DNA of 64,000 nucleotides from an uncultured Ruminiclostridium sp. (GTDB taxonomy: Bacteria > Bacillota > Clostridia > Oscillospirales > Ruminococcaceae), in contig CANQXF010000007.1 in assembly GCA_947627695.1 (NCBI GenBank), positions 1-64,000 of the forward strand, written 5' to 3'. Made by a program: the position numbers and the translations under genes. The notes beneath the pieces were generated by a model, which saw only the letters and a program-made list of their open reading frames with translations, was not told where the DNA came from and did not search any database. Positions 1-64,000 of the stretch are shown piece after piece (position 1 is the stretch's first letter; each line of letters opens with the position of its first letter).

Positions 1-15
1 TTACTAAATTCTTTA

Positions 16-32
16 CTGTTCAATTTTCAAGG
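16..32 (-). promoter_or_regulatory. rRNA operon leader motif (pre-16S)
   Basis: Read on the minus strand this is CCTTGAAAATTGAACAG, the conserved leader sequence found just upstream of 16S rRNA genes in Firmicutes. It lies downstream of two strong minus-strand promoters and points off the left edge, so a 16S gene is inferred to begin just outside the window. No rRNA body is present here. A related motif also occurs in 16S-23S spacers, but the promoters directly upstream favour the operon start. Confidence 0.6.
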
Positions 33-63
33 AGCAGCTTCCCCTCTCGGGGACAGCTTTATT

Positions 64-92
64 ATTTTAGCACATCTTATGCCTTTTGTCAA
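64..92 (-). promoter_or_regulatory. rRNA-type promoter P2
   Basis: On the minus strand there is TTGACA (87-92), a 17-base spacer, and TAAAAT (64-69). It is the promoter nearer to the leader motif at 16-32. With the upstream copy at 186-214 it forms the tandem arrangement typical of rRNA operons. Confidence 0.75.
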
Positions 93-185
93 TACCTTTT
101 TAAAACTTTTTTCAACTTTTTTCAAGGCTTGTACATAGGGGCTTTTCAACGTGCCTCAGCGCTGCCTTTTTTTGAGCGCTTGATT

Positions 186-214
186 ATTATATCACTTGTG
201 GTTGGGGTTGTCAA
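186..214 (-). promoter_or_regulatory. rRNA-type promoter P1
   Basis: On the minus strand there is TTGACA (209-214), exactly 17 bases, then TATAAT (186-191), a perfect sigma-A consensus. It lies about 120 bases upstream of P2 and reads leftward off the window. Nothing else in this leading stretch appears to be coding; a valine-rich plus-strand frame here is the antisense shadow of the threonine-rich gene. Confidence 0.8.
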
Positions 215-336
215 GGGGGTAAAACAACTTTTCCCAATTTGCCAAAAACTTCCTGAAAAGAACGGCGAAATCCGTCAAAACGACAATGCTCCCGACAAAA
301 AGCAACGATCCGCCAATACTATTATATATAACAAAA

Positions 337-359
337 CAGGCGTGGTAAAACCACGCCTG
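337..359 (-). terminator. Terminator of the anchored surface protein gene
   Basis: A perfect 9-base-pair stem (CAGGCGTGG / CCACGCCTG) with a 5-base loop lies just past the minus-strand stop codon at 377. On the minus strand it is followed by TTTTGTTA. Confidence 0.75.
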
Positions 360-376
360 CCGATGTTAATTATTCA

Positions 377-2602
377 TCAGTTCTTTTTCTTGAGAACTAC
401 TGTGAATACCTGTGCGCCAACGCCTATGCAAAGAGCAGCTGCGCCGATTATCAGGAACATTCCTACATGGCTGTCTACGCCAGTGGACATAGGCACGTCA
501 CCCAGAGGAATGTCTTCCTCGATTATCACGATAGGAGGCTGTTCGCCCTCGTCCTCGTCACCGGAGTATGTGGTAACGGGTACGGTGGTCGTTGTGGTCA
601 GCACCGTGGTAGTTGTTGTAACAACAGGAGCAGTGGTGACCTCAGGAGTTGTGGTGACCTCTTCCTCGGGAGTTGTGGTCACTTCCTGGACAGGAGTAGT
701 TGTGTTCTCGTCATCATCACCGTTGAACGTGGTGTTCTCGGTAGTTGTGGTGGTAACTTCAGGAGTTGTTGTGGTCTCCTCGGTAGTTGTAGTAGTAACC
801 TCGGTCGTGGTTGTGGTGGTAGCCTCGGTAGTTGTGGTTGCTTCTGTGGTTGTAGTAGCCTCAGTAGTGGTGGTTGCCTCTGTGGTCGTGGTTGCCTCAG
901 TGGTAGTCGTAGCCTCTGTGGTAGTCGTAGCCTCAGTGGTGGTAGTCACTTCTGTGGTTGTGGTAGCCTCAGTAGTGGTTGTAGCCTCTGTGGTAGTCGT
1001 AGCCTCAGTGGTTGTGGTCGCTTCTGTGGTTGTAGTAGCCTCAGTAGTCGTGGTAGCTTCCGTGGTAGTGGTTGCCTCAGTAGTTGTGGTAGCCTCTGTG
1101 GTGGTAGTTACCTCGGTAGTTGTAGTAGTAGTCTCCTCGGGAGTTGTTGTTTCCTCGGGAGTAGTTGTAATAGTTGTGGTTTCCTCAGGAGTTGTGGTGG
1201 TAGTGGTGGTTTCCTCGGGAGTCGTTGCAGTTGTTGTGGTAGTGATAACAGGAGCAGTATAGGTAGCTTCGTAGGAAGCTCTCATCTTGCCTGCGTAGGG
1301 AGCCATATGAAGCTCGCCGTTCTGAACGGTGTAGTTGGGAGCATATACAGCGCCGCAGAATGTAGATTCATTTCTTACGCTTGCGTTAGCCGCGAGAGCA
1401 GTGCCTCTGAAGCCGTCGCCCAGTACAACGCTTGTATCTTCAGCGTCGCCGCCACCTATGAAGTTGAATACGATACGGGAAGCCGCGTCAGCGTCCCAGT
1501 CGCCGATAGAACCTGAGTTGAATACTATCCTGTTGTCGCCCTTATGGAGATTTACGTTTACCAGCAGGACGTAGTCGGGATTGTCTTTTATAAAGGTATA
1601 TACTTCGTGGATCTTTGCAACGTCGTCGCCATTAACTCCGGAATCACCTACGGTGATCTCACGGTAGATGACCTTGTCGCTGCCGCTGTTTACTTCAGCA
1701 AGTGCAGCGGAAGCTTCCTGCATTTTTGCAAGCAGACCGTTTACATAATCAGCCGCATTTTCCATTTCGGAAACAACGGTGTTATCAGTAGCGACCTTTG
1801 TGCTTTCCATAACGGGGTTGCCGTCAGCGTCGAACACGGGAGTTATAACTCCGTTTACCCATTCGTTCCTCTGCTGTGAATAGAAGTAAGCGCGCTCGCC
1901 TTCATTGTAGGAGAAGTTGGAGTAAACGTCAGAGCCTACACGCACGTCCTTGTTATGGCTGAGAGCCTCGGGAACGCCTATGGTCAGGCTTTCGGAAATA
2001 ACGCAGGTGCCTGCCGCAAACTGGAGGGTCTGGTCGCTGTCGCCGAACGCTTTCACTTCAACAGGTGCTACATTGTTGTCGATACGCAGATCGTCGGTGA
2101 GCTGATGGATATAAAGAGTATCATATCTGTATTCAGCGGGAATGGTAACGCTGAACATCTTGGTCTCTTTCTTGTCAAAGACAACGTCGATGATAGCGGG
2201 CTTGGTTTCGCCGTCACGCTGGATATTGATTATCTCACCATTCTTGTAAATTCCGTAGATGTGGTGCTTTTCACCATCGTCAAAGTTCTCGTCAGAAGTG
2301 ATCTTGAAGTCGATAACTCTGCTCTTCTGGATAACGTACCTGTTGAGGTCGAAGTTATTGTTCAGCTTCAAGTGGTTAACCGCAAAGTTGGACTCAAAGT
2401 GTGACGAGGTGGTCAGGTTGTCGGCAACGATACCGTAATCGGTAAGCTCGCCCAGCGCTGCGCTTATGGCATCGGGGCTTGCGGAATTTGCGCTTGCGCC
2501 GACAGCAAGACCTGTAACAGCCATAGATACAGCAGTGATCGTGGAGATGATCTTAACGATCTTCATTCCGCGAATGGTTTTCATTTTCTGATAGCCGTTC
2601 AT
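377..2602 (-). CDS. Choice-of-anchor A surface protein with Thr-rich repeats
   Basis: A 741-residue exported protein. Residues about 14-36 form a signal peptide ending near GASA. Residues about 45-450 match the choice-of-anchor A type; the end of that region (FCGAVYAPNYTV near 411, then GELHMAPYAG) is characteristic. Residues about 455-690 are a threonine-rich stalk built mostly of TTTTEA units, probably extended and glycosylated outside the cell. The C-terminus has one membrane helix (about 715-737) and a KKKN tail. A VPMSTG sequence sits before the helix where a sortase motif would be, but it is not a clean LPxTG, so membrane anchoring or an atypical sortase site are both open. The start is chosen because AAGGGAAG precedes the ATG by about 6-8 bases. 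Likely a single-gene unit with the terminator at 337-359. Ligand unknown. Confidence 0.75.
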   Translation of the reverse strand: MNGYQKMKTIRGMKIVKIISTITAVSMAVTGLAVGASANSASPDAISAALGELTDYGIVADNLTTSSHFESNFAVNHLKLNNNFDLNRYVIQKSRVIDFKITSDENFDDGEKHHIYGIYKNGEIINIQRDGETKPAIIDVVFDKKETKMFSVTIPAEYRYDTLYIHQLTDDLRIDNNVAPVEVKAFGDSDQTLQFAAGTCVISESLTIGVPEALSHNKDVRVGSDVYSNFSYNEGERAYFYSQQRNEWVNGVITPVFDADGNPVMESTKVATDNTVVSEMENAADYVNGLLAKMQEASAALAEVNSGSDKVIYREITVGDSGVNGDDVAKIHEVYTFIKDNPDYVLLVNVNLHKGDNRIVFNSGSIGDWDADAASRIVFNFIGGGDAEDTSVVLGDGFRGTALAANASVRNESTFCGAVYAPNYTVQNGELHMAPYAGKMRASYEATYTAPVITTTTTATTPEETTTTTTTPEETTTITTTPEETTTPEETTTTTTEVTTTTEATTTTEATTTTEATTTTEATTTTEATTTTEATTTTEATTTTEATTTTEVTTTTEATTTTEATTTTEATTTTEATTTTEATTTTEATTTTEATTTTTTEVTTTTTEETTTTPEVTTTTTENTTFNGDDDENTTTPVQEVTTTPEEEVTTTPEVTTAPVVTTTTTVLTTTTTVPVTTYSGDEDEGEQPPIVIIEEDIPLGDVPMSTGVDSHVGMFLIIGAAALCIGVGAQVFTVVLKKKN
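795..1130 (-). repeat. 18-bp coding tandem repeat with a 36-bp higher-order period
   Basis: About 18 tandem 18-base units encode TTTTEA inside the surface protein. The Thr codon before GAG alternates ACA and ACT (seen on the plus strand as alternating CCTCTGTG and CCTCAGTG/A), so the real repeat unit over much of the tract is two units, 36 bases. Boundaries are approximate. Confidence 0.8.
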
Positions 2603-2616
2603 AAAATCTTCCCTTT

Positions 2617-3003
2617 CGTTTATTTATAGTATTTTTTGCCCTTTTCGGGGGCAAACTACTTTTTTAGGTTCACTGTTATTAAATCACTCGGGGGTTACAT
2701 ATCGGTTACATTTAAAGTTATTGCTGAAAAAAATTTCATTTTCAGCGTTATGCACAAAATCGAACCTACGATATCTTCTTTTTCAACAAATTATAAAAAT
2801 ACAAATTTTCGTCAAAATTTCCTGTCAAGCCTTTTATATTCATATTAAAGCATATTTGGGTGTCAGGACGGTTACAAACCGTCTGTCTGCGGAAATTCTT
2901 TTTTCTTTCTCACTTTTGCACAAAAATGAACCTTTCATGAAACCGTTTTTGTAAATGATTGCCATTGATTGCGGCAAACCCGCTATTTTAGTTAATTTAA
3001 CAA
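2617..3003. other. AT-rich divergent intergenic region
   Basis: This region separates the start of the minus-strand surface protein from the promoter at 3004. A short stem (GCCC / GGGC) is visible near 2639-2653, without a T-run in either direction. I see no convincing minus-strand promoter and no gene; the two short plus-strand frames here have no ribosome site or family resemblance. Confidence 0.5.
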
Positions 3004-3032
3004 TTGCATTGGTAAATTTTATGTGGTATACT
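3004..3032 (+). promoter_or_regulatory. Promoter of the SCP2-domain gene
   Basis: TTGCAT (3004-3009), 17 bases, TATACT (3027-3032). The leader to the ATG at 3124 is about 85 bases. Confidence 0.65.
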
Positions 3033-3123
3033 CTGTTTCAGTGACGGGAATACGGTATATTTTTCTTCCCGCATTTACATAGACAACACTTCCGATGAAA
3101 ATATTATGAAAAGAGGAAAGGCA

Positions 3124-3693
3124 ATGACCTACCAGAAAATTTTCGCAGACGTTAAAAAATCATTCGCAAAAGCAGACGTAAAGAAGCTCACCGAAAGCTT
3201 CGCATTCCAGTTCAACATTACAGGAGAGGGCGAGGGCATTTTCTACGCCGCATTCAAGGACGGCGTTCTCAGCGTTGAGCCCTACGATTACAAGGACAGA
3301 GACGCAGTGTTCACCGCAGACGGCGCTACCTTCACCGCTATCGCATCAGGCAAGCTGGACGCTATGAAAGCTCTCAGCGAGGGCAAGCTCTTTATCGACG
3401 GCAACTACGAGCTGGCAAAACAGCTTCTGCTGCTCGTTCCCGAAAAGAAAGCTCCCGCAAAAAAGCCTGCGGCTAAAAAGCCCGCCGCCAAGAAGGCTGC
3501 TCCCGCAAAGAAAGCTGCTCCCGCAAAGGCTGCCGCTGTAAAGAAGGAAGCACCCAAGGCTGCAACCGTTAAGAAGGAAGCTCCCAAGGCTGCTCCCGTG
3601 AGAAAGGAAGCTGTTGTTAAGGCGGCAGCTCCTGCAAAGAAGCCGCCCGAAGCAAGCATAACTCCCGTTCCCAAGAAAGTGGAAAAGAAGTAA
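3124..3693 (+). CDS. SCP2 sterol-binding domain protein with Lys/Ala/Pro tail
   Basis: A 189-residue protein. Residues 1 to about 103 resemble the SCP2 (sterol carrier) fold: a short helix-rich start, then a sheet region with FQFNITGEGEG, then a helical end with LFIDGNYELAKQLL. SCP2 domains bind lipids or acyl-CoA; the ligand here is unknown. Residues about 108-189 are a low-complexity tail of AKKPAAKK- and KKEAPKAA-type units, as in histone H1-like proteins, and could bind DNA, RNA or acidic polymers. An ATG at 3106 is possible, but AGAGGAAAGG lies between it and the ATG at 3124, so 3124 is the start. It has its own promoter and terminator. No signal peptide, so it is probably cytoplasmic. 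Confidence 0.7.
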   Translation: MTYQKIFADVKKSFAKADVKKLTESFAFQFNITGEGEGIFYAAFKDGVLSVEPYDYKDRDAVFTADGATFTAIASGKLDAMKALSEGKLFIDGNYELAKQLLLLVPEKKAPAKKPAAKKPAAKKAAPAKKAAPAKAAAVKKEAPKAATVKKEAPKAAPVRKEAVVKAAAPAKKPPEASITPVPKKVEKK

Positions 3694-3705
3694 GACTAAA
3701 TAAGC

Positions 3706-3739
3706 AAAAGACGCACCGGCAAACGCTTGTGCGTCTTTT
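3706..3739. terminator. Bidirectional terminator between convergent genes
   Basis: An 11-base-pair stem (AAAAGACGCAC / GTGCGTCTTTT) with a 12-base loop has a T-run on both strands. It ends the SCP2 gene on the plus strand and mnmE on the minus strand, whose stop codon is at 3741. Confidence 0.85.
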
Positions 3740-3740
3740 T

Positions 3741-5114
3741 TTATTTTCCCACGCAAAATCTGCTGAACACTCGATCTATCACCTGCTCCGACACGCTTTC
3801 GCCTGTAAGCTGTGAAAGGCTGTCCAGTGCGGTTTCCAGCGTTACTCCCACTATGTCGGGGGTCATATCCTGCTCCATAGCGTTCAGGGCGGATTCCATT
3901 GCGTTTTTTGCGGAAACGGCGCTTTCACGCTGGCGTTCGTTGGCGATAAAGCCTGCGGAAATGTCCAGCTTTTCGGGGTTTATCAGCTCCCTTGCCGCTT
4001 TGTCCAAGGTTTTGAGGGAATCCTCGTTCTTTGCGGATATTTCTATGATATGGGAAAAGCTGTTCTCAAGAAACTGCTTGTCCAGCTCGCTTTGTAGATC
4101 CTGCTTGTTGATTATGCAAAGGACGTTTTTCCCCTTGACTTCCTCTGTCAGCGCCCTGTCCTCGTCTGAAAGGGGGCGGCTGTTGTCGAAAAGGGCGAAG
4201 ATAACGTCCGACTGCTGTATGCGGCGGCGCATTTTTTCAACGCCTATTTTTTCTATCGGGTCGTTTGTGTCCCTTATCCCTGCGCAGTCCGCTATCCTTG
4301 CGGGAACGCCGCCAAGAATGACGTTTTCCTCCACGATGTCGCGGGTGGTCCCCTCTATGTCCGCAACTATGCTCCTCTCACAGCCTGCCAGCAGGTTCAT
4401 CAGGGTGGATTTTCCCGCGTTGGGCTTTCCCACGATAGCAACGGAAATTCCGTCCTTCATAAGCTGACCCACGCCGTAGCCGTCCAGCAGTTCCTTTATG
4501 GCGGAAATGCCGTCCTTCAGCCGCTGTTTTCCCTCGGTGTAATCAAAGGGCTCGTCCATCTCGTCGGGGTAATCTATCCAGGCGGTAAGCTCCGACGCCA
4601 TATCGGTGAGCAGTTCCTTTACGGCGGTTATTTTCCTGTAAAGCGCACCGTCAAGCTGTGCGTTGACGCAGCGGAGATAGCCGTCGCTTTTTGCGTTTAT
4701 CACGTCCGCTACCGCCTCAGCCTGGGTCAGGGTCAGCTTGCCGTTCAGCATTGCTCTGCGAGTAAATTCGCCTGCCTGCGCCATTCTCGCCCCTGCGTCA
4801 AGGCAGGCTCTCAGCACACGCCTTGTCACCAGTATACCGCCGTGGCAGGTTATTTCCGCCACGTCCTCTCCCGTGTAGCTGTGAGGGGTGCGGAAGATGA
4901 GCAGTACGCCGTCGTCCAGCTTTTCCCCGCCGCTGTAAATTCCGCCGTAGCAGGCGGTGTAGCCTGCCATTTCAGAAATATTTCTCTTTCCCGCAGGGCG
5001 GAATATTTTTGCGGCTATATCTATCGCGTTACCGCCGCTTATCCTTACCATCGAAACTCCGCCCACGGCGGGAGGAGTTGAAATGGCGGCTATGGTATCA
5101 GAATTTGTAAGCAT
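3741..5114 (-). CDS. mnmE: tRNA modification GTPase MnmE
   Basis: MnmE with MnmG installs the 5-carboxymethylaminomethyl group on the wobble uridine of certain tRNAs, using folate and a potassium-activated GTPase. The 457-residue length is standard. The N-terminal folate-binding domain covers about 1-118 and the helical domain flanks the G domain. The G domain shows GKPNAGKS (P loop), EGTTRD, DCAG and NKQD in order. The protein ends CVGK, matching the conserved C(I/L/V)GK tail that carries the essential cysteine. The gene follows the secA-like gene with two bases between stop and ATG, so the two are probably translationally coupled. Usual neighbours mnmG, rsmG and jag are not here. Confidence 0.95.
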   Translation of the reverse strand: MLTNSDTIAAISTPPAVGGVSMVRISGGNAIDIAAKIFRPAGKRNISEMAGYTACYGGIYSGGEKLDDGVLLIFRTPHSYTGEDVAEITCHGGILVTRRVLRACLDAGARMAQAGEFTRRAMLNGKLTLTQAEAVADVINAKSDGYLRCVNAQLDGALYRKITAVKELLTDMASELTAWIDYPDEMDEPFDYTEGKQRLKDGISAIKELLDGYGVGQLMKDGISVAIVGKPNAGKSTLMNLLAGCERSIVADIEGTTRDIVEENVILGGVPARIADCAGIRDTNDPIEKIGVEKMRRRIQQSDVIFALFDNSRPLSDEDRALTEEVKGKNVLCIINKQDLQSELDKQFLENSFSHIIEISAKNEDSLKTLDKAARELINPEKLDISAGFIANERQRESAVSAKNAMESALNAMEQDMTPDIVGVTLETALDSLSQLTGESVSEQVIDRVFSRFCVGK

Positions 5115-5116
5115 GG

Positions 5117-7441
5117 TTATTTTTTCTTTCCGAACAGCTTTCCGAAAAAGCCTTTTTTTGGTTCTTCATCATTTTCCTCGGGAGAGTCAAGCACTGACGA
5201 GGCTTTGCGGTTCGCCGCCTCAAGTTCGGCAAGCTCCGCTTCCGTTTCGTCGGAGAAAAATCCCGCTAAGATTGGGCGCTTGTCCAGCTCCTCTCCGTTG
5301 TCCTCAAGAAGATAGGTGCGGATATTTTCGGGGATTTCTATGACATAATCATCGCCCTGCTCCAGCAGGTCGTCAAGGCGGCTCTCCATAAAGCCCCGAA
5401 GCTCCTCCTCCATTCCCAGATAATATTCTTCGGCGGCGATGTTGTATTCCTCGGCGGGACTTTTCCTCGCCACCGCCGCAAGATGTATCCCCTGCCTGAG
5501 ATAGTCGGTGTATTCCAGATAATCGCTCCAGAAACGGTTTATTGCGGCAACGACGGTGCGGCGTTCAAGCTCGTTCAGCTTTTCCTCCCCAAAGCGCTTT
5601 ACCGCCTCGTCATAGCGGGGAGAGCTTTCCCACATTCCCGCCTTTTCCCCATCAAGAAATCTGCGGCGGGCGGTGAATATCTGGTCCCTGTGCTTTTCGC
5701 CTATCGCTGTGTATTTCAGCAGTCTTGTTCTTGAATCAAAGGCGTCACCCTCGCTTATGCGCTGAACACGCTCCACCTCGCGGCGAAGTATCTTGTCGTC
5801 AAGCTCGTTTTCCGTAGGCTCGGGGTAGTGCCTTGGGGGAACAAGGCTTTTCAGCTTGTATTTTTCCATTATCGACTCGTCAAGAGCAACAAAGCTCATA
5901 CTTTCCCCCGGGTCACCCTGTCTGCCTGAGCGTCCGATAAGCTGTTTTACCATTCGGCTGCTTTCGGGCATATAGGTGGAGATAACGAGCAGTCCGCCTG
6001 CGCTGACAGCTTCTTCCCGCAGGCTCTCGTCTGCTCCGCCAAGGCGTATGTCAACGCCTCTCCCCGCCATATTGGTGGAGATGGTGACGGCGTAGGGCTT
6101 GCCCGCCTGACTGATTATCCCCGCTTCCATATCGTCGTTTTTTGCGTTGAGAACAACGGCGTCAACGCCCTGTTCCTTTAAAAGTCCGTGCAGTATCTCG
6201 CTGTCCTCTATGCTTCCCGTTCCCACAAGGACGGGCTGACCCTTTTCGTGAGCAGAGCAGACGGCTTTTACTATACCGCTTTGCTTTGAAGCCGTGTCAT
6301 AATATATTTTGGTTTCGTGGTCGATACGCTGACTGGGCAGGTGAGGGGGGATTATTTCCAGTTTCAAATCATAAAGGGTGTAAAATTCCTCCTCCGACGC
6401 CTTGGCGGTTCCCGTCATAGCGGAGAGAAAGGGATATTCCCCAACGAAAAACTGAAGAGCTATGCTCCCCATAACCACGCCTCTGGTGGAAATTTCCAGC
6501 CCGTGCTTAAGCTCCACCGCCGTTTGCAGTGCGCCGGGATAGTGGCGGTTCTCGGCTGTTCTTCCCGTGAATTTGTCGATAAGCATTATCTTTCCGTCAC
6601 GGGCGATGTAATCCTTGTTCTCGCAAAGCATAAATCTGGCTTTCAGGCTGTCGTTTATCTTTGCAAGCAAGGGGGCGTTCTCCTCGCCGTAAAGATTTTC
6701 CAGACCGAAAAATTCCTCCGCCCTGGACGCTCCCTCGTCGGTAAGGTAAATGCTCTCCGCCTCAAGGCTTATGCCGTAGTCATTTTCGTCAAAGGCTGCG
6801 GTCAGCTCCATAGCCTTGTTAAGCTCAGGGTCCTGCTGTACCTTTATATCGCTTGCCGCTACAAGGGGTATCCTCGCTTCGTCGATAAGCAGAGAATCCG
6901 CTTCGTCCACTATTGCGGCGGAAAAGCCCTGTCCCACCGCGCCGTCAAGGCTTTGCGCCGTGAAGTCACGGAGATAGTCAAAACAGCACTCCCTTGCGCT
7001 GACGTAAAGCACGTCCGCTTTGTAGGCGGCTTTTCTCTCCTCAAAAGGAGTTTTTTCGGTGACGCAGGCGGTGGAAACGCCCAACAGGTCGTAAACGGGT
7101 TTCATCCACTCCCTGTCACGATTTGCAAGATAATCGTTAAAGGTGAGGATATGGGTCTTTCTCCCCTCGTATTTGTGCCATACTGCGGCAAATACCGCCG
7201 CAAGGGTCTTTCCCTCCCCTGTGGGCATTTCGATTATCTTTCCCTCGGTAAGGGCTTTCGCCGCCATAAGCTGTTCGTCAAAGGGGACTTGTCCCAGTCC
7301 CTTTTCCGCCGCCTTGCAGACTGCCGCAAAAAGGCAGAGGCGCTTGTCCTCCGCATTTTCCGCCTGCTGTAACAGTCCGCTTATATCCTTGCTTTTGGCA
7401 AGCTCTCTTATTTCACTGATAAATTCGGTGTATTCTTTCAT
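5117..7441 (-). CDS. SecA-like translocase ATPase, shortened paralog
   Basis: A 774-residue SecA-family DEAD motor. The Walker A motif MPTGEGKT is at 72-79 and the Walker B region VDEADSLLIDEAR near 178-190. Later come SAMTGTA, NMAGRGVDI and LIGRSGRQGDPG, all SecA hallmarks. It differs from housekeeping SecA: it is shorter (usual length about 840-900), the sequence between the TGRT and TGTA motifs is divergent, and the C-terminus ends GKLFGKKK instead of the cysteine-rich zinc tail that binds SecB and lipid. It may be an accessory SecA for special substrates, or the only SecA if none exists elsewhere; this window cannot tell. No secY2 or accessory Sec genes are beside it. A GTCAGGAAG ribosome site precedes the ATG. 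It leads the secA-mnmE unit. Confidence 0.85.
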   Translation of the reverse strand: MKEYTEFISEIRELAKSKDISGLLQQAENAEDKRLCLFAAVCKAAEKGLGQVPFDEQLMAAKALTEGKIIEMPTGEGKTLAAVFAAVWHKYEGRKTHILTFNDYLANRDREWMKPVYDLLGVSTACVTEKTPFEERKAAYKADVLYVSARECCFDYLRDFTAQSLDGAVGQGFSAAIVDEADSLLIDEARIPLVAASDIKVQQDPELNKAMELTAAFDENDYGISLEAESIYLTDEGASRAEEFFGLENLYGEENAPLLAKINDSLKARFMLCENKDYIARDGKIMLIDKFTGRTAENRHYPGALQTAVELKHGLEISTRGVVMGSIALQFFVGEYPFLSAMTGTAKASEEEFYTLYDLKLEIIPPHLPSQRIDHETKIYYDTASKQSGIVKAVCSAHEKGQPVLVGTGSIEDSEILHGLLKEQGVDAVVLNAKNDDMEAGIISQAGKPYAVTISTNMAGRGVDIRLGGADESLREEAVSAGGLLVISTYMPESSRMVKQLIGRSGRQGDPGESMSFVALDESIMEKYKLKSLVPPRHYPEPTENELDDKILRREVERVQRISEGDAFDSRTRLLKYTAIGEKHRDQIFTARRRFLDGEKAGMWESSPRYDEAVKRFGEEKLNELERRTVVAAINRFWSDYLEYTDYLRQGIHLAAVARKSPAEEYNIAAEEYYLGMEEELRGFMESRLDDLLEQGDDYVIEIPENIRTYLLEDNGEELDKRPILAGFFSDETEAELAELEAANRKASSVLDSPEENDEEPKKGFFGKLFGKKK

Positions 7442-7502
7442 TTGTCAATACTTCCTGACGTATTATTTATATGATAGTATATAAATTTGCCGTATGAATG
7501 TC

Positions 7503-7531
7503 AGTATAGCATAATTCCATATAAATGTAAA
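7503..7531 (-). promoter_or_regulatory. Promoter of the secA-like/mnmE unit
   Basis: On the minus strand there is TTTACA (7526-7531), 17 bases, TATACT (7503-7508), with a leader of about 55 bases to the ATG at 7441. Confidence 0.65.
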
Positions 7532-7667
7532 GTTAAAAAAAGCACGTTTTTTCCGTAAACCTATTGCAAAATTTACGGAAATGTGAGAAAATAGAAGTGT
7601 ACTTTTTTAGTTTTTTACGTTGGTGATGTTGAGGTAGATCGGGATTTAGCGGGAGGATTGAAAATAT

Positions 7668-8015
7668 ATGAACAGCACAATTTTAGAACATATTAACGAA
7701 TTGTTCGATTCGTATGATTTGTTTGCTGGCAAATACAAAGAAAAGATATGCAGTTCAATTACAAAAAAATTTCCTGATTTATCAGAAAAAGAAATTAAAG
7801 AAGCAGAAGATTATTTGGGTTTATTTTTTGAGTATTGCGTGCAATATGCAAATTTATTAGCTGAAAAATATAAAACACCATTTTTACCTAAAGATGAAGA
7901 GGCTCAAAAGGAAATATTAGAATATGTGAGTGAATGCCAAAAGCAATACTCTGAAATTGATATGAAGCATATTATAGATATTTTTTCTACTGTCTGCTGG
8001 TTAGCAAATAGGTAA
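7668..8015 (+). CDS. Small AT-rich orphan protein
   Basis: A 115-residue protein that I do not recognise. It is rich in Lys, Glu, Tyr and Phe, is predicted mostly helical, and has no signal peptide or membrane segment. Its coding sequence is strikingly AT-rich, with A or T at most third positions, while neighbours on both sides are clearly richer in GC. That suggests recent arrival by transfer. GGGAGG lies 11 bases before the ATG, which supports expression. It sits alone between the secA-like promoter and glmU. It could belong to a small immunity or defence-associated family, but nothing in the sequence proves that. Confidence 0.6.
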   Translation: MNSTILEHINELFDSYDLFAGKYKEKICSSITKKFPDLSEKEIKEAEDYLGLFFEYCVQYANLLAEKYKTPFLPKDEEAQKEILEYVSECQKQYSEIDMKHIIDIFSTVCWLANR

Positions 8016-8081
8016 GAGCTTTTAAATTCTGATTTATCTCAGTAATACTTTTTTAAAAAATCATATCACACAGGAGATATT

Positions 8082-9464
8082 ATGAATAAAACAGCTTGTA
8101 TCGTCCTCGCCGCAGGGGACGGAAAAAGAATGAGGTCGGGCAGACCTAAGGTGCTTATGAACGTGCTGTTCAAGCCTATGCTGGGCTGGGTACTGGACAG
8201 CGCCGAGGAAACCGGCGTTGACGAAGTCTGCATCGTTGCGGGAAATCAGGCTCAGCAGGTGACAGATTATCTTGAAAAAAGAGAAAAGCCGTATACCACC
8301 GTGCTCCAGCTTGAAAGAAAGGGCACGGGCCACGCCGTTATGCAGGCGGAGGAAGTGCTGAAGCGCAGTGAAAACGTGCTGGTGCTTTGCGGGGACGCTC
8401 CCTTTATGGACAGCGATACTCTTAAAAAGGCTTTGGAATTACATAAAAAGGAAAATTGCGGGGTAACAGTTATTTCCGCCTCAATAGACGAACCTTTCGG
8501 CTACGGCAGGATAGTCAGGGACGAAAAGGGCTTTTTGCTGAAGATAGTGGAGCAAAAGGACGCAACTGACGAGGAAAAGCAGATAAAAGAGATAAACTCG
8601 GGGGCGTACTGGTTTGAGGGTGCGGCTCTGGCAGAGGCTTTGCCTAAGCTGTCCGACAGCAACGCCGCAGGGGAATATTACCTCACCGACGCCGTTGCGC
8701 TTATTCGTGACAGCGGGAAAAAGGCGGCGGTATATACCGCAGAGAACGCCGACATAGTTCTGGGCGCAAACAGCAGGGCAGACCTTAACGCTCTCAACGA
8801 AAAGGCAAGAAAAAGCAAGCTGAAAAAGCTGATGGACGGGGGAGTAGAGTTCCCCTGCACCGACGGGATAATCATCGGGGCAGACGTTATCATAGGGCAG
8901 GACACAGTGATACTGCCCAACACGGTAATAAGAGGAAAGACGGTCATCGGAGAAAACTGCGAGATAGGTCCAAATTCCCTGATAGAAAATACCACAGTCG
9001 GAAACGGCGTAAGGCTGAACAACGTTCAGGCGTTTGACAGCGTTGTGGAGGAGGGGGCGACTATCGGTCCTTTCGCACAGCTCCGCCCCAATTCCCATAT
9101 CGGAAAGAGGGTCAAGATAGGGGATTTCGTGGAGATAAAGAACAGCGATATCGGAGAAAAGACCTCGGTGGCGCACCTGACTTATCTGGGGGACAGCGAC
9201 GTGGGTCGGGGCGTGAACTTCGGCTGCGGCTGTGTTACCGCAAATTACGACGGGATAAACAAGTACCGCACCGTTATCGGCGACGACGCATTCATCGGCT
9301 GCAACACGAACCTTATCGCGCCTGTTGAGATAGGCGACAACGCCGCCACGGGAGCAGGCTCCACCATAACGAAAAACGTTCCCGCAAATGCTCTGGCGGT
9401 AGAGAGGGCGGAAACAAGGATCATCGAAAACTGGGAAAAGAACAAAAAGAGAAAGAAAAAGTGA
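8082..9464 (+). CDS. glmU: Bifunctional GlmU, UDP-GlcNAc synthesis
   Basis: GlmU acetylates glucosamine-1-phosphate and then uridylates it to UDP-N-acetylglucosamine, the precursor of peptidoglycan and teichoic acids. The 460-residue length is typical. The N-terminal pyrophosphorylase shows LAAGDGKRMRSGRPKVL (variant of LAAGxGTRMxSxxPKVL) and GTGHAVMQA. From about 230 onward there are hexapeptide repeats of a left-handed beta-helix. The acetyltransferase active-site region AHLTYLGDSDVG is followed by NYDG and GAGSTI. ACAGGAG lies just before the ATG. prs follows after 77 bases on the same strand, so a glmU-prs operon is likely, as in Bacillus. Confidence 0.96.
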   Translation: MNKTACIVLAAGDGKRMRSGRPKVLMNVLFKPMLGWVLDSAEETGVDEVCIVAGNQAQQVTDYLEKREKPYTTVLQLERKGTGHAVMQAEEVLKRSENVLVLCGDAPFMDSDTLKKALELHKKENCGVTVISASIDEPFGYGRIVRDEKGFLLKIVEQKDATDEEKQIKEINSGAYWFEGAALAEALPKLSDSNAAGEYYLTDAVALIRDSGKKAAVYTAENADIVLGANSRADLNALNEKARKSKLKKLMDGGVEFPCTDGIIIGADVIIGQDTVILPNTVIRGKTVIGENCEIGPNSLIENTTVGNGVRLNNVQAFDSVVEEGATIGPFAQLRPNSHIGKRVKIGDFVEIKNSDIGEKTSVAHLTYLGDSDVGRGVNFGCGCVTANYDGINKYRTVIGDDAFIGCNTNLIAPVEIGDNAATGAGSTITKNVPANALAVERAETRIIENWEKNKKRKKK

Positions 9465-9541
9465 ATTTTGCGGCAATTCGGCTGACGTTGCCGCTTTAAG
9501 GAAAGCAAAAATAAAGGAAACGGAAAGAGAGGGCAAAATCT

Positions 9542-10498
9542 ATGAATCTGCACGGCAAGGACATCAAAATTTTCGCTTGCAGCTCCAACAGGGAGCTTGC
9601 TATGGGGATAACCCGCGATCTGGGACTGCCGCTGGGAAATTCCGAGGTGGGAGTGTTCAGCGACGGGGAGATAAGCTGTTCCATCGGGGAGAGCGTGAGA
9701 GGCTCGGACGTTTTCGTGGTACAGTCCACCTCCTACCCTGTGAACAACAACCTTATGGAGCTGCTGATAATGATAGACGCGCTGAAAAGAGCCAGCGCCG
9801 CCAGCATTACCGCGGTTATGCCGTACTACGGCTACGCAAGGCAGGACAGAAAGACCAAGAGCCGTGACCCCATTTCCGCAAAGCTCACCGCTAATCTGAT
9901 AACCGTTGCGGGAGCGGACAGAGTGCTTACTATGGACCTTCACTGCCCGCAGATACAGGGATTTTTCGACATTCCCCTCGACCACTTAAAGGGCGCTACC
10001 GTGCTTGCTCCTTATTTTAAAAAGCAGTTTGCCGACCGCACTGACGAGCTTGTGTGCGTAAGCCCCGACGTGGGCTCAGTCGCAAGAGTGAGGGACTTTG
10101 CCGCAAGGATAGGCGTCAGCTTCGCAATAATCGACAAGCGCCGCCAGAAAGCCAACGTGAGCGAGGTTATGAACATAATCGGCGACGTAAAGGACAAGAC
10201 CGTTCTTTTGGTAGATGATATGGTGGACACTGCGGGAACGCTTTGCAACGCCGCAAAAGCGGTAGTTGAAAGGGGCGGAGCAAAGGAAGTCTTTGCCTGC
10301 GCCACTCACGGCGTTTTATCGGGTCCTGCGATAGAAAGGATACAGGCGTCTCCAATAAAAGAGCTTGTTCTCCTTGACACTATCGCCCTGCCTGAGGACA
10401 AGAGGATAGAAAAGATAAAAATGCTGGAAACTCATCATATCTTCTCGCAGGCTATCGAGAGAATTTACAGTGATATGCCGATATCTATCTTGTTCTGA
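9542..10498 (+). CDS. prs: Ribose-phosphate pyrophosphokinase
   Basis: Makes PRPP from ribose-5-phosphate and ATP for nucleotide, His, Trp and NAD synthesis. The 318-residue length is standard for class I enzymes. Seen motifs are the metal-binding DLHCPQIQGFF near 133-143 and the PRPP-binding loop VLLVDDMVDTAGT near 220-232, plus the flexible-loop region YGYARQDRK near 98-106. It is probably cotranscribed with glmU. Confidence 0.97.
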   Translation: MNLHGKDIKIFACSSNRELAMGITRDLGLPLGNSEVGVFSDGEISCSIGESVRGSDVFVVQSTSYPVNNNLMELLIMIDALKRASAASITAVMPYYGYARQDRKTKSRDPISAKLTANLITVAGADRVLTMDLHCPQIQGFFDIPLDHLKGATVLAPYFKKQFADRTDELVCVSPDVGSVARVRDFAARIGVSFAIIDKRRQKANVSEVMNIIGDVKDKTVLLVDDMVDTAGTLCNAAKAVVERGGAKEVFACATHGVLSGPAIERIQASPIKELVLLDTIALPEDKRIEKIKMLETHHIFSQAIERIYSDMPISILF

Positions 10499-10548
10499 TC
10501 GTTCAGTTTGTGCAGGTTGTTAGTTTGATAGTAGCTGGTTGTTAGTTA

Positions 10549-10650
10549 TTGACAGAATTTATGACGTTTGGACTATTAAACTATTAAACTAAAACTATAA
10601 ACTGAAATTAAACTAAAGCTATCAACAAAAATTAAACTAAAGTTGTAAAA
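10549..10650 (+). repeat. Low-complexity ATTAAACTAAA direct repeats with possible promoter
   Basis: Between prs and the CPBP pair, TTGACA (10549-10554) is followed 18-19 bases later by CTATTA/TATTAA, a possible promoter for the CPBP genes. Overlapping and after the -10 there are several imperfect copies of ATTAAACTAAA (about 10573-10643), giving an A-rich, almost C- and G-free leader. No terminator for prs is visible here. Confidence 0.45.
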
Positions 10651-10668
10651 AAATTGCTCGGAGTTTTT

Positions 10669-11718
10669 ATGGAAAATGAAGAAATGACCGTGGAGCAGGC
10701 GCCCGATACGATGAAGTCGTATAAGGGGGACTGCTTAAGGCTGGGATTTTTCCTGACGGCGATAATGCTGGTAAGGGAAATTGCGGCGGGGCTGTCGCCT
10801 TTGGCGGCGGGGGCTATTGAAGGAATGAGCCCTGCTGTCAGGTACGCCTTGGAGCTTTGCTATTCCGCTTTGTGTTTGCAGATAATACCCTCGCTTTTAG
10901 CGGCGGTGATGCTGAGATACAGACTGAAAAATCTGTGCGGCGGCTTTCACGCTCCAAAGCAGACGAAAAGAGCCGTGGCGAATTTCCCTGCGGTCTATGG
11001 GCTGGGAATGACGGTGAACCTTGTCACTATGGGCGTTATTATGCTGATAAACGGCGGCGGAAACATAAACGATTCCATAAACAGCACAGGGCTTCAGCCG
11101 CCGAACTTTGTTTCCTCGCTGATATTGTTCGTTTTGCTGACAATCATTGCTCCCGTGTTTGAGGAATTTATCTTCAGAGGGGCGGTACTGAGCCTGCTTA
11201 AGCCTTACGGCAGCGGGATAGCGGTGTTCGTTTCCGCATTTTGCTTCGGTATTTATCACGGGAATTTTCAGCAGTTTTTCTACGCATTTGCGCTGGGTAT
11301 ATGTCTGGGTTATATTGCCGTGGCGACAAATTCCATTTTCTGCACCACCTTGCTCCACGCAATGTTTAATTCAATCAGCGGGATAATAATGATATTCATT
11401 TCCACCGAGGCTGTGCAAAACAATATGGCGGGGTTGGAGCTTTCCGACGGGGAGAGCCTACTGAACACCTTTTACGCCATATTTATGATAATCGTGCTTT
11501 TGACGGCGATAATAGGCTTTATCTCTATGATAAAAAAGCTGGCAAAGCTGAAAAAATACCGCCTGCCGAAAATGTGGGGAGAAGTGGGCAACGGGAAGAA
11601 AATGGCGGTGCTTTTGCTTACCGTTCCCGTTATCATCTCGGTTTTGCTTATGATAGACATTATGGTGCCGCAGTTCCTTGCAAACGGCATAGCGCAGCTT
11701 GTGACAGGGGCGGTCTGA
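10669..11718 (+). CDS. CPBP family intramembrane protease, copy 1
   Basis: A 349-residue polytopic membrane protein of the CPBP (CAAX protease/bacteriocin-processing, Abi) family. It carries EEFIFRG (paired glutamates and arginine), then YHGNFQQFFYAFALG and LLHAMFN, which supply the histidines and asparagine of the presumed metal site. About eight hydrophobic segments are visible. Substrates are unknown; relatives mature peptides or give bacteriocin self-immunity. The start is the ATG at 10669, because CGGAG lies 5 bases upstream; a TTG at 10654 lacks a site. The paralog follows 10 bases after the stop, so the two form an operon. Confidence 0.85.
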   Translation: MENEEMTVEQAPDTMKSYKGDCLRLGFFLTAIMLVREIAAGLSPLAAGAIEGMSPAVRYALELCYSALCLQIIPSLLAAVMLRYRLKNLCGGFHAPKQTKRAVANFPAVYGLGMTVNLVTMGVIMLINGGGNINDSINSTGLQPPNFVSSLILFVLLTIIAPVFEEFIFRGAVLSLLKPYGSGIAVFVSAFCFGIYHGNFQQFFYAFALGICLGYIAVATNSIFCTTLLHAMFNSISGIIMIFISTEAVQNNMAGLELSDGESLLNTFYAIFMIIVLLTAIIGFISMIKKLAKLKKYRLPKMWGEVGNGKKMAVLLLTVPVIISVLLMIDIMVPQFLANGIAQLVTGAV

Positions 11719-11728
11719 GGAAATTTTT

Positions 11729-12718
11729 ATGCTGAACGACAACGAAACGCTGACGGAAATTCCCGAAATGCAAAAGGCGGAAAGCCGCTATAAAACAGTC
11801 CTGGCAAAGCTGGCGGTATTTACGGTCATTTTGCTGATAAATCAGAAATTCCTTTATATGCTTATATATTTCCCCGCACAAGTGTGGTACGCCTATGCGG
11901 GGGAGGGTGTGAGTGAGAGCTTTGTTTACGCCCTCAACTGGTTCCTAAGCGACGTGAGCGTGTATCTTGTGCCGTCGCTGACGGCGTATTTCCTGTTTAA
12001 AAAAGAAAGGAAAAAATATTCTCCCGCAGATGACTATATGCCTGTTCTTGAGCCGCCCATAATATTTTTCTCCTCCTGCTTTCTGGGCTCGCTGGCGTCG
12101 ATCATCACGGAGCATATCGCAAATATACTGGACAGATTGTTCGGCACGGGGACGATTCCCGACGCTATGGAGGGGTCGCTGCCCTCTTACGAACAGACGG
12201 TGGAGATAGTTTCTTTTCTCATATTTGTGGTGATATTGGCGCCTATATTTGAGGAGCTTATTTTCAGAAATCTGCTGTTGGTGCCGCTGAGGACCTGTGG
12301 GGACGGATTTGCCATAGTCTTTACGGCATTGTTGTTCAGCGTTGTCCACGGGAATTTTCAGCAATCGCCTTACGCCTTTATGGTGGGACTTTTGTACGGA
12401 TTTCTGGCGGTAAGGTCGGGGTCGGTGATACCCACGATGATACTCCACCTGATAAACAATTTGCTGGTGTCCTTCGGAAGCTACGGGGATAAGCTGTTCC
12501 CTGATCAGGACTGGGCGGCGGCGTTAAGTTCGGCGGTTGGCGGGGTGCTTGATATTTCATTCTGGCTGGGACTGCTGACAACGGTGGTGATATTTACTAC
12601 GAGGCTTTACAAAAGCGTAAAGGGCTTTGAGATAAGCAGGAGCGAAAAGGCGAAGATGATACTGCTCAATCCCGGGTTTTACGTTGCGGTTGTGGCGATG
12701 GTGTTGATTTTTGTTTGA
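11729..12718 (+). CDS. CPBP family intramembrane protease, copy 2
   Basis: A 329-residue paralog of the preceding gene. The catalytic segments align: EELIFRNLL, then VHGNFQQSPYAFMVG and ILHLINN. Outside these motifs the two are quite different, so the duplication is old or the pair was acquired together. The HGNFQQ string is identical in both, which suggests the same chemistry. GAGGA precedes the ATG. The stop overlaps a weak alternative start of the NUDIX gene, so the three genes may be cotranscribed. Confidence 0.85.
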   Translation: MLNDNETLTEIPEMQKAESRYKTVLAKLAVFTVILLINQKFLYMLIYFPAQVWYAYAGEGVSESFVYALNWFLSDVSVYLVPSLTAYFLFKKERKKYSPADDYMPVLEPPIIFFSSCFLGSLASIITEHIANILDRLFGTGTIPDAMEGSLPSYEQTVEIVSFLIFVVILAPIFEELIFRNLLLVPLRTCGDGFAIVFTALLFSVVHGNFQQSPYAFMVGLLYGFLAVRSGSVIPTMILHLINNLLVSFGSYGDKLFPDQDWAAALSSAVGGVLDISFWLGLLTTVVIFTTRLYKSVKGFEISRSEKAKMILLNPGFYVAVVAMVLIFV

Positions 12719-12738
12719 GTGCGGAGGTTGGAGGTTTT

Positions 12739-13215
12739 ATGAATAAAGACTGGTTATTCGCTGATGAAAAATACACATGCGGTCTCAGGGCGGCAGGGGT
12801 CTTGGTCAGGGATAATATGATATTGGTGCAAAGGGATAAAGGCGGGAACGAATATGCGTTGCCGGGCGGTCATATAAAAATAGGTGAGACGTTGGAAGAG
12901 GGTCTGATTCGTGAAACGATGGAAGAAATGGGAGTCAGGATAAAATGCAAACGTCTGTTGTGGAGCGAGGAATGTTTTTGGGAATGGGACGGCAGGCAGG
13001 CGCATACCATCGTTTTTTATTATCGGATAGAGCTGTGTGATGAATTGGATATTCCCGAAAACGGCGGGTTTGTTTCGCAGAAAGATAACTGTAACGTGGT
13101 TCTTGAATGGATGCCTGTTGAGGAGCTGAAAAACGTAACAATTTATCCTGAGTTTTTGAAGGATGAGATATATCGTCTTGATGAACCGACCAAGCATTTT
13201 GTTTCTAAGGGGTAG
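12739..13215 (+). CDS. NUDIX hydrolase
   Basis: A 158-residue NUDIX enzyme that cleaves nucleoside diphosphates linked to another group; the substrate is not readable from the sequence. The NUDIX box is complete: GGHIKIGETLEEGLIRET followed by MEEMGV, with the metal-binding REtxEE core. The rest shows the usual mixed fold, with LEWMPVEEL near the end. The start at 12739 is preceded by GGAGG with a 4-base gap; an upstream TTG at 12715 is unlikely. A strong terminator follows. Confidence 0.9.
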   Translation: MNKDWLFADEKYTCGLRAAGVLVRDNMILVQRDKGGNEYALPGGHIKIGETLEEGLIRETMEEMGVRIKCKRLLWSEECFWEWDGRQAHTIVFYYRIELCDELDIPENGGFVSQKDNCNVVLEWMPVEELKNVTIYPEFLKDEIYRLDEPTKHFVSKG

Positions 13216-13237
13216 ACGGGTTCTGAGTTTTATATGT

Positions 13238-13268
13238 AAAAAAGCAGACGGAGTTCGTCTGCTTTTTT
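13238..13268 (+). terminator. Terminator after the NUDIX gene
   Basis: A 13-base-pair perfect stem (AAAAAAGCAGACG / CGTCTGCTTTTTT) with loop GAGTT. Confidence 0.9.
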
Positions 13269-13336
13269 GTGGTGGGGATTTAAGAGTTTTGGTGTGGTGA
13301 TGAAAGGAGGGTGGTGCGGGGTTTACGGTGTTGTGC

Positions 13337-13425
13337 GCGGCGAAGCCGCCGACGCCGAAGGCGTCGGGAAGCCTGCGAAGCAGGCTTCCGCTTGCCCGCT
13401 TTGCGGGCAAGCGCGGCTTCGCCGC
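13337..13425. repeat. Five-hairpin element A
   Basis: Five hairpins abut with no linkers: 13337-13349 (GCGGC-gaa-GCCGC), 13350-13366 (CGACGCC-gaa-GGCGTCG), 13367-13389 (GGAAGCCTGC-gaa, then its complement), 13390-13412 (GCTTGCCCGC-ttt), 13413-13425 (GCGGC-ttc-GCCGC). The two end hairpins are reverse complements, so they can instead pair with each other. Together with B and a 172-base spacer it forms a composite repeated at 15377-15734. Confidence 0.9.
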
Positions 13426-13597
13426 CCTGCTGATGGGCAGTTCTTCCCTGATGTGCAGGACATTTCCCGCTGAGGCGGTACGCTGTGCTTACGGAAAGCA
13501 TTATAAAAGGAGTACCGTTTCACTTTTTGTAGTGAAAGCTGTCAGTGTTATAGTGTGGTGGTGAAAGGAGGGTGGTGCGGAGTTTACAGTGTTGTGC
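13426..13597. repeat. 172-bp spacer of composite repeat, copy 1
   Basis: This stretch joins elements A and B and is about 86 percent identical, with no gaps, to 15474-15645. About 60 bases in the middle (ACATTTCCCGCTGAGG through GGAGTACCGTTT) are identical in both. They include GGTAC and GTACC arms and a TATAAA string. No convincing gene is present. Confidence 0.8.
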
Positions 13598-13694
13598 GCG
13601 GCGAAGCCGCCGACGCCGAAGGCGTCGGGCAAGGGCTTGCGAAGCAAGCCCTTGCCATTTGGAGCGCGAAGCGCTCCAAATGCGGCTTCGCCGC
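13598..13694. repeat. Five-hairpin element B
   Basis: Hairpins with no linkers: 13598-13610, 13611-13627, 13628-13656 (GGCAAGGGCTTGC-gaa), 13657-13681 (ATTTGGAGCGC-gaa), 13682-13694. It lies about 50 bases past the stop of the minus-strand DUF4956 gene. Confidence 0.9.
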
Positions 13695-13741
13695 CCTGCT
13701 CAGAGGCAGGCGTGAAAGACAAGCACCACACCCGCCCGCAC

Positions 13742-14431
13742 TTATCCTTCGTACAGCTTATCCTCATACTCCCTCAGCAAAAGCTGTACGTTAAGGTTGC
13801 CGTTTCTCGCTCTTATTTTGTCCAGCATTTCCTTCTGGTCGCAGTCCTTTTTCAGCTCGATACAGTAAGCCGTTTCAAACAGCGCTCCAAAGTCGGCGGT
13901 CTTTACCTTTTTCAATTTCCAGGAATTTGTGTATTCGTTGAGAATGTCGTCCAGTAAATTCTGATAATTCAGATTTTCGGGGACGGTGACTTTAAGCAGC
14001 ATATGCTCATTTTTAGGAACGGCATAGCGGAAGATCTCCATAAATCCCACCGCCGCCGCAAGAACGACCGTAAAAAGCACCGCATATCCCACATACCCAA
14101 GTCCCAAAGCCAATCCTACCGCTAAAGTGAAAAATATGTAGGTGATGTCCTTTGAATCGGCGGGAGCGCTCCTGAAGCGGATTATCGTGAATGCGCCCGC
14201 AAGGCTGAACGCCCTCGCCACGTTGTCGCCTATGAGCAGTATCATCACTGCGATTATTGCGGGGAGCATTACCAGCGTTACCGCAAATGAGGGCGGATAG
14301 CCGCTTTTCTTATGCGTCAGCATATACACTATGCTTATGGCAAAGCCAAGTACCAGCGAACACGCCAGCAGTATCACCATTGACAGCGGGTCAAGGCTGC
14401 TGCCGAGAATTGACGAAAACAAGTTTTCCAT
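13742..14431 (-). CDS. DUF4956 membrane protein
   Basis: A 229-residue membrane protein of the DUF4956 family. The N-terminal half has about four hydrophobic helices; the conserved RAFSLAGAFTIIRFRSAP region lies between them. The C-terminal 100 residues form a soluble, probably cytoplasmic ferredoxin-like domain. The function is unknown. These proteins are commonly encoded beside VTC-type polyphosphate polymerase domain proteins, as here, often with CotH kinases, which are absent in this window. AGGAGAGG precedes the ATG. It is the second gene of a two-gene unit. Confidence 0.85.
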   Translation of the reverse strand: MENLFSSILGSSLDPLSMVILLACSLVLGFAISIVYMLTHKKSGYPPSFAVTLVMLPAIIAVMILLIGDNVARAFSLAGAFTIIRFRSAPADSKDITYIFFTLAVGLALGLGYVGYAVLFTVVLAAAVGFMEIFRYAVPKNEHMLLKVTVPENLNYQNLLDDILNEYTNSWKLKKVKTADFGALFETAYCIELKKDCDQKEMLDKIRARNGNLNVQLLLREYEDKLYEG

Positions 14432-14482
14432 AAAATTTTCCTCTCCTGTAAAAAAATAAATCAGGGCGTCCGCCCGAATAAA

Positions 14483-15205
14483 CTAAACCAGAACAAGCTG
14501 CTTTTCGCAAAGCATACGCTTGTATTCCGTTCCCGCCTTGCTGAAGCTTCTGCTGAAAATGCCCAGTTCGGACAGGGTGCGGGCAAGCTCCACAGGCATT
14601 GCGCCCGGTATCTTTATCTCCATAAGCCTGATATTTTGGGGAAGGAGCAGCTCCCCGCCCTTTTCAAGGCTCACGTTCTCCCGCCTTGCCCGCAGGTTAG
14701 TATCAAAGGTTATCCTCAGATCGTTATCTTCCATACCGAACATCGCTATCCTGTCATAGCTTATCGCCACGGCGGGATACACCTTAAATTCCTCAAGGAA
14801 ACGGTCGGTCTCCCGCAATACCTGAATGTCGGTATAGCTTAGCTTTTGCGGCTTTTCTCCTGTTTCTAGATAACGCAGCGCCGCCCCGTAGGAAAGGGAC
14901 GCTCTGCGCTTGTTCACCTCGCCGCCTATCTTCCGCTTTAGTTCCAGAAAGACGGTGGAATTTTCGTCTGCGGGAACGCCGTAGCTCCTCAATCTCAGCT
15001 TTTCCTTGAAATACGGCTTTGACACGGAGCGACGGAGTATCTCGTTGTCCGCCGTATCAAAATACACGTTGCAGATAGAATAGCTCCCGTCAGCACAAAA
15101 GCTGTCCAATCGCATATGCGGGGCGAGCTTTCTCATCAGTCTGTCGTACTGCTCCTCATTCAGCAGGAATTTGTCCTCGTATCTTTTGAATGTTTGTAAA
15201 TGCAT
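14483..15205 (-). CDS. VTC (polyphosphate polymerase) domain protein
   Basis: A 240-residue protein with a VTC-type triphosphate-tunnel fold. Visible signs are RYEDKFLL at the start, then YFDTADN, KLRLRSYG and FLELKRKIGGEVNKRRA, which supply the basic and acidic tunnel residues. In yeast the domain makes polyphosphate from ATP; the bacterial role is inferred, and the product could be another phosphate polymer or modified protein. An upstream TTG at 15223 opens the frame, but AAGGAG lies just before the ATG at 15205, so that is the start. It is followed after 51 bases by the DUF4956 gene. Confidence 0.85.
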   Translation of the reverse strand: MHLQTFKRYEDKFLLNEEQYDRLMRKLAPHMRLDSFCADGSYSICNVYFDTADNEILRRSVSKPYFKEKLRLRSYGVPADENSTVFLELKRKIGGEVNKRRASLSYGAALRYLETGEKPQKLSYTDIQVLRETDRFLEEFKVYPAVAISYDRIAMFGMEDNDLRITFDTNLRARRENVSLEKGGELLLPQNIRLMEIKIPGAMPVELARTLSELGIFSRSFSKAGTEYKRMLCEKQLVLV

Positions 15206-15376
15206 AGTTTTCTCCTTGAACAAGGATATTTTATTCCATCTTTTTGTAAACGGGGTAGGGAAATTGTGTGAATTTTATGTAAAAAGAATAAAAAAGGGAT
15301 AATGTATTGCTGGGGGAAAGGTGTACCAAAGCGGCGGAGAGGGTACTGCGCAAGAGGGAAGATGTGCTTGTCAGGG

Positions 15377-15473
15377 GCGGCGAAGCCGCATTCGGAGCGC
15401 AAAGCGCTCCGAATGGCAAGGGCTTGCTACGCAAGCCCTTGCCCGACGCCTTCGGCGTCGGCGGCTTCGCCGC
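15377..15473. repeat. Five-hairpin element C
   Basis: Hairpins with no linkers: 15377-15389, 15390-15414 (ATTCGGAGCGC-aaa), 15415-15443 (GGCAAGGGCTTGC-tac), 15444-15460, 15461-15473. Its right flank equals that of element A, but the module order is reversed relative to A: the GACGCC hairpin is next to last instead of second. Confidence 0.9.
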
Positions 15474-15645
15474 CCCGCTGATGGGCAGTTCTTCCATGAT
15501 GCGCAGTACATTTCCCGCTGAGGCGGTACGCTGTGCTTACGGAAAGCATTATAAAAGGAGTACCGTTTTTCTTTTTGCAGTGAAAACGGTGAAGGTTGTT
15601 GTGTGGTGATAAAAGGAAGGCAGTGCGTGTTTTACGATGTTGTGC
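15474..15645. repeat. 172-bp spacer of composite repeat, copy 2
   Basis: This has the same length as 13426-13597 and is about 86 percent identical by eye. It joins elements C and D. Short frames crossing it have no ribosome site and differ between the two copies. Confidence 0.8.
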
Positions 15646-15734
15646 GCGGCGAAGCCGCCGACGCCGAAGGCGTCGGGAAGCCTGCGCAGCAGGCTTCCGC
15701 TTGCCCGCCCTGCGGGCAAGCGCGGCTTCGCCGC
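15646..15734. repeat. Five-hairpin element D
   Basis: Hairpins with no linkers: 15646-15658, 15659-15675, 15676-15698 (GGAAGCCTGC-gca), 15699-15721 (GCTTGCCCGC-cct), 15722-15734. Stems are identical to element A while the inner triloops differ (gaa to gca, ttt to cct). The right flank, read in reverse, is GGGAAGATGTGCGGGGAG, which is also the left flank of elements E and G. Confidence 0.9.
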
Positions 15735-15901
15735 CCCTCTCCCCGCACATCTTCCCTGCCCCACACCTCATACTTCTCCGCCTGTCCCCCACCGCATAAA
15801 AACAAAACCCGCCCCACTCCGCCCCCTCTCAAACGTCAAGATCCTTTCACCTTCCAATTTCTATTGAATACATATTATATATAATTTTTATAAGTTTTTT
15901 G

Positions 15902-15930
15902 TTGACACTGCCTTTTTAAAATGCTATAAT
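15902..15930 (+). promoter_or_regulatory. Promoter of the BTAD regulator
   Basis: A perfect consensus: TTGACA (15902-15907), 17 bases, TATAAT (15925-15930). The leader is about 57 bases. Confidence 0.85.
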
Positions 15931-15993
15931 ATATAGGGCATTGTGCTATGAATAAAAATGTCCCCTCATTGAAAAAGGGTGGAGGATTTCTCA

Positions 15994-17181
15994 ATGAATA
16001 AGCTGAAAGTTACTATGTTCGGCGAGTTTTCCATTTCATACGGAGAAAATACGATAAGCGAACATTCCAAAAGGTCGAAAAAGCTGTGGCTGCTTTTGCA
16101 GTATCTTATAATTCATCACAACCGTGCAATTGCCCAATCTGAGCTTATAGACATTTTAAGCGGCGAAGAGGAGGGAGCAAATCCCGCCAGCGCCCTGAAA
16201 ACACAGATACATAGATTAAGAGAGATATTGTCAGAGCTTCAGTGCGGCGATAACGTTATCGTCTGCACAAACGGCGCATACAGCATAAATCCTGAGATAG
16301 AGCTTGCCATAGACGCAGAGGAATTTGAAAATTCCTTTAAAAGCGCGTCGTCCGCGGAAGATACCGACGAGCGTATGAGATTGATCCTCAGCGCAATAAA
16401 TCTTTATGCAGGAGATTTTCTTTCAAAGTCGGCTTACGAGTCCTGGGTCGTTCCCCTCACCACCTACTACCGTTCGGTTTACAGCAAGGCGGTGAGAATG
16501 GCTCTTGAAATGCTGAACAAGGCGGGCAAGCTGCACGACATTATTTCCATTTGCAGTAAGGCTTCCGCAATAATCCCCTATGACGAGTTTATCCACTACA
16601 ATCATATAAAAGCGCTGGCGGAGCTGGGCGAAGTGGATATTGCGCATCAGCAGTACGAGGCTGTCACGGCGCTTATGATGAACAAGTTCGGCATTGCCCC
16701 GTCAAAAGAGCTGGTGGAGCTGCACGACACGGCTTTAAAGGCGCAGAGCAATACTCAGGCGACCATAGACGGCGTGGTGGACGACCTGCTGGAGCAGCAG
16801 CTTGTTCCCGGCGCATTTTTCTGCGACTATCAGATATTCAAGCATTTGTTCCAGTTGGAATATCGCGACGCCCAGCGCACGGGTATCAGCATAAACATCT
16901 GCCTGCTCAGCGTATGCGACACGGACGGCGAAATACCTTCCCAAAATCCGCTGAACAAGGCTATGCAGAGATTGCAGGACTGCATTTCCCGTTCACTTAG
17001 AGGCAGCGATATTTTCGCCCGTTACAGCGTGAGCCAGTATGTTATCATGCTGTTCAACACCAACGAACAGACAGGCGAGCTGGTAATGAAACGTATCGAA
17101 AAAGCCTTCAGGCGCGAGAACACCAATCAGGGCATAGAACTGAAATATTCCTTTACCTCTCCTAACAGCAGAAAACAATAA
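15994..17181 (+). CDS. BTAD/SARP-type regulator with degenerate GGDEF domain
   Basis: A 395-residue regulator. Residues about 1-95 form a winged-helix DNA-binding domain of the OmpR type found in SARP proteins (KLWLLLQYLIIHHNR, then ALKTQIHRLREIL). Residues about 100-250 are the helical BTAD repeat domain. Residues about 265-395 look like a diguanylate cyclase fold: FQLEYRDAQRTG, then LRGSDIFARYSVSQYVIML. The catalytic GGDEF position reads SVSQY, so cyclase activity is very unlikely; it may sense a ligand or dimerise. The start at 15994 follows GGTGGAGG; an upstream GTG at 15979 overlaps that site. It stands alone behind a perfect promoter. Targets are unknown. Confidence 0.8.
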   Translation: MNKLKVTMFGEFSISYGENTISEHSKRSKKLWLLLQYLIIHHNRAIAQSELIDILSGEEEGANPASALKTQIHRLREILSELQCGDNVIVCTNGAYSINPEIELAIDAEEFENSFKSASSAEDTDERMRLILSAINLYAGDFLSKSAYESWVVPLTTYYRSVYSKAVRMALEMLNKAGKLHDIISICSKASAIIPYDEFIHYNHIKALAELGEVDIAHQQYEAVTALMMNKFGIAPSKELVELHDTALKAQSNTQATIDGVVDDLLEQQLVPGAFFCDYQIFKHLFQLEYRDAQRTGISINICLLSVCDTDGEIPSQNPLNKAMQRLQDCISRSLRGSDIFARYSVSQYVIMLFNTNEQTGELVMKRIEKAFRRENTNQGIELKYSFTSPNSRKQ

Positions 17182-17219
17182 AAAATAAGGGCGGTTTACC
17201 AAAAGCCGCCCTTATTTTT
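17181..17219 (+). terminator. Terminator after the BTAD regulator
   Basis: A 14-base-pair stem (AAAAATAAGGGCGG / CCGCCCTTATTTTT) and a T-run. Confidence 0.9.
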
Positions 17220-17235
17220 TAAGAAAAACCCAGCT

Positions 17236-17291
17236 AAAATTTTCTAAGGAGAGTCTGAGAGGATTTCTTTTCTAAAAGAAATCCTCTCAGA
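17236..17291. repeat. Dispersed 18-bp perfect palindrome, copy 1
   Basis: TCTGAGAGGATTTCTTTT (17254-17271), loop CT, then the exact complement (17274-17291). The 18 bases to the left (AAAATTTTCTAAGGAGAG) are shared with the copy at 54187-54242 except for one base. There is no T-run, so it is not a normal terminator. Confidence 0.85.
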
Positions 17292-17342
17292 GGGCGGCAG
17301 GAACAATCACAACAAAAATCCCCCTCCGCCACATTGTAAATT

Positions 17343-17369
17343 AAAAAAGCCCGACACACCGTCGGGCTT
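17343..17369 (-). terminator. Terminator of the glycyl-radical-domain gene
   Basis: A 9-base-pair stem (AAGCCCGAC / GTCGGGCTT) with loop ACACC. On the minus strand it is followed by TTTTTT. Confidence 0.85.
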
Positions 17370-17382
17370 GATCTTTCAAAAT

Positions 17383-17688
17383 TTACGCTTCCATATACAC
17401 GTCTTCAAAATCGGAAACGGTAACGCTGTGCTTAACTCTGTCCATTACCTCAGCCTTCTTGGCGTCGTTGAAACGGTCCAGCGTGCCTACAAGATAACCG
17501 GTGATACGGCGGATACGCTGGAAGGGCGTGGTGTCATAATGATACTCAATGTCAACGTAGTTATCGTCAACAACTGTGATGTTCATTTCGTCAATGCGCT
17601 TTTCGGGATAAAGCGTTCTTGCTCTCTGAATGTATGCTTCCTTTTCTGCGTCGGTCATAACGCCGCCGATAACATTTACTTTGATCAT
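17383..17688 (-). CDS. Stand-alone NrdD-like glycyl-radical domain protein
   Basis: A 101-residue protein. Residues 59-88 (RIRRITGYLV, then DRFNDAKKAEVMDRVKHS) match the C-terminal glycyl-radical loop of anaerobic class III ribonucleotide reductase; in E. coli NrdD this reads RRVCGYLG, then RPFNAGKQEEVKRRVKH. The radical glycine would be Gly64. The upstream zinc-binding cysteine pairs of NrdD are missing, and residues 1-55 are a separate small fold with no catalytic barrel. It may act like GrcA (YfiD), which replaces a damaged radical domain of pyruvate formate-lyase, but here for NrdD; that is inference. GAAAGGA precedes the ATG. It has its own promoter and terminator. No nrdD or nrdG is nearby. 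Confidence 0.7.
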   Translation of the reverse strand: MIKVNVIGGVMTDAEKEAYIQRARTLYPEKRIDEMNITVVDDNYVDIEYHYDTTPFQRIRRITGYLVGTLDRFNDAKKAEVMDRVKHSVTVSDFEDVYMEA

Positions 17689-17804
17689 TTGGGTAATTCC
17701 TTTCTCTTCATTTCGTTTTAGTCCTTTATGGCAACGCCCTTTCGGTAAGCCGTCAGGAGCGCTTATTTGCTTTCAACTTCGGGCTATCTTGTTGTCTGTT
17801 TTGT

Positions 17805-17833
17805 ATTATACCACTATATACTGTATTTTGCAA
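17805..17833 (-). promoter_or_regulatory. Promoter of the glycyl-radical-domain gene
   Basis: On the minus strand there is TTGCAA (17828-17833), 17 bases, TATAAT (17805-17810). The leader of about 110 bases is long for such a small gene. Confidence 0.7.
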
Positions 17834-17975
17834 TATCATTTTCAGAAATTTTCACAACATTTTTTTGTGGATTTTGACTATAATTTTTCTGAAACTTTTT
17901 CGCCGCTATTGCGGACAAGGGTAAATTCCCACAAAAATATTATACACGAAAAGCCGATAAACAGCAAGAAAACTA

Positions 17976-18003
17976 TTGCAAAAAGATGAAAAATATGTAA
18001 AAT
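17976..18003 (+). promoter_or_regulatory. Probable promoter of the MATE gene
   Basis: TTGCAA (17976-17981), 16 bases, TAAAAT (17998-18003), about 34 bases ahead of the ATG. Confidence 0.5.
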
Positions 18004-18036
18004 AGTATAAGACATATATTGAAAGGAGACGGCGCT

Positions 18037-19389
18037 ATGGTAAAGGAAATGACCCACGGAAAACCCCTGTCCCTGATACTGGGCTTTTGCCTGCCTATGC
18101 TGTTGGGGAACCTGTTTCAGCAGCTTTACAGCATGGTTGATACCATAATTGTGGGCAAGTTCATAGATGTGGATTCTCTGGCGGCGGTGGGCTCGACAGG
18201 CTCGGTGAGCTTTCTCATCATCGGCTTTACAACAGGGATAACCAGCGGCTCCTGCATACTCCCCGCACAGCACTTCGGCGGCGGGAATTATTCCGAAATG
18301 CGAAAAATGATAGCAAACGCCATTTACCTGTGCGCCATAACTACCGTTATCGTGACGGCGCTGGCGGTATCGCTGTGCTATCCACTTTTGCAGATAATGC
18401 AGACGCCCGCCGACATAATCGACCTTGCTTACGATTACATAGTGGTCATCTTCGGCGGGATATGCGTCACTATGATGTATAATCTTATGGCGGGGATACT
18501 CCGTGCTATGGGGGACAGCAGAACGCCGCTGTACTTTTTAATACTTTCCTCGATAATCAATATCGGGCTCGACCTTTTATTTATAATAGTATTTAATATG
18601 GGCGTGGCGGGAGCAGGCTGGGCGACGGTCATTTCTCAGGGGATATCAGGCGTTCTCTGCCTTATTTATATGAGGAGGAGCTACCCTATACTTCGCTTTG
18701 AAAAGGGTGAGCTTGCCTTTTCGGGAAATCGGATATTGGCGCTGACAAGGATAAGCGTTCCTATGGGGCTTCAGTTTTCCATAACCGCTATCGGTTCTAT
18801 CCTGCTGCAAAGCGCAGTTAACAGTCTGGGCAAGGTGTACGTTGCCGCCGTAACTGCCGCCAGCAAAATGCAGAATATGGTGGTGGCGCCTATGGAAACG
18901 CTGGGTATCACTATGGCGACCTACGGCGGGCAGAATTTAGGTGCAGGGAAGATACCCCGTATAACCCAGGGTATGCACCGCGCGTTCGCCTGCGGACTCA
19001 TCTACTCCTTGGCGGCGGCGACAGTTGTTTGGATATTCAGCGGGCCGCTGTGTCTGCTTTTCGTTGACGCTGAGGAAACGGAGGTCATCAGTCAGGCGGT
19101 GTACTTTATCGGGATAAACGCCATATTCTACCCTGTGCTTTCCATACTGTTCATCACCCGCAACGGCTTGCAAGGGCTGGGATTTTCACTGCTTCCTATG
19201 ATGGCGGGAGCAAGCGAGCTTATCGCAAGGGCGGTGGTATCGCTGGGGTTCGTGCCTGTGTTCGGATTTGACGCGGCGTGCTTTGCGTCGCCTGTGGCGT
19301 GGTCGGCGGCGACGGTGTTTTTGGTTATCATTTATAATATAAAAATGCATGGAATGAAGAAAAAGTATAATGAGGCGGTTGACAGTTGA
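18037..19389 (+). CDS. MATE family efflux transporter
   Basis: A 450-residue cation-coupled multidrug exporter in the inner membrane. About 12 hydrophobic helices are visible in two related halves. Family signatures include LPMLLGNLFQQLYSMVDT near the start and a second-half repeat with PMGLQFSITAIGS. Substrates cannot be read from sequence. GAAAGGAG lies before the ATG at 18037; a TTG at 18019 is part of the ribosome-site region and is rejected as the start. It is a single gene with no clear terminator directly after the stop. Confidence 0.93.
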   Translation: MVKEMTHGKPLSLILGFCLPMLLGNLFQQLYSMVDTIIVGKFIDVDSLAAVGSTGSVSFLIIGFTTGITSGSCILPAQHFGGGNYSEMRKMIANAIYLCAITTVIVTALAVSLCYPLLQIMQTPADIIDLAYDYIVVIFGGICVTMMYNLMAGILRAMGDSRTPLYFLILSSIINIGLDLLFIIVFNMGVAGAGWATVISQGISGVLCLIYMRRSYPILRFEKGELAFSGNRILALTRISVPMGLQFSITAIGSILLQSAVNSLGKVYVAAVTAASKMQNMVVAPMETLGITMATYGGQNLGAGKIPRITQGMHRAFACGLIYSLAAATVVWIFSGPLCLLFVDAEETEVISQAVYFIGINAIFYPVLSILFITRNGLQGLGFSLLPMMAGASELIARAVVSLGFVPVFGFDAACFASPVAWSAATVFLVIIYNIKMHGMKKKYNEAVDS

Positions 19390-19420
19390 TAGTTTACAGT
19401 GTACAGTGTACAGTTGTGGA

Positions 19421-19516
19421 GTCCAGTACTTCCGCCGAGGGCGGAAGTACGATCCAACATTGCTTGAATTGCCCTAAAGGCAATTCATATTGCTTCGCAA
19501 TACCGCAATATTGGAC
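19421..19516. repeat. Nested multi-hairpin element after the MATE gene
   Basis: Outer arms GTCC (19421-19424) and GGAC (19513-19516) enclose several hairpins. These are a perfect 11-base-pair hairpin with triloop gag (19426-19450), a near-complementary pair TCCAACATTGC (19453-19463) with GCAATATTGGA (19505-19515), and inside it GAATTGCC/GGCAATTC and TATTGC-ttc-GCAATA. It resembles the five-hairpin family in logic but does not share its end sequences. Confidence 0.7.
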
Positions 19517-19551
19517 ACGTTTACGGACGGATTTGAAATTTTTGTTGTATG

Positions 19552-19587
19552 AAAAAAGCGTTTTGCGTGGAGCAGAACGCTTTTTTA
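19552..19587. terminator. Strong hairpin with T-runs on both strands
   Basis: AAAAAAGCGTT and AACGCTTTTTT enclose a TGC-gtgga-GCA inner stem. It is the likely terminator of the MATE transcript, though 160 bases past its stop. Confidence 0.7.
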
Positions 19588-19626
19588 TTTTGTTGTGCTT
19601 ATGAGGGAAGATGTGCGGGCGGAGGG

Positions 19627-19721
19627 GCGGCGAAGCCGCGTTTGGAGCGCAAAGCGCTCCAAACGGCAGGACTTGCTTCGCAAATCCTGCCCGACGCCTT
19701 CGGCGTCGGCGGCTTCGCCGC
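19627..19721. repeat. Five-hairpin element E
   Basis: Hairpins with no linkers: 19627-19639, 19640-19664 (GTTTGGAGCGC-aaa), 19665-19691 (GGCAGGACTTGC-ttc, one C/A mismatch), 19692-19708, 19709-19721. The left flank is GGGAAGATGTGCGGG and the right flank is GCGCACAACACCGTAAAC; together they define the full element ends, also seen inverted at D. Confidence 0.9.
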
Positions 19722-19772
19722 GCGCACAACACCGTAAACAGCGCACTTCTTCCCCACCGCACCGCGGGAGCA

Positions 19773-19795
19773 GCCGCTTGCCGAAGGCAAGCGGC
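19773..19795. repeat. Isolated triloop hairpin near element E
   Basis: GCCGCTTGCC-gaa-GGCAAGCGGC is a perfect 10-base-pair stem with a GAA triloop. The sequence just after it (GGGGCAGACGTGAAAAATT) recurs near 39650 beside element F, so it is part of the same flank module. Confidence 0.7.
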
Positions 19796-20041
19796 ACTTC
19801 CACGAACGGGGCAGACGTGAAAAATTCAATTTCGGCTCGCATATTTGCAAGTTCACCCTCGCCTATCCTGCAAAATTTTCCTTTTTAAAATTATTTCTGC
19901 ATATTCTTCTTCCACAAATCCCGCAAATTCCTCCCGACCGTTGTCCCAAAAAGTTCTGTTTACTATGCCTTTTGTAAAAAATCTACAAATGGAACACCGA
20001 TTTCCTCCAAAATATCTACACCCAAAAACGGACAAATTTTG

Positions 20042-20063
20042 CAAGATTTGAAAATAAATCTTG
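20042..20063 (+). promoter_or_regulatory. Hairpin overlapping the gltB -35 region
   Basis: CAAGATTT and AAATCTTG form an 8-base-pair stem, followed by a C/T-rich run. Its 3' arm covers the first bases of the gltB -35 box. It may be an upstream transcript end or a protein site. The preceding stretch from 19800 shows no gene. Confidence 0.45.
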
Positions 20064-20089
20064 CTTTTTTCTTTTCACAGTGTTATAAT
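20061..20089 (+). promoter_or_regulatory. Promoter of gltBD
   Basis: TTGCTT (20061-20066), 17 bases, TATAAT (20084-20089). The leader is about 30 bases, so no riboswitch fits between promoter and start. Confidence 0.7.
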
Positions 20090-20125
20090 TATAGCATATC
20101 AACCCAAAAAGGAAAGGGGCGGCTT

Positions 20126-23100
20126 ATGGAAACGCAAAAAAATACCCTGTATTCACCCGAATTTGAACACGACAACTGCGGTATCGGCGCAGTTGTGAAC
20201 ATCAAGGGCAAAAAATCCCACAAGGCGGTGGAAAACGCCTTGACCATAGTTGAAACGCTGGAACACAGAGCAGGCAAGGACGCCGAGGGCAAAACAGGCG
20301 ACGGCGTTGGAATACTGCTGCAAATTTCCCACAAATTCTTTAAGAAGGCAGCTGCAAAGATAGGCATAGAGCTTGGCGGCGAACGGGATTACGGCGTGGG
20401 AATGTTTTTCTTCCCGCAGAACGAGCTTGCCCGCAATCAGGCGAAAAAGATGTTTGAGATAATCGCCGACAAGGAAGGACTTGAGGTGCTGGGCTGGCGG
20501 CAGGTGCCGTCTGTTCCCGAGGTGCTGGGTCAGCGGGCGGTGGAGTGCATGCCCTGCATTATGCAGTGCTTTATCAAGCGCCCCGCCGACGTGCGCAGGG
20601 GTCTTGACTTCGACCGCAAGCTGTACGTTGCAAGGCGCGTTTTCGAGCAGAGCAACGAGGACACTTACGTCGTTTCCCTGTCAAGCCGCACTATCGTATA
20701 TAAGGGAATGTTCCTTGTACAGGATCTGAGAAGGTTCTTCCCAGATCTTCAGGACAAGGACTATGAGACCGCTATCGCTATGGTACATTCCCGTTTCTCC
20801 ACCAACACAAATCCAAGCTGGCAAAGAGCCCATCCGTACAGAATGATAGTACATAACGGCGAGATAAACACCATAAAGGGCAACGCAGACAAAATGCTCG
20901 CCCGTGAAGAAACTATGAAGTCCGAGCATTTAAAGGGCGACCTTGACAAGGTGCTTCCCGTTGTGAACACCGAGGGCAGCGACTCAGCAATGCTGGACAA
21001 TACCCTTGAATTTCTGGTAATGAGTGGTATGGAGCTTCCCCTTGCCGTTATGATAACCATACCCGAGCCTTGGGACAACAACGAGACTATCAGCAAGACA
21101 AAGCGTGATTTCTACCAGTATTACGCCACTATGATGGAGCCGTGGGACGGTCCCGCATCAATACTGTTCTGCGACGGCGACATTATGGGCGCAGTTTTGG
21201 ACAGGAATGGTCTGCGCCCCTCCCGCTACTACATCACAAAGGACGGTTTTCTCATTCTCTCCTCCGAGGTGGGAGCTTTGGAGATAGACCCGCAGTCCAT
21301 CGTTGAAAAGGAAAGACTTCGCCCCGGCAAAATGCTCCTTGTGGACACCGTTCAAGGCAGAGTTATCGACGACAACGAGCTGAAAGAGAGCTACGCTTCA
21401 AGGCAGCCTTACGGCGAGTGGCTGGACAGCAATCTGGTGCAGCTTTCCGACCTTAAAATACCCAATATCAAGGTGGACGACCACGAGTACGCCGAGCGCA
21501 AGCGTCTGATGAAAGCCTTCGGCTATACTTACGAGGACGTGATGACGAGTATCCTGCCTATGGCAAAAACAGGCTCTGAGAGCATTGCCGCTATGGGTAC
21601 GGACAGTCCTTTAGCCGCCCTTTCCGACCAGCCTCAGCCGCTGTTCAACTACTTCAAACAGCTTTTCGCTCAGGTGACCAACCCGCCTATCGACGCTATA
21701 AGAGAGGAGATAGTTACCTCCACCACCGTATACATCGGCGAGGACGGGAACATTCTTGAGGAGCGCCCTGAGAATTGTCAGGTAATCAAGATAAAGAACC
21801 CCATTCTCACCAACACCGATATGCTGAAGATAAAGAATATGCATATCCCCGGCTTTAAGGTAGCGGTCATTCCCATACTTTATTATAAAAACACTTCGCT
21901 GAAAAAGGCGCTGAACAGGCTGAACCTTGAGGCGGACAAAGCCCACAGCGAGGGGGCAAGCATACTTATCCTGTCCGACAGGGGCGTCGATGAGAACCAC
22001 GTTGCTATACCCTCACTGCTTGCAGTCTCCGCTTTGCATCAGCACCTTGTTGTTACCAAAAAGAGGACTTCCCTTGCGGTAATTCTGGAAAGCGGCGAAC
22101 CCAGAGAGGTACACCACTTTGCAACGCTTTTAGGCTACGGCGCAAGCGCAGTAAACCCCTACCTTGCGCAAGAGGCGATACAAAGCCTTATTTCAAGAGA
22201 CCTGCTTGACAAGGACTATTACGCCGCAGTCAACGACTACGACAGCGCAGTTCTCCACGGGATCGTCAAGATAGCGTCAAAAATGGGTATCAGCACCATA
22301 CAGTCCTACCAAGGCTCGCAGATATTCGAGGCTATCGGTATCAGCAAGGAAGTCATAGACACCTACTTCACAGGTACGGTCAGCCGTGTTCAGGGCGTTA
22401 CGCTGAAAGACATTGAGCGCAACGTAGACAGACTTCATACAATGGCGTTTGACCCACTGGGACTGGGCGTTGACGAGGCGCTGGACAGCAGGGGCAGTCA
22501 CAAGTTCAGAAGCTGTAAGGAGGAACACCTGTACAATCCTCAGACCATATACCTGCTCCAGCAGGCGGTGAGAACGGGCGATTATCAGCTTTACAAGCAA
22601 TATTCAAAGCTGATAAACGAGGAGATGGCGCCTGTAAATCTCCGCGGGCTGATGGACTTCAATTTCCCCGAAAAGGGTATAGACATTGACGAAGTGGAAA
22701 GCGTTGACAGCATTGTCCGCCGTTTCAAGACGGGAGCGATGAGTTACGGCTCTATTTCTCAGGAAGCTCACGAAACTCTTGCGATAGCTATGAATACCCT
22801 CCACGGACGTTCCAATTCGGGCGAGGGCGGCGAAAGCCTTGACCGCCTTGAAAGCAGAGGGACAAAGGACGACCGCTGTTCCGCAATAAAGCAGGTGGCG
22901 TCGGGGCGTTTCGGCGTTACCTCGAAATATCTCACCTGCGCTGAAGAGATACAGATAAAAATGGCGCAGGGGGCAAAGCCCGGCGAGGGCGGACATCTTC
23001 CCGGCAAAAAGGTCTACCCCTGGATAGCGAAGACAAGACATTCCACCCCCGGCGTGGGACTTATCTCCCCGCCCCCTCATCACGATATCTACTCAATAGA

Positions 23101-24670
23101 GGACTTGGCTCAGCTTATCTACGACCTGAAAAACGCCAATAAGGACGCAAGGATAAGCGTTAAGCTGGTATCTGAGTGCGGCGTCGGAACGGTAGCCGCA
23201 GGCGTTGCCAAAGCGGGTGCGGCGGTAATTCTCATAAGCGGCTTTGACGGCGGCACGGGCGCTGCTCCCAGAAACTCCATTTACAATGCGGGACTGCCTT
23301 GGGAGCTTGGTCTTGCGGAGGCGCACCAGACACTTATTATGAACGGGCTGAGAAACAAGGTAGTCATTGAAACGGACGGCAAGCTGATGACAGGGCGCGA
23401 CGTGCTTGTGGCGGCTATGCTCGGCGCGGAGGAATACGGCTTTGCTACTGCTCCGCTGGTAACCTTGGGCTGTGTTATGATGAGAGTGTGCAATCTTGAT
23501 ACCTGTCCTTTCGGCGTGGCTACGCAAAACCCCGAGCTGAGAAAGCGCTTTGCGGGCAAGCCCGAATACGTAATCAACTTTATGAAATTCGTGGCGCAGG
23601 AGCTGCGCGAATATATGGCAAGGCTCGGTATCCGCACCGTTGACGAGCTTGTGGGAAGAAACGACCTGCTAAAGAGAAAAAGCGGACTTGACAGCCACGG
23701 CTCCGAGCTTGACCTGTCAAAGATAATCAGCCCTGACGAGGAATTTACCTCCGAGGAAGTAAAATATCACGAAAAACAGCTTTTCGATTTCAACCTTGAA
23801 AATACGGTGGACGAAAAGATACTGCTTAAGGAATTTTCAGCTTCCCTGAAAAGCGGAAAGCCTAAGACCGTGAACATAAAGATAAAGAACACCGACCGTA
23901 CTCTCGGCACTATCCTCGGCAGTGAGATAACGAGAAAATTCGGCGATTCCCTGCCTGACGATACCTTTAAGGTCATCTGTCACGGTGCAGGCGGTCAGAG
24001 CTTCGGCGCATTCATTCCAAACGGTCTGACGCTTGAGCTTGTAGGTGACAGCAACGACTATTTCGGAAAGGGTCTGTCGGGCGGAAAGCTGATCGTTTAT
24101 CCTCCCGCTGAATGTACCTTCAAGGCGGAGGACAACATCATCATCGGCAACGTAGCGCTTTACGGCGCTACCAGCGGAAAGGCGTTCATCAACGGCGTTG
24201 CGGGCGAGCGCTTCTGCGTAAGGAACAGCGGCGCCGTGGCGGTAGTTGAGGGCGTTGGCGACCACGGCTGCGAGTATATGACAGGCGGACGGGTAGTCGT
24301 TCTTGGAAAGACGGGCAAAAACTTTGCCGCAGGTATGAGTGGCGGTATCGCTTACGTTCTTGACGAGGACAGAGATCTGTACATGAAGCTGAACAAAGAA
24401 ATGGTAAGCAGCGGCGAGGTAAAGGAAAAGTATGACATAATCGAGCTGAAGGAGCTTATCGAACAGCATGTTGCCGCTACCAATTCCCAGAAGGGGAAAA
24501 TGATACTTGACAATTTCGAGGAATATCTGCCGAAATTCAAGCGCATTATCCCTCACGACTACAAAAAGATGACCACCGCCATACTCAGCTTTGAGGAAAA
24601 GGGCATGACGGAGGAGCAGGCGCAGATAGAAGCGTTTTACAGCATAGTAAACGGAAAGGGGGCAAACTGA
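20126..24670 (+). CDS. gltB: Glutamate synthase large subunit
   Basis: The 1514-residue large subunit of NADPH-dependent GOGAT, which moves the amide of glutamine to 2-oxoglutarate to give two glutamates. The class II amidotransferase nucleophile is Cys18 in HDNCGIGAV, which implies cleavage of a 17-residue propeptide. The central and FMN-binding domains follow, with GAMSYGSISQEAHETLAIAM and GGHLPGKKVYPWIA. A 3Fe-4S cluster motif is seen as CNLDTCPFG. The C-terminal beta-helix shows GGSYG-like repeats. AGGAAAGGGG precedes the ATG at 20126; earlier in-frame starts overlap the promoter. gltD begins one base after the stop. Confidence 0.97.
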   Translation: METQKNTLYSPEFEHDNCGIGAVVNIKGKKSHKAVENALTIVETLEHRAGKDAEGKTGDGVGILLQISHKFFKKAAAKIGIELGGERDYGVGMFFFPQNELARNQAKKMFEIIADKEGLEVLGWRQVPSVPEVLGQRAVECMPCIMQCFIKRPADVRRGLDFDRKLYVARRVFEQSNEDTYVVSLSSRTIVYKGMFLVQDLRRFFPDLQDKDYETAIAMVHSRFSTNTNPSWQRAHPYRMIVHNGEINTIKGNADKMLAREETMKSEHLKGDLDKVLPVVNTEGSDSAMLDNTLEFLVMSGMELPLAVMITIPEPWDNNETISKTKRDFYQYYATMMEPWDGPASILFCDGDIMGAVLDRNGLRPSRYYITKDGFLILSSEVGALEIDPQSIVEKERLRPGKMLLVDTVQGRVIDDNELKESYASRQPYGEWLDSNLVQLSDLKIPNIKVDDHEYAERKRLMKAFGYTYEDVMTSILPMAKTGSESIAAMGTDSPLAALSDQPQPLFNYFKQLFAQVTNPPIDAIREEIVTSTTVYIGEDGNILEERPENCQVIKIKNPILTNTDMLKIKNMHIPGFKVAVIPILYYKNTSLKKALNRLNLEADKAHSEGASILILSDRGVDENHVAIPSLLAVSALHQHLVVTKKRTSLAVILESGEPREVHHFATLLGYGASAVNPYLAQEAIQSLISRDLLDKDYYAAVNDYDSAVLHGIVKIASKMGISTIQSYQGSQIFEAIGISKEVIDTYFTGTVSRVQGVTLKDIERNVDRLHTMAFDPLGLGVDEALDSRGSHKFRSCKEEHLYNPQTIYLLQQAVRTGDYQLYKQYSKLINEEMAPVNLRGLMDFNFPEKGIDIDEVESVDSIVRRFKTGAMSYGSISQEAHETLAIAMNTLHGRSNSGEGGESLDRLESRGTKDDRCSAIKQVASGRFGVTSKYLTCAEEIQIKMAQGAKPGEGGHLPGKKVYPWIAKTRHSTPGVGLISPPPHHDIYSIEDLAQLIYDLKNANKDARISVKLVSECGVGTVAAGVAKAGAAVILISGFDGGTGAAPRNSIYNAGLPWELGLAEAHQTLIMNGLRNKVVIETDGKLMTGRDVLVAAMLGAEEYGFATAPLVTLGCVMMRVCNLDTCPFGVATQNPELRKRFAGKPEYVINFMKFVAQELREYMARLGIRTVDELVGRNDLLKRKSGLDSHGSELDLSKIISPDEEFTSEEVKYHEKQLFDFNLENTVDEKILLKEFSASLKSGKPKTVNIKIKNTDRTLGTILGSEITRKFGDSLPDDTFKVICHGAGGQSFGAFIPNGLTLELVGDSNDYFGKGLSGGKLIVYPPAECTFKAEDNIIIGNVALYGATSGKAFINGVAGERFCVRNSGAVAVVEGVGDHGCEYMTGGRVVVLGKTGKNFAAGMSGGIAYVLDEDRDLYMKLNKEMVSSGEVKEKYDIIELKELIEQHVAATNSQKGKMILDNFEEYLPKFKRIIPHDYKKMTTAILSFEEKGMTEEQAQIEAFYSIVNGKGAN

Positions 24671-24671
24671 T

Positions 24672-26156
24672 ATGGGAAAGCCTACGGGATTTCTTGAATT
24701 TCAGCGTGAGAACGCGGAGGCTGTCGCTCCAAAGGAGCGCATAGAAAATTTTGACGAGTTCCATATCCCCCTGTCCCGTGAAAAACAGCAGGAGCAGGGC
24801 GCAAGATGTATGGCGTGCGGAGTTCCTTTCTGCCAGTCGGGAATGGTTATCGGCGGAATGGTTAGCGGCTGTCCGCTGAACAACCTTATCCCCGAATGGA
24901 ACGACCTTATTTACACGGGAAACTGGGAGCAGGCGTACAACCGCCTGAGAAAGACCAACAATTTCCCCGAATTTACAGGGAGAGTATGCCCTGCGCTTTG
25001 CGAGGCCGCCTGCACCTGCGGCGTTCACGGCGACCCTGTAACGGTCAAGCAGAACGAATACGGCATTGTGGAATACGCCTACGAGCAGGGGATAGCAAAG
25101 GCTCATATCCCCGCTGTCAGAACGGGCAAGAAGATAGCCGTCATCGGCTCAGGCCCGTCGGGGCTTGCGGCGGCGGATCAGCTCAATCAGCGGGGACATT
25201 CCGTCACCGTCTTTGAGAGGAGCGACAGGGTGGGCGGTCTGCTGATGTACGGCATACCCAATATGAAGCTGGAAAAGCACATCATAGAACGGCGCATAGA
25301 GATAATGAAAGAGGAGGGCGTCCTCTTTGAAACGGGAAAAAACGTGGGCGAAAACGTTGAGGCGGAAAAGCTGCTTAAGGATTTCGACATAGTTATCCTC
25401 GCATGCGGAGCGTCACAGCCCCGCGATATTTCAGCAGAGGGACGCGACGCAAAGGGGATCTACTTTGCGGTGGATTTCCTCACCTCCACCACAAAGAGCC
25501 TGCTTGACAAGGACCTTGCGGAGGGAACATTCATCAGCGCAAAAAATAAGCACGTGGTTATAATCGGCGGCGGCGACACGGGCAACGACTGCGTCGGAAC
25601 TGCCGTGCGCCACGGCGCAAAAAGCGTTTTGCAGCTTGAGATGATGCCGAAGCTCCCCGATGAAAGAGCAGAAAACAACCCCTGGCCCCAGTGGGCGAGG
25701 GTGTGCAAGACCGACTACGGTCAGGAAGAGGCGGCGGCGGTTTTCGGCGCCGACCCGAGAGTTTATCAGACCACGGTGAAGGAATTTGTAAAAGACAAGC
25801 GGGGCAATCTGAAACAGCTTGTGCTTGTGAAGCTGGAGCCCTCCGTTGATAAAAAGACGGGCAGAACGGTGATGAAAGAAATAAAGGACAGCGAATACAC
25901 CGTTCCCGCTAATCTGGTGCTTATAGCGGCGGGATTTCTGGGCAGTGAGAGCTATGTCACAAAGGCTTTCGGCGTTGAAACTGACGGCAGGAGCAACGTC
26001 AAGACAGAAGCGGGAAAATATTCCACAAACGTTCCAAAAGTCTTTACCTGCGGCGATATGCACAGAGGGCAGTCACTGGTGGTATGGGCGATAAAAGAGG
26101 GACGCGAGTGCGCAAAGGAAGTTGACAAGGCGCTGTTGGGATATACTAATCTGTAA
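24672..26156 (+). CDS. gltD: Glutamate synthase small subunit
   Basis: A 494-residue iron-sulfur flavoprotein that passes electrons from NADPH to GltB. Cysteine clusters for the 4Fe-4S centres are visible as CMACGVPFC with GCPLNN, and CPALCEAACTCG. The FAD-binding motif GSGPSGLAAADQL lies near 156-168 and the NADPH motif GGGDTGNDCVGTA near 296-308. The start is one base after the gltB stop, which implies translational coupling. A strong terminator ends the operon. Confidence 0.97.
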   Translation: MGKPTGFLEFQRENAEAVAPKERIENFDEFHIPLSREKQQEQGARCMACGVPFCQSGMVIGGMVSGCPLNNLIPEWNDLIYTGNWEQAYNRLRKTNNFPEFTGRVCPALCEAACTCGVHGDPVTVKQNEYGIVEYAYEQGIAKAHIPAVRTGKKIAVIGSGPSGLAAADQLNQRGHSVTVFERSDRVGGLLMYGIPNMKLEKHIIERRIEIMKEEGVLFETGKNVGENVEAEKLLKDFDIVILACGASQPRDISAEGRDAKGIYFAVDFLTSTTKSLLDKDLAEGTFISAKNKHVVIIGGGDTGNDCVGTAVRHGAKSVLQLEMMPKLPDERAENNPWPQWARVCKTDYGQEEAAAVFGADPRVYQTTVKEFVKDKRGNLKQLVLVKLEPSVDKKTGRTVMKEIKDSEYTVPANLVLIAAGFLGSESYVTKAFGVETDGRSNVKTEAGKYSTNVPKVFTCGDMHRGQSLVVWAIKEGRECAKEVDKALLGYTNL

Positions 26157-26176
26157 TATTTTGTAAAATTTTGAAG

Positions 26177-26207
26177 AAAAAGGCTTGATTTAAACTCAAG
26201 CCTTTTT
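26177..26207 (+). terminator. Terminator of gltBD
   Basis: A 12-base-pair stem (AAAAAGGCTTGA / TCAAGCCTTTTT) and a T-run. Confidence 0.9.
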
Positions 26208-26276
26208 TTGATTTTTCGGCGGTTTAAAGGTATGTACGGAATTTACACATTTTTTCACTTTTGGCAATTATTTTTG

Positions 26277-26305
26277 TTGACAAAATACAAAATACAATGT
26301 ATAAT
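26277..26305 (+). promoter_or_regulatory. Promoter of the CAP-domain gene
   Basis: A perfect consensus: TTGACA (26277-26282), 17 bases, TATAAT (26300-26305). The roughly 100-base leader contains a small hairpin (TCGGCTTTT / AAAAGTCGA, one G-U pair, near 26324-26344) followed by TTTTAT. Confidence 0.85.
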
Positions 26306-26412
26306 AAATATGAATGAAAATCTGTCGGCTTTTACGAAAAGTCGATTTTATGTAAATGTTAAATTTGTTGCGATATTGCGTAATACCGTAACCGTTTTTT
26401 CAGGGAGAGAGT

Positions 26413-27507
26413 ATGTTCCGTGAATATATAACTGTTGCCGCATGCTTTACCACTGCGGCGGCGCTTGTGCTTACGTCAGTCTGTACGTCGGGTATTCTGG
26501 AAAAAATACCCAATGTTATTGCCGCCGAGGAGGAAACCGAAAGCGGCGTTTCAGACAGTGCGTCAAACAAATTTCCGTCCGCCTATACGAGCGCTTCAGG
26601 TCTGACAGAAGGCAATACAGACAGTAATACCGACGGCAATACAAGCGGTATCATCAGCGGGGATACCGATATTGATACCGGCGAATACAGCGGCTCGCTG
26701 ACTTTATCCGACATTCTCGGCGGAACGGACGAAAGCGGCGGTACATATGACAGCATGAACACGCTTGACGGCTCAGGCTATGCCGCTTCAAACACACTGG
26801 GAAATATTATGTACGAGTCGAGGACCCTGCCGCCTGACGAAACTGCGTATAACGGAGAAAGTCAGGAGTCATCGGTCACAACGCCGTACTTTACGTTTAC
26901 GACCTCAAATACGACCACTACGACCCGCGCGCCTGTTGTGACAACTACCTCAAAGCCGCCTGTCACCACAAAGCCCGCTGTTACTACTACGACAACAAAG
27001 GCGCCGCCTGTTACCACGACCACGACGACCACCACAACGACCACAACTACTCCTCCCGTTACCACCACGACCACCACCACCGCGACCACCTCTCCCGAAT
27101 TTGCCCCATTGTACGATAAGGTGTTTGAGCTGGTAAATCAGATAAGAGCAGAACATGGGCTCCCTCCGTTCAAACGGCTGAAGGCGCTTGACGACGCCGC
27201 TTACACAAGAGCGACGGAAATATCCTCGTATTACAGCCACACCCGTCCTGACGGAAGAAAATCTTCCTCCGTGCTGGGGGACTACGGACTGTTTTTCCAC
27301 TATGCGGGAGAAAATATAGCCGCAGGGACCTCCTACGGAGACCCTCAGAAGGTAGTGGACGCATGGATGAACAGTACCGCAGGTCACCGTGAAAATATCC
27401 TCAGCACCAAATATGAATATATGGGAGTTGGATATTACTATAAAATAGACGACCCGCAGGGCTATAACTTCTACTGGGCGCAGGAGTTCTACACGCCGTT
27501 CCACTGA
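26413..27507 (+). CDS. Secreted CAP-domain protein with Thr-rich linker
   Basis: A 364-residue exported protein. Residues about 1-38 form a signal or anchor segment (hydrophobic stretch with a cysteine but no clean lipobox). Residues 40-150 are acidic, Ser/Gly/Asp-rich. Residues about 155-225 are Thr-rich, with runs of Thr and TTTKPPVTT units. The C-terminal CAP (SCP/PR1-like, YkwD-type) domain covers about 232-364. Its signatures are LVNQIRAEHGLPP, HTRPDGRKSSSV, AGENIA and WMNSTAGHRENILS, with the two histidines and two glutamates that may bind metal. Such domains are often found with cell-wall or spore proteins, but the bacterial activity is uncertain. GGGAGAG precedes the ATG. It is a single gene with its own promoter and terminator. 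Confidence 0.88.
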   Translation: MFREYITVAACFTTAAALVLTSVCTSGILEKIPNVIAAEEETESGVSDSASNKFPSAYTSASGLTEGNTDSNTDGNTSGIISGDTDIDTGEYSGSLTLSDILGGTDESGGTYDSMNTLDGSGYAASNTLGNIMYESRTLPPDETAYNGESQESSVTTPYFTFTTSNTTTTTRAPVVTTTSKPPVTTKPAVTTTTTKAPPVTTTTTTTTTTTTTPPVTTTTTTTATTSPEFAPLYDKVFELVNQIRAEHGLPPFKRLKALDDAAYTRATEISSYYSHTRPDGRKSSSVLGDYGLFFHYAGENIAAGTSYGDPQKVVDAWMNSTAGHRENILSTKYEYMGVGYYYKIDDPQGYNFYWAQEFYTPFH

Positions 27508-27527
27508 TACATTTTATTTTCAACATC

Positions 27528-27559
27528 AAAAAGTCACCTTTGTGTTAAGGTGACTTTTT
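27528..27559 (+). terminator. Terminator after the CAP gene
   Basis: A 13-base-pair stem (AAAAAGTCACCTT / AAGGTGACTTTTT). Confidence 0.9.
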
Positions 27560-27612
27560 TATGCAGTCGTTATTGTGAATAAAAATTTCATTTTCCAACC
27601 GTCTATTACCAT

Positions 27613-27641
27613 TTGATTTTTCTAAAGAAATGGTGTATAAT
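27613..27641 (+). promoter_or_regulatory. Promoter of the activase gene
   Basis: TTGATT (27613-27618), 17 bases, TATAAT (27636-27641), about 45 bases ahead of the ATG at 27693. Confidence 0.7.
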
Positions 27642-27692
27642 AAATGTGTATGCAAAAAATACAGTAAAATTTCAGGTGAAAGGACTTTGTCT

Positions 27693-30600
27693 ATGTTCCA
27701 TATCGGACTTGACGTAGGCTCTACCACCGTCAAGATAGTTATTCTTGACGAAGAGGGCAAAACGGTACATAAAAAATATCAGCGGCACTATTCCGACATA
27801 AAGAAAACTCTGGCGGAGGTCCTGCTGGAGGGCATAGAAAAAATAAAGGGCGAAAACGCCACCGCCGCGGTTACGGGAAGCGGCGGCATAAACGCCGCAA
27901 AATGGCTGGATATTCCGTTCGTTCAGGAGGTAACTGCGGGAACGGCGGCTATTGAAAAGCTGATACCCGAAACTGACGTTGCTATCGAGCTTGGCGGCGA
28001 GGACGCAAAGATAACCTATTTAAAGGGCGGCATAGAACAGCGTATGAACGGCACCTGCGCAGGCGGCACAGGGGCGTTCATCGACCAGATGGCGGCGCTG
28101 CTGAACACGGATATAACGGGGCTGAACGAGCTTGCTAAGGACGCAGAGACTATCTATCCCATAGCGTCGCGCTGCGGCGTGTTTGCAAAATCGGACATAC
28201 AGCCGCTGCTTAACGACGGCGCAAAGCGCAGTGACGTTGCCGCTTCGGTCTTTCAGTCGGTAGTCAATCAGACTATCAGCGGGCTTGCCTGCGGAAAGCC
28301 TATAAGGGGCAAGGTGGCGTTTTTAGGCGGACCGCTCCACTACCTTTCCGAGCTGAGAAAAAGATTTATCGTGACATTGAATTTACAGCCTGAGGACATT
28401 ATTTTCCCTGAGGACGCAAACCTGTTCGTGGCTATGGGCGCGGCGCTGTCCGACAGCAGAGGGGAAATTTCACTTGAGGAGCTGAAAGGCAGGATAGACA
28501 ACCTTTCCAGCGTTGAAACTCACGAGGTAGAAAGACTTGCTCCCCTGTTCAAGGACGAGGCGGACAAGGCGGCGTTTATGGAAAGGCACGCAAAAGCCGT
28601 TATCCCCACCGCTGACCTTGCTTCCCACAAGGGAAAATGCTATCTGGGCATAGACGCGGGCTCCACCACCACAAAGGCGGCGCTGATAAACGAAAAGGGA
28701 GAGATACTCTACTCCCACTACAACAACAATATGGGCGACCCGCTGAAGTCCGTCATCGGGATATTGCAGGAAATTTACAGCCTTATGCCCGAGGGCGCTT
28801 ACATAGCGAAAGCCACCGCCACGGGCTACGGCGAGCATCTGATAAAGGCGGCGCTGAAAACCGACTTTGGCGAGATCGAGACAATGGCGCACTATAAGGC
28901 GGCAGAAAGAATGTTGCCCGGCGTCGAGTTTATCCTTGACATCGGCGGGCAGGATATGAAGTGTATCCGCGTTAAAAATGGGGAAATTCAGAGTATTTTG
29001 CTGAACGAGGCCTGCTCCAGCGGCTGCGGCAGCTTTATTGAGAATTTCGCTTCCGCTTTGGGAATGACCAGCGCTGAATTTGCACAGCTTGGACTTACCG
29101 CCGAGCACCCCGTTGACCTTGGCTCACGCTGTACGGTATTTATGAACAGCCGCGTAAAGCAGGCGCAGAAAGAGGGCGCAAGCGTTGCGGACATTTCGGC
29201 AGGGTTAAGCTATTCCGTCGTTAAAAATGCGCTGTTCAAGGTAATAAAAATTCGTGACCCCAAGGATATGGGTGAGAAGATAATCGTTCAGGGCGGAACG
29301 TTTATGAACAACTCCGTGCTGAGAGCGTTCGAGCTTACCTGCGGACGCGAGGCGGTTCGCCCCGACAAGGCGGGACTTATGGGAGCGTACGGCAGCGCTC
29401 TTATCGCCATGAACAGGGACGACGGCGAGGGCTCCACCATAGCTACTGCCGACAAGCTGGAGAATTTCTCAATCACCAAATCCACCGCAAGGTGCGGGCG
29501 GTGCAGCAACAACTGCCTGCTCACAATCAGCAAATTCGGGGACGGCACAAGGTTTATCACCAACAACCGCTGTGAGCGAGGCGCAGGGCTTGGCACGAAA
29601 AAATCCGACCTGCCTAACCTGTTTGATTATAAGTACAAGAGATTGTTTGAATATACCCCCACTCCAAAAGAGGAGGCAAAGCGGGGCGTTGTGGGACTGC
29701 CAAGAGTTCTGGGTATGTATGAGAATTACCCGTTCTGGTTCACGCTGTTCACAAAGTTAGGTTACAGCGTTCTGCTGTCACCTGATTCCTCCCGTGAGAT
29801 TTATGAGCTGGGAATTGAAACTATGCCCAGCGAATCGGTGTGCTATCCCGCAAAGCTGTCCCACGGCCATGTGGTATGGCTCATCGAAAACGGAGCAGAT
29901 ATGATATTCTTCCCCGCCCTGCCGTATGAAATGGACTGCGGCGGAAAGGGGGACAATCACTACAACTGCCCTGTCGTTGCGACTTACAGCGAGGTCATCA
30001 AAAATTCTATCCCTCAGCTGAGAGATAAAGAGATAAGCTTTATGAACCCGTTCCTCCCCATTTACGACAAGGAGAGAATGGCGGAAAGGCTGACGGAGGA
30101 ATTTCTGCCCCTCGGCATACACGGTGAGGAGATTGGACTTGCCCTTGCCGCCGCCTATGAGGAGGACGCAAGGTTCAAGGCGGACATTCGCGCAAAGGGC
30201 GAGGAAGTTCTGAAAATGCTGGAGGAAACGGGACAAAGAGGTATCGTTCTGGCAGGCAGACCCTATCACCTTGACCCTGAGATAAATCACGGCATTCCCG
30301 AAATGATAAACGGCTACGGCTTTGCGGTGCTGACTGAGGACAGCGTGGCTCACCTCGGCGTAGACAAGCTGGCAAGACCTATCCGTGTAGTCGACCAGTG
30401 GATGTATCACAACAGGCTGTACAACTCCGCCGCCGTTGTGGGCGAGCGTGAATATCTTGAGCTTGTGCAGCTTAACAGCTTCGGCTGCGGTCTTGACGCC
30501 ATCACCACCGACCAGGTACAGGAGATAATGCAGGGCTACGGACGGCTTTACACCGTGCTGAAGATAGACGAGGTGAACAATCTGGGGGCGGCGAGAATAC

Positions 30601-31970
30601 GCCTGCGTTCCCTTATCTCGGTTTCCGAAGAGCGCCGCCGCGACGGCTATCACAGCGAGGAAAAATACGACGGCTATCACCGTCAGCCTTATTTCACAAA
30701 GGAGAGCAAAAAGACCCACACTATACTTGCTCCTCAGATGTCGCCCATACACTTTGAGCTTCTGGAGCAGGCATTCAGATATTCTGGATATAATGTCGTC
30801 ATTCTGAAAGACTATACTAAGGAGATAGTGGACGAGGGACTGAAATATGTCAACAACGACGCCTGCTATCCCACTATTCTCACAGTCGGCTCTCTTATGG
30901 CGGCGCTGAACAGCGGAAAATACGACGTGAACAACACTTCCGTTATGATAACACAAACAGGCGGCGCCTGCCGTGCCACCAACTATGTGGGAATGATAAA
31001 GAAAGCGCTGAAGGAGGGCGGCTATCCCCAAGTCCCCATTATTTCAATAAATCTGGTGGGAATGGAGAAAAACCCCGGCTTCAAGTACACCCCTGCGCTG
31101 GTAGTGAGAGCGCTTATGGCAGTGGTTTACGGCGACGTGCTCAGCCGCTGTCTGTACAGGGTGAGACCTTATGAGATTGAAAAGGGCAGCGCAGACAGAC
31201 TGCATAAAGAGTGGAACGAAAAGCTGAAAGCGTCCCTTAAGAAGCTGAGCTTCAAGGAATACGGCAGGAACATCGCCGCTATCGTAAAGGATTTTGACGC
31301 TTTGCCCGTTCTGGACCTGCAAAAGCCCAGAGTCGGCATAGTAGGGGAAATTCTGGTAAAATACCACCCCGTTGCAAACAATTTTGTCGTTGACCTTGTG
31401 GAGTCTGAGGGTGCGGAAGCGGTAGTTCCCGACCTTATGGGATTTATCTACTTCATACTCGACCACGCCAACACAAGGCGCGAGCTGCTCACCGTTTCGG
31501 GAACGAGATATTTCCTGCAAAACAAGCTGATATCAATGCTTGAATGGCTTGAAAAGCCGTATCTTGAGGCGGTAAAGGGGACGAAGTTCGGCAGCTTTAT
31601 GAAGGTGTCCGAAATGCGGAAGCTGGTGGACGGCATTGTTTCCACAGGCAATATTGCGGGAGAGGGCTGGTTCCTCACCGCCGAGATGGTGGAGCTTATG
31701 CACAGCGGAGTAAACAACATAATTTGTATGCAGCCTTTCGCCTGCCTGCCCAATCACGTTACAGGCAAGGGCGTTATAGGCGAGCTTCGCCGCAGAAATC
31801 CTCTGTCTAACATAATCGCAGTGGACTACGACCCCGGCGCGTCGGAGGTAAATCAGATAAACCGTATCAAGCTCATGCTGTCCCACGCGGTGAAAAACGC
31901 AGAAAACGAACTGCAAAGCGTTTCCGTGGAGGTAAAGGACGAGTATTCGGAGCTTCTTAACGTAAAATAA
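27693..31970 (+). CDS. 2-hydroxyacyl-CoA dehydratase activase-related megaprotein
   Basis: A 1425-residue fusion. Two ASKHA ATPase domains of the BcrAD/HgdC activase type open it: the first starts [12 protein letters not shown], the second (near 316) [12 protein letters not shown]. Each carries a Cys motif of the type that holds a 4Fe-4S cluster between subunits ([12 protein letters not shown] and [11 protein letters not shown]). Near 597-622 a separate Cys set appears (CGRCSNNC, then CERG). The DUF2229 region follows, and then a part related to the dehydratase alpha/beta subunits. Family members are common in Clostridia, but their substrate is unknown; they may drive ATP-dependent one-electron reductions. 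No separate dehydratase subunits or CoA-transferase genes are next to it. The ATG at 27693 has GTGAAAGGA upstream. Confidence 0.9.
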
Positions 31971-31997
31971 CGCTGTAAAACGAAAGGAGAAAACAAA

Positions 31998-32903
31998 ATG
32001 GCGGAAGTAAAATTCAGCACAGGCGACGCAAAGCCCGTAAACGGCAAGCATGTGGGAAAATGGGTGCTGGTGATAATCATTCTGGTATTTATCGCAATAC
32101 TGCTGGGCAGCTCGTTTACGATAGTGAACGAGGGCTATGTAGGGGTAAAATACCGTTTCGGAAAGATAGAGCAGGACAACCTGACGGCAGGACTTAACAT
32201 TCACATTCCCTTTATCGAGGATATAGTGCAGGTAGATATAAGAGAGCAGGTGTATGCTGTCACCACTGACGCTTACACCAGCGACACACAGTCGGTGAAC
32301 GAATTGCAGCTTAAGGTGAACTATTGCTACGACAGCTCAATGCTCAGTAATATAATCAGGAATATCGGCGTTTCCAATGTGGAAACGAAGCTGCTCGTGC
32401 CCAACGTGCAGAAGATAGCAAAGGACGCAATAGGCAAGGTAAAGGCTGAACAGCTTGTACAGTCAAGGGCGGACGTTACCACGGAGATACAAAATTCCCT
32501 CACCGAGATCCTGGACGATTACGGCATTGTGGTAACTGCGTTTGCAATAGAGAACCTGAGCTTTGACTCCGCTTTTGAGGAATCCATTCAGGCAAAGGTC
32601 ATCGCCGAGCAGGACGCTCTGAAAATGGAAAACAAGACCAAGGAAAAGCAGGAGGAGGCAAAGCAGGTGGTAATTGCCGCCCAGGCGGAAGCCGACTCAA
32701 AGCGCATAGCCGCCGAGGCGGAGGCTGACGCTATCAAGGTGATACAGGAGCAATTGCAAAGCTCCCCCAACTATATAGAATATCTCAAGGTAGACAGGTG
32801 GAACGGGCAACTGCCCCAGGTGGTGTCCGACGGCGTAAATCCTTTTGTGGCGCTTGATTCAGGTACAGCGGGGAACACGGCGGCAGGAAACGGCGGGAAC
32901 TGA
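31998..32903 (+). CDS. SPFH/band 7 (prohibitin-like) membrane protein
   Basis: A 301-residue protein with a short cytoplasmic start, one membrane helix at about 24-45, then an SPFH domain (EGYVGVKYRFGKIEQ, GLNIHIPFIEDI) and a long Ala/Glu/Lys helix (about 190-255, with KEKQEEAKQVVIAAQAEADS) that likely drives oligomer rings. Such proteins organise membrane microdomains or guard proteases such as FtsH. GAAAGGAG precedes the ATG. It lies 27 bases after the activase and may be cotranscribed with it, although a functional link is not obvious. Confidence 0.9.
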   Translation: MAEVKFSTGDAKPVNGKHVGKWVLVIIILVFIAILLGSSFTIVNEGYVGVKYRFGKIEQDNLTAGLNIHIPFIEDIVQVDIREQVYAVTTDAYTSDTQSVNELQLKVNYCYDSSMLSNIIRNIGVSNVETKLLVPNVQKIAKDAIGKVKAEQLVQSRADVTTEIQNSLTEILDDYGIVVTAFAIENLSFDSAFEESIQAKVIAEQDALKMENKTKEKQEEAKQVVIAAQAEADSKRIAAEAEADAIKVIQEQLQSSPNYIEYLKVDRWNGQLPQVVSDGVNPFVALDSGTAGNTAAGNGGN

Positions 32904-32910
32904 TAGCTTG

Positions 32911-32933
32911 AGGGGCGGTCTACCGCCCCTTTT
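32911..32933 (+). terminator. Terminator after the SPFH gene
   Basis: AGGGGCGGT-ct-ACCGCCCCT and then TTT. The T-run is short, so read-through into the helicase gene is possible. Confidence 0.65.
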
Positions 32934-32959
32934 GAATGAAAGATAAGGAAAATGACAAA

Positions 32960-35341
32960 ATGAAGGACTTAAACGGGATAAAAAGACAGTGCCTGGACAG
33001 ATTTTTCAGCAGGACTAACGAAAGACAGCGGGAAGCGATATATCAGACGGAGGGCGCTTTGCTCATAATCGCGGGAGCAGGAAGCGGAAAAACAACAGTC
33101 TTGTGCAACAGGATAGCAAATCTCCTGCTGTTCGGAAAAAGCTACAACTCCACGCTGAAACGGCAGCTTTCAGAGGAGGACGAAAAGTTCCTCACGGATT
33201 ATGCAAAGGGAAAAATTGAGATAAACGAGCAGTCAACTCTCAGGCTCTCCACCCTGCTTGGGGTGGAAAGAGCCGCCCCCTGGCGTATTCTGGCGGTGAC
33301 CTTCACCAACAAGGCGGCGGGGGAATTGAAAGAGCGTTTGCAGAATATGAACGCCCCGGGCGGCGGAGAGGTGTTCGCAGGGACGTTCCACTCAACCTGC
33401 GTCAAGATACTGCGCCGTGGGATAGACGCTCTGGGGTACAAAAATTCCTTTACCATTTACGATACGGACGACAGCCTGAGAGTGATAAAGGACGTGATGA
33501 AGGAGCTTAACGTTTCCGACAAGGCGTTCAGCCCCAAGGAATTTCAAAGCAAGATAAGCAGGGCGAAGGACCAGCTTTTGTCCCCTGCGGAATTTTCCGT
33601 CATCACCGACGGCGGGCGGGCGGATTTCAAGCTGGAAAGGGCGAGAGAGGTTTACAGGCGGTATCAGCAAAAGCTGAAAAACGCCAACGCCCTTGACTTT
33701 GACGATCTGATAATGAAAACGGTGGAGCTGCTCCAGACCTGCCCCGAGGCATTGGAACGGTGGCAGCGCAGCTTTGACTACATAATGGTGGACGAGTATC
33801 AGGACACAAATACCGCCCAGTACAAGCTTATCTCCCTGCTGGCAAAGGGCAGCGGAAATCTGTGCGTCGTGGGGGACGAGGACCAGAGCATTTACCGTTT
33901 CAGAGGGGCGACTATTGAAAATATCCTCAGCTTTGAAAAGGAATTCGGCGCAAAGGTGGTAAAGCTGGAGCAGAATTACCGTTCCACCGAAAACATTCTG
34001 GACGCCGCAAACGCAGTTATCAAAAACAATACTCAGCGCAAGGGGAAAAATCTCTGGAGCGACAAGGGCAAGGGTGAGAAGATAAAGCTGGACCTTTACC
34101 AGTCCGAGACGGACGAGGCGGACAGCATTGCCCGCACCGTCCTTGACCTGAAGGAGCAGGGCGGCGGCTTTAACGACAGCGCAGTGCTTTACCGCACGAA
34201 TGCGCAATCCCGCACCATAGAGCTTTCTATGGCGAAAATGGGCATTCCTTACCGTATGGTGGGCGGAACAAAGTTCTACGACCGCAAGGAGATAAAGGAT
34301 ATGCTGGCGTATCTCAGCGTTATCAACAATCATTCCGACACCGTAAGGCTGGAAAGGATAATCAACGAGCCGAAAAGAGGGATAGGCGACGCAACGCAGG
34401 CGGAGATATTCCGCATAGCGGACGGAACGGGAATGACCCCTGTGGAGGTAATGGAGCACGCCGATGAATTTGACGGGCTTTCCAAAAAGTCAAAGATACT
34501 TGAGGAGCTGGGAAGAATGTTCCGCGAGCTGGGGCAGGACGAGGACAGACCTCTTGACCGTCTTGTGGACGATATCCTTGACGCCACGGGATATAAAAAT
34601 ATGCTGGATAAGCAGGGGGACGAGGGCGCCGCAAGAATGGAGAACATTCAGGAGCTTAAATCGGGTATGATAAAGTTCTGCGAGGAAAACGAGGAGCATT
34701 CCCTCTCCGACTATCTGGAAAACATCGCCCTTATCACCGACCTTGACAGCTACGACCAGAGCGAGGACAGGGTGACCCTTATGACTATGCACGGAGCAAA
34801 GGGGCTTGAATTTGACAACGTGTTCATTGTGGGTGCGGAGGAGAATATTTTCCCCTCCTATCGCTCTCAGCTTGATATGAACGAGATAGAGGAGGAGCGC
34901 AGGCTCGCCTACGTTGCGATAACGAGAGCGAGGAAAAAGCTGTTTATCAGCCACGCAAGGCAAAGACTGCTGTACGGCAATACCCAGCGCAACAGAGTTT
35001 CACGCTTTGTGGAGGAGATACCCGAGGAATATCTGGAATTTACCGACCACACTATGCATACCTCGTTCCAGCCCGTTCAGAAAAGCGTCAAGCCCGGATA
35101 TTTACAGCAGGAAACAAGGCACGCTCAGGTGGAAAAGATGGCGGCGAGGATCTCCGCCTCCCACTCTGCTCCCCTCTCCTTTGAAAGCGGGGAGAGGATA
35201 AAACACCGCGTTTTCGGCGAGGGAACGGTGCTGAACGTTACGCCTATGGGCAACGACAATCTGCTGGAGATAGCCTTTGACAAGGCGGGAACGAAAAAGA
35301 TAATGGCGAATTTTGCAAAAGTGGAAAAGGCGGATAGTTAA
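32960..35341 (+). CDS. UvrD/PcrA-type ATP-dependent DNA helicase
   Basis: A 793-residue superfamily 1 3'-5' helicase, probably the PcrA housekeeping enzyme for repair and rolling-circle replication. Motifs in order: IIAGAGSGKTT (I), AVTFTNKAAGELKERL (Ia), VDEYQDTN (II), VGDEDQSIYRFRGA (III), LEQNYRST (IV), MTMHGAKGLEFDNVFI (V) and AYVAITRARKKL (VI). About 40 residues between motifs I and Ia (LFGKSYNSTLKRQLSEEDEK onward) are longer than in common PcrA proteins. The C-terminal 45 residues resemble the PcrA end that binds RNA polymerase. The start is the ATG at 32960 behind AAGGAAA; the ATG at 32936 overlaps the terminator T-run. Confidence 0.92.
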   Translation: MKDLNGIKRQCLDRFFSRTNERQREAIYQTEGALLIIAGAGSGKTTVLCNRIANLLLFGKSYNSTLKRQLSEEDEKFLTDYAKGKIEINEQSTLRLSTLLGVERAAPWRILAVTFTNKAAGELKERLQNMNAPGGGEVFAGTFHSTCVKILRRGIDALGYKNSFTIYDTDDSLRVIKDVMKELNVSDKAFSPKEFQSKISRAKDQLLSPAEFSVITDGGRADFKLERAREVYRRYQQKLKNANALDFDDLIMKTVELLQTCPEALERWQRSFDYIMVDEYQDTNTAQYKLISLLAKGSGNLCVVGDEDQSIYRFRGATIENILSFEKEFGAKVVKLEQNYRSTENILDAANAVIKNNTQRKGKNLWSDKGKGEKIKLDLYQSETDEADSIARTVLDLKEQGGGFNDSAVLYRTNAQSRTIELSMAKMGIPYRMVGGTKFYDRKEIKDMLAYLSVINNHSDTVRLERIINEPKRGIGDATQAEIFRIADGTGMTPVEVMEHADEFDGLSKKSKILEELGRMFRELGQDEDRPLDRLVDDILDATGYKNMLDKQGDEGAARMENIQELKSGMIKFCEENEEHSLSDYLENIALITDLDSYDQSEDRVTLMTMHGAKGLEFDNVFIVGAEENIFPSYRSQLDMNEIEEERRLAYVAITRARKKLFISHARQRLLYGNTQRNRVSRFVEEIPEEYLEFTDHTMHTSFQPVQKSVKPGYLQQETRHAQVEKMAARISASHSAPLSFESGERIKHRVFGEGTVLNVTPMGNDNLLEIAFDKAGTKKIMANFAKVEKADS

Positions 35342-35363
35342 AAGCAAAAATGATAAAAAATAT

Positions 35364-35400
35364 GCGCGGATTTGGAGGGTCGCTCCAAATCTGCGCTTTT
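35364..35400. terminator. Terminator between the helicase and lipoprotein genes
   Basis: A 14-base-pair stem (GCGCGGATTTGGAG / CTCCAAATCTGCGC, one G-U pair) has T-runs on both strands, so it can serve both convergent units. Confidence 0.85.
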
Positions 35401-35433
35401 TCTTTGTCTGCGTATTTACTCGGCTCTTCACTT

Positions 35434-35976
35434 TTACTCGTCAAGTATAACGTCCGCGTCGGCGCTTCCCGTAACGGTAAAGTTGGTTATTTCAGCGGAA
35501 ATTTTCTGATTTGGCAGCTCCATATGCTTGGGAGAAGAACTGCCCTTGCCGTACAACATAAGACATTCCCCTGTCTGCACTAAAGAGCCGTCGTCGGTGA
35601 CAGTGACCTTTCCGTTTCCGCCCGCCATTTCCTCCATAGCGGAAATTATTGCGGAAATGGGAGAATAGGCGAAATCATCAGTGAGATTTTCAGCGGAAAA
35701 GTCCCCCATTGAGGCGGAAACTGCGCCGCTTTTGTAGTTGATCACAAGTCCCTGCGCTTCGTACGGCTCGGTGAGGGTTATCGTCCATATCCCGGTTCCC
35801 TTTCGGTTGAAATCGGCGGTAAATCCGCTTTCCCCCGCCGTCACCTGCGCCGTCATCTTATAGCTTTTGTCCATATCGGGCGCTTTGGGCGCAAGTATCC
35901 CGCCGTCAGAGCAGGAGGTCAGCAGTAATGCGGCGGCAGCGACAGCTATCAGCCTTCTGAATTTTAAAGTACCCAT
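35434..35976 (-). CDS. Small putative lipoprotein
   Basis: A 180-residue exported protein. A signal peptide ends in the lipobox LLTSC (Cys at about 22), so it should be lipid-anchored on the outer face of the membrane. The mature part is predicted mostly beta (TAQVTAGESGFTADFNRKG, KVTVTDDGSLVQTG) and may form a lipocalin- or LolA-like barrel; this is a guess from pattern only. I do not recognise the family. GAAAGGA precedes the ATG. It follows nnr after 34 bases and is probably its downstream operon partner. Confidence 0.75.
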   Translation of the reverse strand: MGTLKFRRLIAVAAAALLLTSCSDGGILAPKAPDMDKSYKMTAQVTAGESGFTADFNRKGTGIWTITLTEPYEAQGLVINYKSGAVSASMGDFSAENLTDDFAYSPISAIISAMEEMAGGNGKVTVTDDGSLVQTGECLMLYGKGSSSPKHMELPNQKISAEITNFTVTGSADADVILDE

Positions 35977-36010
35977 AAATATCCTTTCGCGAAGGACGTT
36001 TATTTGACCG

Positions 36011-37501
36011 TCAGAGCATTGCTCTCCCCAGATTGTCCGCCACGTCGCCCGCCGTCACGGAGGCGGGGGCGGCGCTTTTCACCAGGATATCCGCCGACAG
36101 ACCGTGAAGATACGCTCCAAGAACGGCGGCGTCAAAGGGGTCTGTTCCCTGCGCCAGAAGCCCGCCGATAAGTCCTGTGAGCACGTCGCCCGTTCCCGCC
36201 TTGGCAAGGGCGGTGTTTCCCGTAGGATTGACAAAAATTCTGCCCTCAGGCGAGGCTATGACGGTATTTGTGCCTTTCAGCAGTATAACTGCTCCCGTTT
36301 TTGCTGCAAAGCGGCGGGCAACGTTGATACGGTCCTTCTGCACCTGCTCCGCCGTAAGACCAAGCAGGCGGGCAAGCTCACCGGGGTGGGGAGTTAAGAT
36401 AAGGGGACGGTCCTTGTCCTCCAGTTCATATATATTATCTTTCAGACAGTTTATTCCGTCCGCGTCGATAACAACGGGGCATTTTCCTTTTCGGAGGACT
36501 TTTTTCAGCATTTTCAGGGTAGAAGCGCCGTTTCCCATACCGCAGCCTATCGTGACGGCGGTGGCTTTTTCCAGCGCCTCGTCAAAGTCACTTTCGTCTC
36601 TTGAAACAAAAATACATTCGGGAACGGCGGCGGGAGCAACGTTCAGCACCTTAGGCACCGAGGACAGGGTAACGAAGCCGGCTCCGCTTCTCAGCGCGCC
36701 CTTGCAGGAAAGAATGGCGGCGCCGATATATTTTTCGCTTCCCGCAATATTCAGCAGTCTGCCGAAATTGCCTTTGTTTGCGCTTTTGGGGCGGGCGGGG
36801 AGCTTTTCCTTTATTGAGGGGGGAGTAAAAATTCCGTCATATTCAGCATAGCATTTTTCCGTTATGCCGATATCAAGGACCTTGACTTCCCCGCACATAT
36901 CATAGGCGGGGTGGTTCAGCAGTCCCGTTTTCATTGCAGCAAGGACGTACGTTACGTCGGGGCGGAAAGCATTTTCGCATACCTCACCGCTGTCGCCGTT
37001 TATTCCGCCGGGAATATCCACGGAAATTTTCAGCGGTCTGCGGCGGCGGTTTGATACTGCGAAAAGCTGTGCTACGTCTTCGGGCAATCGCCCGTGAAAG
37101 CCCGTTCCGAACACGCAGTCTATTATCACGTCCGCCGATTTGACGCAGTTTATTGCCGCTTCGGGTGAATTTTCAAGGGAAATGCGGGGCGGCTGAGGCT
37201 TGCCCTCTCGTGAACGGGCACAGGCTTTTGCGGTATCGGTGTCGGGCTCATTTTTTGTCAGCAGGACGGTAACGTTCCCGCCCCCCTCTTTCAGCAAAAA
37301 GGCAAGCTGAACGCCGTCGCCGCCGTTGTTCCCGCCGCCGCAGAGAACGGCAAAGCGTTTATTCTTTATGTCGGTCAGCGCTTTTATTTCGTTGTATACG
37401 GCAAGGGCGGCGTTTTTCATCAGAGCGTCAAGGGATACGCCGTTTTCTGCGGAATTTTCCTCCGCCATTTTCATCTGGGCGGAATTTACGATATACGTCA
37501 T
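36011..37501 (-). CDS. nnr: Bifunctional NAD(P)H-hydrate epimerase/dehydratase
   Basis: A 496-residue repair enzyme that restores damaged NAD(P)H hydrates. The N-terminal YjeF_N epimerase domain (about 1-205) shows CGGGNNGGDG and DCVFGTGFHG. The C-terminal ribokinase-like dehydratase domain (about 225-496) shows DADGINCL, LTPHPGELARLLG and the catalytic TGDVLTGLIGGLLAQG. The length matches the usual fused form. CAGGAGAAAG precedes the ATG. The small lipoprotein gene follows. Confidence 0.95.
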   Translation of the reverse strand: MTYIVNSAQMKMAEENSAENGVSLDALMKNAALAVYNEIKALTDIKNKRFAVLCGGGNNGGDGVQLAFLLKEGGGNVTVLLTKNEPDTDTAKACARSREGKPQPPRISLENSPEAAINCVKSADVIIDCVFGTGFHGRLPEDVAQLFAVSNRRRRPLKISVDIPGGINGDSGEVCENAFRPDVTYVLAAMKTGLLNHPAYDMCGEVKVLDIGITEKCYAEYDGIFTPPSIKEKLPARPKSANKGNFGRLLNIAGSEKYIGAAILSCKGALRSGAGFVTLSSVPKVLNVAPAAVPECIFVSRDESDFDEALEKATAVTIGCGMGNGASTLKMLKKVLRKGKCPVVIDADGINCLKDNIYELEDKDRPLILTPHPGELARLLGLTAEQVQKDRINVARRFAAKTGAVILLKGTNTVIASPEGRIFVNPTGNTALAKAGTGDVLTGLIGGLLAQGTDPFDAAVLGAYLHGLSADILVKSAAPASVTAGDVADNLGRAML

Positions 37502-37525
37502 TTCTTTCTCCTGTAAGGTGAAAAT

Positions 37526-37550
37526 AAAAAGGCGGCTACGCCGCCCTTTT
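37526..37550 (-). terminator. Terminator of the 62-residue membrane protein gene
   Basis: GGCGGC-tac-GCCGCC with A-run and T-run sides; on the minus strand it is followed by TTTTTATTTT. Confidence 0.8.
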
Positions 37551-37552
37551 TA

Positions 37553-37741
37553 TTACTCCTCATCGTCCTTATGAGCAGCTTTCTTTCTTCTGTTTCTCTT
37601 TTTCTTCTTGGCGCTCTGAGAGGCGACTATCGCAATTATGACACAAACTACAAGAATTACGCCCGCTATCAGGAACGGCAGGAAGTCCAGAGTTGTACCT
37701 GTATTTACGTTTGCAATGACATCAGCCACAAGTTCGTTCAT
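37553..37741 (-). CDS. Small single-pass membrane protein
   Basis: A 62-residue protein with a short polar start, one strong membrane helix at about 20-42 (LPFLIAGVILVVCVIIAIVA), then a very basic segment (KKKKRNRRKK) and an acidic end. The arrangement suggests N-out, C-in topology with a cytoplasmic basic tail. The family is unknown to me. AAAGGAC lies before the ATG. The gene is flanked by its own terminator, so it is probably a separate transcript between nnr and the DUF6062 gene. Confidence 0.7.
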   Translation of the reverse strand: MNELVADVIANVNTGTTLDFLPFLIAGVILVVCVIIAIVASQSAKKKKRNRRKKAAHKDDEE

Positions 37742-37818
37742 TTTATTTTTCGTCCTTTCATCTGTACTTTTTTTATTTTTTCTGCATAAATGCAGTCAAA
37801 TACCGTTAGCAAAAAGTT

Positions 37819-38511
37819 TCACTTATCTACAGGCTCCCGCCCTGTCAAGAACCGTATCGCACGCTGGACGGAGGTCCTTACATGCTCCATATCGGCGTTG
37901 TGGAGCTTTCCCGCATTGCGGTAGTCAAAGCTTTGACAAAATTCCTCCACGTCGGCGGTGAGCTGTTTCATATAGTTGTCAGTGAGCGCCTCAAGGTCCT
38001 TTCTGAAAGAGGCAAAGTCCCCCTTGGACATCTGACTTGCTCCTGCCTGCAAAAGCAGCTTGTAATGGGGAAGGCATATGTATTCCTGCTGATTGAACAG
38101 GGTCTTGAAGGCGGGGTCGGTGGAATACATTTTGAACACTGTTTCCAGCGTGTGATTTATCCCCCAGCTCACCTTGCTGCATACAAAGCAGGTATTTCCT
38201 GCCTGCTCCGTCTTTTTCCCCTTGCCGAAAGGCAGCTTTGAGCCGAAAAGCTCCTTTTCCGCCTCAGCCATATGGGTGCTGAGCATAAGGGCGAGGGAAA
38301 GGCGGTTGTTCTGCTGTAAAAGCATATTGTAGTGGGTGTGGCAAAAGCCCAGCTTGTTCGTTTCTATCCGCACGTCAGGCTCCATCATGGCGGCGCCCAT
38401 TATGTATTCGCAGATATGCTCCTCAATGCCGTCGCGCAGGCGGCAGATGGGGCAGCCGTCCTTTGGTCCGAACACGTCGTTTACGGGTATTGTCAGTATG
38501 CTTTCACGCAT
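37819..38511 (-). CDS. DUF6062 protein with four Cys/His pairs
   Basis: A 230-residue cytoplasmic protein of a clostridial family (DUF6062) of unknown function. Two zinc-ribbon-like halves are visible: CPIC near 20 pairs with CHTHY near 57, and CFVC near 108 pairs with CLPHY near 146. Each half has a CxxC followed by a CxxH, which suggests two zinc sites. The conserved ETNKLGFC segment lies in the first half. GGGAGG precedes the ATG. It is divergent from the DNA glycosylase gene, with overlapping promoters. Confidence 0.8.
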   Translation of the reverse strand: MRESILTIPVNDVFGPKDGCPICRLRDGIEEHICEYIMGAAMMEPDVRIETNKLGFCHTHYNMLLQQNNRLSLALMLSTHMAEAEKELFGSKLPFGKGKKTEQAGNTCFVCSKVSWGINHTLETVFKMYSTDPAFKTLFNQQEYICLPHYKLLLQAGASQMSKGDFASFRKDLEALTDNYMKQLTADVEEFCQSFDYRNAGKLHNADMEHVRTSVQRAIRFLTGREPVDK

Positions 38512-38549
38512 TTTTTTAATTCCTCCCGCTGAAAATTTTGTGAATTTTC

Positions 38550-38578
38550 TTGCTTATTATCTATTATTGTATTATAAT
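38550..38578 (+). promoter_or_regulatory. Promoter of the DNA glycosylase gene
   Basis: TTGCTT (38550-38555), 17 bases, TATAAT (38573-38578). It overlaps the minus-strand promoter at 38566-38594. Confidence 0.7.
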
Positions 38579-38594
38579 ATTCTTAAAATATCAA
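38566..38594 (-). promoter_or_regulatory. Promoter of the DUF6062 gene
   Basis: On the minus strand there is TTGATA (38589-38594), 17 bases, TACAAT (38566-38571). Its -10 lies inside the spacer of the plus-strand promoter, so the two cannot be bound at once. Confidence 0.65.
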
Positions 38595-38613
38595 GTGGAA
38601 AGAGAAAATTTTT

Positions 38614-39423
38614 ATGGATTTTTTTATCAGGGCGGACTGTCTTGATTTGAAACAGACGCTTTTCTGCGGTCAATGCTTTCGCTTTGTTCAGGTCGAAGAA
38701 AATATTTTTGAGGGAACGGCGTGGGACAAATTTGTAAGACTGCGGCAGGAAAAGGACGGTATCACGCTCCTTGACGTGAATGACAGTGACGTGCCGTTCT
38801 GGGAGGATTATTTTGACGTGAGCCTTGACTACGGCGAGCTGATACGCTCCTTCAGCGAGGACGAAACGCTGAAAGCCGCCTGCAAGGGGCGGGGTATACG
38901 GGTGCTGAGGCAGCAGCCTTTTGAGACGCTTATCAGCTTTATCATTTCCCAGAACAACAATATCAAGCGGATAACGGGAATAATCGAACGTTTGTGCGAA
39001 AATTTCGGGGAAAAGACGGAACACGGTCACTCCTTCCCCACTGCGGAAAGGCTGGCGGGGCTGTCAGTCGAGGAATTGGCTCCTCTGCGGGCGGGATTTC
39101 GTGCAAAGTACATAATCGACGCCGCGCAAAAGGTTAACAGCGGCGAGGTGGAGCTTGAAAAGATAGCGCTCCTCCCTGACGACGAAGCGAGGGAAGAGCT
39201 GAAAAAGATAAAGGGCGTGGGCGACAAGGTGGCGGACTGCGTTTTGCTGTTCGGTCTGCACCGACTGTCCGCCGTTCCCAAGGACGTGTGGATAAAAAGG
39301 GTCATCGCCTGCTGTTATCCCGACGGATTTCCCGCCTGCGTGGGAGAATATGCGGGTATCGCGCAGCAGTATCTGTTTGATTACGCCCGAGTGGAAATGA
39401 AGGAAATGTTTACGGTGAAGTAA
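38614..39423 (+). CDS. OGG-type DNA glycosylase
   Basis: A 269-residue base-excision repair enzyme related to 8-oxoguanine glycosylase (OGG1/AlkA superfamily). The N-terminal part is OGG-like (LKQTLFCGQCFRF). The helix-hairpin-helix is IKGVGDKVADCVLLFGL near 199-215, with the likely catalytic lysine in GDK near 206. The conserved aspartate is in PKDVWIKR near 225. It removes oxidised guanine and nicks DNA by beta-elimination if active like OGG. The exact base preference is not proven. The ribosome site is weak (GGAAAGAG). Confidence 0.9.
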   Translation: MDFFIRADCLDLKQTLFCGQCFRFVQVEENIFEGTAWDKFVRLRQEKDGITLLDVNDSDVPFWEDYFDVSLDYGELIRSFSEDETLKAACKGRGIRVLRQQPFETLISFIISQNNNIKRITGIIERLCENFGEKTEHGHSFPTAERLAGLSVEELAPLRAGFRAKYIIDAAQKVNSGEVELEKIALLPDDEAREELKKIKGVGDKVADCVLLFGLHRLSAVPKDVWIKRVIACCYPDGFPACVGEYAGIAQQYLFDYARVEMKEMFTVK

Positions 39424-39487
39424 GCCGTATGTAAAAACAAATGCCCTTTCTCTGTTGGGAGGGTCTGCGAAGTCAGCACGTCTGCCA

Positions 39488-39583
39488 CGGCGAAGCCGCA
39501 TTTGACAGCGAAGCTGTCAAATGGCAGGATTTGCTCCGCAAATCCTGCCCTCCGTTCCGCAGGAACGGAGGCGGCTTCGCCGC
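39488..39583. repeat. Five-hairpin element F
   Basis: Hairpins: 39488-39498 (worn end, CGGCGAAGCCG), 39500-39522 (ATTTGACAGC-gaa), 39523-39549 (GGCAGGATTTGC-tcc), 39550-39570 (CTCCGTTCC-gca), 39571-39583. It lies between the glycosylase and the zinc-ribbon gene. Module 39523-39549 is the same family as 19665-19691 in E, but here T-A replaces E's C/A mismatch, restoring pairing. Confidence 0.85.
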
Positions 39584-39698
39584 GCCTCGCACAACCCTCC
39601 CTTAGGGACTGACCCCGCCGCAGACTTGCGGGAGCTATGTTCAGCGAAAGGGGCAGACGTGATAAATTTAAAAATAATGCTGAAAGGAAAAAATAAAG

Positions 39699-40235
39699 AT
39701 GAAATGCCCTGAATGTGGAAACGAGATCCTGCAAAGCGACAAATACTGCGGAAGGTGCGGCGCTTTCAACAGCGCTTCGCTTACCGCCGCTATGAATAAC
39801 ATCGACCCTCCCGCACAAAAGGCGGAAGATATTGCCGAAGAAAAAACCGAAAATGCCGCCGAAACGGTCAGTGAAACTGCCCAAGAAACTGCTCCCACCG
39901 AGGCTGAAACAGAAAATCCTATCCCCAAAGAAGAGCCGCCCGCCGAGGACGCTGCTCCTAAGACAGAGGAAAACCCCGTTCCCCCTGTGAGCGAACCCGC
40001 GCCGAACACTGAACAGCAGGACAAATATACATACCGCCCCGACGAATACAGCTATCCTAAAGAAAAGGAAAAGAAGGTCTGCTCCCTGTCGGTAGCGGTG
40101 TTCTGCGTCGTTATGGTGTTTATCCTGTCCGTTTTGTGCGGAGTTTTTGCGGGAATGTATTTCACCGAAAGGGCAAAGCACGCACAGTCGCAAAGGCAGG
40201 AAACCGTTTATACTTCAATGAATACGGAGCTTTGA
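39699..40235 (+). CDS. Zinc-ribbon membrane protein with acidic Pro-rich linker
   Basis: A 178-residue protein. Residues 3-20 form a zinc ribbon with two CxxC pairs (CPEC, then CGRC). Residues about 30-120 are a low-complexity Glu/Ala/Pro linker. A membrane helix spans about 131-152, followed by a short tail that would be outside. The ribbon is therefore cytoplasmic. Function unknown. GAAAGGA precedes the ATG. The ung gene begins two bases after its stop, so they are probably cotranscribed. Confidence 0.8.
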   Translation: MKCPECGNEILQSDKYCGRCGAFNSASLTAAMNNIDPPAQKAEDIAEEKTENAAETVSETAQETAPTEAETENPIPKEEPPAEDAAPKTEENPVPPVSEPAPNTEQQDKYTYRPDEYSYPKEKEKKVCSLSVAVFCVVMVFILSVLCGVFAGMYFTERAKHAQSQRQETVYTSMNTEL

Positions 40236-40236
40236 T

Positions 40237-40908
40237 ATGGTAAATATAGGAAACAGCTGGGACGATTTGCTGGCGGAGGAATGGGAAAAGCCGTATTACC
40301 TTAAGCTGAGAAAATTTCTCAAGGAGGAATACGGGAAGTACCGCGTGTTCCCGCCTATGGAGGATATTTTCAATTCCCTGCGCTATGCGGACTACGACAG
40401 CGTGCGGGCGGTGATAATCGGACAGGACCCGTATCACGAGCCTAATCAGGCTCACGGGCTCGCCTTTTCGGTGAAAAAGGGCTGTCCCATACCGCCGTCC
40501 CTGAAAAATATTTACGCTGAAATCGAGCAGGATCTGGGCTACGCTCCCCCCTCTCACGGCGAGCTGACAAGCTGGGCAAGGCAGGGGGTATTATTGCTGA
40601 ACACGGTGCTGACGGTGCGAATGGGTCAGGCGAACAGCCACCGCGGGCAAGGCTGGGAGCAGTTCACCGACGCCGTGATACAAAAGGTGAATATGAAAAA
40701 GACCCCCGTCGTATACCTGCTGTGGGGCGCAAATGCACGGGAAAAAGCAAAGCTCATAACGAACCCAAAGCATCTTATCCTCACCGCCGCACACCCAAGC
40801 CCCCTTTCCGCCTACAACGGATTTTTCGGGTGCAGGCATTTCTCCAAGGCAAACGCTTTTCTCAGAAACAGCGGCGCTGTGGAAATTGATTGGAAAATAG
40901 AAGATTGA
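40237..40908 (+). CDS. ung: Uracil-DNA glycosylase
   Basis: A 223-residue family 1 uracil-DNA glycosylase that removes uracil from DNA. The catalytic motif GQDPYH is at about 62-67, with the water-activating aspartate. LLLNTVLTV and the DNA-intercalation loop HPSPLS near 186 are also present. Length is standard. The start immediately follows the zinc-ribbon gene. A strong terminator follows. Confidence 0.97.
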   Translation: MVNIGNSWDDLLAEEWEKPYYLKLRKFLKEEYGKYRVFPPMEDIFNSLRYADYDSVRAVIIGQDPYHEPNQAHGLAFSVKKGCPIPPSLKNIYAEIEQDLGYAPPSHGELTSWARQGVLLLNTVLTVRMGQANSHRGQGWEQFTDAVIQKVNMKKTPVVYLLWGANAREKAKLITNPKHLILTAAHPSPLSAYNGFFGCRHFSKANAFLRNSGAVEIDWKIED

Positions 40909-40938
40909 AAAATAAAGCCTTTCAAAGGCTTTATTTTT
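40908..40938 (+). terminator. Terminator after ung
   Basis: A stem of about 15 base pairs (AAAAATAAAGCCTTT / AAAGGCTTTATTTTT) with a very small loop, then T-run. Confidence 0.9.
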
Positions 40939-40961
40939 TTGCAATTTTTTTCAAACACCTA

Positions 40962-40990
40962 TTGACAAATCACATTTTTCCTGTTATACT
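40962..40990 (+). promoter_or_regulatory. Promoter of the GntR-ABC operon
   Basis: TTGACA (40962-40967), 17 bases, TATACT (40985-40990). Confidence 0.8.
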
Positions 40991-41002
40991 GTCTGTAACA
41001 AG

Positions 41003-41023
41003 TGTACTAATCATAATAATACA
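41003..41023 (+). promoter_or_regulatory. Probable operator of the GntR regulator
   Basis: TGTACTA (41003-41009) and TAATACA (41017-41023) form an inverted repeat with one mismatch, just downstream of the -10. YtrA-type GntR regulators bind such palindromes at their own promoters, so autorepression is likely. Confidence 0.5.
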
Positions 41024-41040
41024 GTTAGAAAGGAGCAGGC

Positions 41041-41412
41041 ATGATAAGCGTAGACTACAAGGACAAACGTCCTATTTACGAGCAGCTTGCCGTCAACATC
41101 ACGGCTATGGCGCTGTCAGGCGAGCTTAAGCCTGACGAACAGCTCCCCTCTGTGCGGCAGCTTGCGGTGCAGCTCAAGATAAATCCCAACACTATCGCCA
41201 AAGCGTATGCGGAGCTTGAGCGCAGGGGAGTGACCTACACCGTGACGGGAAAAGGCTCGTTCATAAACAGCGACCTTTCCTCAGCGGCAAAAGCGCAGCA
41301 AAGCGCCGCCGAGAACAATTTCACAGAAGCGGTAATGCAGGCAAGGCTGTGCGGCATTGAAAAGAGCCGCCTGCTGGAAATGATAGGAGAAGCGTATGAT
41401 ACAGATAAATGA
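41041..41412 (+). CDS. GntR-family regulator, YtrA type
   Basis: A 123-residue regulator. A winged helix-turn-helix at about 10-75 carries the GntR signature (LPSVRQLAVQLKINPNTIAKAYAELE in part). The short C-terminal extension is all helical and has no ligand domain, as in YtrA proteins, which respond to cell-envelope antibiotics. AAAGGAGCAGGC precedes the ATG. Its end overlaps the ABC ATPase gene by 17 bases, so the three genes form one operon. Probably a repressor of its own operon through the palindrome at 41003-41023. Confidence 0.9.
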   Translation: MISVDYKDKRPIYEQLAVNITAMALSGELKPDEQLPSVRQLAVQLKINPNTIAKAYAELERRGVTYTVTGKGSFINSDLSSAAKAQQSAAENNFTEAVMQARLCGIEKSRLLEMIGEAYDTDK

Positions 41413-42325
41413 ATTAAGCAAATTTTACAGCGAGTCGGGAGTTTTGTCGCTGGATAAGCTGACTCTGGACATTCCCGACGGGAGCATAGTGGGGCTTATC
41501 GGCACCAACGGCGCAGGAAAATCCACCCTGATGAGGATAGCGGCGGGGATATACCGTCAGGACAGCGGCACCGTGCTGATTGACGGAGAGCCTGTTTTTG
41601 AAAACAACAACGCCAAGACCAAGATAGCTTACATCAGCGACGACCCCTACTATCAGTCGGGAATGACGTTGAAAAGAATGGCGATGATATATTCCACGCT
41701 GAAAGACCAATTTTCAGTAAAGAAATTTTATCAGCTCATCGAAAAGTTCGAGCTTGACCCCAATATGAGAATGTCGGGCTTTTCCAAGGGAATGAGAAGG
41801 CAGAGCGATATTATCGCCGCCCTGTCCTGCAACGCAAAATATCTTCTCTGCGACGAGACCTTTGACGGGCTTGACCCCATAACAAGAGAAAAGGTAAAGC
41901 GTATCTTCATTGACGAGATAATGGACAACAACGCAACTATCCTTATGTCGTCACACAATCTCCGCGAGATGGAGGATATCTGCGACAGGATAGTGCTGAT
42001 ACACAAGGGAAAGCTGGTCATCAGCGCCGACGTGGAGGAGATGCGGGGACAGGTACACAAGTATCAGCTTTTGTTCCACGAAAGCACGGAGGTGCCTCTC
42101 CAGTCGCTGAAGCCATATTCCCTTGAGCAAAGCGGAAGAATGATAACCTTTATCGCCTCGGGCGACCCTGACGACAACAGGCGGCTGGTTTCCTCCATAG
42201 CTCAGGCGACAAACAATTCCCTTGACTATTTTGAGGCAGTTCCGCTGAATTTAGAGGAGGCGTTCAGCTACAAGCTGAAAAGCAGCGGACTTATCGACGA
42301 CAATGAGGAGGTGAACGTACAATGA
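41396..42325 (+). CDS. ABC transporter ATP-binding protein
   Basis: A 309-residue cytoplasmic ATPase. Walker A is GTNGAGKST at about 36-44, the signature is the variant GFSKGMRRQ, and Walker B is LLCDETFDGLD. The H-loop region reads SSHNLREME. The C-terminal 90 residues form a separate small domain. It pairs with the next gene, an ABC-2 type permease, probably for export or resistance to peptide antibiotics, judging from the YtrA-type regulator. The start overlaps the regulator; GATAGGAG lies upstream. Confidence 0.93.
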   Translation: MIQINELSKFYSESGVLSLDKLTLDIPDGSIVGLIGTNGAGKSTLMRIAAGIYRQDSGTVLIDGEPVFENNNAKTKIAYISDDPYYQSGMTLKRMAMIYSTLKDQFSVKKFYQLIEKFELDPNMRMSGFSKGMRRQSDIIAALSCNAKYLLCDETFDGLDPITREKVKRIFIDEIMDNNATILMSSHNLREMEDICDRIVLIHKGKLVISADVEEMRGQVHKYQLLFHESTEVPLQSLKPYSLEQSGRMITFIASGDPDDNRRLVSSIAQATNNSLDYFEAVPLNLEEAFSYKLKSSGLIDDNEEVNVQ

Positions 42326-43851
42326 GCGCATATCTGAGAAAAACGTTCAGGACCACATATTTCGCCCTGAGGAACAACCTTACGGCGCTGGGTATGCTGG
42401 CGCTTATCTGCGGCGTTATTCTGCCGCTGTTCTCCGCAAGTGTGATCTCAGGCAAAAACGTCGGGTTTATCGAAACGAATATGATAATGCAGATAATATC
42501 CTTCTTCTTAGCGCCTGTGTGCGGGCTGGCAATACCCTGCGTGCTGTTCTCCTATATCCACAAGCGCAGGGACAGCGACTTCTTCAACTCTATGCCCGTC
42601 AAGCGCAGTCAGTATTTTATCGGCTACACGGTATTTGCATTTGCCGCTTTCATTGGGGCATATCTGCTGATGTGCCTGCTGGAATTTTTCGTGTTCCTGT
42701 TAAACGGCGTCGCCTTCAGCGACGCAGGCGTGGCGTTCAGATATTTCCTGCCCTCGCTTGTCAGCTTCTTTATAGTGTTCAGCTCCACTATGCTGGCGAT
42801 AACCTTTACAGGCTCTTCGGTAAGCACGCTTGTGACCCTGCTGCTTCTGAACCTTACCCCTGTGGCGGTGATATACCTGACCATAATGATGGGGACAAAC
42901 CTTTACACCCAGGTTTATTTCAAGTATTTTGAAAATATCACCCTTATGCTCACCCCTGTTGCAAGCACATATCTCAGCATTGTCTCTGAGGGAAAGGGAT
43001 TGTTCCTGCTTTTGCAGGCGGGGATAGCCGTGCTGGAGCTTGCGGCGGCGTATCTTATGTTCAGGTTCCGCAGAGGAGAGACCACTATGGCGGTAGCTTT
43101 CCCGAAAACAAGGTATATTTTCCAGTATCTTGTGATGTTCTTATGCTCCTATGTCGCAGTGTACTTTATGGTGAGCAATATGCTGTACTGGATCTACAAT
43201 AATCAATATTTCCCCTCCACCGAGATGATAATGACGGGAATAGTCATTCTCGCCTCCTTCATCATAATGAATATGATACTTGAACGGTCTATGAGGGCGG
43301 CGTTCCACAAAATAAGACATTTGTTCATCTTCACAGCGGGCTTTACGGTGCTGGTGTTCGTCATAACACAGACGGTGAACCTGCTGCCCAGATACGTCGT
43401 TCCCGTTCAGACGGACGCGCTCTACGTTGAGGTGAACATGCGTACCTTCTCCCCTGTCAAAGATGAAGTAGGCACAACCTATCTGGAGCTGACCGAAACG
43501 CACCAACATTCCTACGCCGTGACTGACAGGGAAAAGGTAAAAGGAATGCTTGACTGGTTCGTAAGCAAAAAAGTCGGAGAGGAAGGCGGCTATATCGGAG
43601 AAACATACATTAAATTCCCCGAAGACTACGATATTAAGACAGACGACGGGTATATAGAATATAACGTTCTGATCACTATGCTGGATATGAAGCCCTCGGG
43701 GGAATGGACCAAGGGCGAATTTACGCCGGATATGCTGTACGACACGTATATAGATATGACTACACTGTACGACGCAGACATGGTGCAAATGCTGGAGGAC
43801 GAATACAAATCGTTTGACATAAAAGACAGTCACCAGACGGTGACCTACTAA
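42322..43851 (+). CDS. ABC-2 type permease with large extracytoplasmic domain
   Basis: A 509-residue membrane protein. About eight hydrophobic helices lie in the first 350 residues, with a cytoplasmic HKRRDSDFFNSMPVKRSQYF loop typical of this ABC-2 group. From about 365 a soluble domain of about 140 residues follows (RYVVPVQTDALYVEVNMR onward), probably outside, resembling DUF6449-type tails. The ATG overlaps the ATPase stop (ATGA). Likely substrate: a membrane-active peptide or lipid; not determinable. Confidence 0.85.
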   Translation: MSAYLRKTFRTTYFALRNNLTALGMLALICGVILPLFSASVISGKNVGFIETNMIMQIISFFLAPVCGLAIPCVLFSYIHKRRDSDFFNSMPVKRSQYFIGYTVFAFAAFIGAYLLMCLLEFFVFLLNGVAFSDAGVAFRYFLPSLVSFFIVFSSTMLAITFTGSSVSTLVTLLLLNLTPVAVIYLTIMMGTNLYTQVYFKYFENITLMLTPVASTYLSIVSEGKGLFLLLQAGIAVLELAAAYLMFRFRRGETTMAVAFPKTRYIFQYLVMFLCSYVAVYFMVSNMLYWIYNNQYFPSTEMIMTGIVILASFIIMNMILERSMRAAFHKIRHLFIFTAGFTVLVFVITQTVNLLPRYVVPVQTDALYVEVNMRTFSPVKDEVGTTYLELTETHQHSYAVTDREKVKGMLDWFVSKKVGEEGGYIGETYIKFPEDYDIKTDDGYIEYNVLITMLDMKPSGEWTKGEFTPDMLYDTYIDMTTLYDADMVQMLEDEYKSFDIKDSHQTVTY

Positions 43852-43859
43852 AGATAACT

Positions 43860-43890
43860 GCGGCGGGAAAGCCAAAATCCCGCCGCTTTT
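43860..43890 (+). terminator. Terminator of the GntR-ABC operon
   Basis: A 9-base-pair stem (GCGGCGGGA / TCCCGCCGC) followed by TTTTATTT. The end overlaps the next promoter. Confidence 0.8.
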
Positions 43891-43891
43891 A

Positions 43892-43920
43892 TTTACAAAC
43901 GGGAAAAAATATGGTACAAT
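43892..43920 (+). promoter_or_regulatory. Promoter of the P-type ATPase gene
   Basis: TTTACA (43892-43897), 17 bases, TACAAT (43915-43920). Confidence 0.65.
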
Positions 43921-43958
43921 AAAAACGTTCAAATCGTTGAAGTAAAAAAGAGGCTTTT

Positions 43959-46328
43959 ATGGACAGGGAAACACTGATGAAAAACGGACTTTCCTCCGAC
44001 GAGGTGAAAAGGCTCGTTTCCGAGGGAAAGACCAACGACGGGGGCGACACTCCCACCAAAAGCGTGGGGGAGATAATCAGAAAAAACACCCTCACCTTTT
44101 TCAATCTTATAAACGTGATACTGGGCGTGCTTGTCCTGCTCACAGGGTCGTACAAAAACTGCCTTTTTCTTGGAGTTATCGTCTGCAACACCGTTATCGG
44201 CATAGTCCAGGAGATAAGGGCGAAAAGGACTATCGACAGACTGAGCCTTATTTCCGCGCCGAAGGTAACTTTGCTTCGTGACGGAAAGGAGATAAGCGGT
44301 CACGCAAAGGATATAGTTTTAGGGGACGTTATGCTGTTGTCCCCGGGGCAGCAGGTATGCTCCGACTGCGTTTTGCTGGGCGGAGAGTGTGAGGTGAACG
44401 AAAGCCTTATAACAGGCGAAAGCGACCCCGTTTTCAGGAAAGAGGGGGAGGAGCTGCTGTCCGGCAGCTTTGTGATAAGCGGGAACGTATACGCCCAGGT
44501 CATTCGAGTGGGGAGCGAAAATTTCAGCTCCAAAATGACCGCAGGGGCAAAGTACATCAAGAAAAACAACAGCGTTATGCTCCGTTCTCTTGACAGGATA
44601 ATCAAGGTGATAGCCTTTTGCTTTATCCCTATCGGTATCTGTCTGTTCCTCAACGCATGGCTGCGCTCGGGACAGGCTTTCGACCGAGCAGTCCTCAGCA
44701 CCGTGGCGGCGCTGATAGGAATGATTCCCGAGGGACTGTATCTGCTGGCAAGCGTAGTTATGGCGGTGAGCGTGATACGCCTTGCTTCCCACAGGACTTT
44801 GGCGCAGGATATGTACTGCTCCGAAACCTTGGCGAGAGTGGACACACTTTGCCTTGACAAGACGGGGACGATAACCGAGGGGAGAATGAAGGTGGAAAGC
44901 ACCCTGCTCCTTGACGAAAATTTCCCGCTTGATAAGGCTATGACCGCATTTGCCGCCTGTATGAACGACCACAATCCCACTATGGACGCAGTAAAAGCCC
45001 ACTGGGAGGGCGGCGAGGACAAAGCAATAAGCACCTGTCCCTTTTCCTCCGCAAGAAAGTGGAGTGGTGCAAATTTTGAAAAGGGCTGTATCATCTTCGG
45101 CGCGCCTGAATTTGTGCTGAGAGAGGATTACTCCAAGATAAAGGATACCTGCGAAAAGGCGCAGGACGAGGGCGTGAGAGTTCTCCTTGCCGCCTGGTCG
45201 GAAAATGAGATAAAGGGGCACGACCTGCCCCAAAATATCACCCCTGCCGCACTTATATTCATCGGGGACGTTATAAGGGAAGAAGCCCCTGCCACGCTGA
45301 AATATTTTGACGCACAGGGCGTTGACATAAAGATAATTTCGGGGGACAATCCCGTAACCGTTTCAAGGATAGCGGGCAAGGCGGGAGTTAAAAACGCTGA
45401 AAGGGCGGTGGACGCTTCCCTCCTTTCCGAGGAAGAAATAAAGGACGCTGTGAACAAATACACCGTTTTCGGCAGAGTTACTCCCGACAAAAAGTTAGCG
45501 CTGGTAAAGGCGCTGAAAGAGCAGGGTCACACCGTGGGAATGACAGGGGACGGCGTTAATGACGTGCTTGCGCTGAAGGAGGCGGACTGCTCCATAGCTA
45601 TGCAGACTGGCAGCGACGCCGCAAAGAGCGTTTCCAACCTGGTACTGCTGGACAGCAGCTTTGCGTCGATGCCGAAGATAGTCGCGGAGGGGCGGCGCTC
45701 GGTGAACAATATACAAAGAAGCGGGACCTTGTTCCTCACAAAGACGGTATATTCATTCCTGCTGGCGCTCATCTTCATTTTCCTCCCCCTGCCCTATCCG
45801 TTCCAGCCTATACAACTTACGCTGATAAGCGTTACAACTATCGGCATACCCAGCTTTTTGCTGGCGCTGGAGCCTAACACGGAGATAATCAAGGGGCATT
45901 TTATCCGGAACATTATGAAATTTGCGTTCCCTCGGGGCGTTTCTATGGCGTTCTGCGCTATGGCGTCGGTGGTGGTGTCGCAGCTTATGGAGCTTTCCAC
46001 CGAAAAGATGTCCACTCTAACAGTCTACACCGTGGCGGCGGTGGGATTTTTCGTGATACTCAGGATAATCAAGCCTGTGAGGGGCTGGAAGATAGCTATG
46101 CTGGCGGGGCTTATCGGGATATTCGTAACTGCCGCACTGCTGTTTTCGGGTATCTTCTCACTGGGAACGCTGGAATTGTTCAATCTCCTTGCGGGAGCGG
46201 GGATATTTGCGGCGGGAGCTGCGCTTATGCTCCTGCTGGAAAAGGCGGCGGAGCCTGTGATACAATTCTTCCTCAGGATAAAGCAAAGGCTTTTCCCGAA
46301 AGCCGAAAAGGAGCATGACAATGGCTGA
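43959..46328 (+). CDS. Cation-translocating P-type ATPase
   Basis: A 789-residue ion pump of the P-type (E1-E2) family. Visible parts are TGES in the actuator domain near 150, the phosphorylation site DKTGTITEG with Asp near 300, and TGDGVND in the hinge. Membrane helix 4 carries IPEGLYLL (PEGL motif), and about ten helices are predicted. The PEGL site and lack of N-terminal metal-binding domains point to a Ca/Mg-type or CtpE/Exp7-like group rather than a copper or zinc exporter; the ion is not proven. rnhA overlaps its last codons. It starts behind its own promoter. Confidence 0.92.
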
Positions 46329-46773
46329 GAAAAAACAGGTCTTTATATTTTCGGACGGCGCCTGCTCGGGAAATCCGGGACCCGGCGGCTACGGTGTCAT
46401 TCTCCGCTGTGAGGGGAAAGAAAAGGAGCTGTCGGGCGGGGAGGCCGACACTACCAACAACCGAATGGAGCTTACGGGGGTAATAGTGGGCTTGTCTGCG
46501 CTGAAATATCCCTGCAAGGTCACCGTGCAGACGGATTCAAAGTACGTCGTTGACGGGATAGAAAAGGGCTGGGCGAAAAGCTGGCGGAAAAACGGCTGGA
46601 TAAAGAGCGACAAAAAGCCCGCTTTGAACAGCGACTTGTGGGAGGAACTGCTGGAGCTGTTAGAAATACACGAGGTGAGCTTCGCGTGGATAAAGGGTCA
46701 TGCAGGTCACGCCGAGAACGAGCGATGCGACAGGCTGGCGGTGGCGCAAAGGGACAAATTTGCGGGAAAATAG
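46321..46773 (+). CDS. rnhA: Ribonuclease HI
   Basis: A 150-residue RNase HI that degrades RNA in RNA-DNA hybrids. The catalytic residues are visible: Asp in [13 protein letters not shown] near 12, Glu in RMELTG, Asp in QTDSKYV, and the last Asp in ERCDRLA near 139. The handle region [10 protein letters not shown] is present. The start is the ATG at 46321 because AAAAGGAG is 8 bases upstream; the ATG at 46315 is too close. It overlaps the end of the P-type ATPase gene. Confidence 0.96.
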
Positions 46774-46791
46774 GACTTTTTGGGGCATAAT

Positions 46792-46820
46792 AGCGGTGAG
46801 TTGAACTCGCCGCTTTTTTG
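46792..46820 (+). terminator. Terminator after rnhA
   Basis: AGCGGTGAGT-tga-ACTCGCCGCT (one G-T pair) and a run of six T. Confidence 0.85.
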
Positions 46821-47086
46821 TTTTTTTGGAGGGGAGAGGCGGTGTGGGTGGGAGGGTGGGCGAAGCCGTGAGGCTGAAGGGTAGGCACAAGAGGGAAAAA
46901 TGGTGTCAGGCGGCGGGAAAAAGCAGGACTTTTCAGCCGTGACCGTGAAAGAAAAAACGCAGAAAAAATTTTTTTCAAAAAAATTGACCTTTCCGCCTTC
47001 TTTTTCGTTTTTATATATGAGGGGGTAAATCTAATTATGTCGAAAAAACAAGAAAGAAGGCGAAATAATTTTATTTCTGTAAAATA
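46821..47086. other. Gene-free stretch with a long stem-loop
   Basis: CGCCTTCTTT (46994-47003) pairs with AAAGAAGGCG (47053-47062) across a loop of about 49 bases, with TTCG/CGAA inside. It lies just upstream of the next promoter. A worn GCGAAGCC string at 46861-46868 hints at a decayed five-hairpin element. No coding evidence. Confidence 0.5.
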
Positions 47087-47115
47087 TTGACGTAGCTTTT
47101 ACCTTGGTGTATAAT
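47087..47115 (+). promoter_or_regulatory. Promoter of the DHHW-FkbH-ACP operon
   Basis: TTGACG (47087-47092), 17 bases, TATAAT (47110-47115). A short inverted repeat AGGTAT/ATACCT (47128-47133 and 47144-47149) lies in the leader and could be an operator. Confidence 0.75.
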
Positions 47116-47173
47116 ATAGAAGTATATAGGTATGTGAAAGCATATACCTGTTATGATCACAAAAGGAGCAGTT

Positions 47174-48616
47174 ATGAGCGAACATCAGAAAAAAGATGAT
47201 AAAAATAAAAAGCAACCCGACAAGCAGGAAAACAAGAACGAAAAAAAGTCCTCTTTCTGGGTCAAAGCGAACATCACCGCCACCTTGTCCCTGTTTGCGG
47301 GGATAACCTTGTCACTGCTGATATTCCCGCGCCCCACCGAATCGCATACAGAGCGCAGAGATCTGGCAAAATTCCCGCAGTTTTCCGTTGCGGATTATTT
47401 CAGCGGCGATTTTGCCGACGGGGTAACCGAATGGTTTGACGACACGGTGCCCTGGCGCGACGGATTTAAGAACATTTCCTCGCATATCGTGAAGTATATG
47501 GGCGTATCATTGGGTGGAGCCACTGTCTACGGTCCTATCCAGGAGATAAAGCCCACCTCAACTCAGCCGCCTGAGCCTTCTCAGCCCACCGACACAAATC
47601 AACCTGCGCCTCCCGATAACAGCGACAGTCCCTCAACTCAGCCTACTGAAGAAAACACCTCCGCCACCGTTACCACCGAACCAGAATTTCACGTCGGCGC
47701 AGGTGAAATGTCGGAGAGCAACGGTCTTGTTGTGTACCAGAATACCGATACGGGGCATTACTGGTGCGTACAGCTTTACAGCGGCGGTTACAGTCAGGAC
47801 ACCTTTATCGAGTATATAAACACTATCGCTGACCAGATTGGCGACTCAGCACAGGTATACGTTATGGTAGCGCCTGAATCCAGCGAATACTATACTCCCG
47901 ACCAGTATCTTGACTACACCGTTTCCCAGAAAAAGGTAGTGGACTATATCAACAACGGTCTGAGCGACAAGGTCATCGGCGTTGACTGCGTTGAACCGCT
48001 GAGACAACACGCCGCCGAAGATATTTTCTGCCGCACTGACCACCACTGGAAGCCGCTGGGCGCATACTATGCGGCAAAGGCGTTTGCCGACGCTGCGGGT
48101 ATAACTATACTTGAGGACCTTTCCCTGTATGAACTAAGAACGATACCCAAATTTATCGGCACATGGTATGGCAGCACTCAGGACCCAAACCTGTACAACG
48201 ACTACGATACCTTTGACTACTATATTCCACCTAATGATTTTGACACGTACTATTATGACACAGCTTATCAGAACGAGTTTAAAGCTCCCTTCTTCCTGCA
48301 ATATGACTGTGAGGAAAATCCCGACAGCGCATACTCCACCTTTATGGGAGCAGATAACAAGATAGTGCGTGTGGACACCGATGTTAAAAACGGGAAAAAA
48401 CTGCTCGTGTTCAAGGACAGCTATGGCAACGCCGAGATACCGTTCTATATGAACAGCTATGAGCAGATATACGTCTGTGACATAAGATTTTTTGACCTTA
48501 ACGCAATTGACTTCATCAAAGAACAGGGTATAGACGACGTGCTGTTCACCATGTGCATTACCTCCGCAACGGGAGATAACGCTTTCAAAATGGAAAAGCT
48601 CTTCACCAACCCTTGA
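47174..48616 (+). CDS. DHHW family membrane-anchored protein
   Basis: A 480-residue protein. A lysine-rich cytoplasmic start is followed by one membrane helix at about 30-50. Then comes the family start region (ERRDLAKFP, then WFDDTVPWRDGFKN) and a Pro/Ser/Thr linker at about 125-170. The outer catalytic part resembles AlgJ/AlgX SGNH-fold proteins: RTDHHWKPLGAYYAAKAF carries the DHHW motif, and FKDSYGNAEIPF may supply the serine. These proteins take part in adding acyl groups to surface polymers. The start at 47174 follows AAAAGGAG; the ATG at 47153 lacks a site. First gene of a four-gene operon. Confidence 0.85.
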   Translation: MSEHQKKDDKNKKQPDKQENKNEKKSSFWVKANITATLSLFAGITLSLLIFPRPTESHTERRDLAKFPQFSVADYFSGDFADGVTEWFDDTVPWRDGFKNISSHIVKYMGVSLGGATVYGPIQEIKPTSTQPPEPSQPTDTNQPAPPDNSDSPSTQPTEENTSATVTTEPEFHVGAGEMSESNGLVVYQNTDTGHYWCVQLYSGGYSQDTFIEYINTIADQIGDSAQVYVMVAPESSEYYTPDQYLDYTVSQKKVVDYINNGLSDKVIGVDCVEPLRQHAAEDIFCRTDHHWKPLGAYYAAKAFADAAGITILEDLSLYELRTIPKFIGTWYGSTQDPNLYNDYDTFDYYIPPNDFDTYYYDTAYQNEFKAPFFLQYDCEENPDSAYSTFMGADNKIVRVDTDVKNGKKLLVFKDSYGNAEIPFYMNSYEQIYVCDIRFFDLNAIDFIKEQGIDDVLFTMCITSATGDNAFKMEKLFTNP

Positions 48617-48633
48617 AAGGAATCAGAATAACA

Positions 48634-49788
48634 ATGAATATCAAAAGAATTACGGCGCTGGGGCTTTGCCTTGCTATGCTCCTCTGCGCCTGCAACGGCA
48701 ATAATGCCGACGATAATACCACAACAACTCCCGCCCCCCAAAGCCAACAGCAGGGCAGTGAAAGCGAAAGCCAGAGTGAAACCACAACTCCCACCTCCGA
48801 AGAATCGGAAAATACTTCCTCTGACACTTCTTCTTCGGAGGAAGAATCCGTTCCCCCTGTCACCGAGCCTGCGGGAAGCGTTCCCGACGACTACCGTGAA
48901 TACGGCGAAAACGGCATACTCGTGGTAGGAAGAAACGGGCATTATGTAGGGCTTAGCGGCTGCTGGGGAACGCTGGAGCTTTGCGACAGCTACACCGCTT
49001 CCCTCAACAAAGCGGCGGAGCTGCTCCCCGACGTTAACGTATACGATATGATAGCTCCCACCGCCGTGGAATTTTATCTTCCCGACGACGTGACAGGATT
49101 TACAGGCAGTCAGAAAGAAAAGATCGACCACGTTAAAAGCGGGCTGAAAAACGTAACTGAAATAGACGCTTACGGCGTTTTGCAGCAGCATCAGGACGAA
49201 TACATCTATTCCCGCACCGACCACCACTGGCAGCCTTTGGGCGCATACTATGCCGCAAAGGAATTTGCACAGCAGTCGGGAACGGGCGACCTGTTCCCCG
49301 CCCTGTCGGAATATGAAGCGGTGACTAAAGAGGGATACGTGGGCTCATACTATAACTACTCAAAATGCGAAAGCCTGAAAAGCGACCCAGAGCCCTTCAC
49401 CCTGTACATTTCCCCCAATGCGGACGCCCTTACCACAACATATTACGACACCTCTTTCCAGAACGGCGAGCAGGGACATCTGTTCCCCTATCCTGACGCC
49501 AGCGGATATTATCTTTCATTCTTGGGAACGGATATCTGCATAGCCGAGATAGACACCGACTGCAAAAACGGCAGGACCCTCGTCATCTGCAAGGAAAGCT
49601 ACGGGAACGCTCTTGTTCCTTTCCTGACAAGCTGCTATGAAAAGATATACGTTACGGATATGAGATATTTTGATATTAACCTTGTGGACTTCTGCAAGGA
49701 GGTGGGAGCGACCGACCTGCTGTTCGCCTGCTGTACCTTTACCCCCGCAGGCGGAAACGGCTCTTACCTGGAAGATATAATAAAATAA
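48634..49788 (+). CDS. DHHW family lipoprotein
   Basis: A 384-residue paralog of the preceding protein without its N-terminal family region. A signal peptide ends in lipobox LLCAC (Cys at about 18), so it is lipid-anchored outside. A Ser/Thr/Glu linker spans about 22-80. Then the shared core: RTDHHWQPLGAYYAAKEFA with DHHW, and the later ICKESYGNALVPF. In this second motif DS of the first protein is replaced by ES, which may alter catalysis. AAAGGA precedes the ATG at 48634. Two DHHW proteins in tandem suggest two steps or two acceptors. Confidence 0.82.
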   Translation: MNIKRITALGLCLAMLLCACNGNNADDNTTTTPAPQSQQQGSESESQSETTTPTSEESENTSSDTSSSEEESVPPVTEPAGSVPDDYREYGENGILVVGRNGHYVGLSGCWGTLELCDSYTASLNKAAELLPDVNVYDMIAPTAVEFYLPDDVTGFTGSQKEKIDHVKSGLKNVTEIDAYGVLQQHQDEYIYSRTDHHWQPLGAYYAAKEFAQQSGTGDLFPALSEYEAVTKEGYVGSYYNYSKCESLKSDPEPFTLYISPNADALTTTYYDTSFQNGEQGHLFPYPDASGYYLSFLGTDICIAEIDTDCKNGRTLVICKESYGNALVPFLTSCYEKIYVTDMRYFDINLVDFCKEVGATDLLFACCTFTPAGGNGSYLEDIIK

Positions 49789-49801
49789 CTGTGAGGAAAA
49801 A

Positions 49802-51565
49802 ATGGCGAATTTTTACCCCTTTGACAGAGTGGAGCTTACCAAAAAGCAAAAACCCATAAAGCGCAAACTGCTTTCAGACGGCAGTAAGCGGATAGAAAAG
49901 AAGATCGCGGTGCTGGGCGGCTCCACCACCAACGGAATCGTGGATATGCTGGAGCTTTTCCTGCTTTATTACGGGATAAAGGCGGAGTTTTATCAGAGCG
50001 AATACGATCAATACTGGCAAGACGCAATGTTCGGCGCCGAGCTGCGTGAGTTTCAGCCTGATTTTGTGTTTATCCACACCACTTCAAGAAATATCACCGC
50101 TTTCCCCGAAATGTCAATGAACAAGGAGGAAGCAGACGGTCTGCTGAAAAAGCAGCTTGAGCATTTCACCGTGATGTGGGATAAGCTGAGGGAGGACCTT
50201 TCCTGTCCCATTATACAAAACAATATGGAAATGCCGTACTGGAGACTGCTGGGCAACAAGGACTGCGCCGACTTTCACGGCAGGGTGAACTTTGTGACAA
50301 GGCTGAACGGCGGGTTTTACGATTACGCCGCAGAACACAGTGACTTTTACATTCATGATATAAACTATCTCAGCGCGTCGCTGGGACTGGAAAATTTTTT
50401 CGACCTAAGGCAATGGCATATGTACAAGTACGCGGTGGCTCCTAAGCTTTTCCCTGATTTTGCCTTTAGTCTGGCGAAAATTTTCGCTTCTCTCCTTGGG
50501 AAGAACAAAAAAGTCCTTGCCCTTGACCTGGACAACACCCTCTGGGGCGGCGTAGTGGGTGACGACGGAGTGGAAAATCTTGCTCTTGGGCAGGAAGTGC
50601 CTATGGGGCAGGCGTACTGCGAGTTTCAGTCCTATATCAAGGCGCAAAAACAGCTTGGGGTACTTCTGACGGTATGCTCCAAAAACGACCGTAAAAATGC
50701 AATAGCGGGACTTGAACACCCCGACGGCGTTCTTCGCCCCGACGATTTCACCGTGATAAAGGCGAACTGGGAACCTAAAAGCCTGAACATTCAGCAGACC
50801 GCAAAGGAGCTTGACCTGCTCCCCGAAAGCATTGTGTTCGTGGACGACAATCCCGCCGAGCGCGCAATTGTTGGCGATATGGGGATAGAGACCCCGCCTA
50901 TGGACATAATTGAAAATTATATCAAGACCCTTGACAAGGGCGGATATTTTGAAGTGACGAACTTCTCCGCCGACGACCTGCGCAGAGTTGAAATGTACAA
51001 GCAAAACGCCGAGAGGGCGGCGGCGCAGTCCTCCTTCAAGGATTACGGGGAATATCTGGACTTTCTTGAAATGAAAGCGGTGATTGAGGACTTTTCGCCT
51101 ATCAATCTGGCGAGAGTTACTCAGCTTACCAACAAGAGCAACCAGTTCAATCTAACCACCAAACGCTATTCCCCCGCCGAAATGGAAAAGGTGTACAAAA
51201 GCGAAGATTATATCCGCCTTTGCGGACGGCTTGCGGACAAATACGGCGACAACGGCATTGTGAGTGTGGTGATAGGAGAAAAGCAGGGCGGTGCTCTCGA
51301 TATTCAGCTTTGGCTGATGAGCTGCCGTGTGCTGAAAAGAGAGATGGAATTTGCTATGTTGGACGTGCTTGTGCAAAAGGCAAGGGAGCAGGGCTTAACT
51401 AAGCTGGTGGGACACTACTATCCCTCTCCGAAAAATTCTATGGTAAAGGATCTGTATATGGACTTCGGTTTCACAAAGACGGAGGAGGACGGCGATGGAA
51501 ATACCCGCTGGGAGCTGTCGCTTGATTCTTACGAAAACCGAACTTCACATATTGAAATAAACTGA
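49802..51565 (+). CDS. FkbH-like HAD-IIIC phosphatase/acyl-ACP enzyme
   Basis: A 587-residue three-part protein. Residues about 30-190 look like an SGNH-type N-terminal domain (AVLGGSTTNGIVDMLE). Residues about 235-375 form the HAD core with the nucleophile motif ALDLDNTLWGGVVGDDG, a TVCSKND motif and VFVDDNPAERA. The C-terminal part (about 400-575) resembles an acetyltransferase fold, with LTQLTNKSNQFNLTTKRY before it. FkbH enzymes convert 1,3-bisphosphoglycerate to glyceryl-S-ACP in polyketide pathways; the ACP gene next door fits that chemistry. Alternatives are other acyl groups. GTGAGGAAA precedes the ATG. Confidence 0.88.
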   Translation: MANFYPFDRVELTKKQKPIKRKLLSDGSKRIEKKIAVLGGSTTNGIVDMLELFLLYYGIKAEFYQSEYDQYWQDAMFGAELREFQPDFVFIHTTSRNITAFPEMSMNKEEADGLLKKQLEHFTVMWDKLREDLSCPIIQNNMEMPYWRLLGNKDCADFHGRVNFVTRLNGGFYDYAAEHSDFYIHDINYLSASLGLENFFDLRQWHMYKYAVAPKLFPDFAFSLAKIFASLLGKNKKVLALDLDNTLWGGVVGDDGVENLALGQEVPMGQAYCEFQSYIKAQKQLGVLLTVCSKNDRKNAIAGLEHPDGVLRPDDFTVIKANWEPKSLNIQQTAKELDLLPESIVFVDDNPAERAIVGDMGIETPPMDIIENYIKTLDKGGYFEVTNFSADDLRRVEMYKQNAERAAAQSSFKDYGEYLDFLEMKAVIEDFSPINLARVTQLTNKSNQFNLTTKRYSPAEMEKVYKSEDYIRLCGRLADKYGDNGIVSVVIGEKQGGALDIQLWLMSCRVLKREMEFAMLDVLVQKAREQGLTKLVGHYYPSPKNSMVKDLYMDFGFTKTEEDGDGNTRWELSLDSYENRTSHIEIN

Positions 51566-51580
51566 AAGGGAGCTTGAGCT

Positions 51581-51814
51581 ATGGACGAGATATACGAAAG
51601 ACTGAACGGCGTGTTCAGAAACGTTTTTGACGACGACAGCATTACCGTGAACGAGGATACCACCGCCGACGATATCGAGGACTGGGACAGCCTGAACCAC
51701 ATCACGCTGGTAGACGCTGTGGAAAGCGAATTTGGCGTGCGCTTCACCATGGGCGAGGTAAGCGGTATGAAAAATGTGGGGGAAATGGCGAAGATTATTA
51801 AAGAGAGAATGTAA
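51581..51814 (+). CDS. Acyl carrier protein
   Basis: A 77-residue acidic acyl carrier protein. Ser37 in WDSLNH is the 4'-phosphopantetheine site. The four-helix pattern and length are typical. It is not the fatty-acid ACP, judging by the motif context (WDSLNHITL instead of DSLDTVEL) and by its operon with the FkbH-like protein. It most likely carries the acyl or glyceryl group made by that protein. GAAAGGGAG precedes the ATG. Last gene of the operon. Confidence 0.92.
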   Translation: MDEIYERLNGVFRNVFDDDSITVNEDTTADDIEDWDSLNHITLVDAVESEFGVRFTMGEVSGMKNVGEMAKIIKERM

Positions 51815-51815
51815 A

Positions 51816-51983
51816 AAACTTGTCGACAAGTCGACAAGTTTTATGAGGGAACCCCTGACGGGTTCCCTCATTACTCCTTCCTGCATCGGCTCCGCTACGC
51901 TCACGGAAATGCAAATATGTTTATATTTGCATTTCACTGCGCCGATAGAGGAATAAAATTCGAGGCAAAGCCCCGAATTTTAT
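51816..51983. repeat. Cluster of four to five long hairpins after the ACP gene
   Basis: Hairpins in order: 51816-51841 (AAACTTGTCGAC-aa and complement, with the palindrome CTTGTCGACAAG nested inside), 51843-51871 (ATGAGGGAACCC-ctgac), outer arms ATCGGC/GCCGAT (51885-51890 and 51941-51946) around 51906-51935 (GAAATGCAAATAT-gttt), and 51953-51983 (ATAAAATTCG...CGAATTTTAT with an inner GGC-aaa-GCC). Stems are perfect or nearly so. No gene is present. Confidence 0.75.
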
Positions 51984-51997
51984 GTTATCATAAAAAT

Positions 51998-52027
51998 GCC
52001 GTGGAATTTGCTCCACGGCTTTTTTTA
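51998..52027. terminator. Bidirectional terminator between the ACP and rmuC genes
   Basis: GCCGTGGA-atttgc-TCCACGGC with T-run on the plus strand and ATTTTTA on the minus strand. Confidence 0.85.
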
Positions 52028-53326
52028 TTTTTCTTCGGTTTCCGTTTCGTCCGTCCCCTGTAATATCGCTACAAGTCCGTCCAGACCGCCTTCAAGGGTC
52101 TCAACGCTTTTGAGGGATTTGTTTATCTGACGGGTGCGAACGCCCACCAGCTTTTCCAGCTCGTCGTCAAGCTGACGGGAACGCAGCTGCGCCGATTTAA
52201 GCACCTTTTCAAAGGTCTCAAACTCGCCCTTGACGCCTGAGAGCACCTTCCATACGTCGTCGCTGCGCTTTTGTATCGCAAGGGTGCGAAAGCCCATATA
52301 AAGGGAGTTCAGCATTGCCGCCATTGTGGAGGGTCCCGCTATGTTTACCTGGAATTTCTGCTGAAGCTCCTCCACCAGCCCCATATTCACCACCTCGGCG
52401 TAAAGTCCCTCAAAGGGCAGGAACATTATTCCGAAGCCTGTGGTGTGAGGGGGCTGTATGTATTTTTCCCGAATGTCCTTTGCGCTGTTTCGTATGCGTT
52501 CGGAAAGGACTTTTTTCGCCGCGTCAACCGTGTCCTTGTCGCCGCTGTCGTAGGCGTCCCTCAGCGCGTGATACGTATCGCCGGGAAATTTTGCGTCTAT
52601 GGGGAGATAGATAGTTCCGTCGCCGTCGCCGGGGAGCTTTATTGCAAACTCGACATGGTTCTTGCTGTCGGGAACGGTGACAACGTCTTTTTCATACTGT
52701 TCGGGAGCAAGAATTTCGGACAGGATACCCTCAAGCTGAGTTTCCCCCATAATACCTCTTGTTTTAACGTTGGAGAGTATCTTTTTCAGGTCCCCTACTC
52801 CCGCCGCAAGGCTCTGCATTTCGCCCAGCCCCTTGTGTACCTCTTCAAGGCGCTCGCTTACGGTCTTGAAAGACTGAGCCATTCTCTCGTCAAGGGTCTT
52901 TTGCAGCTTTTCGTCAACGGTGGTCCTTATCTGATCCAGGCGCTTGCCGTTGTCCTCCCTTATTTCAAGCAGCTGCTTGTTTACCGTTTCGTTTACCTTT
53001 GAAAGCGCTTCTACGTTGTTTTTCTCTATGCCCTGCAAGCGGTGCTCCAGCAATTCCAGCCGTTGATTCATATTGTCTGCGGACTGGCGCTGGCTGTCGC
53101 TGAGCATTTGGGACAAGCCCTTTATGTTGTCGGAGACCTCCCGCCTTAACTCCGTCTGGCCTCCCTTCTGGTCGGCGGAAAGGGTGGAAAGCCTGTCCTT
53201 TATCACCTCAAGCTCCTTGGAATTGTCCCCGCCGCCCGACGGCTTTCCGTTTTTTATTACGATTATCAGCAGGATAATGCTGATAACAATTGAAATCGCC
53301 GAAAGAATTATTCCTAAAATTTCCAT
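52025..53326 (-). CDS. rmuC: RmuC family DNA recombination protein
   Basis: A 433-residue protein. One membrane helix at about 2-24, then a long coiled coil (about 45-185), then the RmuC nuclease-like domain with GIMGETQLEGIL, LPIDAKFPGDTYHAL and PPHTTGFGIMFLPFEGLYAEV. RmuC limits DNA inversions in E. coli and has a PD-(D/E)XK-like core. The frame extends upstream to 53389, but AAAGGAG lies directly before the ATG at 53326 and the upstream part covers the promoter, so 53326 is the start. Confidence 0.93.
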   Translation of the reverse strand: MEILGIILSAISIVISIILLIIVIKNGKPSGGGDNSKELEVIKDRLSTLSADQKGGQTELRREVSDNIKGLSQMLSDSQRQSADNMNQRLELLEHRLQGIEKNNVEALSKVNETVNKQLLEIREDNGKRLDQIRTTVDEKLQKTLDERMAQSFKTVSERLEEVHKGLGEMQSLAAGVGDLKKILSNVKTRGIMGETQLEGILSEILAPEQYEKDVVTVPDSKNHVEFAIKLPGDGDGTIYLPIDAKFPGDTYHALRDAYDSGDKDTVDAAKKVLSERIRNSAKDIREKYIQPPHTTGFGIMFLPFEGLYAEVVNMGLVEELQQKFQVNIAGPSTMAAMLNSLYMGFRTLAIQKRSDDVWKVLSGVKGEFETFEKVLKSAQLRSRQLDDELEKLVGVRTRQINKSLKSVETLEGGLDGLVAILQGTDETETEEK

Positions 53327-53360
53327 TTTTGCTCCTTTATTCTGAAAAATTACTGTAATT

Positions 53361-53389
53361 ATTTTAACATAACAAAATACCTTTGTCAA
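53361..53389 (-). promoter_or_regulatory. Promoter of rmuC
   Basis: On the minus strand there is TTGACA (53384-53389), 17 bases, TAAAAT (53361-53366). Confidence 0.8.
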
Positions 53390-53404
53390 TTATGTTGTTT
53401 TTTC

Positions 53405-53433
53405 TTGCTTTTTTGCGGAAAATATGTTATAAT
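53405..53433 (+). promoter_or_regulatory. Promoter of the YegP-like gene
   Basis: TTGCTT (53405-53410), 17 bases, TATAAT (53428-53433). Back to back with the rmuC promoter. The leader is about 68 bases. Confidence 0.75.
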
Positions 53434-53507
53434 TTAATAAATAAACTTTGTACTTTTCCCGAACAGTCGGGTCAATATTTAATTTTAAAATTCAGGAGGA
53501 AAAAACC

Positions 53508-53873
53508 ATGGGCAAATTTGTTATCAAGCACACCGCAACAGGCGTTAAGTTTGACCTGAAGGCGGGTAACGGCGAGGTTATCGCTACCAGCGAGGTGTAC
53601 ACCACTGATTCCGCTTGCAAGAACGGTATCGAAAGCGTTCGCAAGTGCTGCGAGGGCGGCGTTGAGGATCAGACCGTTGAAGGTTACGAAACTCTCAAGC
53701 ACCCCAAATATGAGGTTTATCAGGACAAGAAGGGCGAATATCGTTTCAGACTCAAGGCTCGCAACGGCGAGATAATCGCTACCAGCGAGGGCTACAAGGC
53801 TAAGCCCAGCTGCCTTAACGGTATCGAGAGCGTTAAGAAGAACGCTCCTGAGGCTGAGATCGTTGAGGAATAA
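53508..53873 (+). CDS. YegP family (DUF1508) two-repeat protein
   Basis: A 121-residue cytoplasmic protein with two DUF1508 repeats. Repeat 1 has FDLKAGNGEVIATSEVY with KNGIESV; repeat 2 has FRLKARNGEIIATSEGY with LNGIESV. Each forms a small beta-beta-beta-alpha unit. Function is unknown, although the family is widespread; the NGIESV motif is its hallmark. CAGGAGGA precedes the ATG at 53508. An upstream in-frame start at 53448 lies in the leader and is rejected. The codon use and ribosome site suggest high expression. Single gene. Confidence 0.92.
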   Translation: MGKFVIKHTATGVKFDLKAGNGEVIATSEVYTTDSACKNGIESVRKCCEGGVEDQTVEGYETLKHPKYEVYQDKKGEYRFRLKARNGEIIATSEGYKAKPSCLNGIESVKKNAPEAEIVEE

Positions 53874-53889
53874 TTTTATTGACGATGAT

Positions 53890-53919
53890 ACGCCGTCTGG
53901 TTTACAGGCGGCGTTTTTC
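53890..53919 (+). terminator. Terminator after the YegP-like gene
   Basis: ACGCCGTCTG-gttta-CAGGCGGCGT (one T-G pair) and a T-run. Confidence 0.85.
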
Positions 53920-53987
53920 TTTTTGTGGTGGGAAATTAGGCGGTTTATGAGGGGTGCGGGGTTAAGGGAAGATGTGCGGGGAGTGGG

Positions 53988-54090
53988 GCGGCGAAGCCGC
54001 AGTCGGCGCTTTGCGCCGACTTGATGATTTTGCGGAGCAAAATCATCACTTTTGTTCGGGCTGCGCCCGAACAAAAGGCGGCTTCGCCGC
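53988..54090. repeat. Five-hairpin element G
   Basis: Hairpins with no linkers: 53988-54000, 54001-54021 (AGTCGGCGC-ttt), 54022-54048 (TGATGATTTTGC-gga), 54049-54077 (CTTTTGTTCGGGC-tgc), 54078-54090. The outer arms extend as GAGTGGG (53981-53987) and CCCACTC (54091-54097), so the closing stem reaches 20 base pairs. Its three inner stems are unlike those of all other copies. Confidence 0.9.
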
Positions 54091-54186
54091 CCCACTCCTC
54101 GCACAGGTTTTCTGGTATGCAGGCACAAAAATTGAACGATTACCACCACATAAACATTTCACGGTAAAGTCTTAAAATACACCGTC

Positions 54187-54242
54187 AAAGTTTTCTAAGG
54201 AGAGTCTGAGAGGATTTCTTTTCCAAAAGAAATCCTCTCAGA
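54187..54242. repeat. Dispersed 18-bp perfect palindrome, copy 2
   Basis: TCTGAGAGGATTTCTTTT (54205-54222), loop CC, exact complement (54225-54242). The left flank matches that at 17236-17253 apart from one base. The two copies differ only in the loop and that flank base. Confidence 0.85.
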
Positions 54243-54279
54243 GCAACATTTAAAATTACCACCACTAATCAAAACACAA

Positions 54280-54307
54280 AAAAGGCTTGGAAAACTCCAA
54301 GCCTTTT
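54280..54307 (-). terminator. Terminator of the ABC/DUF5696 operon
   Basis: AAAAGGCTTGGA-aaac-TCCAAGCCTTTT. On the minus strand it follows the permease stop and runs into TTTTTTGTGTTTT. Confidence 0.9.
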
Positions 54308-54322
54308 CTTTGTACCAAAAAA

Positions 54323-55579
54323 TCACATACCCGTGATACCCGATCTCTCAATACCTTCAATAAAGTATTTCTGCAGGAAGCAGTAAACGAGCAGTATCGG
54401 TATCAGCGACAGCAGACAGCCCGCTTCTATCCATACCATATAGTTCTGAGCAATACCCTGAACTTCACCGTTCAGATATACGGAGATCGTGGTGAACAGG
54501 TTGGATACCTGAAGCGCTATCGTGTTGGAACCACCGTAGAACATTCCTGATACGTAAGAGTCGTTCCAGTACCATACCAGTGAGAACACGAATACTGTCA
54601 GGAAAGAAGAACGCGCGTTGGGCACCATTATACGGATAAACGTGGAGAAAGGTCCGCAGCCGTCAAGGTGAGCGGCGTCCTCAAGCTCCTTGGGCAGTCC
54701 GCGGAAGAACTGTCTGTAAATGAACACGAACAGACCCGCACGGATACCGTTTACAAATATCGCCTGTAAATACAAGCCCCACGGAGTACCTGTAAGGTTT
54801 ATTCCCTCTCCATTGTTGAACAGTGAGATTATACCGAATACGTCGAAAAATCTGAACTGCTGGAACAGAGGGATAAGAACTACCTGCGTAGGAACGATTA
54901 TCTGAAGTATAACAATTACAAACAGAAATCCTCTTGCCTTGAACTTAAATCTTGCAAAGCCGTAGCCTGTGATAGCGCAGGTGATGACCTGCAATATCGA
55001 GCAAACCACGTTTACCGCCACGGTTTTCCACAGCAGAGTGGGATAATCGATAGCGTTCCACGTATCGATTATGTTCTGCATGGTAAGGGTCTTGGGTATC
55101 CACATTATAGACGGGTCGTTCATTTCAGACTGAGGTCTTATTGCGGAGGATACCATAAACAGAATAGGATACATAATTACGAAGCCCAGACCGAACAGTA
55201 TCAGAAATCTGAATATGGGCCAGACCTTCGCCGCAACACGCCTTCCGAATATGTAGCGGTAATGCTGTTTTTCGGAGTCGTTGTAGTTGCGGTAATTTTT
55301 CAGTATCTCCCAGTTGCTTACGTGATATTTTTTGTGAAGCTCCTTCTGCTCCTTTTCAATGCGCTTTAACTCCTTCTTGGTGTATACCTTCTGAGTCCTT
55401 GCGTCATCGTCTGTCACTCTTACCACCGTATTCTTGAGAGCGTCGGCGGCATGTTCGGTCTGTTCCTCGGCGGTTTCTGCCGCCTGCTCAACAGCCTCGC
55501 TGACTTCTTCCTTTACCTCGGCAGCGTCGGGAGCATTTTCAGCGTTGTTTATTTCCTTTTCAAAATCTTTTTCAGCCAC
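54323..55579 (-). CDS. Sugar ABC permease (MalG type) with long acidic N-tail
   Basis: A 418-residue inner-membrane permease. The C-terminal 290 residues hold six helices and the EAA loop (ELEDAAHLDGCGPFSTFIRI), the contact site for the ATPase. The first 110-120 residues are unusual: acidic and Ala/Glu-rich (about 1-55), then a Lys/Glu helix (KKELKRIEKEQKELHKKY). Such a tail is absent from usual MalG proteins. The start is GTG at 55579, with AAGGAGGG 6-7 bases upstream; the TTG at 55585 sits directly on the site. Last gene of the operon, paired with the next permease. Confidence 0.9.
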   Translation of the reverse strand: MAEKDFEKEINNAENAPDAAEVKEEVSEAVEQAAETAEEQTEHAADALKNTVVRVTDDDARTQKVYTKKELKRIEKEQKELHKKYHVSNWEILKNYRNYNDSEKQHYRYIFGRRVAAKVWPIFRFLILFGLGFVIMYPILFMVSSAIRPQSEMNDPSIMWIPKTLTMQNIIDTWNAIDYPTLLWKTVAVNVVCSILQVITCAITGYGFARFKFKARGFLFVIVILQIIVPTQVVLIPLFQQFRFFDVFGIISLFNNGEGINLTGTPWGLYLQAIFVNGIRAGLFVFIYRQFFRGLPKELEDAAHLDGCGPFSTFIRIMVPNARSSFLTVFVFSLVWYWNDSYVSGMFYGGSNTIALQVSNLFTTISVYLNGEVQGIAQNYMVWIEAGCLLSLIPILLVYCFLQKYFIEGIERSGITGM

Positions 55580-55591
55580 TTTCAACCCTCC

Positions 55592-56749
55592 TTAATCTAC
55601 CTGATAGAATATAAATCTTGATACTATCGCCGCTATGATACCCAGCGCTACGCCTACGATAGCAAAGTACGTCCACGCCATTGCCGTCGCCGCACCGTAT
55701 TCCCACTGAGTCGTCTTGGTGAGCACCTGGTTCATTACAGGGTTCTCAGAATCTATGAAGCAGTCGATAACTGTGTATACAAGATTTACAAGGATCATGG
55801 GGCTTATGGTTGGGAAGGTTATCTTCCAGAAGAACTCCCAGCCGGTCGCGCCTTCCATCTGCGCCGCTTCCTTGGCGGAGGTGGAGATCTGCTGCAAAGC
55901 TGACAGGAAGATTATCGTCTGGATACCGCAGCGCCAGATCAGGTTGAACAGTCCGCTGGCTATCTGACCGAGCTGGTCGGCAAGGGACTGGCTGATGTTG
56001 GAAAAGCCCATAAATTCAAGGAACGAGTCCACCATATCCACCTGGAACAGCGAGCTGAACTGCGAGGCGTCGCCAACGCCCTGACTTCCCATATCGCCGT
56101 TTATTACCGCAAGGACAGGTCCTGTGGCTACCAGAACCGGTATGAAGAATATCGCTCTGGCAAAGCCTCTGCCCTTGAACTTCTGGCTCAGCAGCAACGC
56201 TATGAACAGGCTGAATACCAGTATCATAAAGGTATCGCCCGGCATTGAGCTGATAGAGGAGAGCAGGTTGGGTATATAGTTCTGGTCAGTGGTGAACGCC
56301 GCAATATAGTTGCCGAAGTTGTTCCATTCGCAGTAAACGCCCGGTCCGTTCAGTCCGGGATAAGCGGAGGGATCTCTGGCGTAGGTGTTGCTGTCAACTA
56401 CCGTGGTTGCGGAAAGAGAATATCTCATAGATTCCACCATAGGGATTATGAACAGATATATCGTTCCCAAAAGCCACAGCAGAATGAATGCGTAACCGTA
56501 AAGTCTTTTCTTGCGCTCGTAGGGGATCCTTGTCTTTTTATCGGGATTGGGTCTTTTGCCCCCGCCGCGCTTTGCGTATCCGTCCGCTGCGGCGGCAGCG
56601 GCAGGTTCCGCTTCAACTGCCTGAACGTTCTCAGCCGCTTCGGTCTGCACTTCTTCAGCCGCTTCCACAACGGTCTCTTCGGTCTGAACTGCTTCTTCGG
56701 CGGTCACCTGAGCGTTTTCCTCAGGCAGATTTTTATTTTTCTTTGCCAT
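55592..56749 (-). CDS. Sugar ABC permease (MalF type) with acidic N-tail
   Basis: A 385-residue permease with an EAA loop (KEAAQMEGATGWEFFWKITF). The first 85 residues form an acidic Glu/Ala/Val tail with several EAAEEVQTEAAE-like stretches, then a basic patch (KRGGGKRPNPDKKTR) before helix 1. The loop after helix 1 is extended and carries PSAYPGLNGPGVYCEWNNF. It pairs with the MalG-type permease 12 bases downstream. The ATG overlaps the DUF5696 stop (TGATG). Confidence 0.9.
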   Translation of the reverse strand: MAKKNKNLPEENAQVTAEEAVQTEETVVEAAEEVQTEAAENVQAVEAEPAAAAAADGYAKRGGGKRPNPDKKTRIPYERKKRLYGYAFILLWLLGTIYLFIIPMVESMRYSLSATTVVDSNTYARDPSAYPGLNGPGVYCEWNNFGNYIAAFTTDQNYIPNLLSSISSMPGDTFMILVFSLFIALLLSQKFKGRGFARAIFFIPVLVATGPVLAVINGDMGSQGVGDASQFSSLFQVDMVDSFLEFMGFSNISQSLADQLGQIASGLFNLIWRCGIQTIIFLSALQQISTSAKEAAQMEGATGWEFFWKITFPTISPMILVNLVYTVIDCFIDSENPVMNQVLTKTTQWEYGAATAMAWTYFAIVGVALGIIAAIVSRFIFYQVD

Positions 56750-59133
56750 CAGTTATCCTCTCCTTTCCCTGCTTGATCAAGGTCATACTGCTGACCGTTT
56801 ATCGAATAGGTCATAGCCGACATATCGATCTCTATCTTCGTTCCGTCGGAATATTCCAGCGCGATCTGCTTTTCGCCGTTTCTGTCGAAGCGGGTTATCG
56901 TCTTATCGCTTATGGAAGAAATTATTCCGTTGAGCAGGTCGTAATCCTCGGAGGCCTTCTCCAGCCAGCCGCTGTAATTGGTGTAGAAATACTTGTCGTA
57001 CTCGCTGTCGGAAAATTCACCGGGCTCGTTATACATAAGCTCGTAATGAATGCCTGCGCCTGAGAGTATGGACAGCAGTCTCAGCTCATCTGCATTGGCG
57101 CTTGCGTTTACAGGCTTGGAGCTGTAAGGAATGTATCCGTGAATGACCATCTGATAGAACGGGATATCATAATCGAACAGGTCGTAGTTGGAGCTGTACA
57201 TAGGCACGTTGGTTATCGCCGATACGTAGGGCAGAGCGTAAGCGTTGCACTCCTGAGCCATAATGGAGATACCCGCATCGGTAAGCTGCTTGTAGCCGTC
57301 CGTCAGTATCTTCATGGAATCCTCTCTCAGGAAGTGTTCCTTGCCCTCGAAATTGGTCCTGCCAAAGTCGCTGTATACTACCGAGGTAGCCTGACTCAGG
57401 GAAATGGTGTTTATCCCCTCGTTGGTGAAGGACTCGGTGAGCTTGCGGAACAGGTCGGGCCAGTAATAAGGCGAGAGTATCGTCCATGTGGGCTTTATGT
57501 CGGTATCGGGCTGACCGTAGGCAAGCTCGAACGCCGTCTGCGTAGCGTAAGCGTGGCTTATTCTCTTTGCGCTGTTCAGCGTGAAGGAGTAGCCGTGTCC
57601 GCTGCGAACGTATTCCATAATGTCAACGCTGGGATAAAGCACGAAGTTGTTTTCCTTTATGGTGCCGTAAAGCGCCTCGAAATCGTTCTTGCCGCCCAGC
57701 TTATTAGAATAGTTCACGCCGTCGGATATCTTTCCTGTCATTCCGCTGTCGTTGAAGTCGTTGTATATGACTACCATTTCATCAACGCCAAGATCCTTCA
57801 GCTTTTCAACTATCTCCTGAGCCTGTTTATAGGAGGTAGCAACCGTCTGCATATCAACGGGGAATCCCAGAACGGAGTGCTTGGTTATCGTTCCGCCCAT
57901 AGTGGTAAGGTAAAGGGCGTTGGAGTTTTCCTCAGACTGCTTGGTAAGTCCCTTTTCATTTATAAGGTAGTTGCGGTAGGTGTCAGCCAGATCCGCCGCG
58001 TTAACTTCGTCGCCTGAAAGCAGGTAGTAGCGGACTGCTATGTCCTGCACCCTTATTCCGCCTGAACGGTAAACGTCCAGAGGAGTTTTCGTACCCATTT
58101 TGTAGGTATCGTTGGACCTGAACTCAAAGCTGAACCACGCGCTGTTTATGGAGGTAGCAGACAGTCCGTTGACCGACGCATTTATGGTAGCGCAGGCGTC
58201 GCCCGCTATTGCTACTGCAAGCATTGCGTTGTCGCCGTCCTCGCCGTCCTTGACGATACCGTAAACGGGCAGATATGCCTGCTCATGCTTGGTGCCAGCC
58301 GAGGTCTTGCTTATTGCAAGGTCCTCGCCGTAAACCTCCGCCTGATAGACCTGAGTGGAGATCTTGCCGTTGTTGAACTCTATCGCCGCACCGCAGCCGT
58401 CGGGAACGAATATGTAACCGTTCTCGTCAGGTCTGCCCGCGCCGAAGGACTGAAGCAGGTTCAGTGTGATAAGCTCGTAGGGTCTGTACTTTTCCGCGTC
58501 GTCGATGTACCATTCGCTTATCTCGTCGGTGTGTATTCTTGCAAGCACGCTTCCACCCTTTTCAAGGGTTATGGAAACGGGAATGTAGAAGTTGTGCGCG
58601 TCAATGTTATAGCTGAACTTCACGCCGTTTTCCACTTGCTCCAGCTTGAACTTCTTAGGTCTTACTGACGCCTCGTAGGAATAGGTGGTAGTGTTTACAA
58701 GGTTATTGTTTTCCACGTCCAGGGGCTTGTAGGTGAGGGTGGACGCCATCATCTGCTTTTGTACGTTACCCGCTATGGGATCGCTTTCGTAGTCGTAGGG
58801 AGTTGACCACCAGATGTATCCGCTGTCGGTGTTCTCGACTGCGAATATGCAGGTCTCCTCGTTGACGTACAGCTTCAGATTGTCGACCTCAGCATATACC
58901 TTCATTGCCGCCAGCGCCTCGTCCTGTGTGACGGGCTTTACCTCTTCCTCGCCGCCCTCTTCGGGAGCGTCGCCCTCTTCTTCAGGAGCGTCCCCTTCCT
59001 GAGGAGCGTCTTCGCTTGCGGTGGTATCGTCAGCGGCAGGCTCGTCTGCGGTTTCAGACCACACGACGCCTGAGCTGAGAGCTATCGAAAGAGCAAGCGC
59101 CGCTGCCAGCAGCTTTCTTTTGAATTTTAGCAT
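56749..59133 (-). CDS. DUF5696 secreted protein
   Basis: A 794-residue exported protein, probably extracytoplasmic. A signal peptide covers about 1-26 (AAALALSIALSSGVVWS). Residues about 30-68 are very acidic with EGDAPEEEG repeats. The remainder resembles DUF5696: a beta-rich N-terminal part (ENTDSGYIWWSTPYDYESDP) and a later barrel-like part with VDEMVVIYNDFNDSGMTG and ISIMAQECNAYALPYV, which look like a TIM-barrel glycosidase-type fold. Acidic residues on strand ends could be catalytic, but no family assignment proves it. It is encoded with sugar permeases, so glycan binding or cleavage is inferred. GAAAGGAG precedes the ATG. Confidence 0.8.
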   Translation of the reverse strand: MLKFKRKLLAAALALSIALSSGVVWSETADEPAADDTTASEDAPQEGDAPEEEGDAPEEGGEEEVKPVTQDEALAAMKVYAEVDNLKLYVNEETCIFAVENTDSGYIWWSTPYDYESDPIAGNVQKQMMASTLTYKPLDVENNNLVNTTTYSYEASVRPKKFKLEQVENGVKFSYNIDAHNFYIPVSITLEKGGSVLARIHTDEISEWYIDDAEKYRPYELITLNLLQSFGAGRPDENGYIFVPDGCGAAIEFNNGKISTQVYQAEVYGEDLAISKTSAGTKHEQAYLPVYGIVKDGEDGDNAMLAVAIAGDACATINASVNGLSATSINSAWFSFEFRSNDTYKMGTKTPLDVYRSGGIRVQDIAVRYYLLSGDEVNAADLADTYRNYLINEKGLTKQSEENSNALYLTTMGGTITKHSVLGFPVDMQTVATSYKQAQEIVEKLKDLGVDEMVVIYNDFNDSGMTGKISDGVNYSNKLGGKNDFEALYGTIKENNFVLYPSVDIMEYVRSGHGYSFTLNSAKRISHAYATQTAFELAYGQPDTDIKPTWTILSPYYWPDLFRKLTESFTNEGINTISLSQATSVVYSDFGRTNFEGKEHFLREDSMKILTDGYKQLTDAGISIMAQECNAYALPYVSAITNVPMYSSNYDLFDYDIPFYQMVIHGYIPYSSKPVNASANADELRLLSILSGAGIHYELMYNEPGEFSDSEYDKYFYTNYSGWLEKASEDYDLLNGIISSISDKTITRFDRNGEKQIALEYSDGTKIEIDMSAMTYSINGQQYDLDQAGKGEDN

Positions 59134-59208
59134 CGTTTTGATTATCTCCTTTCGTGAGATTGTGCAATTCGCCCGACAGTCACGATGTCAACATTCGGGC
59201 TTACTATG

Positions 59209-59847
59209 CTACATACTGAATCTGTACATCAGCTCGGTGTAAATTGAGTAAACGAACATTACCACCTGCTGGAACAGAGATATGAGAAGGATAAGTACCA
59301 ATACTATGATGACCATTGCGATAAGGGTGAATACTATCGCAAGTATCGTCTTCGGCATTGTGTACTGGTGGACCGCTTTCATTGCGGAAATTACCAGCAC
59401 CGCCGACCACAGTATACCGATATAGGAGATAAAGGTAAGGATAGAACCTTCCTGTCTGGTAAGTATGTTGCTGGCAAAAATGTAGACTACCTGTGAAATT
59501 ATGTAGGGTACAAGAGCATAGGCGGTAACGCACATTATCTGCTGCATTTTGCCTTCGCCGTTGAACAATGTACACAATGACCAGTTGCCCACTACCCAGA
59601 TGAAGAATATCAGCACTGAGCTTGAGAACAGGGGTACGACGTTGAATACCTTGTCATATGTCGCCTGGAAGGGGAAACCTGTCATAAGACGTCCCGCGAC
59701 CGTAACGATGAACAGGCAAAGCACGATTATCAAAGCGACCTTGGTGTGGTATGCCTTTTTCCACCTTACGTCCTCAAAGCCCTCGAAGGGGTGCCTTGCA
59801 ACGTAGAAAGGCCATTTCCAAGCGGGCATATCAAGATCAAACCGCAT
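59209..59847 (-). CDS. Yip1 domain membrane protein
   Basis: A 212-residue protein with about five membrane helices and the Yip1 pattern: a soluble start with WPFYVARHPFEGFEDVRWKK, then VVGNWSLCTLFNGEGKMQQI. Function unknown; the family often sits beside ABC sugar loci and DUF5696 genes. The start is ATG at 59847 behind AGGAGGTGACGGCA; a GTG at 59856 lies on the ribosome site. It overlaps the upstream gene by 11 bases. Confidence 0.85.
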   Translation of the reverse strand: MRFDLDMPAWKWPFYVARHPFEGFEDVRWKKAYHTKVALIIVLCLFIVTVAGRLMTGFPFQATYDKVFNVVPLFSSSVLIFFIWVVGNWSLCTLFNGEGKMQQIMCVTAYALVPYIISQVVYIFASNILTRQEGSILTFISYIGILWSAVLVISAMKAVHQYTMPKTILAIVFTLIAMVIIVLVLILLISLFQQVVMFVYSIYTELMYRFSM

Positions 59848-61372
59848 TGCCGTCACCTCCTGTCGAAGCAGCCTTCAGCTTTTTCTTTTTAATTCGCTTG
59901 CGGATAATGGATATTGCCACCGCAATAACTATCAGCACGATGACTACTATCATAAATATGTTGAAATACGAACGTATCATATCCATTCTGTATTCCTTGA
60001 AGGCTCTGTTGTAGCCGCCCTTGCTGTGCATATAGAAGTATTTCATCGCCATCTCGTTTTCGCCCATTGTGTAATAGGCGTTGCCAAGACCGATGTAGGC
60101 GAACCAGTAGTTGGAGTCGCGAAGAAGTATCTCCTCGAAAGGCTCCTTTGCGTCCTGGTATCTGCCCCTGTTGAACAGCTCTATCGCATCTTGCACCATT
60201 CCGCCGAATTCGGTGAGCTTGAATATCGTTATGCTGTTCTTACGTCCGTCGGTGACGTAAACTCTGTGATTAAGATTCTCTATTGCAGTGGGGGAGGTGA
60301 AAAGTCCCTTTTGATTTCCCTCGCCGCCGAAGATGAACTCAAGGTCAAGCTCCTCCGAATACTGGAATATTCTTCTCTTGGTGAAGTCCAGCAGGAAGAC
60401 GTTTCCGTTTTCGTCCACGTCCACGTCGTCGATAGCGGAGGCGAAGTTCTGTCCGTTGTAGTAAAGGGGCATATCGCCGAACAGCATATTGTCAAAGCCC
60501 ATATTCAGGTAAATATTTTCGCCTGCGGGGTTCAGCTTTTTAAGTACATCCTTTTCCGCGTTCTTGGAGGAGGTAACTGTGTAGATGAAACCTTCCTCGT
60601 CAATGTCGCAGTTGGCAATTTCTATTGCGACTGCCTGAACTCTCTTGCGCATCTGCTCACGGCTCATAAACAAGCTGTAAAATGCGTTCTGAAGAACTTC
60701 AGCAGTGGTCTCTACACGGTTGGAGCCGTAGTAGCCGTTGAAGCGTCCCTCTGTGCTGAACTGCACCATACCGTTTGTGATAGACTTGATAACGACGTAC
60801 ACGTTCAAAGCGTTGTCCACTACCACCTTGAGGGGACGGTAGGAAACCTCCGCCTCGTACAGGTCGCCCGAAGGTCTGGTGTACTCTCTGAAGATCGTTC
60901 CGTCCTCGTAGCAGCCGATAACTCTTTCGTTCATCGTATCGGCTATGTAGATGAGGGTCTTGTCGTTGTTATGCGTAACGAAAACGCCTGAGGGGTCGTT
61001 AAGGTCCGTCTTTTTGATAACGCTCTCGGATTCGGGAAATTCCTCCCCGTATTTAAAGGTGTCAAGCACTGTTGCCGACTCCATTTTTTCATCTGTGATG
61101 ACGATCCTCTTGTTTTTGGTGTCCGCCAGATATATTTTTCCGGTAACTTCGTCAACAAAAATGTCGTTAAGCTCATTGAAAGCGCCTACGCCAAGGTCAA
61201 CGCCCGTAATGACTTCGTCAACAACGTATCCGTTCTGGGAAGGAACCGCGTCGTTCCACCAGTCGTAGTTGTAGCCGTTGTAAGGCTCATCAGCAGATAC
61301 TGCGGACGCCAGCGCACTTACAGCGGTGACCGCCGCCATAGCCGCCGCACCGAATTTTTTGAATAACGGCAC
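59837..61372 (-). CDS. NHL-type beta-propeller/TPR membrane protein
   Basis: A 511-residue protein with a signal peptide at about 1-27. From about 60 to 385 there are repeated NHL-like blades (LNDIFVDEVTGKIYLADTKN, DPSGVFVTHNNDKTLIYIAD, IDDVDVDENGNVFLLDFTKR), probably a six-bladed propeller outside the cell. A short TPR follows at about 400-450 (AIELFNRGRYQDAKEPFEEI and then WFAYIGLGNAYYTMGENEMA). A C-terminal membrane helix at about 470-490 and a basic tail (RKRIKKKKLK) anchor it. The start is GTG at 61372 with AAAGGA upstream. It may bind glycans or scaffold the complex. It lies between the two permease pairs. Confidence 0.82.
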   Translation of the reverse strand: MPLFKKFGAAAMAAVTAVSALASAVSADEPYNGYNYDWWNDAVPSQNGYVVDEVITGVDLGVGAFNELNDIFVDEVTGKIYLADTKNKRIVITDEKMESATVLDTFKYGEEFPESESVIKKTDLNDPSGVFVTHNNDKTLIYIADTMNERVIGCYEDGTIFREYTRPSGDLYEAEVSYRPLKVVVDNALNVYVVIKSITNGMVQFSTEGRFNGYYGSNRVETTAEVLQNAFYSLFMSREQMRKRVQAVAIEIANCDIDEEGFIYTVTSSKNAEKDVLKKLNPAGENIYLNMGFDNMLFGDMPLYYNGQNFASAIDDVDVDENGNVFLLDFTKRRIFQYSEELDLEFIFGGEGNQKGLFTSPTAIENLNHRVYVTDGRKNSITIFKLTEFGGMVQDAIELFNRGRYQDAKEPFEEILLRDSNYWFAYIGLGNAYYTMGENEMAMKYFYMHSKGGYNRAFKEYRMDMIRSYFNIFMIVVIVLIVIAVAISIIRKRIKKKKLKAASTGGDGNAV

Positions 61373-61418
61373 TGATATTCATTCCTTTCTTGACTAAATT
61401 TGTAATGCTCCTGCAAGG

Positions 61419-62282
61419 TCAATCCTTCAGACCGCTTTGAGCCATTGTTTCCATTACGTTGCTCTGGCAGATAAGGAATACCACGATAGGCGGGATCATT
61501 GTTATTACAACAGCCGCCGCCGCAACGCCCGCACGGGCAATACCCGCGGCGGATATCTGCTGCATTACGGTGGGCAGAGGTTTAAGCTCCTCACTGTATA
61601 TAAAGGAATAGCCTGTTACCTGCCATGCACCCTGGAATGCGAATATCATCAGGGTGAGGATAGCGGGTTTTACGTTGGGCATTACCACCTGCCAGCAGGT
61701 CCTGAGGTGTCCTGCGCCGTCCAGCTTGGCGGCTTCGATAATGGCGTCGGGTATCTGACCCATGAACTGACGCATAAGGAACAGTCCCATAGGCGTCGCA
61801 ATGTAAGGGAGAGTTATAGCAAGGTAGGTGTCGATAAGTCCCATAACCGCCATTACCATATACTGCATGATAAACATTACGGAAGATGTGAACAGCAGGG
61901 CAACCTCTATCGCCTTGTTCAGCACCTTTTTTCCGGGAAATTCGCCCTTGGCGAGAACGTACGCCGCCGAGGAGGAGAACAGCAGCTGCGCTACCGTAAC
62001 AACAACTGCGACAAGCACTGAGTTAAATATGTATCTGGAGAAAGGCACCCACATATTTGACGCTGTGTTCAGCAGGTCGGTGAAGTTCTGACCTGTGGGT
62101 GACATAACGTAAAGCTTAGGCGGGAACAGGAACAATTCCTGCGAAGGCTTCAGTGACTGTACCACCGACAAATAAATGGGGAACAGCATAAACAGACCTA
62201 CGAGAAACAGCAGGACAAAGATCGCTATATCGCCTGCTCTTGAGCCGCCGTACTTTTTTCTGGATTTTTTTGCTCTTTTCAT
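61419..62282 (-). CDS. Sugar ABC permease (MalG type), first pair
   Basis: A 287-residue permease with six helices and the EAA loop (DAIIEAAKLDGAGHLRTCWQ). The N-terminus is short and basic (KRAKKSRKKYGGSRAGD), as is usual for the family, unlike the second MalG-type permease of the operon. GAAAGGACGG precedes the ATG. It pairs with the MalF-type permease 41 bases upstream. Confidence 0.92.
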   Translation of the reverse strand: MKRAKKSRKKYGGSRAGDIAIFVLLFLVGLFMLFPIYLSVVQSLKPSQELFLFPPKLYVMSPTGQNFTDLLNTASNMWVPFSRYIFNSVLVAVVVTVAQLLFSSSAAYVLAKGEFPGKKVLNKAIEVALLFTSSVMFIMQYMVMAVMGLIDTYLAITLPYIATPMGLFLMRQFMGQIPDAIIEAAKLDGAGHLRTCWQVVMPNVKPAILTLMIFAFQGAWQVTGYSFIYSEELKPLPTVMQQISAAGIARAGVAAAAVVITMIPPIVVFLICQSNVMETMAQSGLKD

Positions 62283-62323
62283 GACTACCGTCCTTTCAGT
62301 TTATTTAGTTTGACTCAAGAGGT

Positions 62324-63274
62324 TTAATCAAGGTATCTGCCAAGTATCTTCTTGATGCCCCAGTTTGCAAGCAGCATTACCGCAAACAGCACGAAGCATA
62401 TCGCAGAAGCATAGCCCATTTCATATCTGATCGAACCGTAGTCGAATGCGTGAGTCATAATCGTATGCGCCGCATAGTCGGTGGACGGGAAAGCGGTAAG
62501 GAAACGTCCCACGTCGCCTGCGGTGAATGAAGAAACTATCTGCATTACCGCTGCGAACAGCATTTGCGGTCCCATTGCGGGAACTGTTACCATCAGCAGC
62601 TCCTGCATACGGTTTTTAACGCCCTCAACAGCCGCCGCCTCGTAACGGTCTCTGGGTATACCCTGAAGACCTGCTCTCAAGGCAAGGAAGCCTGCGCCAA
62701 GGGACATCCAGAGCTGTACCACGATAACGACGCCGAAGATGTAGTTTGCGTCGGTGAGCCACTGTCTTGCTCCGTGGAGGATACCCAGATTGATAAGGTA
62801 TGCGTTTGCTATACCGTAGGTATCGCCTGAGAAGATGAGCTGCCATGTGGTGTAGATGTTGCCCGCCAGGGTGGGGGCGTAGAAGATGAAGGTGAATATC
62901 GTTTTTAAAGCACCGGGCATTTCGTTTATCAGCCACGCCAGCAGGAAGCAGAGTATGTAGCTGATAGGTCCCGTAACGATAGCGAACACAAGGGTGTTCT
63001 GCACCGCCTTGAGGAATACCTCGTCCTCAAGGAACAATGCGTAGAAGTTGTCAAGTCCTACCCACTGGGGGAACTGCACCATATTAAAGTTGGTGAAGCC
63101 CATAGGGAGCGACAGGATAACGGGAATAAACGTAAATATGGTAAACAGTATGAAGAACGGCGCCATCAGCAGGTAAAGGCCCTTGCTGCGTCCCATCTGA
63201 TACAACGTATAGCGGAACTTGCTGTCTTCAATATGCAGTCTTGTTTCCGTGGTAGTTGTTGCTTTTGCTGCCAA
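62324..63274 (-). CDS. Sugar ABC permease (MalF type), first pair
   Basis: A 316-residue permease with six helices and the EAA loop (RDRYEAAAVEGVKNRMQELL). It follows the binding-protein gene after 70 bases. The start is TTG at 63274, with GAGGAGG 8 bases upstream; no ATG is near. Substrate unknown, probably a sugar or oligosaccharide. Confidence 0.92.
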   Translation of the reverse strand: MAAKATTTTETRLHIEDSKFRYTLYQMGRSKGLYLLMAPFFILFTIFTFIPVILSLPMGFTNFNMVQFPQWVGLDNFYALFLEDEVFLKAVQNTLVFAIVTGPISYILCFLLAWLINEMPGALKTIFTFIFYAPTLAGNIYTTWQLIFSGDTYGIANAYLINLGILHGARQWLTDANYIFGVVIVVQLWMSLGAGFLALRAGLQGIPRDRYEAAAVEGVKNRMQELLMVTVPAMGPQMLFAAVMQIVSSFTAGDVGRFLTAFPSTDYAAHTIMTHAFDYGSIRYEMGYASAICFVLFAVMLLANWGIKKILGRYLD

Positions 63275-63300
63275 TTGAATTCCTCCTCACAATATATTCC

Positions 63301-63322
63301 CCCGCCGCCGTGTGACGGCGGG
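63301..63322 (-). promoter_or_regulatory. Intercistronic hairpin after the binding-protein gene
   Basis: CCCGCCG and CGGCGGG form a 7-base-pair stem just past the stop at 63345. It lacks a T-run, so it probably protects the upstream mRNA from decay and allows more binding protein than permease, as is usual in such operons. Confidence 0.55.
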
Positions 63323-63344
63323 AAAATTATTATTTTTCGGTATT

Positions 63345-64000
63345 TTAAGAACCGAACGTAGAAAGCTCCTTATTCTTTCTCTCGATCTCGGCGTTGATGT
63401 CGCGGTTGTAGCTGGTCAAAGCATAACGCGCGCTTTCGCCGTCGTTTACCACCGCCCTGAATGCGTTCTTGGTGTGACGGGTGGTAGCGTAGGAGGCGGG
63501 AATTATGGGAACCTCGTTGGTCTGAGCCATCTGCGCTGAGATCTTTGCCATTTCAGAGGACGACCATGGGAGCTGTTGGATAGCTTCCACGTTTGCGGTG
63601 TCAAATCTTCCCATAGGTCCCATAAGAGCCTCTATGGTGCGTCCGTATTCGACCTGTACCTCAGTGGAGGTGAACCACTTGATAAATTCCCACGCCGCGT
63701 TCGCGTTGGGTACCTTGGTGAATATAAGCGCGCCTGCCGAGGAGGAGTTTACGGTGTGATTTACCGTGCCGTCCGCCTGTGGCGTTCCGGGTACCAGCGT
63801 GAAGTCCCACAGTCCCTTGATCTCGGGAGCTGATACGGAAAGCTGATTGTAGAATGTGTAAGGCTGTACCACGATGGGCATTTCGCCTGTTCTGAAACGG
63901 CTGAATGCGTCATAGGTCTGATCCAGCGCATATACGTTGTAGAATTTCGTCCACATTTCAAACGCCTCAAGGCTTGCCTCCTGGTCGTAGGTGGTCTGAG
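63345..64000 (-). CDS. Extracellular solute-binding protein, C-terminal part
   Basis: The frame is open to the right edge, so the gene start is outside; about 218 residues are visible. They match the C-terminal lobe of family 1 sugar-binding proteins: AFEMWTKFYNVYALDQTYDA, MPIVVQPYTFYNQLS, then GALIFTKVPNANAAWEFIKW and a final helical end. It would deliver substrate outside the membrane to the two permeases that follow. No ATPase gene is seen in this operon, so a shared MsmX-type ATPase is inferred. Confidence 0.88.
   Translation of the reverse strand, partial: QTTYDQEASLEAFEMWTKFYNVYALDQTYDAFSRFRTGEMPIVVQPYTFYNQLSVSAPEIKGLWDFTLVPGTPQADGTVNHTVNSSSAGALIFTKVPNANAAWEFIKWFTSTEVQVEYGRTIEALMGPMGRFDTANVEAIQQLPWSSSEMAKISAQMAQTNEVPIIPASYATTRHTKNAFRAVVNDGESARYALTSYNRDINAEIERKNKELSTFGS

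What the first reader, a model, noticed from the sequence alone, without database searches (positions are those of the whole stretch)
13337..54090. Family of zero-linker five-hairpin elements that can refold as perfect four-way junctions
Seven intergenic elements (13337-13425, 13598-13694, 15377-15473, 15646-15734, 19627-19721, 39488-39583, 53988-54090) obey one grammar. Each has exactly five hairpins and no bases between them (one base at F). Nearly every hairpin ends in a three-base loop closed by GC and GC. The first hairpin (GCGGC-gaa-GCCGC) and the last (GCGGC-ttc-GCCGC) are exact reverse complements. So the ends may pair with each other, leaving a stem and three hairpins around a junction with no unpaired bases: a Holliday-like four-way junction. 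At G the closing stem reaches 20 base pairs. Such a strict shape in a non-coding repeat suggests recognition by a protein, such as a junction-binding recombinase, a REP-type transposase acting in trans, or an RNA-processing factor. I know of no named family with this architecture.
Basis: partly seen in the sequence, partly recalled or inferred. Interest (0 to 1): 0.85.

Follow-up and report, generated by a model that had tools for sequence, protein, structure and literature searches.

The report
Cloverleaf DNA repeats with flipping hairpins
Gut bacteria of two related genera carry short repeated DNA elements that can fold into the same four-armed cross even where their sequences are unrelated, and whose hairpin tips, and sometimes whole bodies, flip over in place, so the shape itself seems to be what is kept.

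Summary
All seven window elements fold as four-way junctions: one closing stem plus three abutting hairpins. No three-hairpin junction arose in 100 shuffles. The own genome has 26 places. Of 53 distinct high-scoring elements then held, 53 have three inner hairpins. The same plan with unrelated sequence occurs in a second genus: 75 of 75 junctions in 741 kb of two genomes have three hairpins. A few later copies are looser.

Between orthologues, inner triloops changed at 47 of 147 sites and arms at 8 of 1058; outer-arm centres changed at 0 of 96. So the four-way fold, not the five-hairpin fold, is what is kept. Double compensatory changes outnumber one-sided ones 67 to 1, pointing to DNA rather than RNA. 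In 3 of 24 orthologous pairs the whole element is inverted in place.

Best reading: a DNA-level, shape-defined dispersed palindrome, edited by replication template switching or cruciform processing, its shape probably kept by an unidentified junction-recognising activity. No RAYT gene was found in the own genome. The shape is established; mechanism and enzyme are inferred.

The parts
13337..13425 (.). Element A (type 1): closing stem 13 bp, hairpins of 7, 10 and 10 bp with triloops gaa, gaa, ttt
13598..13694 (.). Element B (type 2): closing stem 13 bp, hairpins of 7, 13 and 11 bp, all triloops gaa
   Evidence: inverted repeat of element C (99 nt, 94%)
13426..13597 (.). 172-bp spacer between A and B, direct repeat (about 88%) of the spacer between C and D
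15374..15476 (.). Element C (type 2, inverted relative to B): closing stem 16 bp
15477..15645 (.). Spacer between C and D, direct repeat of the A-B spacer
15646..15734 (.). Element D (type 1): closing stem 13 bp; triloops gaa, gca, cct
19627..19721 (.). Element E (type 2-like): closing stem 13 bp; one mismatched pair in the middle hairpin that is perfect in G028 and G094
39488..39583 (.). Element F: closing stem 12 bp (39487 is A instead of G)
53980..54098 (.). Element G (type 3): closing stem 21 bp; interior inverted in G094 on the same flanks
53965..53977 (+). Inward flank motif AGGGAAGATGTGC outside the stem of G (also 15355-15367 +, 19604-19616 +, 15745-15757 -)

Best explanation
These are dispersed DNA palindromes defined by shape: a closing stem whose two arms are themselves the same short palindrome, plus three abutting hairpins closed by C-G over mostly GNA/TNC or AAA/TTT triloops. 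SHOWN: the four-way fold is what evolution keeps; arms stay Watson-Crick; triloops are hypervariable; some whole elements invert in place; copies are gained or lost and deleted; the same plan recurs with unrelated sequence in a second genus. INFERRED: in single-stranded DNA (lagging strand, repair) or as an extruded cruciform, each strand snaps into a cloverleaf. Polymerase template switching, or cleavage and rejoining of the extruded structure, then recopies arms onto each other, inverts loops and inverts the whole interior. INFERRED with less certainty: four arms with few or no unpaired bases are kept because a structure-specific activity acting on four-way junctions (a junction resolvase or recombinase, or a transposase recognising shape) protects, spreads or fixes the elements.
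For: Fixed architecture: 53/53 elements with three hairpins and 75/75 in G473 and G468, 0 in one shuffle of each stretch. Unrelated sequence, same plan, in genus g33. DNA-level pairing: 67 double-changed cells against 1 one-sided in 13 sequences of 633 cells, covariation score reached by 0 of 500 shuffles; 848 Watson-Crick of 851 arm pairs in the 26 own elements, no G-T. Loops changed at 47/147 sites against arms at 8/1058 between G000 and G028 (Fisher p 4e-38, sites treated as independent), while flanks there are mostly 91-98% identical. Outer centre triplets 0/96 in 16 of the 17 G028 pairs; D was left out because of a duplication in G028 (p 3e-12 against inner loops). Loop classes: GNA/TNC 118 of 153 triloops, AAA/TTT 27; GNA loops on G-C stems are described as extraordinarily stable DNA mini-hairpins (PMC4686876, passages read). 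In-place inversions: C7_53980 against G094, C6_82600 and C17_271 against G028, 3 of 24 pairs. Loop inversion and arm homogenisation are described footprints of template switching (PMC8604942 and PMC8794818, passages read). A deletion scar at microhomology and one copy decayed by internal deletion.
Against: No enzyme, transposition intermediate or target-site duplication was found. Copies of one type share flanks of tens of bases, so the moving unit may be larger than the junction. Most loops that differ are not exact reverse complements (5 exact and 20 other of 25 changed), so flipping alone does not explain loop change. One covariation measure, further pair types, does not exceed shuffles (27 against 27.8, 367 of 500), and 7 of its 633 cells are unpaired. 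Some copies have a changed outer centre or parse as five or four hairpins (L137, L149, L151, L159). In G468 only 3 of 24 junctions lack unpaired bases; 16 have one. With DNA parameters the predicted best fold equals the drawn four-way fold in 4 of 7 window elements; in the other three the energies differ by 0.1-0.2 kcal/mol. Compared genomes with named records are MAGs, so population mixtures are possible.
Confidence: 0.5

Rival explanations
1. Purely mutational, selfish palindromes: template switching alone creates and keeps them and no protein recognises the shape.
For: Arm homogenisation and spacer inversion are exactly what template switching makes. SbcD, one subunit of the hairpin nuclease SbcCD, is over the cut-off in 13 of 71 genomes of the genus but in none of the five carriers (G094 has a weak match below it), and the nearest non-carrier G069 has it.
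Against: It does not explain why the hairpins number three and abut, in two genera with unrelated sequences. The SbcD pattern is weak: 58 of 71 genomes have no match over the cut-off.
Confidence: 0.25
2. A structured RNA (cis element or small RNA) whose four-way junction is selected in the transcript.
For: Strong covariation; predicted RNA fold equal to the four-way junction in six of seven window elements.
Against: Both strands fold alike; one-sided (wobble) changes nearly absent; whole-element inversion tolerated; no Rfam match in the window or at the elements of seven other loci; in the window the gene context is convergent (A, B), divergent (C, D) and tandem (E, F, G).
Confidence: 0.12
3. 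A REPIN-like or IS200-type element moved by a Y1 (HUH) tyrosine transposase.
For: Dispersed, paired and clustered palindromes resemble REPINs; a REPIN 'clover' configuration is named in a figure legend of PMC3116915 (passages read).
Against: No PF01797 match in G000, G094, G034 or G015, and one with an internal stop in G028. No constant GTAG foot: TGCTCCTAC (GTAG on the other strand) in 4 of 52 own flanks. Not tested in genus g33.
Confidence: 0.06
4. Bidirectional transcription terminators or mRNA 3'-end stabilisers.
For: GC-rich hairpins between genes; A and B lie between convergent genes. In G468, 20 of 52 elements with ORFs called on both sides are between convergent ones, against 18 of 91 background gaps (mechanical ORF calls).
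Against: C and D sit in a divergent region and E, F, G between tandem genes. Mechanical calls give 18 tandem, 5 divergent and 1 convergent for 24 own elements and 24, 14 and 11 for 49 in G473; they are rough, since they miss the convergent setting of A or B.
Confidence: 0.04
5. Loop flips and inversions are sequencing or assembly artefacts of palindromes.
For: Palindromes can make fold-back artefacts in libraries (recalled); the named compared genomes are MAGs.
Against: Elements (about 100 bp) are short; the inverted copies at C6 and C17 also carry arm changes; loop changes include many classes besides inversion; the plan recurs in many separate assemblies.
Confidence: 0.03

Closest known systems
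REPINs / REP elements (RAYT-associated)
   Same: Short, dispersed, extragenic, palindromic, often paired or in tandem; compensatory changes in the hairpin (PMC3116915, passages read).
   Different: A REPIN is two REPs forming one hairpin, linked to RAYT genes. Here: a four-way junction, unrelated sequences across genera, no RAYT found in the own genome, no constant GTAG tag.
LIMP mitochondrial palindromes of Lobosphaera incisa
   Same: Dispersed intergenic palindromes whose loop occurs in both orientations and which can be sites of rearrangement (PMC4524435, passages read).
   Different: A single hairpin with a conserved 7-nt loop made of pentanucleotide repeats; no multi-arm junction.
Terminal repeats of parvoviruses (adeno-associated virus)
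   Same: Palindromes nested in a larger stem palindrome; the interior occurs in two orientations, 'flip and flop' (PMC1131931, passages read).
   Different: T-shaped with two arms, at the ends of a linear genome, with Rep nicking. Compared as a way of working only; no relationship is claimed and none was tested by sequence.
Template-switch mutations at inverted repeats
   Same: Homogenised arms and inverted spacers, including a ttc/gaa triloop flip (PMC8604942, passages read; PMC8794818, passages read).
   Different: Those are scattered events in ordinary sequence; here a whole repeat family carries them with a fixed junction architecture.

Membership tests
REPIN / REP | RAYT (Y1_Tnp) gene in the genome | tested here: not met
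   0 matches in G000, G094, G034, G015; one with a stop in G028; g33 not tested
REPIN / REP | GTAG or CGTC tag at the foot of the hairpin | tested here: not met
   Own flanks carry AAGGGAAGATGTGC-like sequence; the GTAG complement TGCTCCTAC in 4 of 52, counted by eye; CGTC was not scanned separately
MITE | Terminal inverted repeats | tested here: inconclusive
   Imperfect inward consensus AAGGGAAGATGTGC..GTCAGGGG on both sides, followed by the stem
MITE | Target-site duplication at insertion | tested here: inconclusive
   Sites without the element in G094 and G028 are too diverged or are deletion scars
MITE | Autonomous parent element with matching ends | tested here: inconclusive
   Of 16 exact flank-motif matches in the own genome 12 lie at elements and one at the deletion scar; C2:72453 and C7:77676 were read and show no obvious parent, C4:9585 was seen as a short context only, and the one-mismatch matches were not followed
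Structured RNA family (Rfam) | Match to a curated family | tested here: not met
   No match in the window at gathering scores; in seven loci only a THF riboswitch at L259:819-939, outside the elements
Perfect (4H) four-way junction | Four helices, no unpaired bases at the junction | tested here: met
   49 of 53 held elements, among them the seven of the window; 31 of 51 in G473 and 3 of 24 in G468
Perfect (4H) four-way junction | Forms in DNA in the cell | not testable with these tools
   Only folding energies and evolutionary evidence

The most novel reading that the evidence does not exclude
A class of bacterial dispersed element whose identity is coded by three-dimensional DNA shape rather than sequence: a cloverleaf mimic of a Holliday junction with four arms, propagated and edited by a junction-specific enzyme, so that sequence is free to drift (by paired changes and flips) while the shape is copied.
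Probability: 0.3. Interest if true: 0.92.

Novelty: new variant of a known kind. Interest (0 to 1): 0.75.

Why it matters
Short interspersed palindromes are common in bacteria, but a family held to one junction geometry across unrelated sequences points to recognition of DNA shape. It gives natural substrates for asking how often cruciforms form, how template switching shapes genomes, and which enzymes see four-way junctions in the cell. The in-place flips make the question testable by simple sequencing. Some elements also lie at rearrangement endpoints, so they may contribute to genome plasticity in gut bacteria.

Tried and rejected
RAYT in trans: rejected for the own genome. Phage or plasmid origin: exact own-type pattern 0 in IMG/VR; no blastn match to the element G region in plasmids or phages. 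The g33 pattern gave 4 viral stretches, none with a three-hairpin junction of score 45 or more. Of the 35 genome contigs stretches, those titled Mesorhizobium, Aeromicrobium, Massilia, Roseococcus, Butyricicoccus, Spirochaetales, Kiritimatiellaeota, Thermoanaerobaculia and the water-buffalo Clostridia MAG gave no junction of score 60 or more. The model matches in G073 and G092 are not the same architecture. C4 of the own genome carries GCGGCaaaGCCGC in another repeat, not a cloverleaf. MAFFT alignment A1 did not align the arms, so model R1 was built from 13 sequences of similar arm length and leans towards types 2-4 of this genome.

Literature: ten searches of the held open-access library. In the rows shown (some lists were cut, for example 15 of 30 and 6 of 21) no title or abstract start describes such a family. 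Subscription papers and preprints are not held, so absence from print is not shown.

Limits: the gene-context counts rest on mechanical ORFs and are rough; its ORF-overlap count is not used. In one search one of 25 intended pairs (C6_54203 with L056) gave no parse and was dropped, and C10_72582 was oriented by its arms because its flanks are inverted too. G473 and G468 stretches were chosen partly around model hits, so densities are not genome averages. The finder allows 2 to 8 hairpins, but the genomes were chosen with a three-hairpin model. Searches over more than 40 genomes used stricter filters. Genomes in the genome search are unnamed; G028 and G094 were matched to named MAG records only by equal coordinates.
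Full report
What is there. The seven listed elements are four-way junctions: a closing stem and three hairpins that abut without linkers. A mechanical finder that allows 2 to 8 hairpins and small linkers found no three-hairpin junction in 100 dinucleotide shuffles of the window. The two arms of the closing stem are each a palindrome around a GAA or TTC centre, so a five-hairpin fold exists too, but it is about 8-22 kcal/mol weaker with DNA parameters.

How many. Own genome: 20 copies with exact ends and 26 places with covariance model R1, 24 of them on both strands. Of 71 genomes of the genus (own included) seven had a match; I checked the structures. Five carry the elements (G000, G028, G094, G034, G015); G073 and G092 hold something else. 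By the neighbouring VTC protein, found in 45 of the 71, the nearest are G028 (96%), G094 (68%), G034 (60%), then G069 and G015 (57% each); of these only G069 has no match. Among 394 genomes of the order the only other matches were in G336 and G321 of genus g33. In that genus 18 of 31 genomes matched at E up to 0.3, and in 22 of 29 fetched loci (L240-L268; L258 repeats L240) the finder showed a three-hairpin junction. In G473 (378 kb taken) 51 of 51 junctions have three hairpins, and in G468 (363 kb) 24 of 24; one shuffle of each stretch gave none. In G473 the stem is mostly GGGCgaaGCCC; the arms are unrelated to those of the window. The g33 stem pattern was found in 3 of 394 genomes of the order, all g33, with a reversed-pattern control of 0.

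Exceptions. With relaxed settings L137 (G028 C8:36462; outer centres gaa and ttt) and L151 (G034; gaa and tcc) parse as five hairpins because the closing stem is mismatched in the middle, L149 (G034) has an imperfect closing stem, L152 (G034) a long composite middle arm, and L159 (G015) parses as four with linkers. Two lower-scoring two-hairpin junctions of another repeat and one with five hairpins were also seen in the own genome.

What is kept and what changes. In 49 comparable orthologous hairpins of G000 and G028 (of 51 in 17 pairs) the triloops differ at 47 of 147 sites and the arms at 8 of 1058; the flanks are mostly 91-98% identical. In 16 of the 17 pairs the centre triplets of the outer arms, which would be loops in the five-hairpin fold, differ at 0 of 96 sites. 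So the outer arms behave as a paired stem. Of the 49 loops 24 are identical, 5 exact reverse complements and 20 otherwise changed. Over all 24 pairs, without undoing inversions, the raw counts are 29, 7 and 36 of 72. Against G094, 18 comparable hairpins give 30 of 54 loop sites and 18 of 412 arm sites. Loops are 118 of 153 GNA/TNC and 27 AAA/TTT. GNA loops with G-C stems are known as extraordinarily stable DNA mini-hairpins (PMC4686876, passages). Outside elements, 442 kb of own DNA hold 10 perfect triloop hairpins with stems of 9 bp or more.

DNA, not RNA. In 13 aligned elements 67 cells carry changes on both sides of a pair, 1 on one side only and 7 are unpaired, of 633. One of that test's measures, further pair types, does not exceed its shuffles (367 of 500). 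In the 26 own elements 848 of 851 arm pairs are Watson-Crick and none is G-T; in 62 G468 elements G-T and A-C mismatches are equal, 11 and 11, with 20 others. The finder caps mismatches, so mismatch rates are lower bounds, and because the strand of any RNA is unknown the G-T/A-C balance alone is not informative. Both strands fold alike, and no Rfam family matches in the window.

Flipping in place. Window element G is reversed in G094, and own elements C6:82600 and C17:271 are reversed in G028, while the flanks on both sides stay in order: 1 of 7 G094 pairs and 2 of 17 G028 pairs. At C31 the own genome has two elements where G028 has one, of the second type and reversed. At C10:72582 the element with about 100 bp of flank is inverted in G028. 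In G094 an element joins the right flanks of two own elements that lie 33 kb apart on contig C10, as a 33-kb inversion with both ends at elements would. In the window, B and C are inverted repeats around the VTC-DUF4956 operon; in G094 that operon lies in the opposite orientation and A-D are absent. Which state is older is not known. A larger rearrangement between the window and G094, near window 17.2 kb, has no element at that end.

Gain and loss. The own genome carries a deletion scar where G028 has an element, with its end at a short shared CCCGC. One own element is internally deleted in G028, another (C10:31803) is replaced there by other repeats, and the C31 pair is absent from G094. Outside the stem both sides share an imperfect inward consensus of about 27 bp, so the moving unit may be about 150 bp.

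Mechanism. Template switching between arms of an inverted repeat makes the arms equal and inverts the spacer (PMC8604942 passages; PMC8794818 passages). It explains flips, paired changes and perfect arms, but not why there are three hairpins and a closing stem each time. That regularity across unrelated sequences is the best argument for recognition of the junction. No enzyme was identified: no RAYT match in the own genome, and apart from PF01797 and TIGR00619 no candidate enzyme family was searched. SbcD has no match over the cut-off in the five carriers (a weak one in G094), is over it in 13 of 71 genomes of the genus, and is present in the nearest non-carrier: suggestive only.

Known families. 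REPINs, LIMPs and viral flip-flop terminal repeats each share some properties, but none that I read of has the fixed four-way architecture (passages). I file it as a new variant of dispersed palindromic repeats and keep open the bolder reading that shape itself is the inherited trait.

Noticed in passing
window 51952-52029: A weaker A+T-closed three-hairpin junction between convergent genes, with mismatches and longer loops; perhaps paired terminators.
   Followed up: no
window 13742-15223: VTC-DUF4956 operon flanked by inverted repeats B and C; it lies in the opposite orientation in G094, where A-D are absent.
   Followed up: partly
L091-L099 (own contig C4): Another repeat family of about 300 bp with a TTTGCGGCaaaGCCGCAAA hairpin (gaa centre in some copies) and a conserved GGTCGCTATCACAGGCGGGCAACG block; 11 places listed.
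   Followed up: partly
L091:18452-18514 and L101:13082-13145: A second palindromic family: two hairpins, TGAATTTCC-ctaaa-GGAAATTCA beside TTTTGC-nnn-GCAAAA, inside a closing stem with a few unpaired bases.
   Followed up: no
L148:5422-5520: An own element whose right arm is degraded (GCGGCGAGCCGTG), a decaying copy.
   Followed up: no
L269-L288 (G473): Gaps between neighbouring elements cluster near 154, 205, 269 and 329 bp, and three GGGCGAAGCCC arms stand alone beside a normal flank (L270:4533, L273:15489, L287:3243), as if arrays grow and shrink at the arms.
   Followed up: partly
L289-L308 (G468): Elements in tight doublets: 20 of 52 gaps between neighbours are 17-51 bp.
   Followed up: no
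L162:3444-3557 (G092): A long 31-bp hairpin bounded by GCGGCgaaGCCGC and GCGGCttcGCCGC; a single-arm relative or a coincidence.
   Followed up: no
L149:4068-4168 (G034 C2): Both outer arms hold a gca centre (right arm GCGGCGGCGCAGCCGC), so the closing stem is imperfect: one outer arm may have changed on its own.
   Followed up: no
L259:819-939: THF riboswitch close to an element in genus g33.
   Followed up: no
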